Source of the DNA: Phycomyces nitens
Taxonomy: Eukaryota; Mucoromycota; Mucoromycetes; Mucorales; Phycomycetaceae
Direction: 5' to 3'
DNA length: 64,000 nucleotides
Assembly: GCA_022702545.1 (NCBI GenBank)
Contig: JAHRBC010000001.1
Location: 372,001-436,000 of the forward strand
The translations under genes and the position numbers were made by a program. A model generated the notes under the pieces. The model was not told where the DNA came from, made no database searches, and saw nothing but the letters and a program-made list of their open reading frames with translations. Numbering within the stretch: position 1 is the first letter of the stretch; every line of letters begins with the position of its first letter. This document shows, piece by piece, positions 1 through 64,000 of the stretch.

Positions 1-229
1 TGAATAGAAAGGGCAGTCTACAATGGAATAGAGTCAGAGAGGGAACAAGTATGATTGAAAGAAAATTTTTTACCTGGTGCCGATGACATCCTTACATAAG
101 TTGTTTGGCCAATCTAAGAGAGAAAGTGAAAATAATTTTTATCAAGATGATGATACCAGTGAATGCGGCCAGTGAGTATTTGTCTAGATGGCCATTGTGG
201 AAAGGATGAGTTGCAATGGGAGCGCACAT
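1..229 (-). CDS. Third gene of element A, small-exon gene (partial)
   Basis: This is an unrecognised spliced gene read on the minus strand. An ATG at 229-227 opens an exon ending at 157 with donor GTATCA. The next exons are 113-74 (acceptor CTCTCTTAG, donor GTAAAA) and 17-1 (acceptor CATTGTAG), and the frame stays open across all three exons to the window edge. A further exon upstream is likely, because acceptor TTTTTCATAG sits directly before 229, donor GTAAGA lies near 285-290, and a TATAAAG box is at 470-464. The position matches the third genes of B and E: divergent from the companion gene and next to the element end. Function unknown. The exact start is uncertain. Confidence 0.5.
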
Positions 230-289
230 CTATGAAAAAGAGATTAATTTGTGTGTATAAAGAGGTATAAAAAATGTCTTACCAGAGAA

Positions 290-659
290 AGGCGCCAATA
301 TCAAAAAAGCAAGGAAAAGGAAAAATAAAGGGAACCAAAAAAAGGAGAGAGTCTGAAAAAATTTTCACCTTTGAAGCATGCTGCGGAAAGCATGATGGAT
401 TGAGCCCAAAAACAATATCAAGGCCGATTTGCATCTCAGTGCTTCAAGACAATAGAGGAACATCTTTATAGTCATTCAAAATGCCTATATATAATGACCT
501 TTTTGATATTCAACCTCTCTTACCTTTACACACACACACACACACACTTACTCACTCACTCACCCAAACAGTTTTTGTATGTATATGGTATTTATTTTTA
601 TTTCAATTGAACAAAAACTAATAATTATAATCGAAATATACTTTACCATATTCTAGAAA
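290..659. promoter_or_regulatory. Divergent promoter region between third gene and companion gene of A
   Basis: No gene is needed to explain most of this interval. It holds a TATAAAG on the minus strand (470-464) facing the third gene, an ATATATAA on the plus strand near 487, a CA dinucleotide run (about 531-546) followed by CACT repeats, and then the plus-strand leader of the companion gene. The long plus-strand reading frame at 274-471 looks like the shadow of an upstream exon of the third gene. Confidence 0.4.
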
Positions 660-1831
660 ATGGTTAACCAAAGAAGAACAATTGCTCCTCGTCCCACTCC
701 TGCTGGTCCTGCTCCTGCTCCTGCTCCTGCTCCTGACATGGAACAGATTATGGCAAAGCTTTCCGAGATGGAAGGCAAAATGACAAACGTCGAAGTGCAA
801 GTGGGGTCTGTAAAGGCTCAACTCAACGTTGTTGTGGCTGGTAATGCTTCAGCCATTAGAGCAATCGGTGCATTGGGTAGTGCCCATAACACTGCTCTTG
901 TCAACTCTCCTGCCATTCCTGTTGCACCTGTTGCTCTTCTACCAGTTGTGCCAACCAAGCAGACAAACAACGATGTCTATGTAAGTAGCAAATTATATAG
1001 TATGTTATCAATTCATTATCTCATATACTGTGTCAGACGGCAATTCGCAAATTTATGTGGAAGCCAAAGTTTTCGTCGAGAATAGCTGCAGAGATGTTGG
1101 CAAACAATAATAAGCCAAAGTGGAATACAAACGTTCCTTTCAACCAAAGTCCAAACAAGGAGTTAGTTGTTAGGATCCTCAACTACTTGGAGCCCAAGTT
1201 TGAGAGCAAGGGAATGAGGAGAAGCGATCTGTACAAGAATCTTCACACCAACTTCAGGAGCCAAAGTTCCAGAGACAAGAAGTCTTCTTCGGAGAAAGCT
1301 GCCGTGAACACTCGTTCAAGAAGGGCAAACCGTGCAGGCGAGGTAAGATATACTTTAAATAACTAATAAATATTTAATATCAAAGAAGCAGTATTAACTG
1401 AGAATTTTAGAGCCTTTCTCGGCGCTTGAATGCTTACCTTGACAATGAGGACACAATCAATGAGATGATGGGCAAAGATTGTGCCAACATGATAATAAAG
1501 GAGGCAATGTCCGAGGGTGAATCTGACATAGAGACATCTGAAAGTGGTACCAAACGTGTCATCCGTACTGTTCGCCCAGGATGGAGAAGTGATGAGGTAA
1601 ATAATAATAAGGCAATAACTGGGTTACGTGTCTGAATTGTTATATAAAATATTAATACTTGTATTTCAGTTTAATAGACTCATCACTATTGTTGACTCTC
1701 ATGTCCTTGATGGAATGGGTTTGCATTCCCATCAATTCTTGCCTCGGGTTTTTAAGAGTGTGTCAAACTCAGCGGCCCCAAATGACGTGGTTTCCCGCCT
1801 CCCACAGTGGGCTTTTAGAAACGATGTATAA
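660..1831 (+). CDS. Companion protein of CACTA element A
   Basis: Four exons join in phase 0: 660-980, 1037-1342, 1411-1596 and 1670-1831. Donors are GTAAGT, GTAAGA and GTAAAT; all acceptors are AG. The N-terminus has a proline-alanine repeat (residues about 14-25) and then a heptad-like helical stretch. Exon 2 is basic near its end (SRRANRAGE). Exon 3 holds MSEGESD and ends in RPGWRSDE, and the C-terminus is LPQWAFRND. Exon 2 is 306 nt and exon 3 is 186 nt, identical in length to the copies in B and E. It lies tail to tail with the transposase, as a TNPA-like helper would. A role in binding the element's ends is inference; I recognise no named domain. No stop or frameshift is seen. Confidence 0.82.
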
Positions 1832-1960
1832 ATAAAGTTGTTGTTTATATTTTCTCACCCACTTCCCCAAGAACGTAATACCGTCAATATATATAAAGTA
1901 TATTTTTTGGTGCCTTAATTTTGGTTATCTTTAAAAGAAGAAGATATTTTTTATTTTATA

Positions 1961-4900
1961 TTAGGCGCAGATTTTTTTGGGAAGAGGGATGACGAGCATT
2001 GTTTTCCTATTAGTTCGAGTGATTTGCTGTCCAATGGCAACTTCTAACAAAATCCTATGCACTGGAAGAATACTGTTCAAGTCATCTGGAGAATGCCTTG
2101 GGAGATACACCTCAACACCTTCATTCTCTCGCGTTCTATCACAGGTTGTGACAAACCATTTAACAAATGCGAAAACATGTTGATTGTCATGAACCATGCG
2201 AGTCGGGTGGAGATCATCAACTGGTGGTGGCACGAACTTGTGTGTAAAGAGATACTGAATCTGGCCTGTATATGCATTTACAACGTCCTCATTGCTGCCA
2301 ACAAACAGTGCTTGTATAAACGACCCTCCATTTCCTTGTCTGTTTGAACCGCGATATACTTGGCCAAGTAAGTTGATGGACTTCAACTTTGTGATCTCGT
2401 TATCAACAAAGGAAAACGGGGAGAAGGCGTGCTGATAGCTGGTAAGACTGGGAAGGTCATAAGCATGCTTATAATAATCCAGCAAATGTGGATAATCGAT
2501 ATCACCAATTAATGTTTTCATTCCAACTTGCAGAGGAAAAGCTGAAGGAGGAAGAGGCTCGTTACCCTTTGCAGAATCCATTGTGGTCAGAGAAGCATTT
2601 ACAAAATCTTGCAAGTTGAACTGAGGATGATTGATTGGCGAAGTTGTGGCTGGAAGTGTGGGTGTAGATACGAGCTTGGCAAAGACAGAAGAGAATGGGA
2701 TCTTACTGGAGTATCCAAGGACTGCTTGCACATAATCGGCCTTGTATGCTTCTTCTACGAAATTCCTCATGTAAGTTGCCTCAAAACTATCCTTTCTGTT
2801 AGTGCTCACGTTCTTTAGCAAACCGTTGTATCGCTCGAACCCAAAGAGCCAATAGCCATACACTGGTCCAAAATCACGAATGGTCTCGCGAAGATGGAGG
2901 TGCAGATGCATATTGCAGGTGAGGACACTAGGAGGGTAAAGACGCTCGCACTTTTGACAGAATTTTTCAAGGTAGTCATGGGCATCGTCAAGTTCTTCAA
3001 ATGATAGGGATGGCTTTACAAGGAGACGGCAGGCATCGACAAAGTCCATCCAGTTTCTGAACTTGTCATCATTGAGAACATCTTTCAACAAGACGGGAGA
3101 GTACACCAGCACCCAGGACTTCCATTCGTCAGCTTTCATAAATGAAAATCCCTTTCCAATTTTCGCTGTTAATGAAGTGTATGAAGCTGGCAGGATCATT
3201 GTCTTGGCGATTTGCTCCATGTCATTAAGTTGTCCATTATTAATATCGCCACCAGCGATCCACTTGTCCACCATCCTCTTCGCCGTACCCAAGAATAAGT
3301 TGTGCATGGGATCAATGATCGTTCCACGTACTAGATCAAAGTATCCAAGGCGATGCAACTGCGACCATCAAACACCATTTTCGACCTCCAGCTGATGCCT
3401 TTCTGAGGGCGTACTTGCACTCTTCCACACCTCAGCATGCACCCTGTTTTCCACACCATTACGAATAGACCACTGCGAATAGTCGAAACCACGGAAATCC
3501 ACACTGCTTGTCCCAGCAAGACGACTGAATTGACGGCTGCATTTGTAGCAGGCGTTAGTGCTATTGTGGGACGTAAATCCGCTTGTTTTTCTGGCTGCTG
3601 GAATATCACATGCCACCATAAGGAGCGCAGCACGGACAGTTGTTCCAGATCCACATTCAAAGGTTGGAATCGTCATTCCAATGTACAACTGCTCAAGGTC
3701 ATCCACCAACGGCTTGAGATAGTTGTTGATCTCATAAGATTTGGGTTCCTTTGGTCCAGGCATTAACCCAACCAAGACGACGTTCTCTGGTTTGAATCTT
3801 TCATCTCTGGGCAAGTTGTTGATTGCCAAATATATAGCACCAGAGGAGTGTGTTACACCATCGAACGGCTGAAACCAGTCGATGTTTAGAGTCAACAGAA
3901 GAGAACGAGGGCGGGCAACAAATGAAAGACCATCACTGTCTTTCAACTCCTTCCACATCTTGCCATCGTAAATGTCGCACATGGTGTCTGTCACCTTCAG
4001 CTCGTCGTTCCAGACGCCGATCTTCTGCTCGAAACCAGGACGAAGAAAGAGAACCTTGAGTGCATCTTTGATGGACTGATACACAAAGATTTTCTTTGGC
4101 ACCATGGCACCAGACGTCGACTTCTTTGTCAGCTCACAGTTACAAGTTATATTTGCGCCTATTTTCACAGAGCTGCAGAGAGGGGGAACGGAAATAGATT
4201 CTTCGTATATTTGATGACAATCTGGACATGACACGAATCGTTTGATATCTTTGGTGATATCACTAAAACCCGTCATCTTCTGAAGACCAGCAAGACTTGT
4301 TGGGAGCTGAAAGTCTTGTCCGTAGACTGTCAAGAGCTCATTGACAAACTGGATCAATACAACGGCGCCCTTGTTGACTGCATAACGGGATGCAAAAAGA
4401 ACAACGAAAATGGCAATGGCCCTGTGCACTGGATTTTCGGGCATACCAGGAGCACCAAAGGGTTCTGTTTTAAAAAGGAAAATTATTAACACTCAATTTT
4501 GGCATGCTTCTTTATGATAGTTATTCAATACTGACCTTCGCCGTTGAACTCCTCAACATCAATCTCCTCGACATCACTCTCCACATTGTCGCCATTGTTG
4601 CTGTCATTGACAATCTCGGTGTCATCGCAATTGACCTCATTGTCAACCAAATCATCGTCAGACATCGGGACGGAATCCAAAAAGGTAGGTTGGCCTGACC
4701 GCCCATTGTTTCCATGGATTCAGATTCAAACATCGGGATTGCTACAAATATGGAATAGATTAGTTTATTGCCCTTAAACTGGTTTTCAAATAAATATTTT
4801 TTACCCTCAACATCAACATCCATAATGACACTTTGTGTGCCTGAGGTTCAATTAAAGAATAATGGTTATTATTGCGCAGTAAATATAAAATTAATACATA

Positions 4901-5046
4901 CTACTCTCAGTTCGTCCAGCCTCTTCAATTCTTGCTCTTTTGGCATGACGCTGATAATTGCGTCTGGATACCATAGAGAACCCTTCTTGGTTACCATTGC
5001 ATTTGTTACAGTAACAGGCAGTGTTGTTTTGGGAAGCAGAAGACAT
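1961..5046 (-). pseudogene. Tnp2-like CACTA transposase of element A, disrupted
   Basis: Exons on the minus strand are 5046-4902, 4840-4805, 4741-4536 and 4464-1961. Exon 1 carries a zinc-finger-like CYCNKC followed by a histidine in QRHAKR. The main exon has the three hallmarks of Tnp2 transposases: NIDWFQPFDG, ACDIPAARK followed by ACYKC, and DPMHNLFLGTAKRM, then a DFGPVYGYWLFGFERYN block. Two lesions are visible. A TGA at 3370-3368 stands where B has CGA, in NGV(R)WSQLH. Exon 3 is 206 nt instead of a multiple of three, with one base missing around 4677-4683 compared with B and G. The gene therefore looks recently dead. It ends in VIPLPKKICA. Confidence 0.9.
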
Positions 5047-5288
5047 ATTTTGTGTGATTCGATTGTAAGATAAAAAAGGAAACAAGTGCTTCATATGTTT
5101 TATTTGCTGTCAATTTATAGACAAAAAAAAACTATTGTATTTTACTTGTTTGCCCGAACCAATAGGATCTGTTAAAAAGTCTTTTTTTATTTGAATAAAA
5201 AAAATCTTCTGAGTTGAAAAAAAGGCCTATATTTCCTACACCTTCAAGTACTCTTGGTGCACTAGTAATCCAGCCCATTTTTCCAGTG
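5047..5288. promoter_or_regulatory. Transposase promoter and right terminus of element A
   Basis: The segment upstream of the transposase start includes a block (about 5145-5170, CCCGAACCAATAGGAT) that recurs inverted upstream of the G transposase near 62806-62822, so it is a conserved family promoter. The interval ends with the terminal inverted repeat at 5288. Confidence 0.55.
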
Positions 5289-5369
5289 GTGCTTTGTGGC
5301 ATGCCACTTAGCCTTTTATTTTTATTTTATTTTTATCCTTTTCTAGTTCTTTTCGCGCAGGAAAAGTTG

Positions 5370-5641
5370 TCTGTCTGTTCTCCTTCCTTCTCCCTTCCAC
5401 TGTTACAAATATTATGCAGCTGCAAAGAGGAGAGTTGGGTCCAGCTTTCATCCCAGTACTGTTAGCTCCCCACTTTTCCTCTCTTTTTTTGTCTTTTGTC
5501 CCTAAGACTTTTTTTCCTTCACCTTTCATACTTGAGATGCTACATGATCTATAGATCGCCAGCAATATATCTCGTAATAAAAAAATAATCTTTAACCTGA
5601 GCTAAGCGGGCGATCATGGCCTTGACACGTGTGTTGTGGGC
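5370..5641 (+). repeat. Diverged direct repeat, copy 1
   Basis: About 270 bp that recur at 6370-6640. Shared landmarks in order are CACTGTTACA, CAGCTGCAAAG, the palindrome GATCTATAGATC followed by GCCAGCA, TAATCTTTAA, GAGCTAAGCGGGC and TTGACACG. It probably represents the 3' internal end of an LTR element next to an LTR. Confidence 0.65.
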
Positions 5642-6369
5642 AGGTTTGGTTTCGACCATGAAGCCGGACCAAGGGCCCGGAACAGGCCTAGGAGGGGTCG
5701 GAGGCCGGACCAGTCCGAAGAAGAAGTCCGAGCCGAGTAAGGATGGCCAATCCCCGAGTTTCTTTATTTCTCTTTCTTTTCAATTTTTCTTTATTTTATT
5801 TTATCACATTTTATTATTTCCTTTTTTATACTCTTTCCTTTTATATTTCCTTTGTGAATCCTTTCTCACTTTCTTGCAGGATTGCACCATTCTGTACTTC
5901 TTTAGTTTATTTCCCCTACTTCTTTGTCTTACCCTTTTCTTTACTATGTTATAGTATTTTTTTATTATATTTTTCCTTTGGCCTTGATGGCATCATTTTA
6001 TTATTTTATTATTTCATTTTTTGGTTATTCTTTTAGTTATTTTCTTTGTCTATAAAAGACATTCTTTTCTAATGAATAAAGATGATCAGTCAGTTTTACG
6101 ATCAATTTTACGGTTATTTTATTCTTTTGAGTTTAAGCTCTCGATCTCTGAAGAGCAGTTATATTTTGCCCGGTCATTTTGGGGATATTTCTGTTGAGTT
6201 TCGTTAGTCTTTTACTGGTTCTTTCATTGTTTCTTTTATATATTTTATTTGTCGCCCATTCGGTTACCATACACAACCATACAAACACATCACGCGTCAG
6301 CCTTTCTTGGCATTAGTTTAGCTAGATTTCTTTTCTTTCTTTCTACTCTTTCTGAAATGTTTCTTGTTC

Positions 6370-6640
6370 TGTAAATCTGTCTCCTCCCTTTCACTGTTAC
6401 ACCTTTTTACACAGCTGCAAAGTGGAGAGCAGGTTCAGGCTTTTAGCTTAGTATGATTTGTTTCCCTTCTCCCCCTCTACTTTTTTTGTCTTTGTGATTT
6501 CCTTAGACTTTTTTGTTCCTCTCTTTTGCACCTGGGATGCTATATGATCTATAGATCGCCAGCATTATATCCCTATAATAAAAAATAATCTTTAATCTGA
6601 GCTAAGCGGGCACTGCTCTTTGACACGGGTGTTGTAGGGT
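6370..6640 (+). repeat. Diverged direct repeat, copy 2
   Basis: Second copy of the segment at 5370-5641, 1000 bp downstream, with the same GATCTATAGATCGCCAGCA and GAGCTAAGCGGGC landmarks. Substitutions and small indels throughout suggest it is not a recent duplicate. Confidence 0.65.
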
Positions 6641-8382
6641 TTCCAGCTTCGGCCACTTCTCACCTATTCACGTGACTTTCCAAGGCTCTCTCTGCCAAAA
6701 GGTGTGACATAGCCTTCTGATCAACTAGCAACGTCACCTTTTCTCAACCGCAAGTCACTTTACTTCTCTCATATTCCTCTTTCCTCCGCACCCCTTTTGA
6801 TTTTCCTTATTTGTCACCCTCGCTCTCATTTTAAACCCCTCATTATCATTTCCTTATTTATCATTTGTACCCACCTTTTTGTCATCATCTCACCTTTCCC
6901 TTCCCCATATCCATGTCTGTGCACATCAACCACCATCTTCCTTTATCTACATCTCAAATCATTTTCCCGCACATCGGCATTTCTTTTATTTCATTGTCCT
7001 TCATCGCATTTACCATTTCACACTACATTTCATACTTATTGCACCTGTTGTGGGTAGAGTAAAAATAAGAAAGATACGAAAGAATTCGTGAGAACTTGTG
7101 TAGGGTGTTTATTATCAAAAAGGTTATCTTTCTACACAGAACTAACTACTGATATTTATATGTTTTCTGATTTATAATTCAGTATATGCTTTGGTAATAT
7201 TTATCACGATGAGTCATCTTTCAGGAGTATTGTCTTTCTGGAAAGATCCAGAGAGACCTATTGATATGATACTTCTCCAGTCAGATCAGCCAGAGAGCTT
7301 TGGTAAAGAAGAGCATTTATGCTATTGGTAATATTTTAATATTCCGACCCAGATACTTGGGTAATGTTTTAGAATTATTAATTCATTGTAGTTGTAGTCT
7401 CTCAATCAAGTATTCATATAATAAACGAAATATGTAGATGGAATATGATGATGTCATTAGATAAATATGTGTATATCTGTATATCCCATATTATGGTGAT
7501 AACGATAATAATAATAAATAATAATCAATTATGTGTATGATGATCTGTGTATTGGATAATCTCATAAAGGCAGATCCGTTTGACTGGAATAGCTGAGGAT
7601 ATTATTTTATCCTTCAGTCTTACTCTCAGATTCAGCAGTAATCAATACTCATTTACAACAGCACCTTCATATCATTATCTTGTCTTATCATTCATACTTC
7701 CTCCCAACACATCTTTATTATCTCATCTATTTTTCGCACGCTCATTCTCATTTACAAAAATTAATCTAGAAATTCATCATTAAGTAATATTTTACAAATC
7801 TATATAAGAGATCAAAATCTTCATCAAATAAACACTATCAGTTATCTCTCTCTTAATTTCCATCCCTGAACTAGTGAATTGTCTTGTATAGAAATTCCTA
7901 GTCATACCTGTGCCAAGATTGATTTTTCTTTTCATCCGTTTCCCTTTTCCATCCAAAAATTGTATCTTCCCAGTACTTTGCTGTCAACTTTAATAATTGT
8001 CCTGAGCAAAATTATCAAGTTCCCTTCCCATATTATATCTCTTCCTCTTGTATCCATTGCTGTCAAAAATATATTCAACTGTCCCAAGTGAAGTTATATA
8101 TTTCTATCCATATTTTTATCTTTCTCTTCTCTTGTCCGTTTCTTGCTGTCTAACTTCGGTTTCTACCCCATTGTTATCATTCTTTATTGCACCATCGTTA
8201 TTGTCAACGAGTGGTATTTAATTTACTATATTTTTCTGACTCGTTATCACACACAACAAACTCAACACGCGTCAGTGGAGGTTGTGCCAAGGATTAATCA
8301 AATACAATGTGTTGAGCATCCTCTACCAATTTTTATCTTCATATTTTCCCTTCTTTCTCTTTAAAAATCAATCTTTCTGGCT

Positions 8383-9213
8383 ATGTCCACTACTCTCAAC
8401 ATCTCCAAGTTCTTGTCCTCTCCTGAGACTTTCTCCGGAACCGGCCTGCCTGATCCTTTGTCATGGATCCAACACTTGGACCGTACCCATAAGGCTGTTG
8501 GTATGACCGACGAAGAAGCCTTGATCATTGCTGCCTCTCACTTCAAGGGCAATGCCATTCGTTGGTGGAATATATACGAAGGACGTCTTACCACTTGGGA
8601 GGATTTTGAGTTCGCCTTTAAAAGGCAGTTTATCTCCCGACACCTGGAGGATTCTTGGTGGCAAGAGCTCAAAACTATCAAGCAGCTGCCATCCCAGTCC
8701 ATCGATGATCTCACCCTTCATCTCCGGGAGTTGTTTTCCTATCTGAGGATCCATAGCAAATCTCAGATGATCCGAGTCTTTCTTCATGCGGTCGATGACC
8801 GAATTGCCTATCTCTTGGAGCAGCACTCCACTCTGACCGAGTTTGATGCTGTGGTCAACGCTGCTTGCAAGCTAGAGTTGGTTGAGGAAAAGTGCCATGT
8901 TGTGCAACCTGGGCTAAGACACCAGTCTGAGGGACCTCCTTCTGTCTCTCGATGCACTTGGCCAGCCGCACCCCCATCAGACCAATCCACGTATCTGGGG
9001 TTGTTTCACTCCACTCTCACCCAGTTGGCTCAGGGCATTGATGCCATTCGTGCTCGCCTGAACGAAGCTCCCGTCAACGTCGTTTCCCCAGTCCGGAACT
9101 CTGGTCCCAGGAGAATTCCCACTTGTTTTGGTTGTGGCCAGGAGGGTCACATAAGGCCAGATTGTCCTAACAATCAGGGCAAACCGTCGGGAAAAGCCAA
9201 CGGGCGGCAGTAG
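8383..9213 (+). CDS. Gag of Ty3/gypsy element L
   Basis: An open frame of 276 codons whose first 170 residues look like a retrotransposon gag capsid: a helical region with WIQHLDRTHKAVGM, then HFKGNAIRWWNIYE and FEFAFKRQF. It ends with a CCHC zinc knuckle, CFGCGQEGHIRPDC, at about residues 250-263. A stop follows at 9211-9213. The next 380 bases (to 9592) encode a glycine- and glutamine-rich linker broken by stops in the pol frame, so gag and pol are joined either by frameshifting or, more likely here, through decay. It is the nucleocapsid/capsid protein of the LTR element interrupted by B and D. Confidence 0.88.
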   Translation: MSTTLNISKFLSSPETFSGTGLPDPLSWIQHLDRTHKAVGMTDEEALIIAASHFKGNAIRWWNIYEGRLTTWEDFEFAFKRQFISRHLEDSWWQELKTIKQLPSQSIDDLTLHLRELFSYLRIHSKSQMIRVFLHAVDDRIAYLLEQHSTLTEFDAVVNAACKLELVEEKCHVVQPGLRHQSEGPPSVSRCTWPAAPPSDQSTYLGLFHSTLTQLAQGIDAIRARLNEAPVNVVSPVRNSGPRRIPTCFGCGQEGHIRPDCPNNQGKPSGKANGRQ

Positions 9214-9592
9214 AGAGGGATGCTGCCGCCCCCCAAAATTGAGTTAGTCCCTCTAACCCAGTCAATGTTGTCGAGGTCTTCGCTGCGGAGAAGCGAGCCC
9301 CCAAGAAGGTGACACCAGCTAACCCTATTGCCCGCAAGGGGAAAGAGGTGGAAAGGCCCACTCATCAGGGTCCACAAGGTGTGTACTATCCTGTACCGAT
9401 GGAGGGTATCAGCGGATACCAACAGCAAGGTGGCCTCCAGCCATAAGGTGCTCCATTCGTTTTGCCAGGTGTGCAAGTCCAGGGTGGAATCCCTATCCAG
9501 GGTGGTTATCCAGGTGGCCCTCAAGTCTCCCAGGCCCATGGTGGTTTCCCAGTTGTTGGTAGTGGTGTGCAGGAGGCACAGGTGTTGAAGGT

Positions 9593-11415
9593 GTGGTCCG
9601 CGGTGGCGGACAGGAGGTGCAAGGTGTGCACAAGGATTCAAGGAGGAAGAGAGCTCCCCCACGTCGTCTTCCTGTGGAATTGAAGAAAAAAGACTTCTGG
9701 GAGCGTCTCCAATCCTTGGACTTGGGCCTTTCCATGGCGGATTGGCTATTGTTGGATAAGCGCGCGCAGGATGATGTGCGAGATGGCCTACAATATATTT
9801 ATGGGCGCAAGGACCCACAGCACAGTTTGGCAATGGTCAATATGGTGAAGCACAATTCCGAATCCTGGGATTCAGAGTCCGAGTTTGAAAACTCTTCAAA
9901 CAAAGACAATGAATCTTGGGAGGAAGAAGAGGCTTCCCTGGGTTCTGAGGAGGCGATTGCCAGTTCTGCTTCCAAGGCCGAGTATGATAGCGACGATACA
10001 GAGTACAGCTATCAGTACAACTACCAGAGGTTTGCCCGTAGCCAGCCGTTGAAAGCCCCGATCATGATAAACGGGCAGGTTATTGAAGCAATCTTCGACT
10101 CTGGGGCGAGCATGTCCGTGATAAGCAAGGTGCTGGCCAAGCGACTCAACCTGATGCCCAACGGCGACCAGTTGCCGATCTCTTCTTTGGACGGTGTCCC
10201 CCACAAGCCATGCGACATCACAGTGGATGTTCCTATCAGAGTTGGCGGCAAGCTTCGTCCTGAAGCGATGTGTATCCAAGACAGCGATTCCAACCGCAAT
10301 CTGTGCCTTCTGGGAATGACTTGGTGCCGAGCCTATGGTATTCAGCTGCGACTCCAAGACTCAACGATCAGTGTCCCCACCAAGCGCGGTACCAGCTTTA
10401 TCGAAGTCCAAGGTCGATCGGATGAGATGAGCGAGTGGAGGGGAGAAGCCCCTGGAGTGTTTTCGGTGACGGTTAGGCAAGAAGAAGTCCAGTCTGAAGT
10501 GATGCCAGTCTTGGACCAAGATGCCCAGTTGTTGCTCAACTATGACGAGGAGGTCATGACGGTGTCCGATTCTGAGGAGGATCTCCCTGAGGAAATCCAG
10601 TCGCTGGTCTTGGTGAACCAAGATGCCTTTGTGGAGAATGCCGGCCTTGGTCTTTTGTCTGTCTTGTCCCACGAGATCCCCACCACCAGCAGTACTCCCA
10701 TCCAGTCACGTCCGTACCGTCTGACCTGGGAAGAGGAGGAGGCCCTAAGCAAGGAAATCGAACAGTTGCTTGAGCTTGGGCTCATAAGGCCTTCCCGTGG
10801 CATGTGGACCTCTCCTGTGTTCTTTGTACGAAAGAGAGATGGCTCCTTGCGACTGGTTGTTGACTATTGGTGTCTCAACCAGATCACCACCAAGGATGCT
10901 TTTCCGCTCCCGTACATCGACAATCTTTTGGACTCTCTTGGTGGTGCTTCCTTCTTCTCTACCTTGGATGCAGCCAGCGGTTTTTGGCAGGTGCCAGTGG
11001 CCGAAGAGTCCATTGAACGAACTGGTTTCGTTACGAAACAGGGAACTTTCGAGTTCACTGTGATGCCTTTTGGTTTGACCTCCGCCCCATCCACCTTCCA
11101 GAGAGCCATGTCTCTCATCCTGGAGCCATTCCTGGGCGACTTTGTCTACGTGTTCATTGATGATATCATCATCTTCTCGAAGACGCTGGAGGACCACTGC
11201 AAGCACCTCGCCCTGGTTTTCAAGGCTTGCAAGGATGCCAATCTCAGGCTCAAGAGAAGCAAGTGCTCTTTTGCCCAGTCCAGTGTCGAGTATCTCGGAC
11301 ATGTTGTGTCAGGGAAGGGACTTTCTCCCTGTGATCGTAATGTTGAGAAGGTCTTGACCATGGCCCAGCCCGCTTCCACAAGCAAAGTCCACACGTTTCT
11401 GGGGATGGCCGGCTA
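9593..11415 (+). pseudogene. Pol of gypsy element L, first part (protease and reverse transcriptase)
   Basis: The frame opens at 9593. An aspartic protease motif DSGA lies at residues 169-172. A reverse transcriptase follows, with SPVFFVRKRDGSLRLVVDY, FSTLDAASGFWQV, and the catalytic FIDD at residues 521-524, then KCSFAQSSVEYLGHVVS and HTFLGMAGY. At 11416 the CACTA element B begins and the frame runs only into its terminal repeat before a stop at 11449. The same protein resumes at 24265 on the other side of B with YYRHFVHD. The element was therefore coding-competent in this segment when B inserted, apart from stops in the gag-pol linker. Confidence 0.92.
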
Positions 11416-11819
11416 CACTGGAAAAATGGGTCTGAATACTCATGTGTGAGCAAACACTGCAAAAAGCATACAGTTTCATAGGGTAGAAAGAGCGGGAATA
11501 TTATGTTTAAATCATTGATTTCTATATGGTTTTACTCTAATTACCATCAAGATACCTAGCTTAATAATAATGGGTAGAAAGAAGCTTGAGACCATAAAGA
11601 AACCCTTTACCTGTTGCACCACAATAGAGTTCTTTAGTCCATCATGTACAATCCATAATATGTACTCTGTGTAAACACTAGTACTCCAAGCTTATGTGGT
11701 CAGTAAAATCCATTTTGAGTTTCATTTGTTATAAAAAAAGATTAAGAATTGGGTACCACCTCAGCACATACACTTTCTCCATTTCATAATATTATTTATT
11801 AATTAATTTATAATAGACA

Positions 11820-11905
11820 ATGAAGAGTAAGTGTAGTTTACGGTACACGATTATGGAGAAAGTGTAGTTCATGATATACAATTATGGGGAAAGTATAGAT
11901 TTTAA
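11820..11905 (+). repeat. Subterminal repeats of element C
   Basis: Three imperfect units of about 30 bp share AGTGTAG and ATTATGG[A/G]GAAAG; an inverted relative (CTTTCTCCAT) lies near 11774. Such subterminal arrays are where CACTA helper proteins bind in plant elements; binding here is inference. The same array is in D. Confidence 0.55.
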
Positions 11906-11959
11906 AGAAATGTTTTAGCTGAATAATTATTTTATTTTTATTTGTTTCATAAAAAATAT

Positions 11960-12620
11960 TCTCTAGGTGGGGGCTATAATCGTACGATTGATTTCTTTAC
12001 TAGAGCTACTGTATCTATTTGTATTTGTAAATAAATACTCACAGCCAGATCTTGGGCAAAACGAAATATACTCAGGGAGTTGTCTAGTGCTATATTTTAT
12101 ACTCTAGAATAAAGAGTCCATTAGAATATAGTCATCAAAAAGTAAAATATATATATTGTGGTACTTACAGGCATCATAACAAACATTTTATACTCTTTGA
12201 TCCTGTTTTGAAGTACCACAGTTAGTATAATGTATGCTGAAAGTATAAGAGACTTGTTTTAAAATAACTTACTTTATATCATTGGCCACAGCACGGCAAT
12301 ATAAATGAGAGATGAGCCAAAAGAATCTATAACAGATATTTAGTAACTGTAAAACAAGAAATAATATTTTATATATATTTACCATAATATTTTTCAAGAG
12401 CCAAGACCAGAGTAAGTAAGGATAATAGGAAAGCAGAGTATAGAAAGATGGTGAGTACTTGTGCTAGGCATAATGATATCTTACGTTTGCATGTCTTATT
12501 TGGTCTTTCAAGTAGAAACAAAGGGAGAATATACCCTCTATAATCAAGTCCCATAGTCAGTAAAAATAAAAAATATATTAAAAAAACTTACTGTGAATTG
12601 AGTATCAAAAATAATAAGAG
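11960..12620 (-). CDS. Third gene of element C (small membrane-like protein, spliced; exons unresolved)
   Basis: On the minus strand the frame 12554-12369 encodes a short, very hydrophobic segment (TIFLYSAFLLSLLTLVLAL) preceded by a basic stretch RPNKTCKRK. It is conserved with one residue changed (A to V) in D. Splice-like signals are dense: GTAAGTTTTTT near 12586 with branch-like ACTGAC and acceptor TTATAG, donor GTAAATAT after EKYYG, acceptor TGTTATAG, donor GTAAGTTA, acceptor TTTCAG, donor GTAAGTAC. The gene is divergent from the companion, as in B and E. I cannot fix the exon joins. The apparent ATG may lie inside an intron. Function unknown. Confidence 0.45.
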
Positions 12621-12920
12621 AGGAAAAGAAGGAGAAAAAGGAAAAAAATGGACTCTGGCCAAGATGTCTGGATTGTAAAATAAAATATGATTGGTAAATC
12701 AAAAAAATCTAAAAGAAGATGCCAATTTGTGTATCTAATGTTTATACTTTTCTGAGTTGAAAAGACGTTTTGATCTTATTAAAGAAGTAGAAAAATTCTC
12801 TTAAATATCATCTCAAACAAACCAAACCAACCTCTCTTACTTGCTCTTTTTACTTGTATGTATATATACATATACCAGCATATTTATTTATATTAATTGA
12901 TATTGATTTATTTGTAGAAA
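12621..12920. promoter_or_regulatory. Divergent promoter between third gene and companion of C
   Basis: An AT-rich spacer of about 300 bp, nearly identical to D 26850-27146. It contains TGTATGTATATATACATATA upstream of the companion start. No gene is seen in it. Confidence 0.4.
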
Positions 12921-14101
12921 ATGTACAACTTTGACCCTTCCCGAATTTCAGTGAACAATCCCATGTTTGCTGCTACTAGCCCAGTACCAGCAGTTGTTCA
13001 AAACTTTCAAGGACTAGAAGATCCTGTTCTCACCTTGTTGCATTCAACTAATGCAAATATCAATAGTCTTGCTGATCAAATAAAAATGATTACGACTATT
13101 GTTGGGGACTCCAAAGGTTTAATCACCCATTTGGAGCAAACAGTAAAGGAGATTTTTGCTGCCCAGACAGTCATCAGCACCACTCCAGTCAGCCAAAACA
13201 CGGCAGTAGAGATCCAGAGGATGCCAGATTTTTGATCTCTTTTGGAGGAGAATCATGTTCCTGGAAAAAGACATCGTCAGATATCTGTAAGTTTTGTTAG
13301 AAAGCATAGTGATGGTAAATATATTAAATGCTTTATTCATAGAAAATGATCAATGCTTACTTGAAAAAGCCAGATTTTAAACACATTGATCCTTTAAAAG
13401 AAGCTGAAAATGATGCAAAACCAGGGTGGTGCCTGACCAGCTACTTTAAAGGTGGATACAACCATGGTTTGGCTATGATGTTGACTACCAACCTGAGAAA
13501 CCAGGAAGCTTCTGTTGGGGTCGCAACAAGCAATCTTGCCAGAATGGTTAAAAACTATTTCTGCAATCAGGTGTGTCAGTTTCATAGATCTCCAGAGGCT
13601 GCAGATAAAAAACGATTGGCATCTAGAAGGCATCAGCGCGGTGTGGCAGTAAGTTTTGGGCAATCACTTTAATAAATATAGTTTTATTTAAATTGATGAA
13701 ATAAATATCTAGCTTCTTTGACGTCGTTCAGGTGCATATGCCAAGTATAAAGAACAGATTGACTGAGTGATGGGAAAGGCTGACTGTGTCAAGGTGTTGC
13801 AAAAGGCCGCAATGTCAGATGATGAGACTGATGGTGAAGATCAGCTCACAGCCTACTGACCAAGCTGGAGAAGTGATGAGGTAATGTATATTTAAATATT
13901 ATTCTTTATATTAAAAATTAAATATAATTAATTATTATAATATAGCTCCAAAAGTTCCTGGACATGGTTGACAATTTTGCTTCCCAGTCTTTGAAGAAGA
14001 AAGCAGCCCAATTGTTGAAGCGTGTTGCAGCTGTGAAAGAAGCTGAACTGCCTGTTGATTTAGCAGTCCCACTCCCTCAATGGGCTGTAAAAAATAATTA
14101 A
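12921..14101 (+). pseudogene. Companion protein gene of element C, broken
   Basis: Exons 12921-13286, 13343-13648, 13713-13880 and 13946-14101 join in phase 0 and correspond to D 27147-28384. Exon 2 is 306 nt and exon 4 is 156 nt, as in the other families. Three in-frame TGA codons break it: 13233-13235 (Q in D), 13764-13766 (also a stop in D) and 13857-13859 (CGA in D, within the YRPSWRSDE motif). A segment of about 20 residues present in exon 1 of D (ITRSAMANNSS onward) is absent here. The C-terminus PLPQWAVKNN is intact. Confidence 0.86.
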
Positions 14102-14207
14102 ATATATTTTATTTTGTTCTATTTTGTTCTATCTTATTTATCCGAGCATATATTCCCAATATTTTTGATTATGTTGATAGTAAAAAAAAGGTATTATATA
14201 TATATAT

Positions 14208-17200
14208 TTATGCGTATATTTTTCTAAGTAAAGAGACAATGAGTATCTTAATGTTTCCACTTTCTGTTCTATGCTCTCTATTGGTGACTGACAACAGAAT
14301 ACGATGTACTGGCAGAATGTTTTGGTAATTGCCTCTGATAAATGTCGTCTCGCACAGTTCTACATCTTGCCCACTTCTTACATCTTGGCTAGCAGTCTGG
14401 TACCACTTGACATATGCAAAAACATGCTGATCAAATTGGCCAGTTCTTGGATCATAAATGGCATTTGAAAAAAGGTATTGGATTTGGTCAGTGAATGCAC
14501 TAATCCCACGGTCATTGTTCTCACCAAATAATGCTTGTATGTATGATCCATGGTTGGCCCTACCATTGCTACCTTTATAAATCTGGCCGAGAAGATTGAT
14601 AAAAGGAATCTTCTGAATCATATTGCTAATAATTTTCTGGCCAAAAACTGCGTCTCTGTAGCTCTGTAAAGAGGCATTGCCATATGATATCTGGTAGAAT
14701 TTGAGCAAGTGGGCTGTAAGAGTTGGACAAGGCGGGACAAGGGAAAGGCAGACAAGGAAATGTGCTAGGTGCTTTTCACAAGACAAGACAGGACAAGGCA
14801 GAACAAGAGACAAGAAGACCGAAGTCAAAGAGGACAGGAAGAGTAGGATAGAAACAAAGATAATTGAGTATCATTTATTATTTGAATTGCAAGAGGTATT
14901 TATATGATTAGTGGAGAATGTAAAGTAGTATAATAAACAATATAGAATTGAGGGATATTGTAAGAGATATTGATTTCACGATTAAAGATGATAATTAATT
15001 AAAGCTAGTAGGGAATGTCAAATGAGTTATGACATGGGCATACTCTTCTTCTTTCATTGGGCTGTGTGCACTGAGAGTGAGAGGGTGGGCAGATGGTGGT
15101 AATGGCTCATTCCCCTTGATACCAAAGATGTTTAATTCAGCAAGGTCAAGAAAGTTTTTCAGATTGAATCTAGTAGGAGGGATGGGAGTATATGGCGTGG
15201 AGACAATAGTGACAGCAGGAATAGTATGTACAAGTTCAGAGATCAAGGAAGTGTGGGATTCGTTTTCCATGAATGGCAAAATTCCACAAGCAAGGTCAAC
15301 TTTACAAATGTCCTCAAGGTACTTTCTCATAAAGGTTCCCTCAAAACCATCTTTCTTATTTGTTGAGTAGTTTTTCAAGATACCATTATATCTTTCAAAG
15401 CTGAATAGCCAATATCCATATACTGGGCTGAAGTTCAGGATCATTTCTTGAAGATGAAGATGAAGATGCATATTTGGTGAGATGAATTCTATGCCATATA
15501 TGTTCTGACATTGACAGCCAAACAACTCCAGACAGTAATGTGCCTCAGCCAACTCGTCTTTTGATATACTTGGTCTTGCCAAGTATCTGCATGCATTTAC
15601 AAAACACATCCAATTGTCAAGATTTTCTTGTGGTAAACAGCCCAGCAAAAGAACAGGAGAGTAGACCAGGCACCAAGATCTCCACTCATCAGCCTTCATG
15701 AAAGGAAAATCCTTTCCAATTTTCTTTCTCAACGATGTGAAATCTGGGGGAAGAATCATGGTCTCGGCCTGTTGCTGCATTTCTATCAAGTGTCTATTGG
15801 TAATCAGGCCAGCTGATCTCCACTTCTCCATCATACGTTTCGCGGTTCCCAGAAAGAGGTTATGCATTGGGTCAATGATGGTGCACTTGACTACATTAAA
15901 GTACTCAAGATTATGGAGTTCCGACCAGCAGACACCATTCTCTCTTTCCATCCTCTTCTGTTCAGTATCATTTGACGCATTTTTCCAGGCAGCAGCATGT
16001 TGGCGGTTTTCTGTATCAGTTTGAGCCACCCACTCTGAGAAAATGAACCCAGAATAGTCCATTCCAGTATTTCCAGGAAGGCGAGAAAATCTGTGATTAC
16101 ACTTGTGGCAGGTGTTTGTACTGGCATGGGATGTAAATCCACATGTTTTACGGGCAGCAGGAATATCACAAGCAACCAAAAGGAGAGCTGCGCGAACAAG
16201 AGCACCAGAAGGGCAATGGAAGGTTGGCATAATGATACCACCATACAGTTTCTTGAGTTCGACAACAAGAGGGGCCAAGTAGTGATTGATTTCACTCGTT
16301 CTTGCTTCTTTCGGACCTGGCATCAAACCAACAAGTACTACATTCTCCTTCTTATACCTCTCCTCTCTTGGCAAGTTGTTGATTGATAGGTAAATTGCTC
16401 CACAAGAATAAGCAACCCCATCAAAAGGCTGGAACCAGTCAATATTCAATGTGAGCATCAGAGATCGCTCATGGGCTACAAATTGCACATCGTTTCAGTC
16501 TTTCAGTGCACCCCACTTTGCTCCATCATAAATATCAAACAGTGTGTCAGGAACTTGTTGTCTGAATCTCAAATGGTTGACCATGCGTTCAAATTCAGGA
16601 CGGTGGAAGAGAGAAGACAAGGTGTTTGTAACCGAGTTGTACATGTACACCCTTTTTGGTGGAGCCAAGCTACTGGATGATCCCAAGAAAAGCTCATTTT
16701 CACACATAATTCCGGAAAGCTTTCTGAAAGTACAGCACTGTGGAACTATCTTGGACTCGGAATATATCTTGTGGCATTCACCACAGGCCACATAACGTTG
16801 AACTCATTTTGTTACTGAATTCAACCCCGTCATATTGTAGAGGGCATTCAGACTCAATGGCAGGCGGAACAATTGCCCAAATTGAGCCAAAACCTCATTA
16901 ATAAACTTGATCAATATGACACCGCCTGAGTTGACAATGTATTTGGAGATGAAGAACACAGCAAAAGAGGCAATGAATAGATGAGTTGGGTTGGTTGGCA
17001 TATCAAAGACAAAGGATTGGTCTATTTATTTATTGAATTAATATCTCTGATATTTTTTTAAAAATATTTTGCAATTTTACTAACCTTCAATTGTCTCATA
17101 TTCCTCTTCAAAGGTATCAGAATTCACGGATTCCACACTCTCAGCATCATCATCAACTTTGGCAAAAGGTGAGCTTGGAATTTCTTCATGGGCTATAAAA

Positions 17201-17551
17201 CCAAAATATTATAGACAACAATTAGTTAAAAGCTTTTAATAAAATTATATACATACATTCAACATGAGTCTCAACAATGATGTTGGTCTCAATCTCCATG
17301 TCATTGCCATTGTCATTCACATCCATGGTCATTGCTTCAGGGGCCAATGCTATATTATATAATATTATTAAATTTCTGCCAAAAAATTATTTGTGTCTGT
17401 ACATACATGAATCCTGTCTTTGTAATCTTCGCAAAATATCATCAGCAACATGTCTGCAATATGTTTGGGCTGATACCAGCTCAAATGTTCTGCCAGTTGG
17501 CGAGCATACAGAGCACTTGCATTCAACTTCGTTGCTTGAGTAAAAAGACAT
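14208..17551 (-). pseudogene. Tnp2-like transposase of element C, broken
   Basis: Exons on the minus strand are 17551-17407, 17349-17257, 17192-17085 and 17021-14208. Exon 1 has CKCSVC and a downstream histidine (CRHVAD); exons 2-3 are acidic. The main exon has NIDWFQPFDG, ACDIPAARKTCGF with ACHKC-type cysteines (here TCHKC), DPMHNLFLGTAKRM and YGYWLFSFERYN. Lesions: TGA at 16806-16804 (GGA in D), TGA at 16497-16495 (CGA in D), and a 320-bp solo LTR at 14715-15034. All exon junctions are phase 1, as in A, B and E. Confidence 0.9.
14715..15034. mobile_element. Solo LTR inside the C transposase
   Basis: A 320-bp insertion absent from the otherwise collinear element D. It starts TGTAAGAG and ends TTATGACA, and is flanked by the 5-bp duplication TGGGC (14710-14714 and 15035-15039). 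A GACAAG-rich tract lies near its start. These features fit an LTR left by recombination between two LTRs; the parent family is not otherwise seen in this window. Confidence 0.88.
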
Positions 17552-17798
17552 TTTAAGTTGTTTTGTATTTAAAAAAATTAACAAGAAAGGGTAACCATTT
17601 GAAAATATGCTTTTTTTATAGTTTTTATAACACAAATGTAACGACCAAAAGGTAAATCATATTTATTATCCAATAGAACAGACTGAAAGCTACTGGCGCA
17701 GTTGAAAATAAAAAAGTTTATTGAGTTCGATTTTGATACACTTGTACCTTTAATTCCACTGAAATATCTCTAAATGAAAGTGTATATTTTTTGCAGTG

Positions 17799-18006
17799 AA
17801 AGCTGTCTACCTGAGGAAAATTAGGGCAAATTTGCAGCTCAACACCTTTTTTTGTGTTCTGATTAAAAACGTTCTTTTGCTTGACCCCATTGGCTTGATT
17901 AAAAAGAATAAAACAACATTGCTTTTTTACCACTATAAAATATTAATAAATAAAGTATATGTAACACTCGTTTCCTTTTTGTTTTAACATTATAAACACA
18001 AACACA
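17799..18006 (+). promoter_or_regulatory. Left subterminal region and transposase promoter of B
   Basis: B resumes after C with the AAA duplication. A block around 17825-17850 (GGGCAAATTTGCAGCTCAAC) recurs in E at about 30428-30450, and the stretch just before the ATG (CACTCGTTTCCTTTTTGTTT) recurs in E and G, marking a conserved promoter. Confidence 0.55.
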
Positions 18007-21000
18007 ATGTCATCTTCAAATACTTTTTACAACACCAAGTGCTATTGCAATAGATGCAACAACAATGGCCAAGGCTACACATTGGTAGCAAGCCGAACTG
18101 CTCAGCGTCATAGCAAGAGAGCAAGAATTGAACAGAGCAACTCAAATGAGATTGGTATGATAATTTCAGTGTTTATTTTTATGTATTGTATAATAATTTC
18201 GGCGGTATGAAACACAGACACTCAAGCAGACATGGATATTGATATTCAATGTAAGAAAAGTTTATTTGAAAAAAAGTAGAGACTAAGAAACTATTATATT
18301 CTATAAGCGGTCATTTCTACTCAACAGTCTGGACCCTCGGATGTATTGGACGGTCAGACCAACTCACCTTTTTGGGATGCCGATGTAATGCTGGATGAGG
18401 GCGATTCAGTTGCTAATGAGGCCAATGCCGATGGCGAACGCGATGACGAAAGCGATGATGAAGAAGATGAAGGCGAAGATGAAGTTGAGATCGAGGTTGA
18501 GGAATTCGACAGTGAAGGTGCGTGTTGCATAGCCAAAAGCAAAGAGAAAGCAGCAAAGAAAAAAGCCTGAAAAGAATTGAATATTAATTTTTTCGATTTT
18601 AAAATAGACCCTTTCCCAACCCCCAATATGCCTGAAAATCCTGTGCACAGGTTTATTGCCGTTTTTGTTGTCCTCTTTGCATCCCGCTATGTGGTCAACA
18701 AGGGTGCTGTTGTCTTGATCGAGTTCATCAACACACTCTTGACGATTTACGAGCAGGATTTCCAGCTCCCATCCAGTCTTCTTGGTCTGCAAAGAATGAC
18801 AGGATATTCTGCGATTTCCAACGGTATCAGGAGATTCGTAGCCTGTCCTGATTGCCACGCAGTTTATGAAGAAAACCAGTCTGTCCCCCCTCACTGTGTT
18901 TTCACGAAAGTTGGTGCACGTCTGACCTGCAACTGCAAGTTGACCAAGGTTACATCGTCTGGAGCATTGGTTCCCAAGCGCGTGTTCCAATACCAGTCAT
19001 TGAAGCATGCCTTGAAAATTCTTTTCCTTCGCCCTGATTTTGAAGCAAGCATTCAACACTGGAATCAGGAGCTCAAGATCATGGATACAATGTGCGACAT
19101 CTTTGACGGTGTTATGTGGAAGGAGTTGAAAGACATCAGTGGTGAATCTTTTGTTGCCCATCCTCGTTCTTTGATGTTGACGTTGAACATTGATTGGTTC
19201 CAGCCCTTTGACAGGGTCACATACTCTTGTGGGGCCATTTACTTGGTGGTTAACAACTTGCCTCGTGAGGAGCGGTTTAAGGCAGAGAACACTATCCTTG
19301 TTGGACTCATGCCTGGGCCAAAGGAGCCAAAGTCCGAAGAGATTAACCATTATCTCAAGCCTTTGGTTGATGAGTTGGAACAACTGTACGTGGGAATGAC
19401 TATCCCAACCTTTGAATGCATTTCTGGAGCAACCGTCCGTGCAGCTTTGTTCATGGTAGCATGTGACATCCCTGCAGCCAGAAAGACAAGTGGATTCACG
19501 TCCCATAACAGCACAAACGCCTGTTACAAGTGTTGTCGCAAATTTTCTCGTCTTCCTGGGACAAGCAGTGTGGACTTCCGTGGGTTCAATGAGTCTGGGT
19601 GGCGTCGTCGTCGTGGTGTGGAGAACCGTTTGCATGCTGAGGTGTGGAAGAGTGCAAGTACGCCCTCAGAAAGGCATGAGTTGGAGGTCAAAAATGGTGT
19701 TCGATGGTCGCAACTCCATCGCCTTGGATACTTTGATCTAGTACGTGGAACGATCATTGATCCCATGCATAACCTATTCTTGGGTACAGCCAAGAGGATG
19801 GTCGAGACGTGGACTACTAGTGGTCTAATCACGGATAGGAAGCTGGCTTCTATGCAAGTAATGGCCGAATCAATGGTGGTGCCAACTGACTACACCATTT
19901 TGAAGACGAAGATCAGTAGAGGATTTCCATATATGAAGGCTGATGAATGGAAATCCTGGGTGTTGGTGTATTCTCCTGTGCTGCTCAGAGACGTTCTTCC
20001 TCTGGATAAGTTCAAGAATTGGATCGACTTTGTTGATGCTTGCCGTCTCCTTGCAACACCAACAATCACGTTTGATGACCTTGACGACGCCCATGCCCAT
20101 TTGGAAAGATTCTGTCAGAAATGCGAAGAATTGTATCCTGCTCCCACTCTCACCTGCAACATGCACCTGCACATCCATCTTCGCGAAACCATTCATGATT
20201 TTGGACCTGTGTATGGTTATTGGCTGTTTGGGTTCGAGAGGTACAATGGCCTGTTGAAGAAGATCGACACCAACAGAAGAGATGGATTTGAGTCCACATT
20301 CATGAAGACTTTTGTTGAAGACATGTACAAGGGCGACTACGTACAAAAAATGCTCTCCTGTCCGAACCAAGCTTCTTTCCGTCCTCTTCTGTCAAAACTC
20401 ACATCATCATCCACAACTGCCACCTCCTCCTCTGCCCCTCTTTCACACACGCCATTTATACTTCAGCTATTTGTGCGTGCATCTTTAAAGCCTGAATTTC
20501 CGATAAAGGGAAATGAGCCCCTTCCTCTCTCTGCCTTCCCTCTCTTGGTGAGAAAGCCATCTGTAATGGATGATACAGATTATCTCCAGTTGTTGGAGTA
20601 CTATCGGCTATCGTATGGTATACCAAGTCTTCAGCATTATCATCAGGCAACGTCTTCAGGTATCTTTGTTGATAATCATATCACAAAGATAAAATCTATC
20701 AATCTTCTCGGCCAGACGTATAAAGGCAAAAATGGTTCCGTAGACCGTGGGTCATTCATTCAAGCACTATTCCTGGGTAGAGTTGGTGATCCTCCACGAG
20801 CATACACAGGACAAATTCAGTACTTGTTCCTCCACAAGCTCAGTTGTTCATCAATCGGAAATAATTCCACTCATGTCTTTGCTTTCGTGAGATGGCTCAT
20901 CAACATGCCAAGTAGAACACGTGAATACGAAGGAGTTGAGGTCTGCTCGCCAAGTTTCTCTCCAGATGATTATCATTGTATATTGCCAGTACATCGTATT

Positions 21001-21087
21001 CTTTTGGAAGTCGCGACTGCTGAGCTGGTGTCTGGTGTTAATGTGAAGATGCTGGTCATTCCTTTACCAAAAAAGATGTATGCTTAA
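18007..21087 (+). CDS. Tnp2-like CACTA transposase of element B (intact)
   Basis: Exons 18007-18154, 18218-18250, 18308-18517 and 18608-21087 join in frame to 956 codons plus stop; all introns are phase 1. The acceptor for exon 3 is taken as TATAAG at 18307 because only this keeps the frame. Exon 1 is a zinc-finger-like module (C12, C14, C17 and H35). Exon 3 is very acidic. In the main exon the Tnp2 hallmarks are D326 in NIDWFQPFD, D417 in ACDIPAARK followed by ACYKC, D515 in DPMHNLFLG, and E674 in YGYWLFGFERYN, the latter resembling the DUF4218 region of plant CACTA transposases. It cuts and joins DNA at the CACTG ends; which residues are catalytic is inferred from motif alignment. No stop or frameshift is seen. 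Confidence 0.94.
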
Positions 21088-21219
21088 AGCATTAATAAAT
21101 AAATACTTGTTTCTTTTAAAAAGAACAAAACAAAACATTCATTGCCTTTAAACATGTCTTTGGGATTAAATACGTAAGCAAGAGTAAAATAAAACAATTG
21201 TTTTTTATTTATTTTTTAT

Positions 21220-22334
21220 TTAATTTCTTATGACCCAAGGAGGCAGACGGGCGGCCAAGTCACCAGGGACTGCTAAGTCTCTGACTCCTTTGAGATCTCT
21301 TGACAGCATCTGATGAGCATTCATCCCCAAGTCAAGAGAAACGAATGAGTCAACGATTTCAATAAACCGGTTGAACTAAATAGCATTTGTTAATATTTCA
21401 AAAATGATATCTTAATAAATATATTATTATATATTGTTTACAGAATAATTTACCTCATCGCTTCTCCAGCTTGGGCGATAAACGGAGACCCGACGCTTGC
21501 CAAGAGTCTTTGAAGTATCGTTGTCTGATTCTCCTTCAGACATTGCTTCTTTCTGAAGCAGACCAGAACAAACTTGCCCCATTGCCTGCTCAATGGCCTC
21601 CTTATGTTTGAGAAAGGCAGTCATGCGACGTTCGAAATGCTAACAAATATCCAACATGTATTCATTAATATTTGTCTCTAGTTTGAATAGTATACAACCT
21701 ACATCTTTTTCACGGTTTGCCCTTCTCGAACGAGCGTTGGAGACTGCCTTCTTCTCAGAAGACTTTCTCTGCTCCTGACGACGGCTACAGAAGTTTCTGT
21801 AGACTTTCTCTCGAATGTCACTTCTTCTCAAGGGCGAGCCAACAAAATTTGGCCCAAGGTAAGCCAGTAGACGTTCTACCAGCTCCTTGTTGGGACTCTC
21901 GTCAAAGTGAGTATGGACATCCCACCTTGGCTTGTTGTTATTTGCCTGGATGTCAACCAACGCCCTTGACCTCAACTTTGGCTGCCACAAATATTCACGA
22001 ATATCTTTCTGTTTGATCAAAATAAGAATTTAGTTGATAGGATATTATATCTGGTGACACCTACAAACACACGTTTCTTTGCATCAGACATCGATTCATT
22101 TGTGGCCTCGGCAGTTGGGGCAGCAACAGAGGCAAGAACAGGTACTGGAGCCACAATACTTGTGGCAGCAATGACAGTGAGGTTGGACTCAATAAGAGTC
22201 CCCATTCTTCTGTTCATCGTGGTCATGTCGCCTCTAATTGAGGCAAGATCCTCTTGGAGATTCGTGATGACCGTCTGCATATTGACATCATCGTCAGCAG
22301 GTCGTGGAGCAATATTCCTTCTTTGGTTTGACAT
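21220..22334 (-). CDS. Companion protein of CACTA element B
   Basis: Exons on the minus strand are 22334-22065, 22008-21703, 21639-21454 and 21375-21220; all junctions are phase 0. Exon lengths 306 and 186 match A exactly. The N-terminus (NQRRNIAPRP) is basic and is followed by a helical segment with leucine/methionine spacing. Exon 2 ends basic (ARSRRANREKD), exon 3 carries KEAMSEGESDN and YRPSWRSDE, and the end is LPPWVIRN. No lesion is seen. Together with the intact transposase this makes B the only copy here with both core genes fully preserved. I do not recognise a named domain; a TNPA-like end-binding role is inferred from position. Confidence 0.84.
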
Positions 22335-22756
22335 TTTCTATTATAAATTATATCAAAAATACACAATATTTAATACTCGTTTACTACTTTAAGTTTAAAC
22401 ATATCTTTTACTTAAAACGCACAAGAGACAGATAGATAGAAAAATTGGATTTGAGTGGGAAGAGTGAACAAGTTGGTCAAAAGGATTTAATAATATAAAA
22501 TACAGATTATATATTAGTAAAGACAGCTTTATTTATAAATCCAAAAAGACTTCTTGTACACATTAATGAACGGCACCATTATTGCTTTTGGACTCTATCC
22601 ATTACACCTATTCTGTCTCTGTTTCAAATTATATATCCTTGTATTTTTTTCTTTTTAGCCTTTTTTCCTTTCTCTTGTTTCCTTATATCCGCGCCTATTT
22701 TCTCTTTCTTTTTTTACACCTCTTTAGACTAAAAAATTGGCGGCTTCTTTATAAAC
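22335..22756. promoter_or_regulatory. Divergent promoter between companion and third gene of B
   Basis: This spacer shares long stretches with E 35108-35524 (for example CTATCCATTACACCTATTC and GGCGGCTTCTTTATAAAC). TTTATAAA at 22748-22755 may be the TATA box of the third gene. A pyrimidine-rich run at 22640-22720 precedes it. No other gene is seen. Confidence 0.55.
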
Positions 22757-23737
22757 ACGCACTCATTCCAATACATCCTGCCTGCATTGCTCCTCCAAAC
22801 TAATCATGGTCAGTTAAATGTGCCGGTGCCATCTTGCAAATTATTCTGATTCTCTCTTTCTATTTTATAGACCTCTTCCACTTTCATAGCCTATTATATG
22901 ATAACGTCATCAGTCCCAGTGTAAAAAAATATTTTCGTGTCAAACTTTTTTTCTCTAATGCTTCTTATTCTCCTATAGGCCGCCGCCATCAATCACCCTA
23001 TACCCCATCTGCGTCTTCTATCATCTACAACTGTCATCATAATGGTAATGCTGTCTTTTAGCTTTTATACTTTTTTATATATTTATTCTGACTATCTCTT
23101 TTGATCTTATAGACCTCCTCTACTGGCATGGTCTATTATATGGTATCGTCATTGGTGCTATGGTAAAAAAATCTTTTTGTGTCAAAAAATAATAATTTTC
23201 TTTTCTAACGTTTCTTATTCTACAATAGGCCGCCGCCATCACTGTCTACCTCATCTGCCTCCCTCATCATCTACGACTGGTTATCATAATGGTAATGCCG
23301 TTTCTTGGTCTTTGTGCTTTTCAAAATATTATTCTGGCTATTTACTAATAATTTTTTATACTCTTAATAAGAAGCTATTGTTGGCCGCCATATACCATCC
23401 CTCTACTATAATCGCCAACTCTGCTTCTGGTATGTAAATTAATTATTTTATCACTCAATTCACCTGTAATAATTTATTTTACCCCATCTCTAGTCAACCT
23501 AATCATACAAGATGCCATGCCGCACAACTCAGCCCCTCTTTGTCCATTCTTGTCCATCCCTTACAATGTAAGTATAATATACCTCGCATCTTGAATAGCA
23601 CCCGCACTTTTGAATATATGTCACTAATATAACTTTTATTATATCAGAACACTACCGCAACCACCCAAATCGCCGTCGGACCTTATTTTCAGGTATTGTT
23701 CAGTAGAGAAGCACCCGATCCAAGTAGTATCAAGTAG
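22757..23737 (+). CDS. Third gene of element B: small-exon membrane-like protein
   Basis: Eight exons: 22757-22808, 22871-22918, 22979-23044, 23113-23162, 23229-23291, 23372-23429, 23494-23567 and 23648-23737. Each is flanked by good splice signals (donors such as GTCAGT, GTAATG, GTATGT, GTAAGT; acceptors mostly TATAG or CTAG). The joined frame is exactly 501 nt, open throughout, and stops at TAG. The first codon is ACG; the aligned E copy has ATG there, so the start is either lost, non-AUG or elsewhere. The second exon needs donor GTGTAA (two bases before the GTAAAA one) to hold frame. The middle exons encode hydrophobic segments (GLLYGIVIGAM, AAAITVYLICL), likely membrane-spanning. The C-terminus (QIAVGPYFQVLF) is conserved in E. 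Function unknown; no family recognised. Confidence 0.62.
22871..23291 (+). repeat. Duplicated two-exon module in the third gene of B
   Basis: The exon-intron-exon-intron unit starting at 22871 is repeated at 23113, 242 bp later. In both copies a roughly 50-nt exon (CTATTATATG core) is followed by an intron GTAAAAAAAT and a 63-66-nt exon starting GCCGCCGCCATCA and ending ATCATAATG, then an intron GTAATGC. The same module occurs four times in E. Confidence 0.82.
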
Positions 23738-24264
23738 GCCGGTAGAAGCGGCAAGGATAGACAGTAATAGTATTAGAACTCGTGTATAGAACCATTCTAT
23801 TCTTTCCAATAAACACAAATATAAACCATAAACAACCTAATAAGTACGGGATATAAAATAATGGGGGAGCATTCAATGCTTGATTACACAGTAATAGCCT
23901 TCAAATATTGGTTAAAAATTAAGAAAGCCTTCAATCCACCTGAGTATAATCGGATTTTAATCATGTCAAGAGGTTCTTTTGCTTTCAACTTTCCTCTTAT
24001 ATAAAGAGTGTACAACAACGAAACTTGGTTTCAAATAGACTTTTATTCTGTACATCAGGTCAAATTAATGACCCGCTCATACTAACAACCCCCACTTGGT
24101 CAGCCCATGAAGTAAATACTCATGCAGAAACCAGGTCATAACTCATTGTGTAAAACTTGGCTTTGGCACATACAGAAACCCATACAGCGTATCTAATAAA
24201 TCTTAATTTTACCCCTTAGTAACCGCACTTTTACACATGAGTATTCAGACCCATTTTTCCAGTG
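23738..24264 (+). other. 3' end of third gene and right subterminal region of B
   Basis: AATAAACA near 23808 is a likely poly(A) signal for the third gene; the same sequence follows the gene in E. The rest, up to the terminal repeat at 24264, shows no reading frame of note. Confidence 0.4.
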
Positions 24265-24818
24265 CTACTACCGTCATTTTGTCCATGACTGTGCCGCCAT
24301 TGCCCAACCTCTCACCCGTCTCCTCAAAAAGGACACAGTCTTTGACTGGGGTGATGAGCAGGAGTTGGCGTTTGCCACACTCAAGGAGTACCTCACCTCT
24401 CCTCCCATTCTTGCCTTTCCGGACCGTACCATGGTTCAGATCTTGACGACTGACGCGTCAACCCGTGGTCTTGGTGCCGTTCTCTCCCAAGCTTCCGTGT
24501 CCGACTTGCAACAGGAGTCGGTGATAGCTTATGGTTCCCATGCTCTTTGTGGTCCCGAGAGGAACTATGCGGCTACCCATCTGGAGGCCCTAGCTCTCAT
24601 CTGGGGGATCACCCGTTTCCGCCATTATTTGGCAGGGAGACATTTCATTCTGCGAACTGACCACGCCGCCCTGGTCTACATTGTCAACAACAAGCCTTCG
24701 CCAAAGCTTTAAAGGTGGGCAGCAGCCCTCATGGAGTATGACTTCACCATCCAACACACTCCTGGTTGTGATAATCCGGCCGATGCTCTCTTGCGCCTTT
24801 TGGCGCCAACTCTTTAAA
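24265..24818 (+). pseudogene. Pol of gypsy element L, second part (RNase H)
   Basis: This continues the frame cut at 11415 by B. It begins YYRHFVHD and runs through the thumb and tether (LTRLLKKD, WGDEQELAF) into an RNase H with TTDASTRGLGAVLSQ, ERNYAATHLEALALIWG and LRTDHAALVYI. A TAA at 24710-24712 breaks the frame just before RWAAALMEYDFTIQH, after which the same frame continues to 24818. It is the reverse transcriptase's RNase H domain, which degrades the RNA strand during replication. Confidence 0.9.
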
Positions 24819-25357
24819 AAAGAGAACATCGTTCCCCTATCTTATCTTTGGCATCCTTTTCTTTCTGCTTGGCGGCATCTTTTCCTTTTCCTTTTCCTTT
24901 TCCTTTCTTTTTCTTACCAACTCTTTATTCTTCCCCATCTTATTTTTACTCTTATCCTCTATTTTTCTTTCCCTTATTTTTATCTATATCTCCTATCTGT
25001 ATCCTCAATCAAAAAAGTAATCTAAAAAAGCAAAAACATTATTAAAATCATTATTTAAAACAAGCAACATCAAAAACAAAAAATAATTGTCTATCCTCAA
25101 AAAACATTTTACCCTTTCAAATCAATACTCTTTATTTTTATTTTACTTTCCTCAAAAACCCCTTTCTGTTCCCATTGCTGTATATTCAACTAGTTTGAAT
25201 AAGTTTCTTTTGCTGTTTCGTTGCTGAACAATTCAATTGTTTGAATAAACCTCCCTTTGCTGTAAAAATTCGTTTATCAAATAAGTTCCTTGTTGTCCCT
25301 ATCTTGAGTCGTCCTTTCTACTATATACTCAACCCTCTCTATCTGCTGTTCTTCAAA
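24819..25357 (+). other. Pyrimidine-rich spacer between RNase H and integrase of L
   Basis: About 540 bp without a coding frame, very rich in C and T, including a TTTTCC tandem run near 24877-24904. It separates the RNase H part from an ATG-started integrase frame. It may be a leader for a separate integrase message, an intron or decay. Confidence 0.45.
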
Positions 25358-25679
25358 ATGGACTATCCATTATATCTGTCCATCTATTACTATCTCACTC
25401 GCAATGGCGAGTACCCACAAGACTGTACTCCTAGCATCAAGCGCAAGATCAGAAACCAAGCTAGGCAGTACGATCCACATGGGGGGAAACTCTTCAAGAA
25501 AAATCCCGTTTCCCCAGTGGCACAAGAACTGTTACACGGGGCCAATGTTGAGACAGTTATCCGTCAAGTCCATGAGGAGGGACACTATGGTGTTAACAAC
25601 ACTTGGTCCCAACTCCGTCTCCAATACACTGGTCCTCGCCTCTTCAAATGGACTCGTTGTGTTGTCCAAAGTTGTCTCA
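25358..25679 (+). pseudogene. Integrase N-terminus of gypsy element L, truncated
   Basis: The frame starts at an ATG (YPLYLSIYYYLTRNGEYP) and leads into the HHCC zinc-binding region of a gypsy integrase: KLFKK, VIRQVHEEGHYGVNNTW and CVVQSCLT. At 25680 element D begins and cuts the protein within the second zinc cysteine pair. The catalytic core of this integrase is not found on the far side of D, where element J lies instead. Confidence 0.85.
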
Positions 25680-26044
25680 CACTGCAAAAAGCATACAGTT
25701 TCATAGGGTAGAAAGAGTGGGAATATTATGTTTAAATCATTGATTTCTATATGGTTTTACTCTAATTACCATCATGATACCTAGCTTAATAATAACGGGT
25801 AGAAAGAAGCTTGAGATCATAAAGAAACCCTTTACCTTTCACACCACAATAGAGTTCTTTAGTCTGTCATATACAATCCATAATATGTACTCTGTGTAAA
25901 CACTTGTACTCCAAGCTTATGTGGTCAGTAAAATCCATTTTGAGTTTCATTTGTTATAAAAAAGATTAAGAATTGGGTACCACCTCAGCACATACACTTT
26001 CTCCATTTCATAATATTATTTATTAATTAATTTATAATTGACAA

Positions 26045-26125
26045 TGAAGAGTAAGTGTAGTTTACGGTACACGATTATGGAGAAAGTGTAGTTCATGATA
26101 CACAATTATGGGGAAAGTGTAGATT
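26045..26125 (+). repeat. Subterminal repeats of element D
   Basis: The same three-unit array as in C, with AGTGTAG and ATTATGG[A/G]GAAAGTGTAG in tandem about 370 bp from the left end. Confidence 0.55.
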
Positions 26126-26184
26126 TTAAAGAAGCGTTTTGGCTGAATAATCATTTTGTTTTTATTTGTTTCATAAAAAATATT

Positions 26185-26845
26185 CTCTAGGTGGGGGCTA
26201 TAATCATACGATTGATTTCTTTACTAGAGCTACTGTATCTATTTGTATTTGTAAATAAATACTCATGGCCAGATCTTGGGCAAAACGAAGTATACTCAGG
26301 GAGTTGTCCAGTGCTATATTTTATACTCTAGAATAAAGAGTCCATTAGAATATAGTCATCAAAATGTAAAATATATATATTGCGGTACTTACAGGTATCA
26401 TAACAAACATTTTATACTCTTTGGTCCTGTTTTGAAGTACCACAGTTAGTATAATGTATGCTGAAAGTATAAGAGAGTTGTTTTAAAATAACTTACTTTA
26501 TATCATCGGCCACAACACGGCAGTATAAATAAGAGATGAGCCAAAAGAATCTATAACAGATATTTAGTAACTGTAAAACAAAAAATAATATTTTATATAT
26601 ATTTACCATAATATTTTTCAAGAGCCAAGACCAGAGTAAGTAAAGATAATAGGAAAGCAGAGTATAGAAAGATGGTGAGTACTTGTACTAGGCATAATGA
26701 TATCTTACGTTTGCATGTCTTGTTTGGTCTTTCAAGTAGAAACAAAGGGAGAATATACCCTCTATAATCAAGTCCCATAGTCAGTAAAAATAAAAAAATA
26801 TTAAAAAAAACTTACCGTGTATTGAGTATCAAAAATAATAAGAGA
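26185..26845 (-). CDS. Third gene of element D (small membrane-like protein, spliced; exons unresolved)
   Basis: Counterpart of the gene at 11960-12620 in C. The frame 26778-26593 differs from C by one residue, and the splice-like signals are kept (GTAAGTTTTTT, GTAAATAT, TGTTATAG, GTAAGTTA, GTAAGTAC). The upstream donor context differs (ACACGGTAAGT here, TCACAGTAAGT in C), and only this one extends a donor consensus fully. A hydrophobic segment and a short basic stretch are the only recognisable properties. Exon joins and start are not settled. Confidence 0.45.
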
Positions 26846-27146
26846 GGAAAAGAAGGAGAAAAAGGAAAAAAAAAGACTCTGGCCAAGATGTCTGGATTGT
26901 AAAATAAAATATGATTGGTAAATCAAAAAAAAATCCAAAAGAAGATGCCAATTTGTGTATCTAATGTTTATACTTCTCTGAGTTCAAAAGACGTTTTGAT
27001 CTTATTAAAGAAGTAGAAAAATTCTCTTAAATATCATCTCAAACGAACCAAACCAACCTCTCTTACTTGCTCTTTTTACTTGTATGTATATATACATATA
27101 CCAGCATATTTATTTATATTAATTGATATTGATTTATTTGTAGAAA

Positions 27147-28384
27147 ATGTACAACTTTGACCCCTCCCGAATTTCAGTGAACAATCCCATGTTTGCTGCT
27201 ATTACCCGTAGTGCAATGGCCAACAATAGTAGCATGCAAGCACCTCTAATTGCTGCTACTAGCCCAGTACCAGAAGTTGTTCATAACTTTCAAGGACTAG
27301 AAGATCCTGTTCTCACCTTGTTGCGTTCAACCAATGCAAATATCAATAGTCTTGCTGATCAAATAAAAATGATTACGACTATTGTTGGGGACTCCAAAGG
27401 TTTAATCACCCGTTTGGAGCAAACAGTAAAGGAGATTGTTGATGCCCAGACAGTCATCAGCACCACTCCAGTCAGCCAAAACACGGCAGTAGAGATCCAG
27501 AGGATGCCAGATTTTCAATCCCTTTTGGAGGAGAATCATGTTCCTGGAAAAAGACATCGTCAGATATCTGTAAGTTTTGTTAGAAAACATAGTGATGGTA
27601 AATATATTAAATGCTTTATTCATAGAAAATGATCAATGGTTACTTGAAAAAGCCAGATTTTAAACACATTGATCCTTTAAAAGAAGCTGAAAATGATGCG
27701 AAACCAGGGTGGTGCCTGACCAGCTACTTTAAGGGTGGATACAACCATGGTTTGGCCATGGTATTGATTGCCAACCTGAGAAACCAGGAAGCTTCTGTTG
27801 GGGTCGCAACAAGCGATCTTGCCAGAATGGTTAAAAACCATTTCTGCAATCAGGTGTGTCAGTTTCGCAGATCTCCAGAGGCTGCGGATAAAAAACGATT
27901 AGCATCTAGAAGGCATCAGCGTGGTGTGGCAGTAAGTTTTGGGCAATCACTTTAATAAATATAGTTTAATTTAAATTGATGAAATAAATATCTAGCTTCT
28001 TCGACGTTGTTCTGGTGCATATGCCAAGTATAAAGAACGGATTGACTGAGAGATGGGAAAGTCTGACTGTGTCAAGGTGTTGCAAAAGGCCACAATGTCA
28101 GATGATGAGACTGATGGTGAAGATCAGCTCACAGCTTACCGACCAAGCTGGAGAAGTGATGAGGTAATATATATTTAAATATTATTCTTTATATTAAAAA
28201 TTAAATATACTTAATTATTATAATATAGCTCCAAAAGTTCCTGGACATGGTTAATGATTTTGCTTCCCAGTCTTTGAAGAAGAAAGCAGCCCAATTGTTG
28301 AAGCGTGTTGCAGCTGTGAAAGAAGCTGAACTGCCTGTTGATTTAGCAGTCCCACTCCCTCAATGGGCTGTAAAAAATAATTAA
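27147..28384 (+). pseudogene. Companion protein gene of element D, one stop
   Basis: Exons 27147-27569, 27626-27931, 27996-28163 and 28229-28384, all phase 0; exon 2 is again 306 nt. The N-terminus is unlike that of A/B (MYNFDPSRISV) but is followed by the same kind of helical segment (NINSLADQIKMITTIV). Exon 3 keeps the motif AYRPSWRSDE and the end is PLPQWAVKNN. A TGA at 28047-28049 interrupts exon 3 (ERID-stop-EMGK) and is shared with C, so it predates their split or is read in some other way. Otherwise the gene is clean. Confidence 0.86.
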
Positions 28385-30604
28385 ATATATTCTATTTTGT
28401 TCTATTTTGCTCTATCTTATTTATCCGAGCCATATATTCCCAATATTTTTGATTATGTTGATAGTAAAAAAAATGGTATTATATATATATTTATGCGTAT
28501 ATTTTTCTAAGTAAAGGGACAATGAGCATCTTAATGTTTCCACTTTCTGTTATATGCTCTCCAATGGCAACTGACAACAGAATACGGTGTACTGGCAGAA
28601 TGTTTTGGTAATCGCCTCTGGTAAATGTCGTCTCACACAGCTCTACATCTTGTCCACTTCTTACATCTTGGCTTGCTGTCCGGTACCACTTAATGTATGC
28701 AAAAACATGCTGATCAAATTGGCCAGTTCTTGGATCAAAGATGGCATTTGCAAAAAGGTATTGAATTTGGCCAGTGAAGGCACTAATCCCACGGTCATTG
28801 TTCTCACCAAATAAGGCTTGTATATATGATCCGTGGTTGGCTCTACCATTGCAACTTTTATAAACCTGGCCAAGAAGATTGATGGAAGGAATCTTCTGGA
28901 TCATGTTGTTGATGAATGTCTCCCCAAAAACTGCATCTCGATATCCTCTTATTTGATCATCACCATATGACGTGCAGTAGAACTCAAGCAGGTGGGCATA
29001 CTCTTCTTCTTTCATTGGCATGTGGTTGCCAAGAGCAAGAGGAAAGGCAGACGGTGGCAGTGGTTCATTGCCTTTGACACCAAATATATTGCGTTCGGCA
29101 GAGTCAAGGAAGTTCTTCAGGTGGAATCCAGCAGGAGAGAAAGGAATGTATGGCGTAGTGGGGATGGTGACAGCAGGAGCAATATGGACAAGTTCAGAAA
29201 TCAAAGAAGTGTGCGATTCGTTTTCAACAAATGGCAAGATTCCACGGGCAAGATCAACTTTGAATATATCCTCAAGGTACTTTCTCATAAAGGTTCCCTC
29301 AAAGCCATCTTTCTTATTTGTGGAGTAGCTTTTCAAGATACCATTATATCGTTCAAAGCTGAATAACCAGTACCCATATACCGGCCCAAAGTTCAGGATC
29401 GTTTCTTGCAGATGAAGATGCAGATGAAGATGCAGATGCATATTAGGTGAGATGAATTCTGTGCCGTATATGTTCTGACATTGACGGCCAAACAACTCCA
29501 GACAGTAGTGGGCCTCAGCCAATTCATCTTTGGATATGCTCGGTCTTGCCAAGTATCTGCACCCATTCACAAAGCACATCCAGTTGTCCAGATTCTCGCG
29601 TGGTAAACAACCCAGCAAAAGAACAGGGGAGTACACCAGGCACCAAGATCTCCACTCATCGGCCTTCATGAAAGGAAAATCCTTTCCAATTTTCTTTCTT
29701 AGTGGCGTGAAGTCTGGGGGAAGGACCATGGTCTCAGCCGGTTGCTGCATTTCTGTCAAGTGTCTATTGGTAATCAGGCCAGCTGATCTCCACTTCTCCA
29801 TCATACGTTTCGCGGTTCCCAGAAAGAGGTTATGCATCGGGTCAATAATGGTGCACTCGACTACATTAAAGTACTCAAGATTATGGAGTTCCGACCAGCG
29901 GACACCATTCTCTCTTTCCATCCTCTTCTGTTCAGTATCACTTGACGCACTCTTCCAGGCAGCAGCATGTTGACGGTTTTCAATATCTGTTTGAGCCACC
30001 CACTCTGAGAAGACGAACCCAGAATAGTCCATTCCAGCATTTCCAGGAAGGCGAGAAAACCTGCGATTACACTTGTGGCAGGCGTTTGTACTGGCATGGG
30101 ATGTAAATCCACATGTTTTGCGAGCTGCAGGAATATCACAAGCAACCAAAAGAAGAGCTGCACAAACAAGAGCACCAGAAGGACAATGGAAGGTCGGCAT
30201 AATGATACCACCATACAATTTCTTGAGTTCGACAACAAGAGGGGCCAAATAGTGATTGATTTCACTTGTTCTTGCTTCTTTCGGACCTGGCATCAAACCA
30301 ACAAGTACTACGTTCTCCTTCTTGTACCTCTCCTCTCTTGGCAAATTATTGATTGAAAGGTACACTGGGAAAACGGTGGGCTATTCTACTGTGCACAGTT
30401 AACTGAGAACGTGGAGAAAGCTGAAGCAAATTTGCAACTCAACACGTTTTTTTGTGATCACCTTGAAAATATTGTTTTATTGTATTTAATTGGCTTGGAT
30501 ATAAAGAACAGGAGATAATATTTTTATACTCTTATAAAACCGTAGCAAATAAAGCATATGTAACACTTGTTTCCTTTTTGTTTAAACTTCAATACACAAA
30601 TACC

Positions 30605-33600
30605 ATGTCTTCTACTTCCAATGTCTACAATGAGAAGTGCTTTTGCCCTAGATGCAGTACAAGCAAGAATGGTTACAGTCTTGTCCAGAAACTGACTGCT
30701 CAACGTCATGCAAAGAGAGCAAGATTAGAGCGTCTTGAAAATTGCGAAAGGGGCAAGTTACTTTTGTAAACACTCTATGAATTGTATCATAATATATTTT
30801 ACTAGAAATCTCCTCTCAACGCAATATGATAGATGTTGATTTTGAACGTAAGGATTATTTATTGGCATAGCAATAGAAACTAAATAACTACTATATTCTA
30901 TATCTGGCTACCTTGTTCCATAAAGTCGGGTCCTCAGATGTACTTGGTGATCAGGAGAACTCGCCGTTTTTGGAAGCCGATCCTTTTGCCAATCATGGCG
31001 AAATTGGTGCTGACAATGAGGCTAATGCCGATGCCGATGCTGATGCCGATGCCGATGAGAATGAGATGGACGGTGGTGATGATGACGACGAGGGCGATTT
31101 GGAAGAGATCGAAGTTGAGGAGTTGGATGGTGAAGGTCAGTGTTAAATAGAGAAAAAGCCTAAAAAATTGGGTGTTAATATTTTCCATTTTAAAATAGAT
31201 CCTTTTGCCTCCCCCAAATGCCTGAAAACCCAGTGCACAGGTTCATCGCCATTTCTGTTGTCCTGTTTGCATCCCGTTATGTGGTTGACAAGGGCGCCGT
31301 TGTCTTGATCGAGTTTGTCAACAAGCTCTTGACAATCTATGATCAAGATTTCCAACTGCCCACAAGCCTGCTTGGTCTGCAGCGCATGACAGGATTTTCA
31401 GCCATGTCCCAAGGAATAAGGAAATCTGTTGTGTGCCAGGATTGTCACAAGGTGTACGAGGAAGCTGGGTCTGTTCCCCTTTGGTGCGATTTCCAGAAGC
31501 CAGGAGCACGTTCCTCTTGCGATTCCCAGTTGATGAAGGTGTCATCATCAGGTGCTTTGGTAGCCAGACGCCAATACAACTACCATTCTGTCAAGCAGGT
31601 GTTGAGAGTGTTTTTCCTCCACCCAGATTTCGAAGCAAGAATCCGCCATTGGAACAAGGAGCTGAAGGTCGAAGACACGATGTGCGATGTGTACGACGGC
31701 GCCATGTGGAAGGAGCTCAAGGACTCGAATGGTGTTTCTTTCGTCCAAGACCCACGTTCTCTCATGCTGACATTGAACGTTGACTGGTTCCAGCTGTTCG
31801 ATGGGGTGACCTATTCCTGTGGTGCGATCTACTTGGCCGTCAACAATCTTCCTAGGGCTGAGCGATTCAAGGCAGAGAACATCATTCTTGTTGGACTTAT
31901 GCCTGGGCCCAAGGAACCAAAATCTGACGAGATCAACCACTATCTCAAGCCGTTGGTGGATGATTTGGAAGCGCTGTACGTTGGTGTGAAGATGCGAACT
32001 GCCGAGTGTTCATCAGGTGTTACCGTCCGTGCTGCGTTGTTTATGGTGGCGTGTGACATTCCAGCTGCCAGAAAGACGAGTGGGTTTACTTCCCACAACA
32101 GCACCCATGCATGCTTCAAGTGTAGTCGTGGTTTCTCTTGTTTGGACGGAACAAACAGCATTGACTTTCGTGGCTTCGACTCTGCACAGTGGTCCCTTCG
32201 CAGTGGTGTCGAAAATCGGTTGCATGCTGAGGTGTGGAAGAGTGCCAGTACGCCCTCAGAAAGGCATCAGCTGGAAATCGAAAATGGCGTTCGATGGTCC
32301 CAGTTGCATCGCCTTGGATACTTTGACGTTGTTCACTGCACGATCATTGATCCCATGCACAATCTCTTCTTGGGTACGGCCAAGCGAATGGTCGAGAGGT
32401 GGATTGACGATGGCCTGATCACAGACCGTGATCTTGCTGCCATGCAAAAGACTGCCGAGTCTATGGTTCTGCCGGCCGATTATGCTGTCCTCAAAGGCAA
32501 GATCGGAAAAGGCTTTTCCTACATGAAAGCAGACGAGTGGAAGTCCTGGGTCCTCGTATACTTTCCAGTCCTGTTGAAAGGTGTGCTCCCTCCTGACAAC
32601 TTCAACAACTGGATCAGCTTCGTTGATGCCTGCTGCCTTTTGGTCAAGCCAGCAATCTCGTTTTCCGAGGCAACCGATGCCCACGATTTCCTGGAAACGT
32701 TCAGTCGAAGATGTCAGTCCCTATATCCTGCGAATCTTCTCACTTGTAACATGCACCTACACCTTCATCTTCATACCATTATTCGTGATTTTGGACCAGT
32801 GTACGGTTATTGGCTGTTTTCATTTGAGAGATACAATGGATTGTTAAAAAACATCAAGACCAACAGACGAGACGGCTTTGAGTCCACCTACATGAAGAAC
32901 TTTATTAATGATGCATACAAGGGCGATTATGTATCTTCTGTTCTTCAATGTCCCAGTCAAACCCCCTTCCGCCCCTTTATGTCCAAGCTTACCTCCTCCT
33001 CCTATGCCCCATCCTATGCCCCATCCCATGCCTCCTCCCATGCCTCCTCCCATGCCTCCTCCTATGCCCCCTCCTATGCCATGTCTCAAGGCCCTTTCCA
33101 GTTGAGAGCATTTATGCAAGCCTCTATGAATCCACTCTCTATCAAAGGCAACGAACCTCTCCCTCCTTCTGCGTTGCCACTCTCTATGAAACCGTATGAA
33201 TCAATGAACGACCTTGAATATCCCTATCTCTTGGAACACTATAAGCTCGTATATGCAAAGCCAGATTTAGTGGATTACCGACATGCCTCATCTTCGCCGT
33301 ATTTTGTTGACAACTAAATATGCAAGATCGCGTCTATCAATCTCCTTGGCCAGTCATACAAAGGCAAGAAGGGTACTGTTGGTCATGGTTCTTATGTTCA
33401 AGCTCTGTTCTCTGGAAATGATGACGAAAATCCGACTGCGTACACAGGCGAGATTCAATATATGTTTGTCCATTCCCAGTCTATGCCCCCTATGTCTCAT
33501 GGCCGACTAAATTGTCATCACAATAAGCAACATGTTTTCGCGTACGTTCGCTGGTTTGTCTTTGATTCCGAGCGTACAAGAGAACATGAAAGTGTTGACA

Positions 33601-33749
33601 TTTGTAGGCCACAATTTTCTCCAGCCAACTACCACAGTATTGTGCCTGTACATCGCATTCTGTTAGAAGTAGCACTGGCTGAACATATGACCCAAAATAA
33701 TGTAAAGAAGATACTGGTTATCCCTTTACCTAAAAAAATATATGCTTAA
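30605..33749 (+). pseudogene. Tnp2-like transposase of element E, broken
   Basis: Exons 30605-30752, 30806-30847, 30926-31135 and 31199-33749. Exon 1 (CFCPRC and QRHAKRAR) ends in a GC donor, GCAAGT, instead of GT. The main exon has NVDWFQLFDG (P to L compared with the usual QPF), CDIPAARKTSGF, ACFKC, DPMHNLFLGTAKRM and YGYWLFSFERYN. A tandem SSYAPSYA/SSHA repeat lies at 32995-33085. Lesions: one base is missing at about 31210-31217 relative to B, which shifts exon 4, and a TAA at 33315-33317 follows YFVDN, after which the same frame continues to KKIYA. Confidence 0.9.
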
Positions 33750-33896
33750 GTTTTAATAAAATATGTCTTTACTCATTTTTAAACAAGATTGCATACCAGA
33801 ATAAAATAAACAAGTATAGGATTTGAATGAGTCTTTAGGATTGAGTGCATGAGAGGAGCAAAGATGAGGTTTTTTTTTATTTTTTTTTAAATTTTT

Positions 33897-35107
33897 TTAA
33901 TTTCTAACGGCCCATTCAGGCGGGGGAGGGACCATTCCCTCCGGGACTGCTACTTCGTCAACGCGGCCAAACTTTCGACGAAGCATCTGACGATGTCTTG
34001 TTCCCAAGCCGGCAAGCACGTAGTCATCGACGAGTTCAAGGAAATGATTGAACTAAAATATTCATTAGTATTCTATAAAAATAATAAACAATATTCTTTG
34101 CAAATTTATTTACCTCATCGCTTTGCCAGCTTGGGCGCACAGTGAGGATGCGACGCCCGAACGAAGCATCGCTCCCCTCATCGTCAGACTCACCCTCAGA
34201 CATTGCTGCCTTTTGGATGAGATTGCTGCAGTCCCGGTCCATTTCTTGGTCAATCGCCGCCTTGTTATTGGAGTATGCCTCCCGGCGGCGAGTGAGATGC
34301 TGATGAAATATATGATTGTCAATTGAGTTAATAGGAATCCTTTTCATAATAAAAATAATAACTCACGTCCGCCTGACGGCCATTTCTTCTTGAGCGAGCA
34401 TTCGCTTCTGCTCGCTTCTCAAAAGACTTCTTCTCCTGAGTCCGCCTTCCATTGAAGTTGGTGTATATATACCGGCGGAGGTCAGGGTACCTCAACCCAG
34501 ACTCAAGAAACCTTGGCTGGAGATAGGCCATTATCTCGAGTACCAACTCTTTGTTGGGACTGTCGTTAAAGGCCACGTCCATTCTCCAGCTAGGCTTTTG
34601 GTTGTTAGCCTCAACCAAGTCTGGGTTGTTGGACCTGAAGTTTTGGGTCTTCAGGTAGCGTCTGATGAAGCCCTAATATATTTTTAGAAGGTATTAGACT
34701 AGCAATATATTTCAATAGTATATACTCACATACGCGCGGTTGGTTTCCTGCATTTGAGGAGCTTCAAACGCAGCAAGTGCAACCACAGTGGGGGAGAGAG
34801 GAGCAGCAGCAACGGGAGCAGCAACAATGAGGGCAGCAACAATGGGGGCAGCAGCAACGGAAGCAGCAGCAACGGGGGCAGAAGAAGTTGCCCCAGGGAC
34901 ATTTCCAAAACCATCCAAGATGGCAATGGTACTGGCACCATCTTGGATGATAACACCAAGCCTGGTGTCCATAGTGGCTAGCCTGGTGCCAACAGAATGC
35001 ACCTCTCCAGTCACATTGGACAAACCAGCCTCCACACTGGTCAATCTGTCCATCAATTCCCTGGACTCGTCGGTTGTTCGAGGAGCAATTGCACGTCTGT
35101 TTGCCAT
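33897..35107 (-). CDS. Companion protein of CACTA element E
   Basis: Exons on the minus strand are 35107-34730, 34672-34367, 34299-34114 and 34052-33897, all phase 0; exons 2-4 are 306, 186 and 156 nt, exactly as in B. The N-terminus (ANRRAIAPR) matches A and B and is followed by a helical region and an alanine-valine-proline repeat (about residues 78-108). Exon 2 ends in ARSRRNGRQAD, exon 3 has KAAMSEGESDDE and VRPSWQSDE (R to Q in the motif), and the end is PPEWAVRN. No stop is seen, although the transposase next to it is dead. Confidence 0.84.
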
Positions 35108-35524
35108 AATCTACAAAATATCAAATAATAATTTTCAATTGTTAATTGTCTTTATTTCATGGGATCTCATATAAAATATGTAATGTCTTATACATACAAT
35201 TGATATTTGTTTTATTGAAAGGTTTTGGGAAGCAGAAGGGTGTGTTGTGTGTGAACAGGCCTTTGAGAATATAAAATACAGAGTATTTATAAAAAAAGAG
35301 TTTGATGAGCGGATCCAAACACTTCTTGTACACACTAATGAATGGCTCCATTTGTTTTTAGATTCTATCCATTACACCTATTCTGTCTCTGTTTCAAATT
35401 ATATATCCTTGTATTCTTTTCTTTTTTGCTCTTTTTCCTTTCCCTCGTTTCCTATATCCGGGCCCATTTTTTCTTTCTTTTTTACACCTCTTTACACTAA
35501 AAAATTGGCGGCTTCTTTATAAAC
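35108..35524. promoter_or_regulatory. Divergent promoter between companion and third gene of E
   Basis: Shares long blocks with the matching interval in B, including CTATCCATTACACCTATTC, a pyrimidine-rich run, and TTTATAAA at about 35516-35523 just before the third gene. Confidence 0.5.
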
Positions 35525-36954
35525 ATGCGCTCATTCCAATACATCCTGCCTGCATTGCTCATCCAAACAATCTGTGGTCAGTTGAATGTGCCTTTAGCAT
35601 CTCGCAAATTATCCTGACTCTCTTTTTTTATTTTATAGACCTCCTCAACTCACACAGCTTTATTATATGGTTCAATCATCAATATTGGGCTAAAAAATCT
35701 TTTTGTGTCAAACGATTTTCTATTCTAACGTTGCTTATTTTATTGTAGACCACACCACCAATCACCCCATCTACCTCTTCCTTCATGTACGATTGTAATC
35801 ATAATGGTAATATCTTTTTGGTCTTTATATTTTTTATAATATTATTCTGATCCTCTCTTTTTATCTTATAGCCTTCTGCCACTCACACAGTCTATTATAT
35901 TGGTATCGTCATCAGTGTCATGGTAAAAAAGAACCTTTTGGTGTCAAACTTTTTTCTCTAATGTTGTTTATTCTACTTGGGTCACCCCCATCACACCCTG
36001 TCCGTCTCTTCCATCATCTACAACTGGTTATCATAATGGTAATGCCATTTCTTGGTCTATACTTTTCTATAATATTATTGTTATTCTCTCTTTTTATTTT
36101 ATAGACATATTCCGTTCACACGCCTATTATATGGTATGGTCATCAGTGGCATGGTAAAAAATCGTGTCAAATAATTTTCCCCTTTAACGTTTCTTATTCT
36201 ACTATAGACCGCCGCCATCAATCACCCCATCTGGCTTCCCCATCATCCTCAACTGTTATCATAACGGTAATGCTGTCTCTTAGTCTTTATACTTTCCATA
36301 ACACTATTCTGATTCTCTCTTTTTATCTTATAGACCTCCTCTACTCAAACGGTCTATTATATGGTATCGTCATTGGTGGCTTGGTAAAAACTCTTCGTGT
36401 CAAACTATTTTCTCCTTTAACGTTTCTTATTCTACTATAGACCGCCGCCATCACTGTCCACCCCATCTGGCCCCTTCATCATCTACGACTGGTTATCATA
36501 ATGGTAATGCCTTTTCTTGGTCTTTATCTCTTTCCATAATATTATTCTGGCTATTTACTAATATTGTTCTATACTCTTAATAAGAATCTATTGTTGGTCA
36601 TCACGTAACATCCCTCTACTTAATTGTCAACTCTGTTTCTGGTATGTAAATCGATTATTCTATTACCCAATTCACCCATACTAATTTACTTTACCCCATC
36701 TCTAGTCAATCTAATCATACAAGATGCCATGCCATGCCGCACAACTCAGCCCCACTTTGTCCGTTCTTATCCATCCCTTACAATGTAAGTATAAAATACC
36801 TCGCATCTTGAACAACACCCGCACTCTTGAATATATGTCACTAATATAACTTTTATTGTATTAGAATACTGCCGCAACCACCCAAATCGCCGTCGGTCCC
36901 TATTTTCAGGTATTGTTCAGTAGTGAAGCACCCGATCCAAGTAGTATCAAGTAG
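35525..36954 (+). CDS. Third gene of element E: small-exon gene with four copies of an exon pair
   Basis: Counterpart of the B gene at 22757. An ATG at 35525 opens a 52-nt first exon with a signal-peptide-like sequence (MRSFQYILPALLIQTIC) and donor GTCAGT at 35577. The two-exon module then occurs four times, starting at 35639, 35872, 36105 and 36334. The shared 3' exons end at a TAG (36952-36954) with the conserved QIAVGPYFQVLF tail. Frame is not continuous if every exon is used: exon lengths are 50/58, 51/59, 49/59 and 50/63, the first module has a GC instead of GT donor near 35690, and the second lacks a proper acceptor near 35977. The gene is either decayed or spliced selectively. Confidence 0.55.
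35639..36503 (+). repeat. Four tandem exon-intron modules in the third gene of E
   Basis: Units start at 35639, 35872, 36105 and 36334 (spacings 233, 233 and 229 bp). Each holds a roughly 50-nt exon, an intron of about 50-60 nt beginning GTAAAAA and containing GTGTCAAA, a 58-63-nt exon ending ATCATAA[T/C]G, and an intron beginning GTAAT and ending CTTATAG or TTTATAG. B has two units. Confidence 0.85.
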
Positions 36955-37479
36955 GCCGGTAGAAGCGGCAAGGATAAACAGTAATAGTATTAGAGCTTGT
37001 ATACAGAGCCATTCTATTCTTTCCAATAAACACAAATATAAACCATAAACCTAATAAGTACGGGGTATAAAACAATGAGGGGGATCATTCTATGCTTGAT
37101 TGCACAGTAATAGTATTCGATGATTGGTTAATTGCTTGAGGATATCCTTGATACCATGGAGAAAGCCAGCTTCTCCCCAACTTTATTTGCTGTGTGTAAT
37201 CGTCTTTTCAATTTATAAACACATAATCTATTACACTAAAAACATAGTTTTAAGCACAAAAATCTGGTAAACACCAAAAATCTATATGCAGAAAAAGCTA
37301 ATGAACCCTACTCTCCCAAAAGTTTTCAACTTTGCACCTGTATGAGATTCGACTTTGAGCCCAGGAGAAACCTTGCTTACTCCCATACTCGTAGTATTCT
37401 GTTCTCCCCTGAAAACCTAAACTTTTCCCCTATTTATTTCTGGTTATATACATGGTTTTACCCCACAGTTTTTGCAGTG
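36955..37479 (+). other. 3' end of third gene and right subterminal region of E
   Basis: AATAAACA near 37026 matches the poly(A) region in B. From about 37080 on, the sequence is unlike B and holds no clear gene; it ends in the terminal repeat at 37479. Confidence 0.4.
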
Positions 37480-39145
37480 GTAGATCGCTCCACAAGAATA
37501 AGCAACCCCATCAAAAGGCTGAAACCAATCAATATTCAATGTGAGCATCAGAGACCGCTCATGGGCTACAAATTGTTCATCGTTTCGGTCTTTCAGTGCA
37601 CCCCACTTTGCTCCATTGTAGATATCAAACAGTGTGTCTGGAACTTGCTGTCTGAATCTCCAATGGTTGACCATGCGCTCAAATTCAGGACGGCGGAAGA
37701 GAGAAGACAAGGTGTTTGTGACCAAGTTGTACATGTACACCCTTTTTGGTGGAGCCAAGCTACTGGATGACCCCAAGAAAAGCTCATTTTCGCACATATT
37801 TCCGGAAAGCTTTCTGAAAGTACAGCACTGTGGAACCATCTCGGACTCGGAATATATCTTGTGGCATTCACCACAGGCCACATAACGTTGGACTCCTTTT
37901 GTTACTGAATTCAACCCCATCATATTGTAGAGGGCATTCAGACTCAATGGCAGGCGGAACGATTGCCCAAATTGAGCCAAAACCTCATTAATGAACTTGA
38001 TCAATATGACACCACCTGAGTTGACAACGTATTTGGAGATGAAGAACGCAGCAAAGGAGGCAATGAATAGATGGGTCGGGTTGGTTGGCATATCAAAGAC
38101 AAAGGATTGGTCTATTTAATTTATTGAATTAATATCTCTGATATTTTTTTAAAATATTTTGCGATTTTACTAACCTTCAATTGTCTCATATTCCTCTTCA
38201 AAGGTATCAGAATTCACGGATTCCACACTCTCAGCATCATCCTCAACTTCAGCAAAAGGTGAGCTTGGCATTTCTTCATGGGCTATAAAACCAAAATATT
38301 ATAGACAACAATTAGTTAAAAGCTTTTAATAAAATTATATACATACATTCAACATGAGTCTCAACAATGATGTTGGTCTCAATCTCCATGTCATTGCCAT
38401 TGCCATTCACATTCATGGCCATTGCTTCAGGGACCAATGCTATATTATATAATATTATTAAATTTCCGCCAAAAAATTATTTGTGTCTGTACATACATGA
38501 ATCCTGTCTTTGTAATCTTCGCAAAATATCATCAGCAACATGTCTGCGATATGTTTGGGCTGATACCAGCTCGAATGTTCTGCCAGTTGGTGAGCATACA
38601 GAGCACTTGCATTCAACTTCGTTGCTTGAGTAAAAAGACATTTTGAGTTGTTTTGTATTTAAAAAAATTAACAAGAAAGGGTAACCATTTGAAAATATGC
38701 TTTTTTTTTATAGTTTTTATAACACAAATGTAACGACCAAAAGGTAAATCATATTTATTATCCAATAGAACAGACTGAAAACTACTGGCGCAGTTGAAAA
38801 TAAAAAAGTTTATTGAGTTCAATTTTGATACACTTGTACCTTTAATTCCACTGAAATATCTCTAAATGAAAGTGTATATTTTTTGCAGTGTATGTAGTAT
38901 AAACTTTAAAATATAGCTGATTATCGGGTATTAAATAAACAGCTACTTGGCTTATCGCATAATGAGCTGAAGAAAATAAATATTTGTTTTGATATCTGTT
39001 TTAAAGAACATGAAACTTATATATATCAATCTAATATTTTAATCAATCTTAAAAATGTATTGATAAAATAACAGATGGTAAAGTAAAACAAGAAAAATAA
39101 GCATTATGTGGCTGATGTTTGTGGTCAAAAACGCAATTTTTTTTA

Positions 39146-42100
39146 TTAAGTGACGACTTTTCTAGGTAATGGAATAATCAGGCGTTTTTGAGACCCTTGT
39201 TGGAGATTGTGAGTTGTCAATGCAAAGCAAGAATGCAGACGATGTACTGGAATAATACACTCAATGGTCTCCTCTAAAAACCCCTTTTCCCACAGCTCCA
39301 GACCTTGGTTGATCAATGGTTGATATCTGCCAGCATTATACGTCGGAAACTATTTGACGAAAGCAAAAGTAGAAACTCTTTTGATTCCACCAATCTTGAT
39401 AACATGAGTAAATAAATACTCAATCTGGCCGGGAAATGCAACGAATTCACTTGTCGAATTGTCCAGAAACAAGACTTGTACAAAAGAACCGCGCTTTTTC
39501 TTTTCACCACTCCAATACTCTTGTCCTAGCAATGAAATCTTCTTCATCTTGCGAATCCGGTCATTGATATAGACATGCCCTCCAAGTGGGATGCTATCCG
39601 TGGCACAGAAGGAAATCCCAGTGTCTTGGTAAGCCTTGTTATAGAATTCGACCAAGTACTTATAATGATTGCCAGTCATTATAGATAAAGGCGACAATTT
39701 CAATGGCAACGAGGTCAATGGCAGGGCTTCACTTCCAGTGACATTAAACCATGGATTGGTGGCAGCTTGGAGGAACATGTTGAGATTGAATTGCATATAT
39801 GGAGGGTGGCCGTACTCAGAGTTCACCAAGGATCTTACAGGCGTTGGTGCTATTTGAGCAACTTCTTGGAGAAATTCTACCATGGGTGGTGAAAGTTTGG
39901 CAGAATAGAACTGAAAAAAGTTGCTGATGAATCCCTTTTCCAAGAAGACCTTCATGAAAGTGACCTCGAATCCATTGCGGCGATTTGTCTTGATATTCTT
40001 GAGCTTGCCATTGTATCGTTCAAAGCTATACAACCAGAATGCATAGACAGGGCCAAAGTCAAGCATGGACTCACGTAAGTGCATATGCAGATGCATGTTT
40101 GGTGTGATGCTGACAGTTCCATACAAAATCTCGCACTTTTCACCAAAATTGCCAAGGAGCTGGTGTGCCTCGTCTATACTCTGAGTCATGACAGATGGTC
40201 CTGTCAATAGACGGCATGCATCAACGAATACTAGCCAGTTATTGTAGTCTGTTTCTGGCAAAGCATTCTCCAGGACAACCAGCGAATACACAAGATACCA
40301 CGATCACCACTCGTCTGCCTTCATATATGGGAACCCAGAAGCAATTTTGTTGGACAATACAGCATATCCAGGAGGAACAAGAATGGAATCTGCCAGATGT
40401 TGCATGCGGGCAAGAGTGGTGCTGGGAAAATAACCGAGGTCTCTCCAAATGCTGATCATCCGTTTGGCTGTACCAAGAAACAAGTTGTGCATAGGATCTA
40501 CAATCGTACACCGGACAGGATCAAAGTAGTGTAGGCGATGCAATTCAGAATATTGGGTACCACTGTTTTTCTCCAACTCTGCCCGTTCAACGTCTGATTC
40601 TGCATTGAACCACATTTTGGCATGCACAGCATTGGCTGCCTTTTCTCTTGGTGTCCAATTCTCAACGTCAAACCCAGAGTAATCGATCTTGCTCGATCCA
40701 TCGATCACCGAAAACTGACGTGCACACTTGTGACAAGCGTTGGTGCTTGCATGCCCTGTAAATCCCGCGGTTTTTCTTGCAGCTGGTATATCGCAGGCAA
40801 CACACATGAGAGCAGCACGAACACAAACACCACCAGGGAACATGGCCGTCTTGATTGTCATTCCAGTGTAAAAGTCAACCAACTCGTCAACAAGAGGCTC
40901 AAGAAAGTTGTTCATCTGATCGGTCTTTGCTTCCTTTGGCCCTGGCATGACGCCAACAAGAATGATGTTTTCTGGCTTCATCCTTTCTTCTCTGGGCAAG
41001 TTATTAATCGACAGATATAAAGCACCACTGGCATGAGTGCACCCATCGAATGGCTGAAACCAATCCACGTTCAATGTCAATATGAGGGAATAGTCATTGT
41101 CAACAAATGGCATATCATTATCATCGAGCAACTCATTCCACATTGCACCATCATATATGTCAAGGAAGGTGTTCTCCACGGTCTCTCTTGATCTCCATTG
41201 GAACAGCTTGTCCTCAAATCCAGGCTTACAGAGATACTGTGTCAAAGTATTCTTGAGTGAGCTGTATGGGAATACCATGAACGGGATTGGATCTCTGGCA
41301 GATGGATTGGTGAAAATTGGATTGTTGCGAATTTGGGTATGCGTGCTGGAGTATTTCTTGAAAGTGCATGTTGGCTGATGATTGTCTGGCGAGTAGATTG
41401 CAAAGCACTTGTTGCAAACGGTGTACTTTACAATGCCTTTGGTCATTACGTCAAATCCAGTCATTGCTTTCAAGGCATTGACAGTAAGTGGCAGGTCAGC
41501 ATCCTTCTCAAAGGCAACAAGAAGATGGTGAAAGAATTTGAGCATGGCCGATCCTCCCATTTGAACCAAGTAGAATGCTTGGAAGATAACGCCAAAGATA
41601 GCCATAAACTGGCTGGTTTGGGACATGTTATGAATCTTCAAGGATCCAACTACAAAGGAAAGTATATGATAAATAACTTGTATACAATTAAATATGTTTG
41701 TATTTTATGTATACATACTTGAAGCCATCATTTGTTCAAAACCATTGCCGCCATCAATCTCAGTCTCATCTTCATCGCTAGATTCATCATTTGAATCGGA
41801 ATCCTCATTGTCAGCTGCAATGAGGGATGACTCAACATCTGATTCCTCCTCAATGTCAAAAACATCGTCTTCTCTCAAGAAAGGTATCTGTTGTCCAGTA
41901 GTTTCAACTGACATGATAGAAAAGCTGTCTTCATCTATAATAAAATAAAAGTTAGTACCTGTAATTGATAACCAAAATATATCGCACTTACAATCAATAA
42001 ACTCATTAGAAATATCAGGTATTATGATATCTGACTCTTCTTCAACTGTGCTTCTGACATTGGCTGTAATAATTAACAACAAACATTATTAGATTATGAA

Positions 42101-42280
42101 TAATGATATACAATTTCACTTACAATCATCTCTATCCTTGGGACCAATGTTTGACACATTATCAGAATTCTTATGGCGCATAAATGTTTGTGCATTCTGC
42201 AATATTCCATTGGCTGTATATTTGGTACAGGCTGAACATTTGCACAGGAGGTTGTATGTTTTGTTTTTAATGTTATTCAT
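39146..42280 (-). pseudogene. Tnp2-like transposase of element J, two stops
   Basis: Exons on the minus strand are 42280-42124, 42063-41992, 41934-41719 and 41649-39146, all phase 1. It is the most diverged full transposase here, but keeps exon 1 CKCSAC with a downstream FMRHK, an acidic exon 3, and in the main exon NVDWFQPFDG, CDIPAARKTAGF, ACHKC, DPMHNLFLGTAKRM and YAFWLYSFERYN, ending in PLPRKVVT. A TGA at 40306-40304 follows KADEW where relatives have K or R, and a TAG at 39352-39350 follows AFVK where relatives have W. Both fit single transitions (CGA to TGA, TGG to TAG). Confidence 0.9.
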
Positions 42281-42886
42281 AATAAAGATTATATGAGCAA
42301 GAGGTATTATATTTGGCTCTTTTTTATATGAATTGTATTTCAGAGCGAGACGATATATATTATTAATCCTATTATCAAACACACCATTTATTCATCATCG
42401 TCTTTTGATATCTGGGCTTTGAATCAATCTCCCTTAATATTTATAAGCATTACAAACTCAATCTCTTACATTCAAAAAAAAAATTGGTGGATTACTAATG
42501 GTGCTGAAATTATTAATTATCCTTGAATATTATTTTTTTATTTTAAAATATTGGTCATTATTATTACGTACACATTGATTCATCTTAAATATATTGAATG
42601 TTTTGTCTATACAATCAATAAAAAAGCAATAATCGTAAAAATTGATATAGTTTATAAAAATGAAAAAAAAATAATGCCAATTTAATTTATTTATTTTGCA
42701 AAGTCAATTAAAATGTGTGCTATTTTGCGTCAAATATGCAATTTAGAGCTCATATATGAAATAAAATGCAAAATTAGGTCTCATCATTAAAAAATTGTCA
42801 AAATGATGGAGTTAGAATTCATTTTTAAAAATTCGTAATAATTCAAAATCTCTAATTTTGGCTAATACAACCCTTCTTTTGCAGTG
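42281..42886. promoter_or_regulatory. Upstream and right terminal region of J
   Basis: An AT-rich stretch without reading frames between the J transposase start and its terminal repeat. It probably holds the promoter and subterminal sites; no repeated motif is obvious. Confidence 0.35.
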
Positions 42887-43058
42887 CCCATGGTAATGCT
42901 CCCCAAGATACCTGGTACAACCCGACTGCCTCTCGCTCTGCTTGGCACACTGCAATGCGACTTTTGGACAGTGAAGTTCCCAATGATGCCGTAGACCCCT
43001 TGGCCACTCCCGATGATGTTGGTGCTCGTGGACAATCACAAAGCCAGGAGGGGGGTAA
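42887..43058 (+). pseudogene. Pol C-terminal remnant and polypurine tract of retrotransposon M
   Basis: An open frame (GNAPQDTWYNPTASRSAW, then DPLATPDDVGARGQSQSQ) reaches the LTR, and AGGAGGGGGGTAA at 43046-43058 is a polypurine tract directly before the LTR start, just as GGAAGGGGGTAA precedes the LTR of F. It is the 3' end of an LTR element cut by J. No catalytic domain is left, so the superfamily is not certain. Confidence 0.7.
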
Positions 43059-43433
43059 TGTCAGAGTTGACATCGGCAACCAAAATCAGCTCTTGATAGG
43101 TAACCAGTAATGGTTGACCTTGTTGGGTAAATGATCAAGACCTTGCCAATTAGTTTCCATCTATATGTTTCTAAATATCTCAAGTGTCTTAGATTGCGAA
43201 TATCTCTTAAGTATATTCTACTGGACAATAGCCATCTAAGACATATTAACGTAGTTATACATTTAGCCATAAATCTAATTACATTTTGTATAAATAGTAA
43301 AAGGATTTGTATCAATAAAAAGTATCTACCTATTACCTAAAAACTATTCTTTGAACTTGACGATCCCCAGTGGTATTGATTCTGCGACTTAGTTACAAGT
43401 GCCAGAAAAGAAATACCAGATTGATATCTGACA
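43059..43433 (+). repeat. LTR copy a of family M
   Basis: Starts TGTCAGAGTTGACATC directly after a polypurine tract and ends GATATCTGACA; the ends form an inverted TGTCAGA/TCTGACA. Contains TATAAATAG and AATAAAAAG. It matches copy f (48474-48849) in the same orientation and copy b (43647-44022) inverted. Confidence 0.88.
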
Positions 43434-43646
43434 CAGTTCTCTTTTGAGAACGACAACCGAATTGATTCCCTTTTGCTCTCTAAAGACCTAGAAGACATTT
43501 ATGATGGCTGAGTAGGTTTAGAAAAGATATAAAAGAGGACAATATTTCATTAAATAAAAAGTATCTATCTTCTATCCTCTTTTTACTCTTTTATCCTCAT
43601 TTATGATTCCCAGTGGGTTTGACCAATATTGGCTGTGTTATAGCAT
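43434..43646 (+). other. LTR-like spacer between inverted LTRs
   Basis: Contains GATATAAAAGAGG and AAATAAAAAG in LTR-like order and resembles the arms at 47324-47417 and 47711-47793; probably the tail of another LTR copy. No gene. Confidence 0.45.
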
Positions 43647-44022
43647 TGTCAAGTCTTGATTTGGCATTTCTTTTCTGGAACTTGTAACTAAGTTGCAGAA
43701 TCAATACCACTGGGGATTGTCAAGTTTAGAGAATAGTTTTTAGGTAATAGATAGATGATATTTTATTGATACAAATCCTTTTACTATTTATACAAAATGT
43801 AATTCGATTTATGGCTAAATGTATAGCTACATTAATATGTCTTAGATAGTTATTGTCCAGTAGAATATACTTGAGAGATATTTGCAATCTAAGACACTTG
43901 AGACATTTAGAAACATATAGATGGAAACTAATTGGCAAGGTCTTGATCGTTTACCCAACAAGGTCAACCATTACTGGTTACCTATCAAGAGCTGATTTTG
44001 GTTGCCGATGTCAACTCTGACA
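43647..44022 (-). repeat. LTR copy b of family M, inverted
   Basis: Read on the minus strand it begins TGTCAGAGTTGACATC at 44022 and ends CAAGACTTGACA at 43647, 376 bp, the same length as copy f. With copy a it makes an inverted repeat with a 213-bp spacer. No matching 5-bp flanks were found. Confidence 0.86.
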
Positions 44023-44092
44023 GCACTGGAAGAACAACTCAGATCCAAAACAACATTTTGTTGATCATTTCTGATCTGGTTGTCATTCCTGA

Positions 44093-44275
44093 CACTACGG
44101 CGGAAAAAACGGTAGCTAACTACCATTTTGGTAGCATTACTACCATTTTTTTCCACCAAAAAAACGGTAGTAAAGACTCTGTATAAGGCAATTTCGGTAG
44201 CTGTTACCGTTTTTTTAGTGCAAAAAAAAAGGGTAGTTATGAGGCAGGAATAGGCACAGCTACCGTTTTTTTATC
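44093..44275 (+). repeat. Left subterminal ACGGTAG repeats of K
   Basis: At least eight copies in both orientations of a short motif around AACGGTAG[C/T] or its inverse CTACCGTTTT lie in 180 bp. Clustered short motifs in both orientations next to the ends are typical of CACTA elements and are likely protein-binding sites. Confidence 0.8.
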
Positions 44276-45778
44276 CAACCAAAATCATTTCTTTATATAC
44301 TATAGCTTCTCTTTTATATTACTTTATACACTAGCACCCATTCTTTTTTTTACTGCCATTTATTTGAAATAATGGTTTATTTTTTATTATAATTTTGATT
44401 TATTTCAAATAATATTAAAATATATATAATAATAATATAGAAACATATCAAAAGCAAATACTATTTAATATTATAAAACATATATGATACAAACCTTTTA
44501 CTCAAGCTATACACGATGCCAACAATATGTTGTTATGACTTGGATGACCTTTGGTCTTCACCAATTGCTATAAAAATATTGTGGTCAGAGAATGAAGCAA
44601 TCAAATAAACTGAGCTTATTATTTTGGATAGCATACCAGTATATGTTGTGCTTGTCAATCGGCGTGCCAAGCATCTCTTGAATTAATGCCAGTATATGAA
44701 ACGTACAGATGTAAATACTAGATGCAGTAGAAGGAGAATAGAGAATGCGCAATATGATTAATTAAAGTGTAAACATATTATAATATTCTTACCATAGAAA
44801 ATATATTGCTGTAAAGTCAGCTCATAAGATTTAAAACTAATTCGAATATAATGGTAGTTGGCAGAATGAGTACATCATTAAGAAAACAATATATATATTC
44901 TACAGAAATTCTCAGGTGGGGAGGTGGGGAATGACAAACTTTGGTGAAATATAGCTGTAAAAAATTTTCACCTTTTTTTAGTGTCTGAAAAATTATGAGA
45001 TGAGTGTTTCATTCCTTGATTAAAGATAGCAGACTTGAAGATGTGGTATACAAGATTCCAATCAGATGTTTATGCCATTGACAACCTTACATAAGGGAGG
45101 GTCATTTAGTTTTACTTCAAAAAAGTAGAGCAAAGCAAAGAAAAGAAATACAAACTAACCTCGGCATAATACAGCTATAAAAAAAATTTCATTTTTTTTT
45201 TGGTGTTTGAAAAAGGGCGAGATGTGTATTTCATTCCTAGATTAAAAATAACAGAGCTGAAGATGTGGTATACAAGATGCCAATCGGGCATTTATTAAAG
45301 TGGCAATCTTATATGATGGAGAGTTATTTGATTTTATTTCAAAGGAGAGGACCAAAGCAAAGATAAAACAGGTAAAGGAAAAAAGGAAAAGAAAAAGTAC
45401 ACTAAAACATATACTAAAAATATGAGAGAACCAATAAGAGCAGTGTAAAGAATATTAAAGCCCTGGTCTGTTTCTCTTTGATGAAGGCTCATTGCTCATT
45501 CCTAGTGGTGTAAACTTATATCAAACAGTAGAAACATTATATTGATATTAAATTGAGAATAGATGAGCAACAAAAAAGCTCTAAATTATAGTACATCTGT
45601 CATGATTGGTGATTCAGCCTCATCATCCGTTTGAAATACCTCATCTTCTGAAAGAAAAGAACTGCTTGCTCCTTCCTGCTATAACATAATAAAAATATTG
45701 TATTAATTATAATGTATATTCAAATGTTTGTTAATTAATAAACTTGCCTGGCTGTTCTCTGCCATTTTTCTCTTACAG
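44276..45778. other. AT-rich interior of K without recognisable gene
   Basis: Contains two diverged copies of a segment (about 44940-45130 and 45165-45380) sharing TTTTTTTAGTGT/TTTTTGGTGT, GATGTGGTATACAAGAT and AAGCAAAGA. No open frame of note; possibly remains of deleted genes. Confidence 0.45.
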
Positions 45779-46864
45779 GTCTGGTTTGCACTCTTAAAGG
45801 TGTCTTGAAGAAGATTCTTGGCATACCACATTCTTTTGCACTTGTAAACGTGGAGTGCTATTGTCCTAGCCATGCCTCACTGGCCACAATCATTGATGAC
45901 AGGTACGTTGATTTTGTCACTATTGACCAAGAAGTGTCTTTGCTGCTATTGCTATTATTAGCCAAATAATCTCTTACCTACCCATGGAAAGATTAATTGG
46001 AGTATACTCCAAGCTTATTAGGTCAAGGTCAAAGGGCGGTAGAAATGCCAGTTTGCTTGTTGAGCACTTTGCTATTCATAACTTTGTCAGTTCAGCAAAC
46101 AGCTCTCAGAATTATCCTAGTACAAGTCAGCCATCCACATATAATGAAGCAAGTTTCTTAGATCTTCCATATGGTGTAAGTGCTGCCCAGCTATGGGAGC
46201 CATTCAACTGATATGCCAGCTTGAATGATGATGACGTGGAAGGTGTCAGCAGCCCTGTTGTCAAGAATACTTTGGAAAAGTACTATGTGCGAAACAGTGG
46301 TATGAACAGTATTGAACTTGATGACCCGACGATTGTTGTTGCTTCTCGTCTTTGGAAAAATTCAACCGTACATTCTTCATGTATGTACCAAAGAATAAAA
46401 AACAAGACCAGACGTGGCAATCATCATGTGATGTTTACCTGTCCATACAGAAAGTGAGTATTAGTATTAGTCAAAATACAAAATAGAGATCACTTGCATT
46501 TTTTATATTTTTATCTAGCCATTGCAATATAACTATTCAAAGCTGGTTTGTTGGCACCGTGGAATTTTATTTTGAGCATAAAGAGGTTGATGGCACACCG
46601 CACTTTCTGGCATTTGTTGAAGTGATGAAAGAGCATGGTACAGCAGCCCATGACTCCTCTGTGCCAATCATAAAACGGCGGTCACACAGCTCAAATAGAC
46701 AAACAACCCAGCCAAAATATGCTGTTATCAATGTGGATGACATTCAGCATCAAGTTGGGCTCATCCAGTACCCTCCGAGTGGTAATCAGTTTTTTATTAT
46801 TGCACCATATTACGTGTTTAATGACAATCTGCGTGTGACCAGGGGTAACCTTGCCACTTTATAA
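45779..46864 (+). pseudogene. Transposase C-terminal fragment of K
   Basis: From acceptor TCTTACAG at 45778 the sequence encodes LVCTLKGVLKKILG and then, after a stop at 45967-45969 and a frame change, MERLIGVYSKLIRSRSKGGR, which resembles the region after the catalytic domain of CACTA transposases. A TGA at 46209-46211 breaks the next part. A second segment from about 46520 (SHCNITIQSWFVGTVEFYFE) is open to a stop at 46862-46864. The catalytic segments (DWFQPF, DIPA, DPMHN) are absent. It is a remnant of a transposase family distinct from the others here. Confidence 0.68.
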
Positions 46865-47274
46865 AAATTTTCTTTTTCTTTTTTCTTTCCTTATAAATAT
46901 CAATACCAAATAAAATAAAATAAAATGGCTAATAATGTCAAAAACAAAAAAATTGTTTCAAAAAAATAGTAGTTATGCTACCGTTTTGTTCACACAGGCA
47001 AAAAATTATTTTTCTCAAAAATGCGCAACATCTTTAACACCAAATAAAATGCTCATTTCAATAAACAGTGTTGCCTAAAAACTTACAAGCCCTTTATATG
47101 GTACTACAACTACCTTATTGCCAGATGAAAAGACATTCCATGCGACTTTTATGATTCGGGATCAATGACATTACCTTTCAACCACAATCTGCAGAGATAA
47201 AGTGCTCTAAAATCATAAAAAATGGTAGTTATGCTACCGTTTTTGGCACAGCTACCGGTCCTTCTGCCGTAGTG
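46865..47274 (+). repeat. Right subterminal region of K with ACGGTAG motifs
   Basis: TAGTTATGCTACCGTTTT occurs at about 46970-46987 and again at 47226-47243, followed by GGCACAGCTACCGG at the end. The first unit lies 300 bp inside the element. Confidence 0.7.
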
Positions 47275-47819
47275 TGATCTGGGATGGTCTTCCTTTTACT
47301 ATAACAAAGCCAAAAGGTCAATCCCACTGGTGAAACAGGAGTATATGTAAAATCAAAGACAGGATAAAAGATACTTTTTATTGTTATGACTTTGGTTATC
47401 TTATATAGTTTTCTAACTAATACTGTGCATTATCCACAGTAGCTATTATATGATATTTTAATAAAAGAAGAGACATTGTACTGTGGTTAATGCTCAGGAA
47501 GATGTTACTGCACGTAATGAAGTACTGCAGTTAATCATCTTGTTGTGCTTAATTTTGGTGATACAAGTTCTAGTGACTTGTCTTTACAAATGAAGCATGA
47601 TTTGAAATGATTATTCATCTGTTTGTAATTTTAGAAATTGGTAATCTGTTTATAATAATTTTGTAAGAACATTAGACACCTCTTGAGTGTAGTCAAAGAT
47701 GAATAATCATTTAGAAAACTATATAAGATATCCCAATTCAAAACAATAAAAATTATCTTTTATCCTCTCTATTATTTTGAATACTCCTGTGTATTAAAGC
47801 TTGACCAATTTGACTATGT
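47275..47819. repeat. Inverted LTR-like arms right of K
   Basis: The segment 47324-47417 (inverted) and 47711-47793 (direct) share AAAACTATATAAGATA, AACAATAAAAA, TATCTTTTATCCT and ACTCCTGT, so they are opposite-facing copies of one LTR-like tail, with TATA and poly(A) signals. No gene lies between them. Confidence 0.65.
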
Positions 47820-48166
47820 TGTCAGAGTTGACATAGCGAATAATAACCCAGATAATCAGATACCCAATTAGTAATGCTTTTAACATATGTCTTCAATGTT
47901 ATACCAATTGGTTCCCCTTTTTGTAAAACCAAGACATATTCTCATCGCCTCTCATAAAGAGATAACCAACGTGTCTTGAGTAAAAAGTAATTAGTTTAGA
48001 TAGTTTCACTTATAAAATCTGTATAAATACTATAACAATTTGTATCAATAAAAAGCATTCAATTCTCTATATTCCTATTTATCTTAAACGTCCTAGTTGG
48101 TGGTGATCTATTGCAAAACTTATCTAAGTCAAGCATTAGCAAGATACACCCAGTTGAGACTTGACA
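47820..48166 (+). repeat. LTR copy d, diverged member of family M
   Basis: Starts TGTCAGAGTTGACATAG and ends GAGACTTGACA; 347 bp with TATAAATAC and AATAAAAAG. It is clearly more diverged than copies a, b and f. Confidence 0.72.
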
Positions 48167-48473
48167 ATGTTTACAGTGAATTGGAAGATAGCCTAGATCA
48201 GGAACGACAATCTGTTGTGTGCTGAACCCAAGTCCCATTTCCATGTCCAGCACCTAGCCTCTATGCACTCTGCCTCTTCTGCAAGGATTAACCCTTTGCA
48301 CCTCGGTTCCTTCTGTTTTGTGGTGGTATACGTAGGCGTATGTATACCACCACGACATCTTGTTCTCTTTCTCTTGCCTCTCAAAATAATATAAATACTT
48401 GCTCAATTGTTACCAATAAAAGACTATCTTTCATAAGCTCAACTCTTCTTCTCCTTTATCTTCAAGGTCTGGT
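48167..48473 (+). other. LTR-like fragment with a hairpin
   Basis: Holds the hairpin GTGGTGGTATAC / GTATACCACCAC (48320-48331 and 48342-48353), then AATATAAATAC and AATAAAAG within 90 bp, like a short LTR promoter and poly(A) site. The stretch before it shows no gene. Confidence 0.45.
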
Positions 48474-48849
48474 TGTCAGAGTTGACATTGGTAACCAAAA
48501 TTGGCTTTTAATAGGTAACCAGTAATGGTTGATCTTGTTGGGTAAACACTCAGACCTTGCTGATTGGTCTTCTTGAATATGTTTTGGAAAATGTCTCAAA
48601 TGTCTTAGATTGCAAATATCTTGTCAGTATATCCTACTGGACAATCATCATCTAAGACATATTAACATAGCTATACATTTAGCCTTAAATCCGATTATAT
48701 TTTGTATAAATAGTAAAAGGATTTGTCTCAATAAAAAGCATCTACATTCTATCTAAAAACTATTCTCTAAACTTGACGATCCCCAGTGGTATTGATTCTG
48801 CGACTTAGTTACAAGTGCCAGAAAAGAAATACCAGATCAAGACTTGACA
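48474..48849 (+). repeat. LTR copy f of family M
   Basis: Begins TGTCAGAGTTGACATTGG and ends CAAGACTTGACA, 376 bp, matching copies a and b. It stands alone with no adjacent internal region, so it looks like a solo LTR. Element I starts two bases later. Confidence 0.85.
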
Positions 48850-48872
48850 CCACTGGAAAAAGTATACGATTT

Positions 48873-48949
48873 TATGGTGGAGAAATATCTGTAGTATTAA
48901 AGTACCATCATCGATTTATTGTTATTTCAATCTATATTTCTCCACCATA
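48873..48949. repeat. 16-bp perfect inverted repeat near the left end of I
   Basis: Arms TATGGTGGAGAAATAT (48873-48888) and its exact inverse (48934-48949) with a 45-bp loop; could form a hairpin. It lies 22 bp inside the presumed left end. Confidence 0.8.
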
Positions 48950-49173
48950 CAAATATGAATGACGCCTGGTCTATCAGAGAAATAGGTCTTTAGTTCCGCT
49001 TGAAAAACCTTTGATACCCCCCAACTTTTCAGTTATTAAAGAGGTCTAGTTTATTTTATATTTCGTGTTGAGTAAGCCTATTATTTATTGTATTTTGTGC
49101 CATATAAAGCTAATCGCAATATCGCGATTTACAATCTATTCATATCCTTTACTTTTAACCTCAGTAACTCATC

Positions 49174-49285
49174 TCTTTAGACTGAAAAGCAAAGGGAAAT
49201 AGTATCTTTAGACTGAAAAGCAAAGGGAAATAATGTCTTTAGACTGAAAAGCAAAGGGAAATAATGTCTTTTAGACTGAAAAGCA
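49174..49285 (+). repeat. 31-bp tandem repeat, about 3.5 units
   Basis: Units start at 49174, 49205, 49236 and 49267 with the core TCTTTAGACTGAAAAGCAAA; the last unit is cut short after AAAAGCACCG. Confidence 0.92.
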
Positions 49286-50285
49286 CCGTATCATACGTTT
49301 ACATACAAGCCTCATTTGTTGATTTTTAAAAAATAAATTATTTTTTATTTATTTTTTATTTATTTAATATATATATTTCTAGATGAATGCTCTAATCATA
49401 TAATAATAATATATATGCTATTTCTAGAGTATTGTTTGATATTTTGCATCTAGCAAGACCAACAAGTTCCTACCTGATAGATATTGGGTACTGTCTTGGA
49501 GAAGAATGGTGCTATTTAATAGTAATAGGAGCAAAGATTAATTAAATAATCGTAATGGATCAAATTATTTGCTGTTGTACTTACAATGTTGATATCGTGA
49601 GTAGATAGACTACTTGATAGATTCATAAGAATATCTCAGCATATTAGCTGTCAGTTGAGATTGTCTAAGAATTGTAAAGTTATTAGTCACTACAAAAGTC
49701 TAAGAGTATTATGTAGATAAAACTTATAAAATAAGCTACTTAATTGTATAGTTTTACTATGCTTTTGGTAATATATAATCGTGATCTGTAGTAGACTAAA
49801 AAGATATGGGAGTGAACTGAATCATCCTACCTACTGGTGTACAAGAATCCAATGTAGAATATTTAAATGCCCTCAAACAGTGCAAAACTTAAATATACAT
49901 TGTAGCCACAATATATTCCTAGTCAATCTACCCTTTTTTGCATTGTATTTTACAATACACAGACAGTTTGTGTCAGGGGAGATTGACCACTTACAAACAA
50001 CCAGTTTTATCTTTCATTATATTTTATAGTGGGTTTTATAATATGTTTTAACAGTCCATCAAGGATGATTGTAGACTATTGCAAGGTAATTGTAGTTATT
50101 CTATGCAAACAAGCCTCTCTGGCTTATTGTTTTTTTGGAGCAATAGATTCTGAAAATTTTTATTTTTTGTTTTATTTGATAAAAATACATTTGCGCTATA
50201 TATTCTAGTCTCTAGATTATTTCTTTGGTATATCTATTCTACCAATTGATATTTCTTGGTCAGCACCATCAACTGGTTCTTAATA
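49286..50285. other. AT-rich part of I without recognised gene
   Basis: Probably covers the 3' end and downstream region of the I third gene on the minus strand plus subterminal DNA. No frame here can be defended as coding. Confidence 0.35.
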
Positions 50286-50574
50286 GAGCCAGGATACTTA
50301 CCTAGCTGAGAGAAAGCCAATACTGTCTAAAAGTAAAAGAGAAGATTATTAGTAAATTATTTTTATATAAATCATTCATTCTTATACTTACATTTTTAAT
50401 ATAATAAATAGAACATTTGATAGACTCTCTGTAATATACCAACAAATGATTATTGTCTAATAGATATATATTAATATTTGTAGATAAACAATATGTAATA
50501 CTAAAATATTAGTTTACTTACAAGATATAGTCATTGGAATGGCCAGATAATTTCAATCGGGAATCAATATAAGC
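50286..50574 (-). pseudogene. Third gene of element I, 3' exons (cut by H)
   Basis: On the minus strand, small exon-like segments are bounded by splice signals: donor CTTGTAAGTAAA near 50524, acceptor TATATTACAG near 50442, donor GTAAGTAT near 50393, acceptor TTACTTTTAG near 50334, donor GTAAGTAT near 50303. Inferred exons are only 25-55 nt. They continue the gene seen at 62661-62118 on the other side of H. Confidence 0.45.
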
Positions 50575-51476
50575 CACTGCAAAAATACCCCCAATTCCCA
50601 TATGTGTAGTTGATACAGAAGATATGAGATATAAAGGTCAATTTTCTAGCTCAGGCCCTTTTTTGTGAGTTAAGAGAAAAAATTGTATTTTAGATAGATT
50701 TTATTGGTTGTAGAGAATAGTGTAGCATGAAAAATAAATATTAAACTCAAATCATATCAAATAAACTATACCTGAATATATCTTCTTTACTGTTAAACCA
50801 AAACATTCTAAATTATTTATTAAACAATGGCTCCTATCCGTAAATCTACCAGAACAAAAGAATGCAGATGTTCTATTTGCAAGAACAAAGAGGGAGGATT
50901 TGATTTTCTCACTGTTCAAACATTTAAGCGTCATATGCTTAAAGAAGATGCCAAAAACAGTTTTTTCGGTGGCAGATGTAAGATATATTTTATATTTGAA
51001 TTTGTAAATTATTTAATTAATAATAAATATGTTTTCGAATTAAATAGCAATGGAAATTGTTGATGAAGAAGAGCAATACTTTGAGGCCGTAGACAATGTA
51101 GAGGCTATGGATTTTGAGTCTGGTGGTAAGGATTTCTTAAAATTTTATTGTTTTTTTATTAAACCAATGTTGTTACACTTGGGCAGACTTGGAAAACGAT
51201 ATTAAAGGACATGAGGGGGTACAAGAACCCATTAGAAACCTACCTCTTTCTGAATCTGACGCCATTTTTGGTGCAGAGGATGAATGCAGCTCGTTTGGTG
51301 ACTCTGACTCTGACTCTGATAACGAAAGTGAAGATGAGATGCTTGATAATGAAGGTTTGTGTAGTACCTGAGATGCAAATACACCCATCTATATAGATTA
51401 TATATTAATGAGGTGTTTTGTGTTGATATTTTTCAGAATTCAACTCAGAATTGAGTTTCATTCACAGCTTTGTGGT

Positions 51477-51762
51477 TGAGGTATATGGTTTGTTAGTATC
51501 TCTTAAGGGAAATAAGAATACTGTGAGAGTGTTATTTATTGAAGAAAGAATATTATTATTGCTTATATACTATTATTCAAATTCCCTTGTAATTAAAGTC
51601 CCCGTTGTGTAATGGTTGGTTATCACTGTAGAAGTGTGAAGTGTACATGTGCCTGGTGTGTAACTGCTCCTGAGATGTTAACTTGCCAGGGTCATTAGCA
51701 AGTAGTAACTGGAGATTGGTTGAGGAGTTTGTATTTCACTCAATTGTGGTGTGTATACCACA
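51477..51762 (-). repeat. 3' LTR of F
   Basis: Begins TGAGGTATATGG and ends TATACCACA (plus-strand reading); 286 bp. Followed at 51763-51774 by TTACCCCCTTCC, the polypurine tract on the minus strand. Confidence 0.94.
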
Positions 51763-51828
51763 TTACCCCCTTCCAGGTTGAATAACCGTTTCGCAGAGGT
51801 TGAGCTACTTTAAACTGAAAGGACCATG

Positions 51829-54800
51829 TTAGCGTCTTGTGCGTTTGCTTTGGCGTGTAGGTGTATGCTGCGTGTTGCGGCGTTTGCTAATGAACGTTGC
51901 ATTGACTGTGCGTGTCTGATTTAGTGGTGTCTTGTCTGTTGGTGTTGTACCAAGTCGATCCCAATAATCCGCGATAGGTTTAGGGCTGCTAAAGGATTCT
52001 GGGTCTTGCCATGTATCATCCTTTTCTTCATAGCCTTCCCATCTAACTCTATATTCGTATTTTCCTTTGGACAGTTCTCTGTGGGCTACAATTGCTCTGA
52101 CTGTAAAGTACTCTTTACCGATTTTCTGGACTTCATCAAGTGAGACGAGTTTGTCCTGTGAAATTAATTTGAGTTGTGACGGTGGATATTCTCTGGGCAT
52201 CAGCAGTCCTTGTTCATCCATGAGAACATAAGAACCTCCCTGTTTCTCTCTGACTACAGTATATGGACCTTGATATGCTGGTTCCAATTTTCCGTGTTGC
52301 AGCTCTTTAATCATGACTTGGCTATTAGCAGGGAATTTTATCATCCTGTACTTATTATCAAACTTGCCCTTTTGTGCATTAGTCATTGCTTTTGCTCTTT
52401 CAGCGATTGCCGGAAATACAACGTCTGCCATGTCTTTGATGCGTTCTTGCAATTCGTCTTCTGTGAGAGCTGGAACTGATGGATCATCGGCGTACCTTTT
52501 GAAACCGTTCATTGCTCTGGCGAACATGAGGTTGTAAGGAGCCGTTCCATTACGCTTTGTTACTTTGGCATTCATTGCTAGTTGTATACTAGGCACATAG
52601 AGGTCCCAATCTCGAGTCGCTCCTTTTATGCATTTCTTTATAGCATTCGTTGATGTCTGTACCCATCGCTCGGCGACGCCGTTTGCTCTAGGGTGATAAG
52701 GCGTAGCTAATCTGTGGTCAAACCCAGATGCTTCAGCTAGTTTCTTCATAAGTGAGTTTACGAACTCTTTGCCATTGTCTGATTGTAGGTATCTAGGGAA
52801 TCCGAAGTTACAAAAGACGTTGATTACAGTGTTCACTACGGTGTCCTGTGTCTTATCAGGTATTGCACGTAATACACAAAATCTTGTGCAAATGTCTACC
52901 ATTACGAGTAAGTAGTTATTACTGTTATGTAAGGTGGTGAAAGGACCGGCGAGGTCTATAGCCCAATGATCGCATGGCAAATACGCATGGATTGGTCTTA
53001 GAGGATGATAACCTTTCTTTGCTATGTTATACTTTTGGCACTCTATACAGCTTTGTACTACCTTGACGGCATCTCTATGTATGTTTGTCCAGTGAATGCC
53101 TTCATTATGAAGTGAGTTGGTTATGGCGTCTGCTCCAAAGTGTCCGAAAGCATGGGCTTTGGTGAGAAGGTCTTCTCTTTCACTCTCTGGTGGTGTTAGC
53201 ATTTCATCGTAATTATTGTTAACTAGCGTTTGTTGTCTATTTATGACCATTTTTCGGCCGCTACAAGTTTCTGCGTAGTCATTACCCCCTTCCAGCTCTT
53301 TATCCGTAGGAAAAAGGCGTGATAATTGGTCGGGTAGGATGTTGCTAAGACCAGGAAGATGGAGTACCTCAAATGTATATTCGAGTATAGTGTCTAGCCA
53401 GTTTATCATCATAGCATTGGCTATCTTTTGTGTGTGTATATAAGTGAGGGCTTTATGGTCGGTGTACAGCGTGAACGGATTACCCCATAGGTATTTGTGG
53501 AACTTGTTCAACGCGTATATGACAGCTAGCAGCTCACGTTTAGTAGTAGAATAGTTTCTTTCACTTTTAGATAGGGCTCGTGCCATAAAACCTATATGTC
53601 GTGTCTCTCCATTAATAACTTGGTAGAGTACAGCGCCTATGCCTACGTTAGATGCGTCCGTCGCCACACTGAATGGGTATTTCAGGTTGGGGTAACACAA
53701 TATCGGTAGCCTAAGTAGTATTGCTTTAAGGTTGTTGAAACTATCTTCTTGTTCTTTCGCCCATAGAGGTGTGAGATCTCCCTCGTTGCGAAGCTTATCC
53801 AGAGGGGCAGTGAGTAGAGATACATTAGGTATATGCTCTCTGAAGTAGTTTATGACGCCCAAAAAACGTTGTATGTCTTTTCCGGTGCTCGGCAAAGGCC
53901 ACTCTTGAATGTTGCTGACTTTTCTTGAATCCAAGGAAATGCCTTTTTCTGATACACAAAAACCAAGTAGGAAAACTGCTCTTTGTGCAAAGTGACACTT
54001 CTTTGGATTTAATATAAGATTAACCTCAGTGAGTTTTTCTATTGCGGCTTTGACATGCGTTGCGTGTTCTTTCATGTTGTGAGAAAATACTACGATGTCA
54101 TCAACGAACGTCGTAACAAACGGCATGTCTTTGAAGGCAATGTTCATAACCCGCTGGAATTTAGATGAGATGGGCTTAAGTCCGAAGGGACAACCGCGAA
54201 ACATGTACTGTCTTCCTTTAAAGGTGAACGCTGTCTTTGGTCTGTCTGCCTTGAACACCTCAAAACGATGAAAAGCACTCGTCAAATCAAGGGTGGTGAA
54301 TATAACCGCCTCTTTGAGAGTATGGAAGATGTCCCTTATAAGTGGTAGGGGATATCTATCTTCCTTCAGTAGTTTATTGATATGTCTGGGGTCTAAGCAC
54401 GGTCTTCTATCCGTGTAGTTGCCAAACACATCCTTTTTAGGTGCCAGTGTAATCGGACTATTCCAAGACGTATTGTTGGAGGCAATCTCGATTGTACCAT
54501 TTGCTAACCAATTTTCTACTGTTTCCTGTATTCTGGCTTCATATACTACGGGCAGAGGGTATTGGCGTCTAAACGACGTAACTCCCTTGGGCGTGTCGAT
54601 ATGAATAACCGATTCAGGTATTGTGCAAAACGAAGTTGTAGGTATACATCTATTTTCTTCTATGGCTAGCTCTAAAAATCTCATAAATTGTTCTTGTTCT
54701 TCACATGTACCCGCAGGTGAATTATTTGGTTCTGGTACATCATTAGGGATGGTACTTCTTGGTGGATCTGTCTGTTGATCCTCCCAAGATGTCGCCAAGT

Positions 54801-56520
54801 TAGTTATAGCCATACCCAGTCTGGGCATCAAGTCTGTGCCAATGCTCATATGAGTGTCCATGGCTAAACTCATGACGACAAAAGTGTGCTCTAGTTTTTG
54901 TTTTTTGTATACTAGCTCTACGTTCTCTACTGTGCCTAAATGTTCTGCTACACTGTTCTCAGATGCCAAGTAAATATTTTGATTGTCTAAGCGACTTTTA
55001 CTTATGGTTAGAGAAAGTGAAGAAGCAAGTTCTGGGGAAATAAACGAGGCATTTGCGCCCGAATCTACCAAAGCCCACACACGGTTACTCTGGACAATTA
55101 TAGGAACATAGAGTGAGCCGTGTGTGGAAGGTACCCTCTCAAACTTGTTCTTATAGTTACCTTGCGCTTGAATGTTCAGTTGGCTCATGTCCACCTCCAT
55201 TCCGTTGCTCTCAGCACTTACGCGGTTGACCAACCTTGTGCTTCGATTTGCCAGAATTGGGGCTTTCCCTTTTGCCACCTGGTACTCATAGCATTTGTGG
55301 CCAGAGACATATGGCACTTTCTGGCAGTAGAAACAAAGAGTTGACTTTCTTACCACTGGCCCTGTTGCTGGGGCTCTTCTTTCCTTGGGCTTCCAGCCTT
55401 GCAAGACGTTGCATTCCTCTGCCGAGTGTCGGCCCTTGGGGTGTGCTGGGCAGTTGCCTCTTCTGTTGCCTTGTGTCACATGGCCGTCGTTTCTACCCCT
55501 CTTGTAGCTGCTTGCCGCGTGCTGGCTCTCCTCCTGTCTTCTCTTGTGGCCACTGTTGGTATACTCCTCCAGGAAAATACCGTCGGCTTCCTCTCCACTT
55601 GTTGCGATTACCAACGGGATGACAAGGTTCAAGTTGTCAGGGATGACCAACCTGAAGTTCTGCGTCAACGTTTGCCAGGCTTTCTCGCGAACGTTCTTTA
55701 CCAGCGAGGAGACAAACATCCACACCAGTTGCTGGCTATTGTCCATTGCGGTGGCATGGGCAACCTCCTGGAATCTCTCAGCGTATACCCGCACGAGTTC
55801 TCCTGGCTTCTGTCTGACATGGCTCAGCTCGCTCTTCTTTACCCACATGTGGTATGGGTTGCCATACTCTTGCTCAAGTTGCTGGCGTACGACCTTCCAG
55901 GTGTATCCTTTTCTGGCCTTGGTTCGCTCGAATGTGAGCCTTTGGTTCTGGTCACACGTCAACCAGAAGAGACGCTCCCAATGTTGGTCCAAGGGGAGGT
56001 TGTGTGCCCTCAACTGCACTTCGAACTCGTTGAGGAAGTCCATCACTGACTCATGGACCTTCTTGCTGGGCTGTCTGAGAGGCCCTCCTTTCAACTGGAA
56101 CGCGGGCAGGTTCGTTGGCACAAAGGATTCCAACTTGTTCTCTGCCTTCTTTCCAGATCTCTTCGCTATAGAGTTCTGGATACTCTCTTTGGCCGAGACG
56201 TCAGCCAAGACTTCCTGTGCGGTCAGGAATGACGCCCATTTCTCTTGGGTGAGGGTAACGACCCTCTTTGCCTCGTTGTGCTCTTCCACCGAAGCGTTTG
56301 GTCTGGCCAGGACTTTGAGCAGGTTGGCCGATGCTTTCTTTTGCTGCGCATCCAACTGTTCTCCCAGGGCCAAGACATCAATCTCTTCATCGTTGTTGCC
56401 ATTCTCCAGGGCGTCCACCATGATCTGGTCTTCCGCGGCGAAGCTCTCTCCACTGATGCTGATGTTCTGTTGGCTGTCGTCAGAACTGGTCAATGAAGCG
56501 TCTGCGATATGATCAGACAT
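51829..56520 (-). CDS. Gag-Pol polyprotein of gypsy element F, 1563 codons
   Basis: Uninterrupted single frame. Domains: gag capsid at about residues 165-270 (VMDFLNEFEVQLRAH), a degenerate zinc knuckle (CFYCQK then GHKCYEY) at about 393-410, protease DSGA at 486-489, reverse transcriptase at about 640-830 with TTLDLTSAFHRF and FVDD at 805-808, RNase H with ATDASNVGIGAVLY near 953, integrase HHCC near 1130-1167 (HAFGHFG, CIECQKYN) and core with DLAGPF, QSDNGKEF and NGVAERW, then a chromodomain at about 1475-1530 (YRVRWEGYEEKDDTW). The chromodomain suggests targeting to marked chromatin, as in other chromoviruses (inference). No gag-pol frameshift is needed. The ATG at 56520 lies 43 bases inside the 5' LTR boundary. 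Confidence 0.97.
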   Translation of the reverse strand: MSDHIADASLTSSDDSQQNISISGESFAAEDQIMVDALENGNNDEEIDVLALGEQLDAQQKKASANLLKVLARPNASVEEHNEAKRVVTLTQEKWASFLTAQEVLADVSAKESIQNSIAKRSGKKAENKLESFVPTNLPAFQLKGGPLRQPSKKVHESVMDFLNEFEVQLRAHNLPLDQHWERLFWLTCDQNQRLTFERTKARKGYTWKVVRQQLEQEYGNPYHMWVKKSELSHVRQKPGELVRVYAERFQEVAHATAMDNSQQLVWMFVSSLVKNVREKAWQTLTQNFRLVIPDNLNLVIPLVIATSGEEADGIFLEEYTNSGHKRRQEESQHAASSYKRGRNDGHVTQGNRRGNCPAHPKGRHSAEECNVLQGWKPKERRAPATGPVVRKSTLCFYCQKVPYVSGHKCYEYQVAKGKAPILANRSTRLVNRVSAESNGMEVDMSQLNIQAQGNYKNKFERVPSTHGSLYVPIIVQSNRVWALVDSGANASFISPELASSLSLTISKSRLDNQNIYLASENSVAEHLGTVENVELVYKKQKLEHTFVVMSLAMDTHMSIGTDLMPRLGMAITNLATSWEDQQTDPPRSTIPNDVPEPNNSPAGTCEEQEQFMRFLELAIEENRCIPTTSFCTIPESVIHIDTPKGVTSFRRQYPLPVVYEARIQETVENWLANGTIEIASNNTSWNSPITLAPKKDVFGNYTDRRPCLDPRHINKLLKEDRYPLPLIRDIFHTLKEAVIFTTLDLTSAFHRFEVFKADRPKTAFTFKGRQYMFRGCPFGLKPISSKFQRVMNIAFKDMPFVTTFVDDIVVFSHNMKEHATHVKAAIEKLTEVNLILNPKKCHFAQRAVFLLGFCVSEKGISLDSRKVSNIQEWPLPSTGKDIQRFLGVINYFREHIPNVSLLTAPLDKLRNEGDLTPLWAKEQEDSFNNLKAILLRLPILCYPNLKYPFSVATDASNVGIGAVLYQVINGETRHIGFMARALSKSERNYSTTKRELLAVIYALNKFHKYLWGNPFTLYTDHKALTYIHTQKIANAMMINWLDTILEYTFEVLHLPGLSNILPDQLSRLFPTDKELEGGNDYAETCSGRKMVINRQQTLVNNNYDEMLTPPESEREDLLTKAHAFGHFGADAITNSLHNEGIHWTNIHRDAVKVVQSCIECQKYNIAKKGYHPLRPIHAYLPCDHWAIDLAGPFTTLHNSNNYLLVMVDICTRFCVLRAIPDKTQDTVVNTVINVFCNFGFPRYLQSDNGKEFVNSLMKKLAEASGFDHRLATPYHPRANGVAERWVQTSTNAIKKCIKGATRDWDLYVPSIQLAMNAKVTKRNGTAPYNLMFARAMNGFKRYADDPSVPALTEDELQERIKDMADVVFPAIAERAKAMTNAQKGKFDNKYRMIKFPANSQVMIKELQHGKLEPAYQGPYTVVREKQGGSYVLMDEQGLLMPREYPPSQLKLISQDKLVSLDEVQKIGKEYFTVRAIVAHRELSKGKYEYRVRWEGYEEKDDTWQDPESFSSPKPIADYWDRLGTTPTDKTPLNQTRTVNATFISKRRNTQHTPTRQSKRTRR

Positions 56521-56563
56521 TTTTGGTGATTTGAAGTAAAGTAAAACAATTCACAGTAAAAAA

Positions 56564-56849
56564 TGAGGTATATGGTTTGTTAGTATCTCTTAAGGGAAAT
56601 AAGAATACTGTGAGAGTGTTATTTATTGAAGAAAGAATATTATTATTGCTTATATACTATTATTCAAATTCCCTTGTAATTAAAGTCCCCGTCGTGTAAT
56701 GGTTGGTTATCACTGTAGCAGTGTAAAGTGTACATGTGCCTGGTGTGTAACTGCTCCTGAGATGTTAACTTGCCAGGGTCATTAGCAAGTAGTAACCGGA
56801 GATCGGTTGTGGAGTTTGTATTTCACTCAATTGTGGTGTGTATACCACA
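56564..56849 (-). repeat. 5' LTR of F
   Basis: Same 286-bp sequence as 51477-51762 with a few differences (for example CCCCGTC for CCCCGTT, AACCGGAGATC for AACTGGAGATT). Promoter side of the element on the minus strand. Confidence 0.94.
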
Positions 56850-59388
56850 GTGGTCAAGGCTCTTGCCCTGTTCATTTCCTTTTACGTTGTCAATGAAGGC
56901 GCAATTATCTTGATTGCAATCATAAACAAGATCTTGGATTTTTTTGGCGATTCTTTCCGAGTCCCATCAAGTGTCTCTGGTCTCAAAAGCATGGCAGGAA
57001 TGAACACCTTGACAAAGGGAATCAAAAAATATGTTGCATGTGGTGAATGTCACAGTATTTATGAGAACAATGATGCACCTCTTTTCTGTACCTTTGACAA
57101 GTTTGGAAACAGCGCCTTGTGTGGCCATAGCTTGTTCAAGTCCAGTTCGTCCATAATCCCAAAGAAGTCATATGTGTACCAGTCAATCAAACACTCTCTG
57201 CAGACTCTCTTTTCTCGGCCCGATTTCGAAACCCAAATCAACTCTTGGAATCGTGGTCCCAAAGTGGAAAAGACAATGTTTGATGTGTATGATGGTGCAA
57301 TGTGGAACAGTGTTAAAGATATCAATGGCAACCTCTTTGTTGATGACAGCCGCTCTCTAATGTTAACACTGAATATTGACTGGTTTCAGCCATTTGATGG
57401 TGTCTCATATTCGTGTGGTGCCATTTATTTGGCAGTAAACAATCTTCCTCGCGACGTCAGGTTTAAAAAGGAGAATGTCATCCTCGTTGGATTAATGCCA
57501 GGGCCAAAAGAAGCAAAGACGTCTGAAATCAATAACTATCTCAGACCTCTTGTTGATGAATTGGAAGATCTGTACATTGGTATCAAGGTCAAGACGTACC
57601 AATGTCCATCTGGTGTGAGAATCCGCGCTGCTCTCTTTGTTGTTGCTTGTGACATCCCCGCTGCAAGAAAAGTATGTGGATTCACATCCCATACCAGTAC
57701 CAATGCCTGTCATAAATGCAATCGTCAATTCTCTCGGTTAGCTGGAACGAGCTCTGTTAATTATTCTGGATTTGATTCTTCAAAGTGGCTCCTTCGCACT
57801 AGAGATGATAATCGTAAGGATGCTGAGGTCTGGAGAAATGCAGCCACTCAAGCTGAGAGGCAGCGCCTTGAAGTTGCCAGTGGTGTTCGCTGGTCCGAAC
57901 TGCATCGTCTCCAGTACTTTGACGTTGTCCGCTGCACGATTATCAATCCAATGCACAATCTTTTCTTAGGCACTGCCAAGAGAATGATGGAGAGATGGGT
58001 TGCAGATGGTCTAATTGACAGTAGGAAACTCGTTGCCATGCAGAAGATGGTGGAGAAAATGGAGTTGCCAGCTGACTATACGGCACTAAAGACAAAGATT
58101 GGGAAGGGGTTCCCATTCATGAAGGCTGACGAGTGGAAGTCGTGGTGCTTGGTGTACTCTCCCGTGGTGTTGAAGAACGTGCTGCCACTGCCAATGTTCA
58201 AAAACTGGATGTTTTTGTCAATGCTTGCCGTTGTCTGACAAAGCCAAGTATCTCTGAGGACGATATTGAAGACGCACATAACAATCTAGAGCAGTTTGGT
58301 AAAGGTTGTGAGCAACTGTATGAGCCTGACCTCCTCTCTCCCAACATGCATTTACATCTTCACCTTCGTGAAACCATCCTGGACTTTGGGCCAGTTTACA
58401 GCTACTGGCTTTTCGGTTTTGAGAGGTACAACAGTATCCTCAAGAATATCAATACCAACAGGAAAAGTGGATTCGAGGCCACATATATGAGAAGCTTTGT
58501 TGAGGACACAAGAAAGGAAGATTTTGTTCGCGGTTTCCTAAGCACACCAAGTGGACAATATTTCTCAGATGTATTTAGCAAGTTGACTATCAGTCCACGC
58601 ATTGCCACCACCCCAATTCCATACTTTGACATATCTGTCTTCTTATTGCCTGACTTCCTTGAATTAGCAGAGAACCCACTGATGACAATCCATGGTAATG
58701 AGCCTTTGCCGCCCTCAACTCTGCCATTGAAAAAGAAACCAATGAGCATGATGCCTAGACTTGAATATGATTGTCTAGTAGAATACTACCAGGTCATTCA
58801 CGATGACAAAAATATCAAAAGCTGCAATGACAACATGACTTCCTCTGCTTTTGTCAATGACTGGATTGAAATGCTCAAGTCCATCAGTATCCTTGGCCAG
58901 ACATTCAAAGGAAGGAGTGGTAGAAGTCGGCATGGGTCATACATCCAGGCATTGTTTGTTGAGGAAAAGACAGAGGCAGTGTACGCGTATGTTGGAGAGA
59001 TTCAGTATCTATTTGTTCACACATTTAGTCCTGCTGTTTCTTCTTCGCATCGTGGAAATGCCTACAACAGTCAACACACCTTTGCTTTTGTAAACTGGTT
59101 CAAGACCACATCAGACACCACCAGAGAGGTTGAAGGAATTGAGGTTCACAAGGATGAATTTTTGGCTCTTGACTTTCAAAGCATTCTTCCTGTCCATCGG
59201 ATTCTCCTGCCTGTTGCAATTGTGGATTATAAATCTAGTAGTAACATTAACAAAAAACTAGTTGTCCCTTTGCCTAGAAAGGTTTCTGCCTAAATATATT
59301 TATCTTATCTCTCTTGTTCTTAATCATAACTTCATAGTTTGTTTTGCGAATCATGTGTTTAAAAAGTAAAAAAGACAAAAACAAAGAT

Positions 59389-60620
59389 TTATTCATTTTT
59401 GAATACCCAGGCAGGCAAATTCAAAGTCAGGTGACTTGGGGCAGGAATCTCCTTGATCGTTTTTTGCTGTCTGGGCATTCTTGTCTTTGTCTTTGTTGAT
59501 GACCGTCTCAGGTCATCCTCTCTTGCAAGACAGTCAATGACCTCCAGAAGCCAGTTCAACTATATTAAATTTATCAGTCTTTTCTCATCAATCAGCACAT
59601 CACTCTACAAAATATTAATTACCTCATCACTTCTCCAACTGGGACAAGCAACACAGAGAACACGCATGCTAATACCAGGCGCAACGTCTTCCATGTCTGA
59701 TTCACCATCAGAAATCACATCCTTCTGGAGGACATGGAGATAGGCCATCTCATCAGGGTTTTCAGGCTTATGGCCCATCTCCTCATCGATTGCCCTCCAG
59801 TGACGTTTGTAGGCCTCCACCCTGCGCAAGTGGATCTATAAAAATTTTCAGATTAAATTAAAAATATCAAATCGTCTTTATACTAACCTCGACGAGCCTG
59901 GTATTAGCCCGAACCTTTCTCTTCTTGGCAGAAGCTTGCTCTTCACTCATGTTTGAAGTGAGATGGTAGTACTTGTAATTGTTTTTAATTTTTTGCACTA
60001 CCATGCCAGGCCAAAAACCAGCAGCACGAGGCTGCGAGAGAATGTAGTCTCTCAAGTAGTTGATGACCCTGACATTGTCTGGGTGATTAATCTTCTTGTC
60101 CTTATTCCATTTCTGTTTGCCTTCATTCTCAGCAATCAGAGCAGGATCGTTAGACATGAGGTTCTTCTTCCACATCTTCTCATTAATGAATTCCTAGATA
60201 TAATTTATTAGAAAATATTTTTTAACAAAATAATAATAATATTCATACCAAGACAATCGCACTCATATCACTAGTACCAAGTGAGCTGGAGGGGCCAACA
60301 GAAGGAGCCATTCCAACAGGACCAGCTTGGCCAAGAGGGAGCTGGCTCTGAACACCACTGGCATGGGCTTCCATGAATGTACTCATGGTCTGGTTGGTCT
60401 TGCCAGCGATGTCATAGACCATTCCCATTCTGGACTTGAGGAACCTCAAGTCTTCAAGGACAGTGGCCATTTCTGTCTGTCCTTGACTACTTTCCTCACT
60501 GCTACTGGGGGCCCTTAGAAGGATTTCATGCTGGCTAATACGGCCAGCAGCAACACGGTGAATGGGAGCAGTTTGGTTTGCTCTGGCTTTGCGTCCTGAG
60601 TTTCTCTGGTTTGAAGACAT
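59389..60620 (-). CDS. Companion protein of CACTA element H
   Basis: Exons on the minus strand are 60620-60249, 60193-59888, 59835-59623 and 59559-59389, all phase 0; exon 2 is again 306 nt. The N-terminus is basic (SSNQRNSGRKARANQ), followed by a helical stretch (LEDLRFLKSRMGMVYDI). Exon 2 ends with basic KKRKVRANTRLVE; exon 3 has KDVISDGESD and ACPSWRSDE; the end is LPAWVFKNE. Sequence identity to A/B/E is low except at these landmarks, yet exon structure is the same, which supports one ancient family. No stop is seen, although the neighbouring transposase is dead. Confidence 0.82.
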
Positions 60621-61160
60621 TTTCTAAATATTTTTTTAAAATAAAATAAAATAATAAGCATAAATAAATCCATATATATTAACATATATTTCTTTGAATA
60701 CATAAACATATATTATAATTTGCAGTATAAGGTATAGTGTCAAATAAGAACAATAGTATTATATATATATATAAGACTGTATTTATATCTTTAAAAAATA
60801 TATCTGGAGTACAGTAAAAAAAAAGAGTCTTGGATACACAGTTTTCATAATCCCTTTGTTCTCATAATTTATTAGGGCTTACTATAATCTAAAAATGCAT
60901 ATGGATTCTTTTTTCCCAATTTTCTCTTTTTCTCTCTCTTTTTACTTTTTGCTTCCTTTATACTCTCTGGTAAGTACTTGAAAATTTTTCACGCAATTAA
61001 AGATAATCTTTAACATCTTTTCAATTATCTAAAAGGTGTCCTATAGTCACTTTTATTCAAGCTTGCACAAGAAAAATGTAAATGGGCGCACTATTTTTTA
61101 TTGCTGTTGCTAATCAGTAATCTTCATCTTGTAGATTCAAAACAACTCCTTTCAATCGCA
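60621..61160. promoter_or_regulatory. Divergent promoter between companion and third gene of H
   Basis: AT-rich spacer with TATATATATATAAG near 60762 and a pyrimidine-rich run near 60918-60960, comparable in layout to the spacers of B and E. No other gene seen. Confidence 0.4.
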
Positions 61161-61447
61161 ATGGCCAAAGATGACAATGATGAAGTCAAATGGACAGAAT
61201 GTACTTGGTATGTTCAAATATTTTATCACTATTAATACTAATATATTCTGTCTTTACTATCAGCCTTTTTATCAAAGAAAATTGCCGCGTTTTAACAAAG
61301 ACATGGAATATCCAACAAACCAGTTTGTCTTGGTAAGTAATCAGTCATTCCTATTGCTTTTCTAACAGAAAAATATAGATATCTTTTTCTATTACGCGTA
61401 CACATTTTTTGATTGCTATATCATTATCTATCTTGAGATACTGTTTG
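61161..61447 (+). CDS. Third gene of element H, small exons (structure partial)
   Basis: Exon-like segments 61161-61207 (ATG, donor GTATGT), 61264-61332 (acceptor ACTATCAG, donor GTAAGT) and 61369-61447 (acceptor TCTAACAG, donor GTATAC). The position, divergent from the companion and near the element end, matches the third genes of A, B and E. The frame from the first ATG stays open through exon 2 but meets a stop at the start of exon 3, so either the start, a junction or the gene itself is not as drawn. No similarity to the B/E protein is visible. Function unknown. Confidence 0.4.
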
Positions 61448-62117
61448 GTATACCTGAAAATTCGGTCTCAAAGTCTTAGTTGTCTACTCTGTTTGAGCAA
61501 CTACTTTTCCAGTTATTCAAGATGATAGTCAATGAATCAGTTATGCTTTCTACCCGTGTTTCAAAAGGTAAAAACAAATTAGTATCAATATAGCTATAGC
61601 CATGAATCTAGACCAAATTACTAGGCTGTATATTATGAGAAAAATATTTTATCAATAAAAATCTATTCGTAAACTATTTTCCATGACTTATTTATAAAGA
61701 AGTATAAAATAAACCCCCAATTGAAAGTGTTTAAAGTGTCAAACAGATTAAACAACCAATAAATATATGTCCTTTAGAACATAGGTGACTAGTTTGCAGA
61801 AAATAGTCGAAAAGTTTGCATCTTGATCTATTAAAAAATAGATTTTTTTATTGATATTGAAAAAATAATTCATGTAACGTTTGACTAAAAAGAAATAAGA
61901 TAACACTTTCAGTTATAGTTCTGTACACTCTTGAGTTTAACAAGCCTACACGTCCAAAAGCAGAGCTTTATATCCACCGAATTACTTCATTATCTTATAT
62001 GTGTTGTTTTTTATATATGCAAGATAACATTTCAATTTAATTCTAGAATTTGTTTTTTATTTCACTCAGAATTTTACAAACTATCACATATGGGAATCGG
62101 GGGGTATTTTTGCAGTG
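61448..62117 (+). other. 3' part of third gene and right subterminal region of H
   Basis: AT-rich, with AATAAAAA near 61650 as a possible poly(A) site and the terminal repeat at 62088-62117. Further small exons may be present but I cannot delimit them. Confidence 0.35.
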
Positions 62118-62661
62118 AAGAGCATAGCAAGATGTCTGTGATAGATGTTATTAAAGAGGACATATTTATAATATAAAAGGTTTACCAGAATATTATATTG
62201 AGATAGATAGAAAAATAGAATTTGTGGCTATATATAAAAGAGTGATTTGGTTAATAAAGAATAGCTTTAGCATAATATGATCTTACCTTTGGATATACAG
62301 CCAAGTGCAATAGAGAGCCCCATAATATATTTATAAGCAGTTACCTATGAATAATAAAATATATTGAGTAAAAAATATATTCACAAGAGAAAGAAAAGAA
62401 TTAATTACCAGAGTATTTTGCGGTAATATTTAGGCACAAAAGAATATAAAAAATAAAAAGGAAAAACAAATACTTTGTATTAAAAGGCTGTTTGACCCTG
62501 ATAAAATGCAGGCAATAAAAATGATAATCCAAAAGAATATGCCTGCCGTCATTTTCATATCTTTGTAATTTATAGTTTATTAGGTTGAAAAAGATGTCTA
62601 TATATAGAACAAGAGTGTACACAATGCTGTTAAATAATAATAAAACTATAAGACAATTCAT
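62118..62661 (-). pseudogene. Third gene of element I, 5' exons (cut by H)
   Basis: The minus-strand frame 62661-62401 is strongly hydrophobic (CLIVLLLFNSIVYTLVLY, then FFLFIFYILLCLNI) and ends at donor GTAATTAA after KYSG near 62409. Further splice-like signals follow: acceptor TATTCATAG near 62346, donor GTAAGATC near 62287, donor GTAAACC near 62199. Element H is inserted at 62117 and the gene resumes at 50574. Hydrophobic character and position match the third genes of C and D. Confidence 0.45.
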
Positions 62662-62685
62662 TATCTTCAGTCAACTTATTTACTT

Positions 62686-64000
62686 CACTGGAAAAACCCC
62701 TCGTTTCACCTAGTATAAATGGTGCAGATGGGTACTAGAAACATAGAGCTTTTTTTCATCTCAGACATTATTTTTTTTAAAAATAAAAAGTATAATTTTG
62801 ATGCATCCTATTGGTTCGGGCAAAGGATCAAAGAACAATAGCCTTTTTCTTGTCTATAAAATGACAGCAAATAAAAATATGTAGCACTTGTTTCCTTTTT
62901 TATCTCACAATCAAATAATATAAACTATGTCTTCTATTTCCGCACAAAACACTACTGCCTGTTACTGCAACAAATGCAGCAATAACCAGCAAGGATTCAC
63001 TATTGTATCCAAGCGCACTTACCAACGCCATAGTAAGAGAGCAAGAACTGAAGAAACTGGCGAATTTGAGACCAGTATGTATACTAGTGTTAATTTTCAT
63101 TTACTGCGCAATAATAACTTGTATTTTTCAATTGAACTCAGGCACACAAAGTGATATGATGGATTTGGACGTTGAGGGTAAAATATATTTATTTGAAAAC
63201 CAGTGCAGAGTAATAAACTAATCTAACCCATATTTGCAGCAATGCCGATTATTGAATCCGAATCCGTGGCAGTTGACAGTCAGCCCAACTTACCTTTTGG
63301 GGATTATGACCAAATGGTTGATGCCGATCAACTTGACAATGAGGTCAATGGCAATGGTGCCAAAATCACCAACGACTCTGATGATGACAGTGATGATGAG
63401 GCCGATGTTGAAGAGATTGAGGTCGAGGAGTTTGATAGTGAAGGTCAGTATTGAATAGCTACAATACAAAAGCAAGCAAAAATTGAGTGTTAATAATTTT
63501 CCTTTTTAAATAATAGACCCTTTTGCTACTCCTGGTATGCCCAAAAACCCAGTGCACAGAGCAATTGCCATTTTCGTTGTTCTGTTTGCATCCCGTTATG
63601 TGGTCGATAAGGGTGCTGTTGTCTTGATTGAGTTCATCAACAAACTCTTGACGATTTACAGACAGGACTTCCAATTGCCCTCAAGCCTTTCTGGTCTCCA
63701 AAGCATGACGGGTTTCACTGCCTTGACCAAGGGTGTAAAGAGATTCGTTGTGTGCCAGGATTGCCACATGGTGTATGAGGAAGCTGGGTCTGCTCCCCTT
63801 CGGTGCGATTCTGCCAAGCTCGGTTCCAATTCTGTATGTGGTTGTCAATTGATGAAGCAATTGTCATCTGGTGCTTTGGTTGCCAAGAGATCGTACGTCT
63901 ATCAGTCCGTCAAGCAGGCATTGAGAGTCCTTTTCCTCCGCCTGGATTTTGAGACCAAGATTCGTCACTGGAACCAGGAGTTAAAAGTTGTAGACACCAT
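62686..64000 (+). mobile_element. CACTA element G (left part; runs off the window)
   Basis: Begins CACTGGAAAAACCCCTCG at 62686 and leads through a promoter that shares CTATTGGTTCGGGCAAA with element A to a transposase on the plus strand. The rest is outside the window. Confidence 0.86.
62927..64000 (+). CDS. Tnp2-like transposase of element G (partial, 3' end outside)
   Basis: Exons 62927-63074, 63142-63177, 63240-63443 and 63527 to the window end, all phase 1, with an open frame throughout. Exon 1 has CYCNKC and YQRHSKRAR and is close to A exon 1; exon 3 is acidic (DSDDDSDDEAD). The main exon starts DPFATPGMPKNPVHR and reaches the segment just before the first catalytic block (KVVDTM). The intact exon 3 of this gene shows that A has lost one base. 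Nearest relative in the window is A. Confidence 0.9.

What the first reader, a model, noticed from the sequence alone, without database searches (positions are those of the whole stretch)
1..62661. CACTA elements here carry a third, divergent small-exon gene in a fixed three-gene plan
In A, B, C, D, E and H the order is end - third gene - companion - transposase - end, with companion and transposase convergent and the third gene divergent from the companion; I shows the same gene in the same place. Known CACTA elements have a transposase plus a TNPA-like helper. A further conserved gene with tiny exons and often hydrophobic segments is not part of any description I know. Its sequence differs greatly between families while its position does not.
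Basis: partly seen in the sequence, partly recalled or inferred. Interest (0 to 1): 0.88.

Follow-up and report, generated by a model that had tools for sequence, protein, structure and literature searches.

The report
Traded third gene in fungal CACTA transposons
CACTA jumping genes in a Mucor-like fungus carry, besides a transposase and a companion gene, a third unit with strong splice signals at a fixed place, and transposon families whose transposases diverged long ago share nearly identical copies of it, likely by trading it; what it does is unknown.

Summary
The fixed plan is real. In A, B, C, D, E and H (and, by splice signals, I) a unit lies between the companion and the element end, on the strand divergent from the companion. 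Its intron signals exceed dinucleotide shuffles (0-1 of 100-200 reach them) and are mostly absent from the other strand and the transposase side.

First, the third units do not all differ between families: A, B, E and two families outside the window (L056, L060) share one cassette, promoter region plus unit, 1.2-2 kb, about 88-96% identical between the closest pairs, introns included. Yet their companions are only 41-48% identical in protein and their transposase silent sites are near saturation. The cassette has therefore moved between families. Second, it is not an ordinary multi-exon protein gene: its tandem mini-exon pairs vary in number (1-6) and length, break frame, and show no codon constraint. 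Only the last two exons do, in a 46-codon frame (E/L060 p=1.7e-5, frame chosen after looking) kept in 40 of 40 cassettes that include those exons. For C/D, H and I coding is not shown. Function is inferred only.

The parts
1..5288 (-). Element A, cut by the window start (other end C1:371012, about 990 bases left of the window); companion 660-1831 (+), transposase 1961-4492 (-); third unit from about 299 leftwards out of the window (-).
   Evidence: End and flank GTG, Pfam, companion model, intron chain 0/100.
11416..24264 (+). Element B, 28 of 28 end bases matching, flank CTA, interrupted by element C.
18571..21087 (+). B transposase ORF (Transposase_21).
21220..22334 (-). B companion, 4 predicted exons.
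22500..23868 (+). B copy of the shared cassette: promoter region and third unit; two mini-exon pairs 22871-23291, exons 6-8 at 23372-23429, 23494-23567, 23648-about 23820.
23518..23737 (+). Predicted 46-codon frame across the last two exons of B (intron 23568-23647).
11455..17798 (-). Element C inside B, flank AAA; third unit about 12655-11963 (-), companion from about 12918 (+, with an in-frame stop), transposase 14208-16803 (-).
25680..38890 (-). Element D, same family as C, no duplicated flank, interrupted by E; third unit about 26815-26187 (-), companion 27147-28384 (+), transposase from 28491 (-).
30363..37479 (+). Element E inside D, flank GTA; transposase ORF 31194-33317 (+), companion 35107-33897 (-).
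35108..37076 (+). E copy of the shared cassette: promoter region 35108-35524, first exon, four mini-exon pairs 35639-36503, exons 6-8, AATAAA near 37020.
48851..50574 (-).
50575..62117 (+). Element H, interrupted by a gypsy-type retroelement 51477-56849; transposase ORFs 56796-59293 (+), companion 60620-59389 (-).
60895..61600 (+). H third unit; predicted introns 60970-61035, 61078-61134, 61208-61263, 61333-61378.

Best explanation
Besides transposase and companion, these CACTA elements carry a third transcription unit, predicted to be spliced, facing away from the companion; in the A/B/E group the promoter region plus this unit is a cassette that anciently diverged families have likely traded by recombination, and it is predicted to act as an accessory regulator of the element. 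How it would work: the stretch between companion and third unit serves as a shared two-way promoter (inferred). The third RNA would be joined from a first exon, one to six tandem mini-exon pairs and three 3' exons, and end at AATAAA (predicted). In B, E and L060 its last two exons hold a 46-codon frame under codon constraint, so a short peptide would be made there, the tandem exons forming a leader (inferred). Homology between cassettes lets gene conversion or recombination carry the cassette from family to family while each family keeps its own ends, subterminal DNA, companion and transposase (exchange follows from the discordance; the mechanism is inferred). The likeliest benefit is sustained expression of the element, for instance against host silencing; this step is untested.
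For: Position, strand and intron signals in A, B, C, D, E, H, L056, L060, L058 and I, with L057 weaker at 5/100. Cassette sharing: E/L060 92.5% over 1,946 aligned bases with companions 41% and transposases 64% identical in protein; A/L056 96% over 1,215 bases with companions 48%; B/E 88% over 1,270 with companions 42%; silent-site difference of transposases 0.66-0.75; introns as similar as exons; identity falls to about 40-67% on both sides. Codon constraint in the last two exons: E/L060 10 of 36 synonymous against 3 of 126 nonsynonymous sites, p=1.7e-5; E/B p=0.004. The 46-codon frame is kept in 30 of 30 B-search loci, in window E, and in 9 of 11 further E-type loci; the 2 others (L061, L066) gave no frame, and the stretches matched in them lack the last exons. 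Two M. saturninus gene models end in the same sequence. A/B donor hexamers agree at 23 of 24 bases against 67% overall, binomial p=0.0009.
Against: No RNA evidence. The tandem mini-exons show no codon constraint, and some units have a GC donor or no acceptor. A and L056 carry the homologous frame with TAA just before it and no ATG. ATGs lie upstream of the 46-codon frame, so its start would need leaky or renewed initiation. The intron before the last exon ends in AAG in L060. The frame was chosen after looking, and the next stretch of the last exon gave p=0.003 in a frame with stops. Most copies are near-identical, so their intact frames say little about selection. For C/D, H and I coding is not shown.
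Confidence: 0.45

Rival explanations
1. Noncoding reading: the third unit is a spliced noncoding RNA, or simply the upstream arm of a two-way promoter. What is traded is the companion's promoter, and the spliced transcript comes along or keeps that promoter open.
For: The mini-exons break frame and show no codon constraint; exons differ as much as introns; no good frame in I, no constraint in C/D; A/L056 frame stopped; the cassette includes the region upstream of the companion start.
Against: Codon constraint in the last two exons of B/E/L060 (p=1.7e-5), in one frame continuous across the splice. In B/E the similarity starts some 165-225 bases away from the companion start and is highest over the unit itself.
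Confidence: 0.3
2. Passive hitchhiker: an old accessory gene, now mostly decayed, stays because it does no harm; gene conversion keeps its copies alike because they are numerous.
For: Copies are near-identical, so their keeping the unit proves little. Units with lost splice sites persist. A/L056 has a stop in the homologous frame.
Against: Unrelated units fill the same slot and strand in several families. Donor sites are kept between A and B. Codon constraint in B/E/L060.
Confidence: 0.2
3. A fast-changing protein gene in every family, for instance an anti-silencing protein like VANC of VANDAL elements.
For: H has an open frame of 63 codons over three exons in 7 of 7 copies compared; two M. 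saturninus gene models cover the E-type unit.
Against: H: 7 synonymous to 14 nonsynonymous distinct changes, p=0.076, the same counts as in a frame with a stop. C/D: 1 to 9-11 against D, L049 and L051, 5 to 8 against L050. The last part of the H frame differs between copies by an indel. The H model found no relative.
Confidence: 0.05

Closest known systems
TET/JBP dioxygenase genes carried by fungal DNA transposons, EnSpm/CACTA among them (PMC12730594; abstract and passages seen)
   Same: An extra gene besides the transposase, in several fungal DNA transposon lineages; the paper reports transmission from one lineage to another and a likely role in escape from silencing.
   Different: There the gene is a recognisable enzyme and moves between superfamilies; here no Pfam family reaches its cut-off in the models tried, and the part shared is a spliced unit with its promoter region, among CACTA families of one genome.
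VANDAL elements with VANC anti-silencing proteins, Arabidopsis (PMC10398659, PMC5735166; search listing with abstract starts only)
   Same: DNA transposons with a gene beyond the transposase; noncoding regions take part in the contest with silencing.
   Different: Other superfamily (recalled: MULE-related) and a large protein; no such protein found here.
En/Spm of maize and SmTRC1 of Schistosoma, CACTA elements with several spliced transcripts (PMC1636069; passages seen)
   Same: CACTA transposase plus further products from spliced RNA; tandem repeats inside SmTRC1.
   Different: There the products come from alternative splicing in the transposase transcription unit; here the unit is separate, divergent from the companion, and shared across families.
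Mucor saturninus hypothetical proteins INT47_005716 and INT47_002869
   Same: E-values 3e-19 and 8e-10 to the B third model; both end in the same last-exon sequence.
   Different: Gene models with no described function; a paper describing an M. saturninus genome (PMC7928374, passages seen) has no occurrence of 'RNA-seq' in its main text.

Membership tests
CACTA (EnSpm) DNA transposons | Ends beginning CACT with a 3-bp target duplication | tested here: met
   B CTA, C AAA, E GTA, A GTG, L060 element ATA. D and H have the ends but no duplicated flank; no end pair found for L056.
CACTA (EnSpm) DNA transposons | Transposase_21 (tnp2) transposase | tested here: met
   Above Pfam cut-off in A, B, C, D, E, H and the ORF 40304-41704.
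CACTA (EnSpm) DNA transposons | TNPA-like DNA-binding helper | not testable with these tools
   The companion has a conserved exon plan and motif but no Pfam family above cut-off; DNA binding needs experiment.
TET/JBP-carrying transposons | TET/JBP dioxygenase domain in an accessory gene | tested here: not met
   Pfam at E up to 1 found no such domain in three companion models (H, B, E) and three third models (H, D, B).
VANDAL-type anti-silencing transposons | Accessory protein that undoes silencing of its own element | not tested
   Needs expression experiments.
Known RNA families | Rfam match in the third units | tested here: not met
   0 matches at gathering score in the window.

The most novel reading that the evidence does not exclude
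CACTA elements of this fungus share an interchangeable accessory cassette: a two-way promoter driving a divergent spliced gene whose leader is an expandable array of mini-exon pairs and whose product is a 46-residue microprotein. It passes between transposon families like a plug-in part that keeps them expressed, while unrelated plug-ins fill the same slot in other families.
Probability: 0.3. Interest if true: 0.82.

Novelty: new variant of a known kind. Interest (0 to 1): 0.62.

Why it matters
Transposon families are usually classed and dated by their transposase. Here one part of the element has a different history from the rest, so families in one genome evolve as mosaics and share a part that is not the transposase. 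If the unit proves functional, it is an accessory gene of CACTA elements in early-diverging fungi, where RNA-based control of transposons is already under study. Trading can be tested directly by comparing trees of cassette and transposase. The expandable array also offers a natural series of one to six mini-exon pairs in otherwise similar elements.

Tried and rejected
(1) I first took the A/B/E unit to be plainly noncoding, because mini-exon lengths break frame and because changes in H looked mostly nonsynonymous by hand. The codon tests of the last two exons overturned this for B/E/L060; H stayed undecided. (2) Transposase-binding repeats inside the cassette: the 9-mers repeated in the ends of B, E, C and H had no copy in their third regions; A and L060 had no repeated 9-mer. 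(3) A captured host gene: the H model had no match at E up to 0.1 among 55 candidates, and the B model matched only two M. saturninus models among 53 candidates. (4) H protein constraint: p=0.009 for H/L044, but 0.24 for H/L043, and a frame with a stop gives p=0.0085 for L043/L044. (5) Loci that gave no answer: L059/L062 (only a companion end found), L061 and L064 (cut short); the intron test was null in L061. L063, L065 and L066 were compared by BLAST only and not put through the intron test. (6) The '92%' E copies are not a diverged family; they differ by extra repeat units. (7) Structure prediction, solved-structure searches and the phage, plasmid, E. coli, viral and bacterial collections were not used. 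(8) Print: the searches listed no paper that, judged by title and abstract start, describes such a unit in CACTA elements; capped lists, not whole results, were seen, and only the passages were read.
Full report
What is there. The window is G000:C1:372001-436000 of a 49-Mb genome in 11 contigs. It is a nest of CACTA elements. Ends and duplicated flanks define B (11416-24264, CTA), C inside B (11455-17798, AAA) and E inside D (30363-37479, GTA); D (25680-38890) and H (50575-62117) have CACT ends but no duplicated flank. A ends at 5288 and its other end lies at C1:371012 with the same flank GTG. The transposases carry Transposase_21. The companion profile found 11 proteins, from Mucor saturninus (97% over all 353 aa for H) and Phycomyces blakesleeanus (39-48%); only the 7,996 candidates sharing most words were scored. 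The host is thus Mucor-like; its species was not established.

Companion. A simple splice-aware gene finder recovered companions in A, B, D, E and H; in A, B, D, E and H one exon is always 306 nt, and a C-terminal motif like PSWRSDE is shared. L056 and L060 show the same plan; the L057 model deviates. The H and A models agree with independent database models. Companions and transposases are under constraint: ratios of nonsynonymous to synonymous change 0.30-0.55 for four companion pairs and 0.23-0.32 for four transposase pairs.

Third unit. The same splice scoring was applied to the companion-side ends. The best chain of non-overlapping introns on the strand divergent from the companion was compared with dinucleotide shuffles: B 0/200, E 1/200, C 0/200, D 0/200, H 0/200 reach the observed value; the opposite strands gave 200, 82, 61, 78 and 200 of 200. 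On the transposase side 5 of 7 tests had no intron (one of them only 141 bases long); B minus (7/200) and C minus (6/200) had one candidate each. Further: A 0/100, L056 0/100, L060 1/100, L057 5/100, L058 0/100 on its divergent strand, L061 100/100. The scores were set by me from recalled fungal splice rules, not trained; 15 companion introns score 3.75-6.32, those in third-unit chains 5.1-8.4 above a floor of 5.

Copies. A DNA search scores at most 40 candidates. Full or nearly full third regions were found at 35 places for B (all 1,930 bases), 33 of 40 rows for H (at least bases 1-1585), 36 of 40 rows for A (at least 13-1548) and 24 places for C (at least 1-1527). E has 3 full-length rows; most other copies match in two overlapping parts because their repeat number differs. 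Transposase_21 had 785 candidates; 150 were scored, all above cut-off. Copies listed as full are 93-100% identical, so they show recent multiplication, not constraint.

A shared cassette. A and B third units align at 67% with shared splice sites and polyadenylation region; four donor hexamers agree at 23 of 24 positions, binomial p=0.0009 at 67%. Beyond the window, family L060 (element C4:4365875-4372809, flank ATA) has a companion 41% and a transposase 64% identical in protein to E's, yet its cassette, from the companion start to just past AATAAA, is 91% (BLAST, 1,988 columns) or 92.5% (MAFFT, 1,946 aligned bases) identical. Family L056 has a companion 48% identical to A's and a 96% identical cassette over 1,215 columns. 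B and E: companions 42%, cassette 88% over 1,270 bases. Identity falls to roughly 40-67% outside. The right edge lies just past the polyadenylation region in all three pairs; the left edge varies: at the companion start (E/L060), a few codons inside it (A/L056), 165-225 bases short of it (B/E). Introns differ as little as exons (tandem array left out): E/L060 22/287 against 28/349; A/L056 8/274 against 18/568; B/E 33/286 against 33/349 (sums). Transposase silent sites differ at 0.66-0.75. Constraint on exons cannot explain near-identical introns beside saturated silent sites, so the cassette has moved between families. H shows a related mosaic: L043's companion exons differ by 9.9-15.7%, while its third unit from intron 3 on differs by 0-1.4%. 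One B copy, L028, carries the E-type residues in the last exon.

Coding or not. The A/B/E unit holds tandem pairs of mini-exons: one pair in A and L056, two in B, three in L057, four in E and L060, six in L039, L052 and L065 (two spurious anchors dropped). Exon a is 48-51 nt (40 in A and L056), exon b 58-66 nt, pair sums 99-116. Units with a GC donor or a lost acceptor persist. Compared between E and L060, neither exon shows codon constraint. The last two exons do: E/L060 10 synonymous changes in 36 sites against 3 nonsynonymous in 126 (p=1.7e-5), E/B 6/36 against 3/126 (p=0.004), in one frame continuous across the splice. Among 357 contiguous 165-nt windows of the cassette the lowest p was 7e-4. 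Cautions: the frame was chosen after looking; the following stretch of the last exon gave p=0.003 in a frame with stops (E/B); B/A showed no constraint in ex7. From the ATG in the second-last exon the frame is 46 codons. It is kept in 30 of 30 B-search loci, in window E and in 9 of 11 further E-type loci; L061 and L066 gave no frame, and the stretches matched in them do not include the last exons. A five-base insertion in E lies just before that ATG and leaves it intact. A and L056 carry the homologous frame with TAA before it and no ATG. C/D: 1 synonymous to 9-11 nonsynonymous changes against D, L049 and L051, 5 to 8 against L050. H: 7 to 14, p=0.076, the same as in a frame with a stop. I has no decent frame.

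Databases and print. The B third model matches two M. saturninus hypothetical proteins (E 3e-19 and 8e-10) that end in the same sequence; the two read exon a in more than one frame, as an automatic model would. The H model matches nothing at E up to 0.1. Pfam gives nothing above cut-off for three companion and three third models, Rfam nothing at gathering score in the window. The nearest precedent found is the passage of TET/JBP genes among fungal DNA transposon lineages, EnSpm included (PMC12730594, abstract and passages). A survey of Mucorales reports EnSpm and other superfamilies at one up to a hundred copies in its sequenced genomes (PMC7928374, passages), fewer than the 150 domains scored here.

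Reading. Shown by sequence: fixed position and strand, splice signals, one cassette shared across diverged families, codon constraint confined to the last two exons of B/E/L060. Predicted: transcription and splicing. Inferred: two-way promoter, exchange by gene conversion or recombination, a peptide from the 46-codon frame, a role in keeping the element expressed.

Noticed in passing
L043, L044, L069 against window 59389-62117: H copies are mosaics: L043 pairs a companion 10-16% diverged with a near-identical third-unit 3' part, while L044 differs more inside the third unit than in the promoter region or companion.
   Followed up: partly
L028 (C6:4222231-4227161): A B-family copy (99% to B) carries the E-type residues in the last exon of the third unit, as if converted by an E cassette.
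   Followed up: no
41705-42886 minus strand: Two strong introns upstream of the transposase ORF 40304-41704, probably 5' exons of that transposase.
   Followed up: no
44093-47274: A 3.2-kb element-like stretch with CACTACGGC ends and flank TGA, without transposase ORF of 150 aa, holding a 222-bp tandem repeat.
   Followed up: no
43059-44022 and 48474-48850: An inverted repeat pair, 97% complementary over 262 bases, with related copies at 48474-48850.
   Followed up: no
L054:62-1726: A reverse-transcriptase-like ORF (read by eye) just left of element A.
   Followed up: no
whole genome G000: 785 Transposase_21 candidates, 150 scored and all above cut-off; many CACTA copies are over 95% identical, which suggests recent or ongoing activity.
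   Followed up: partly
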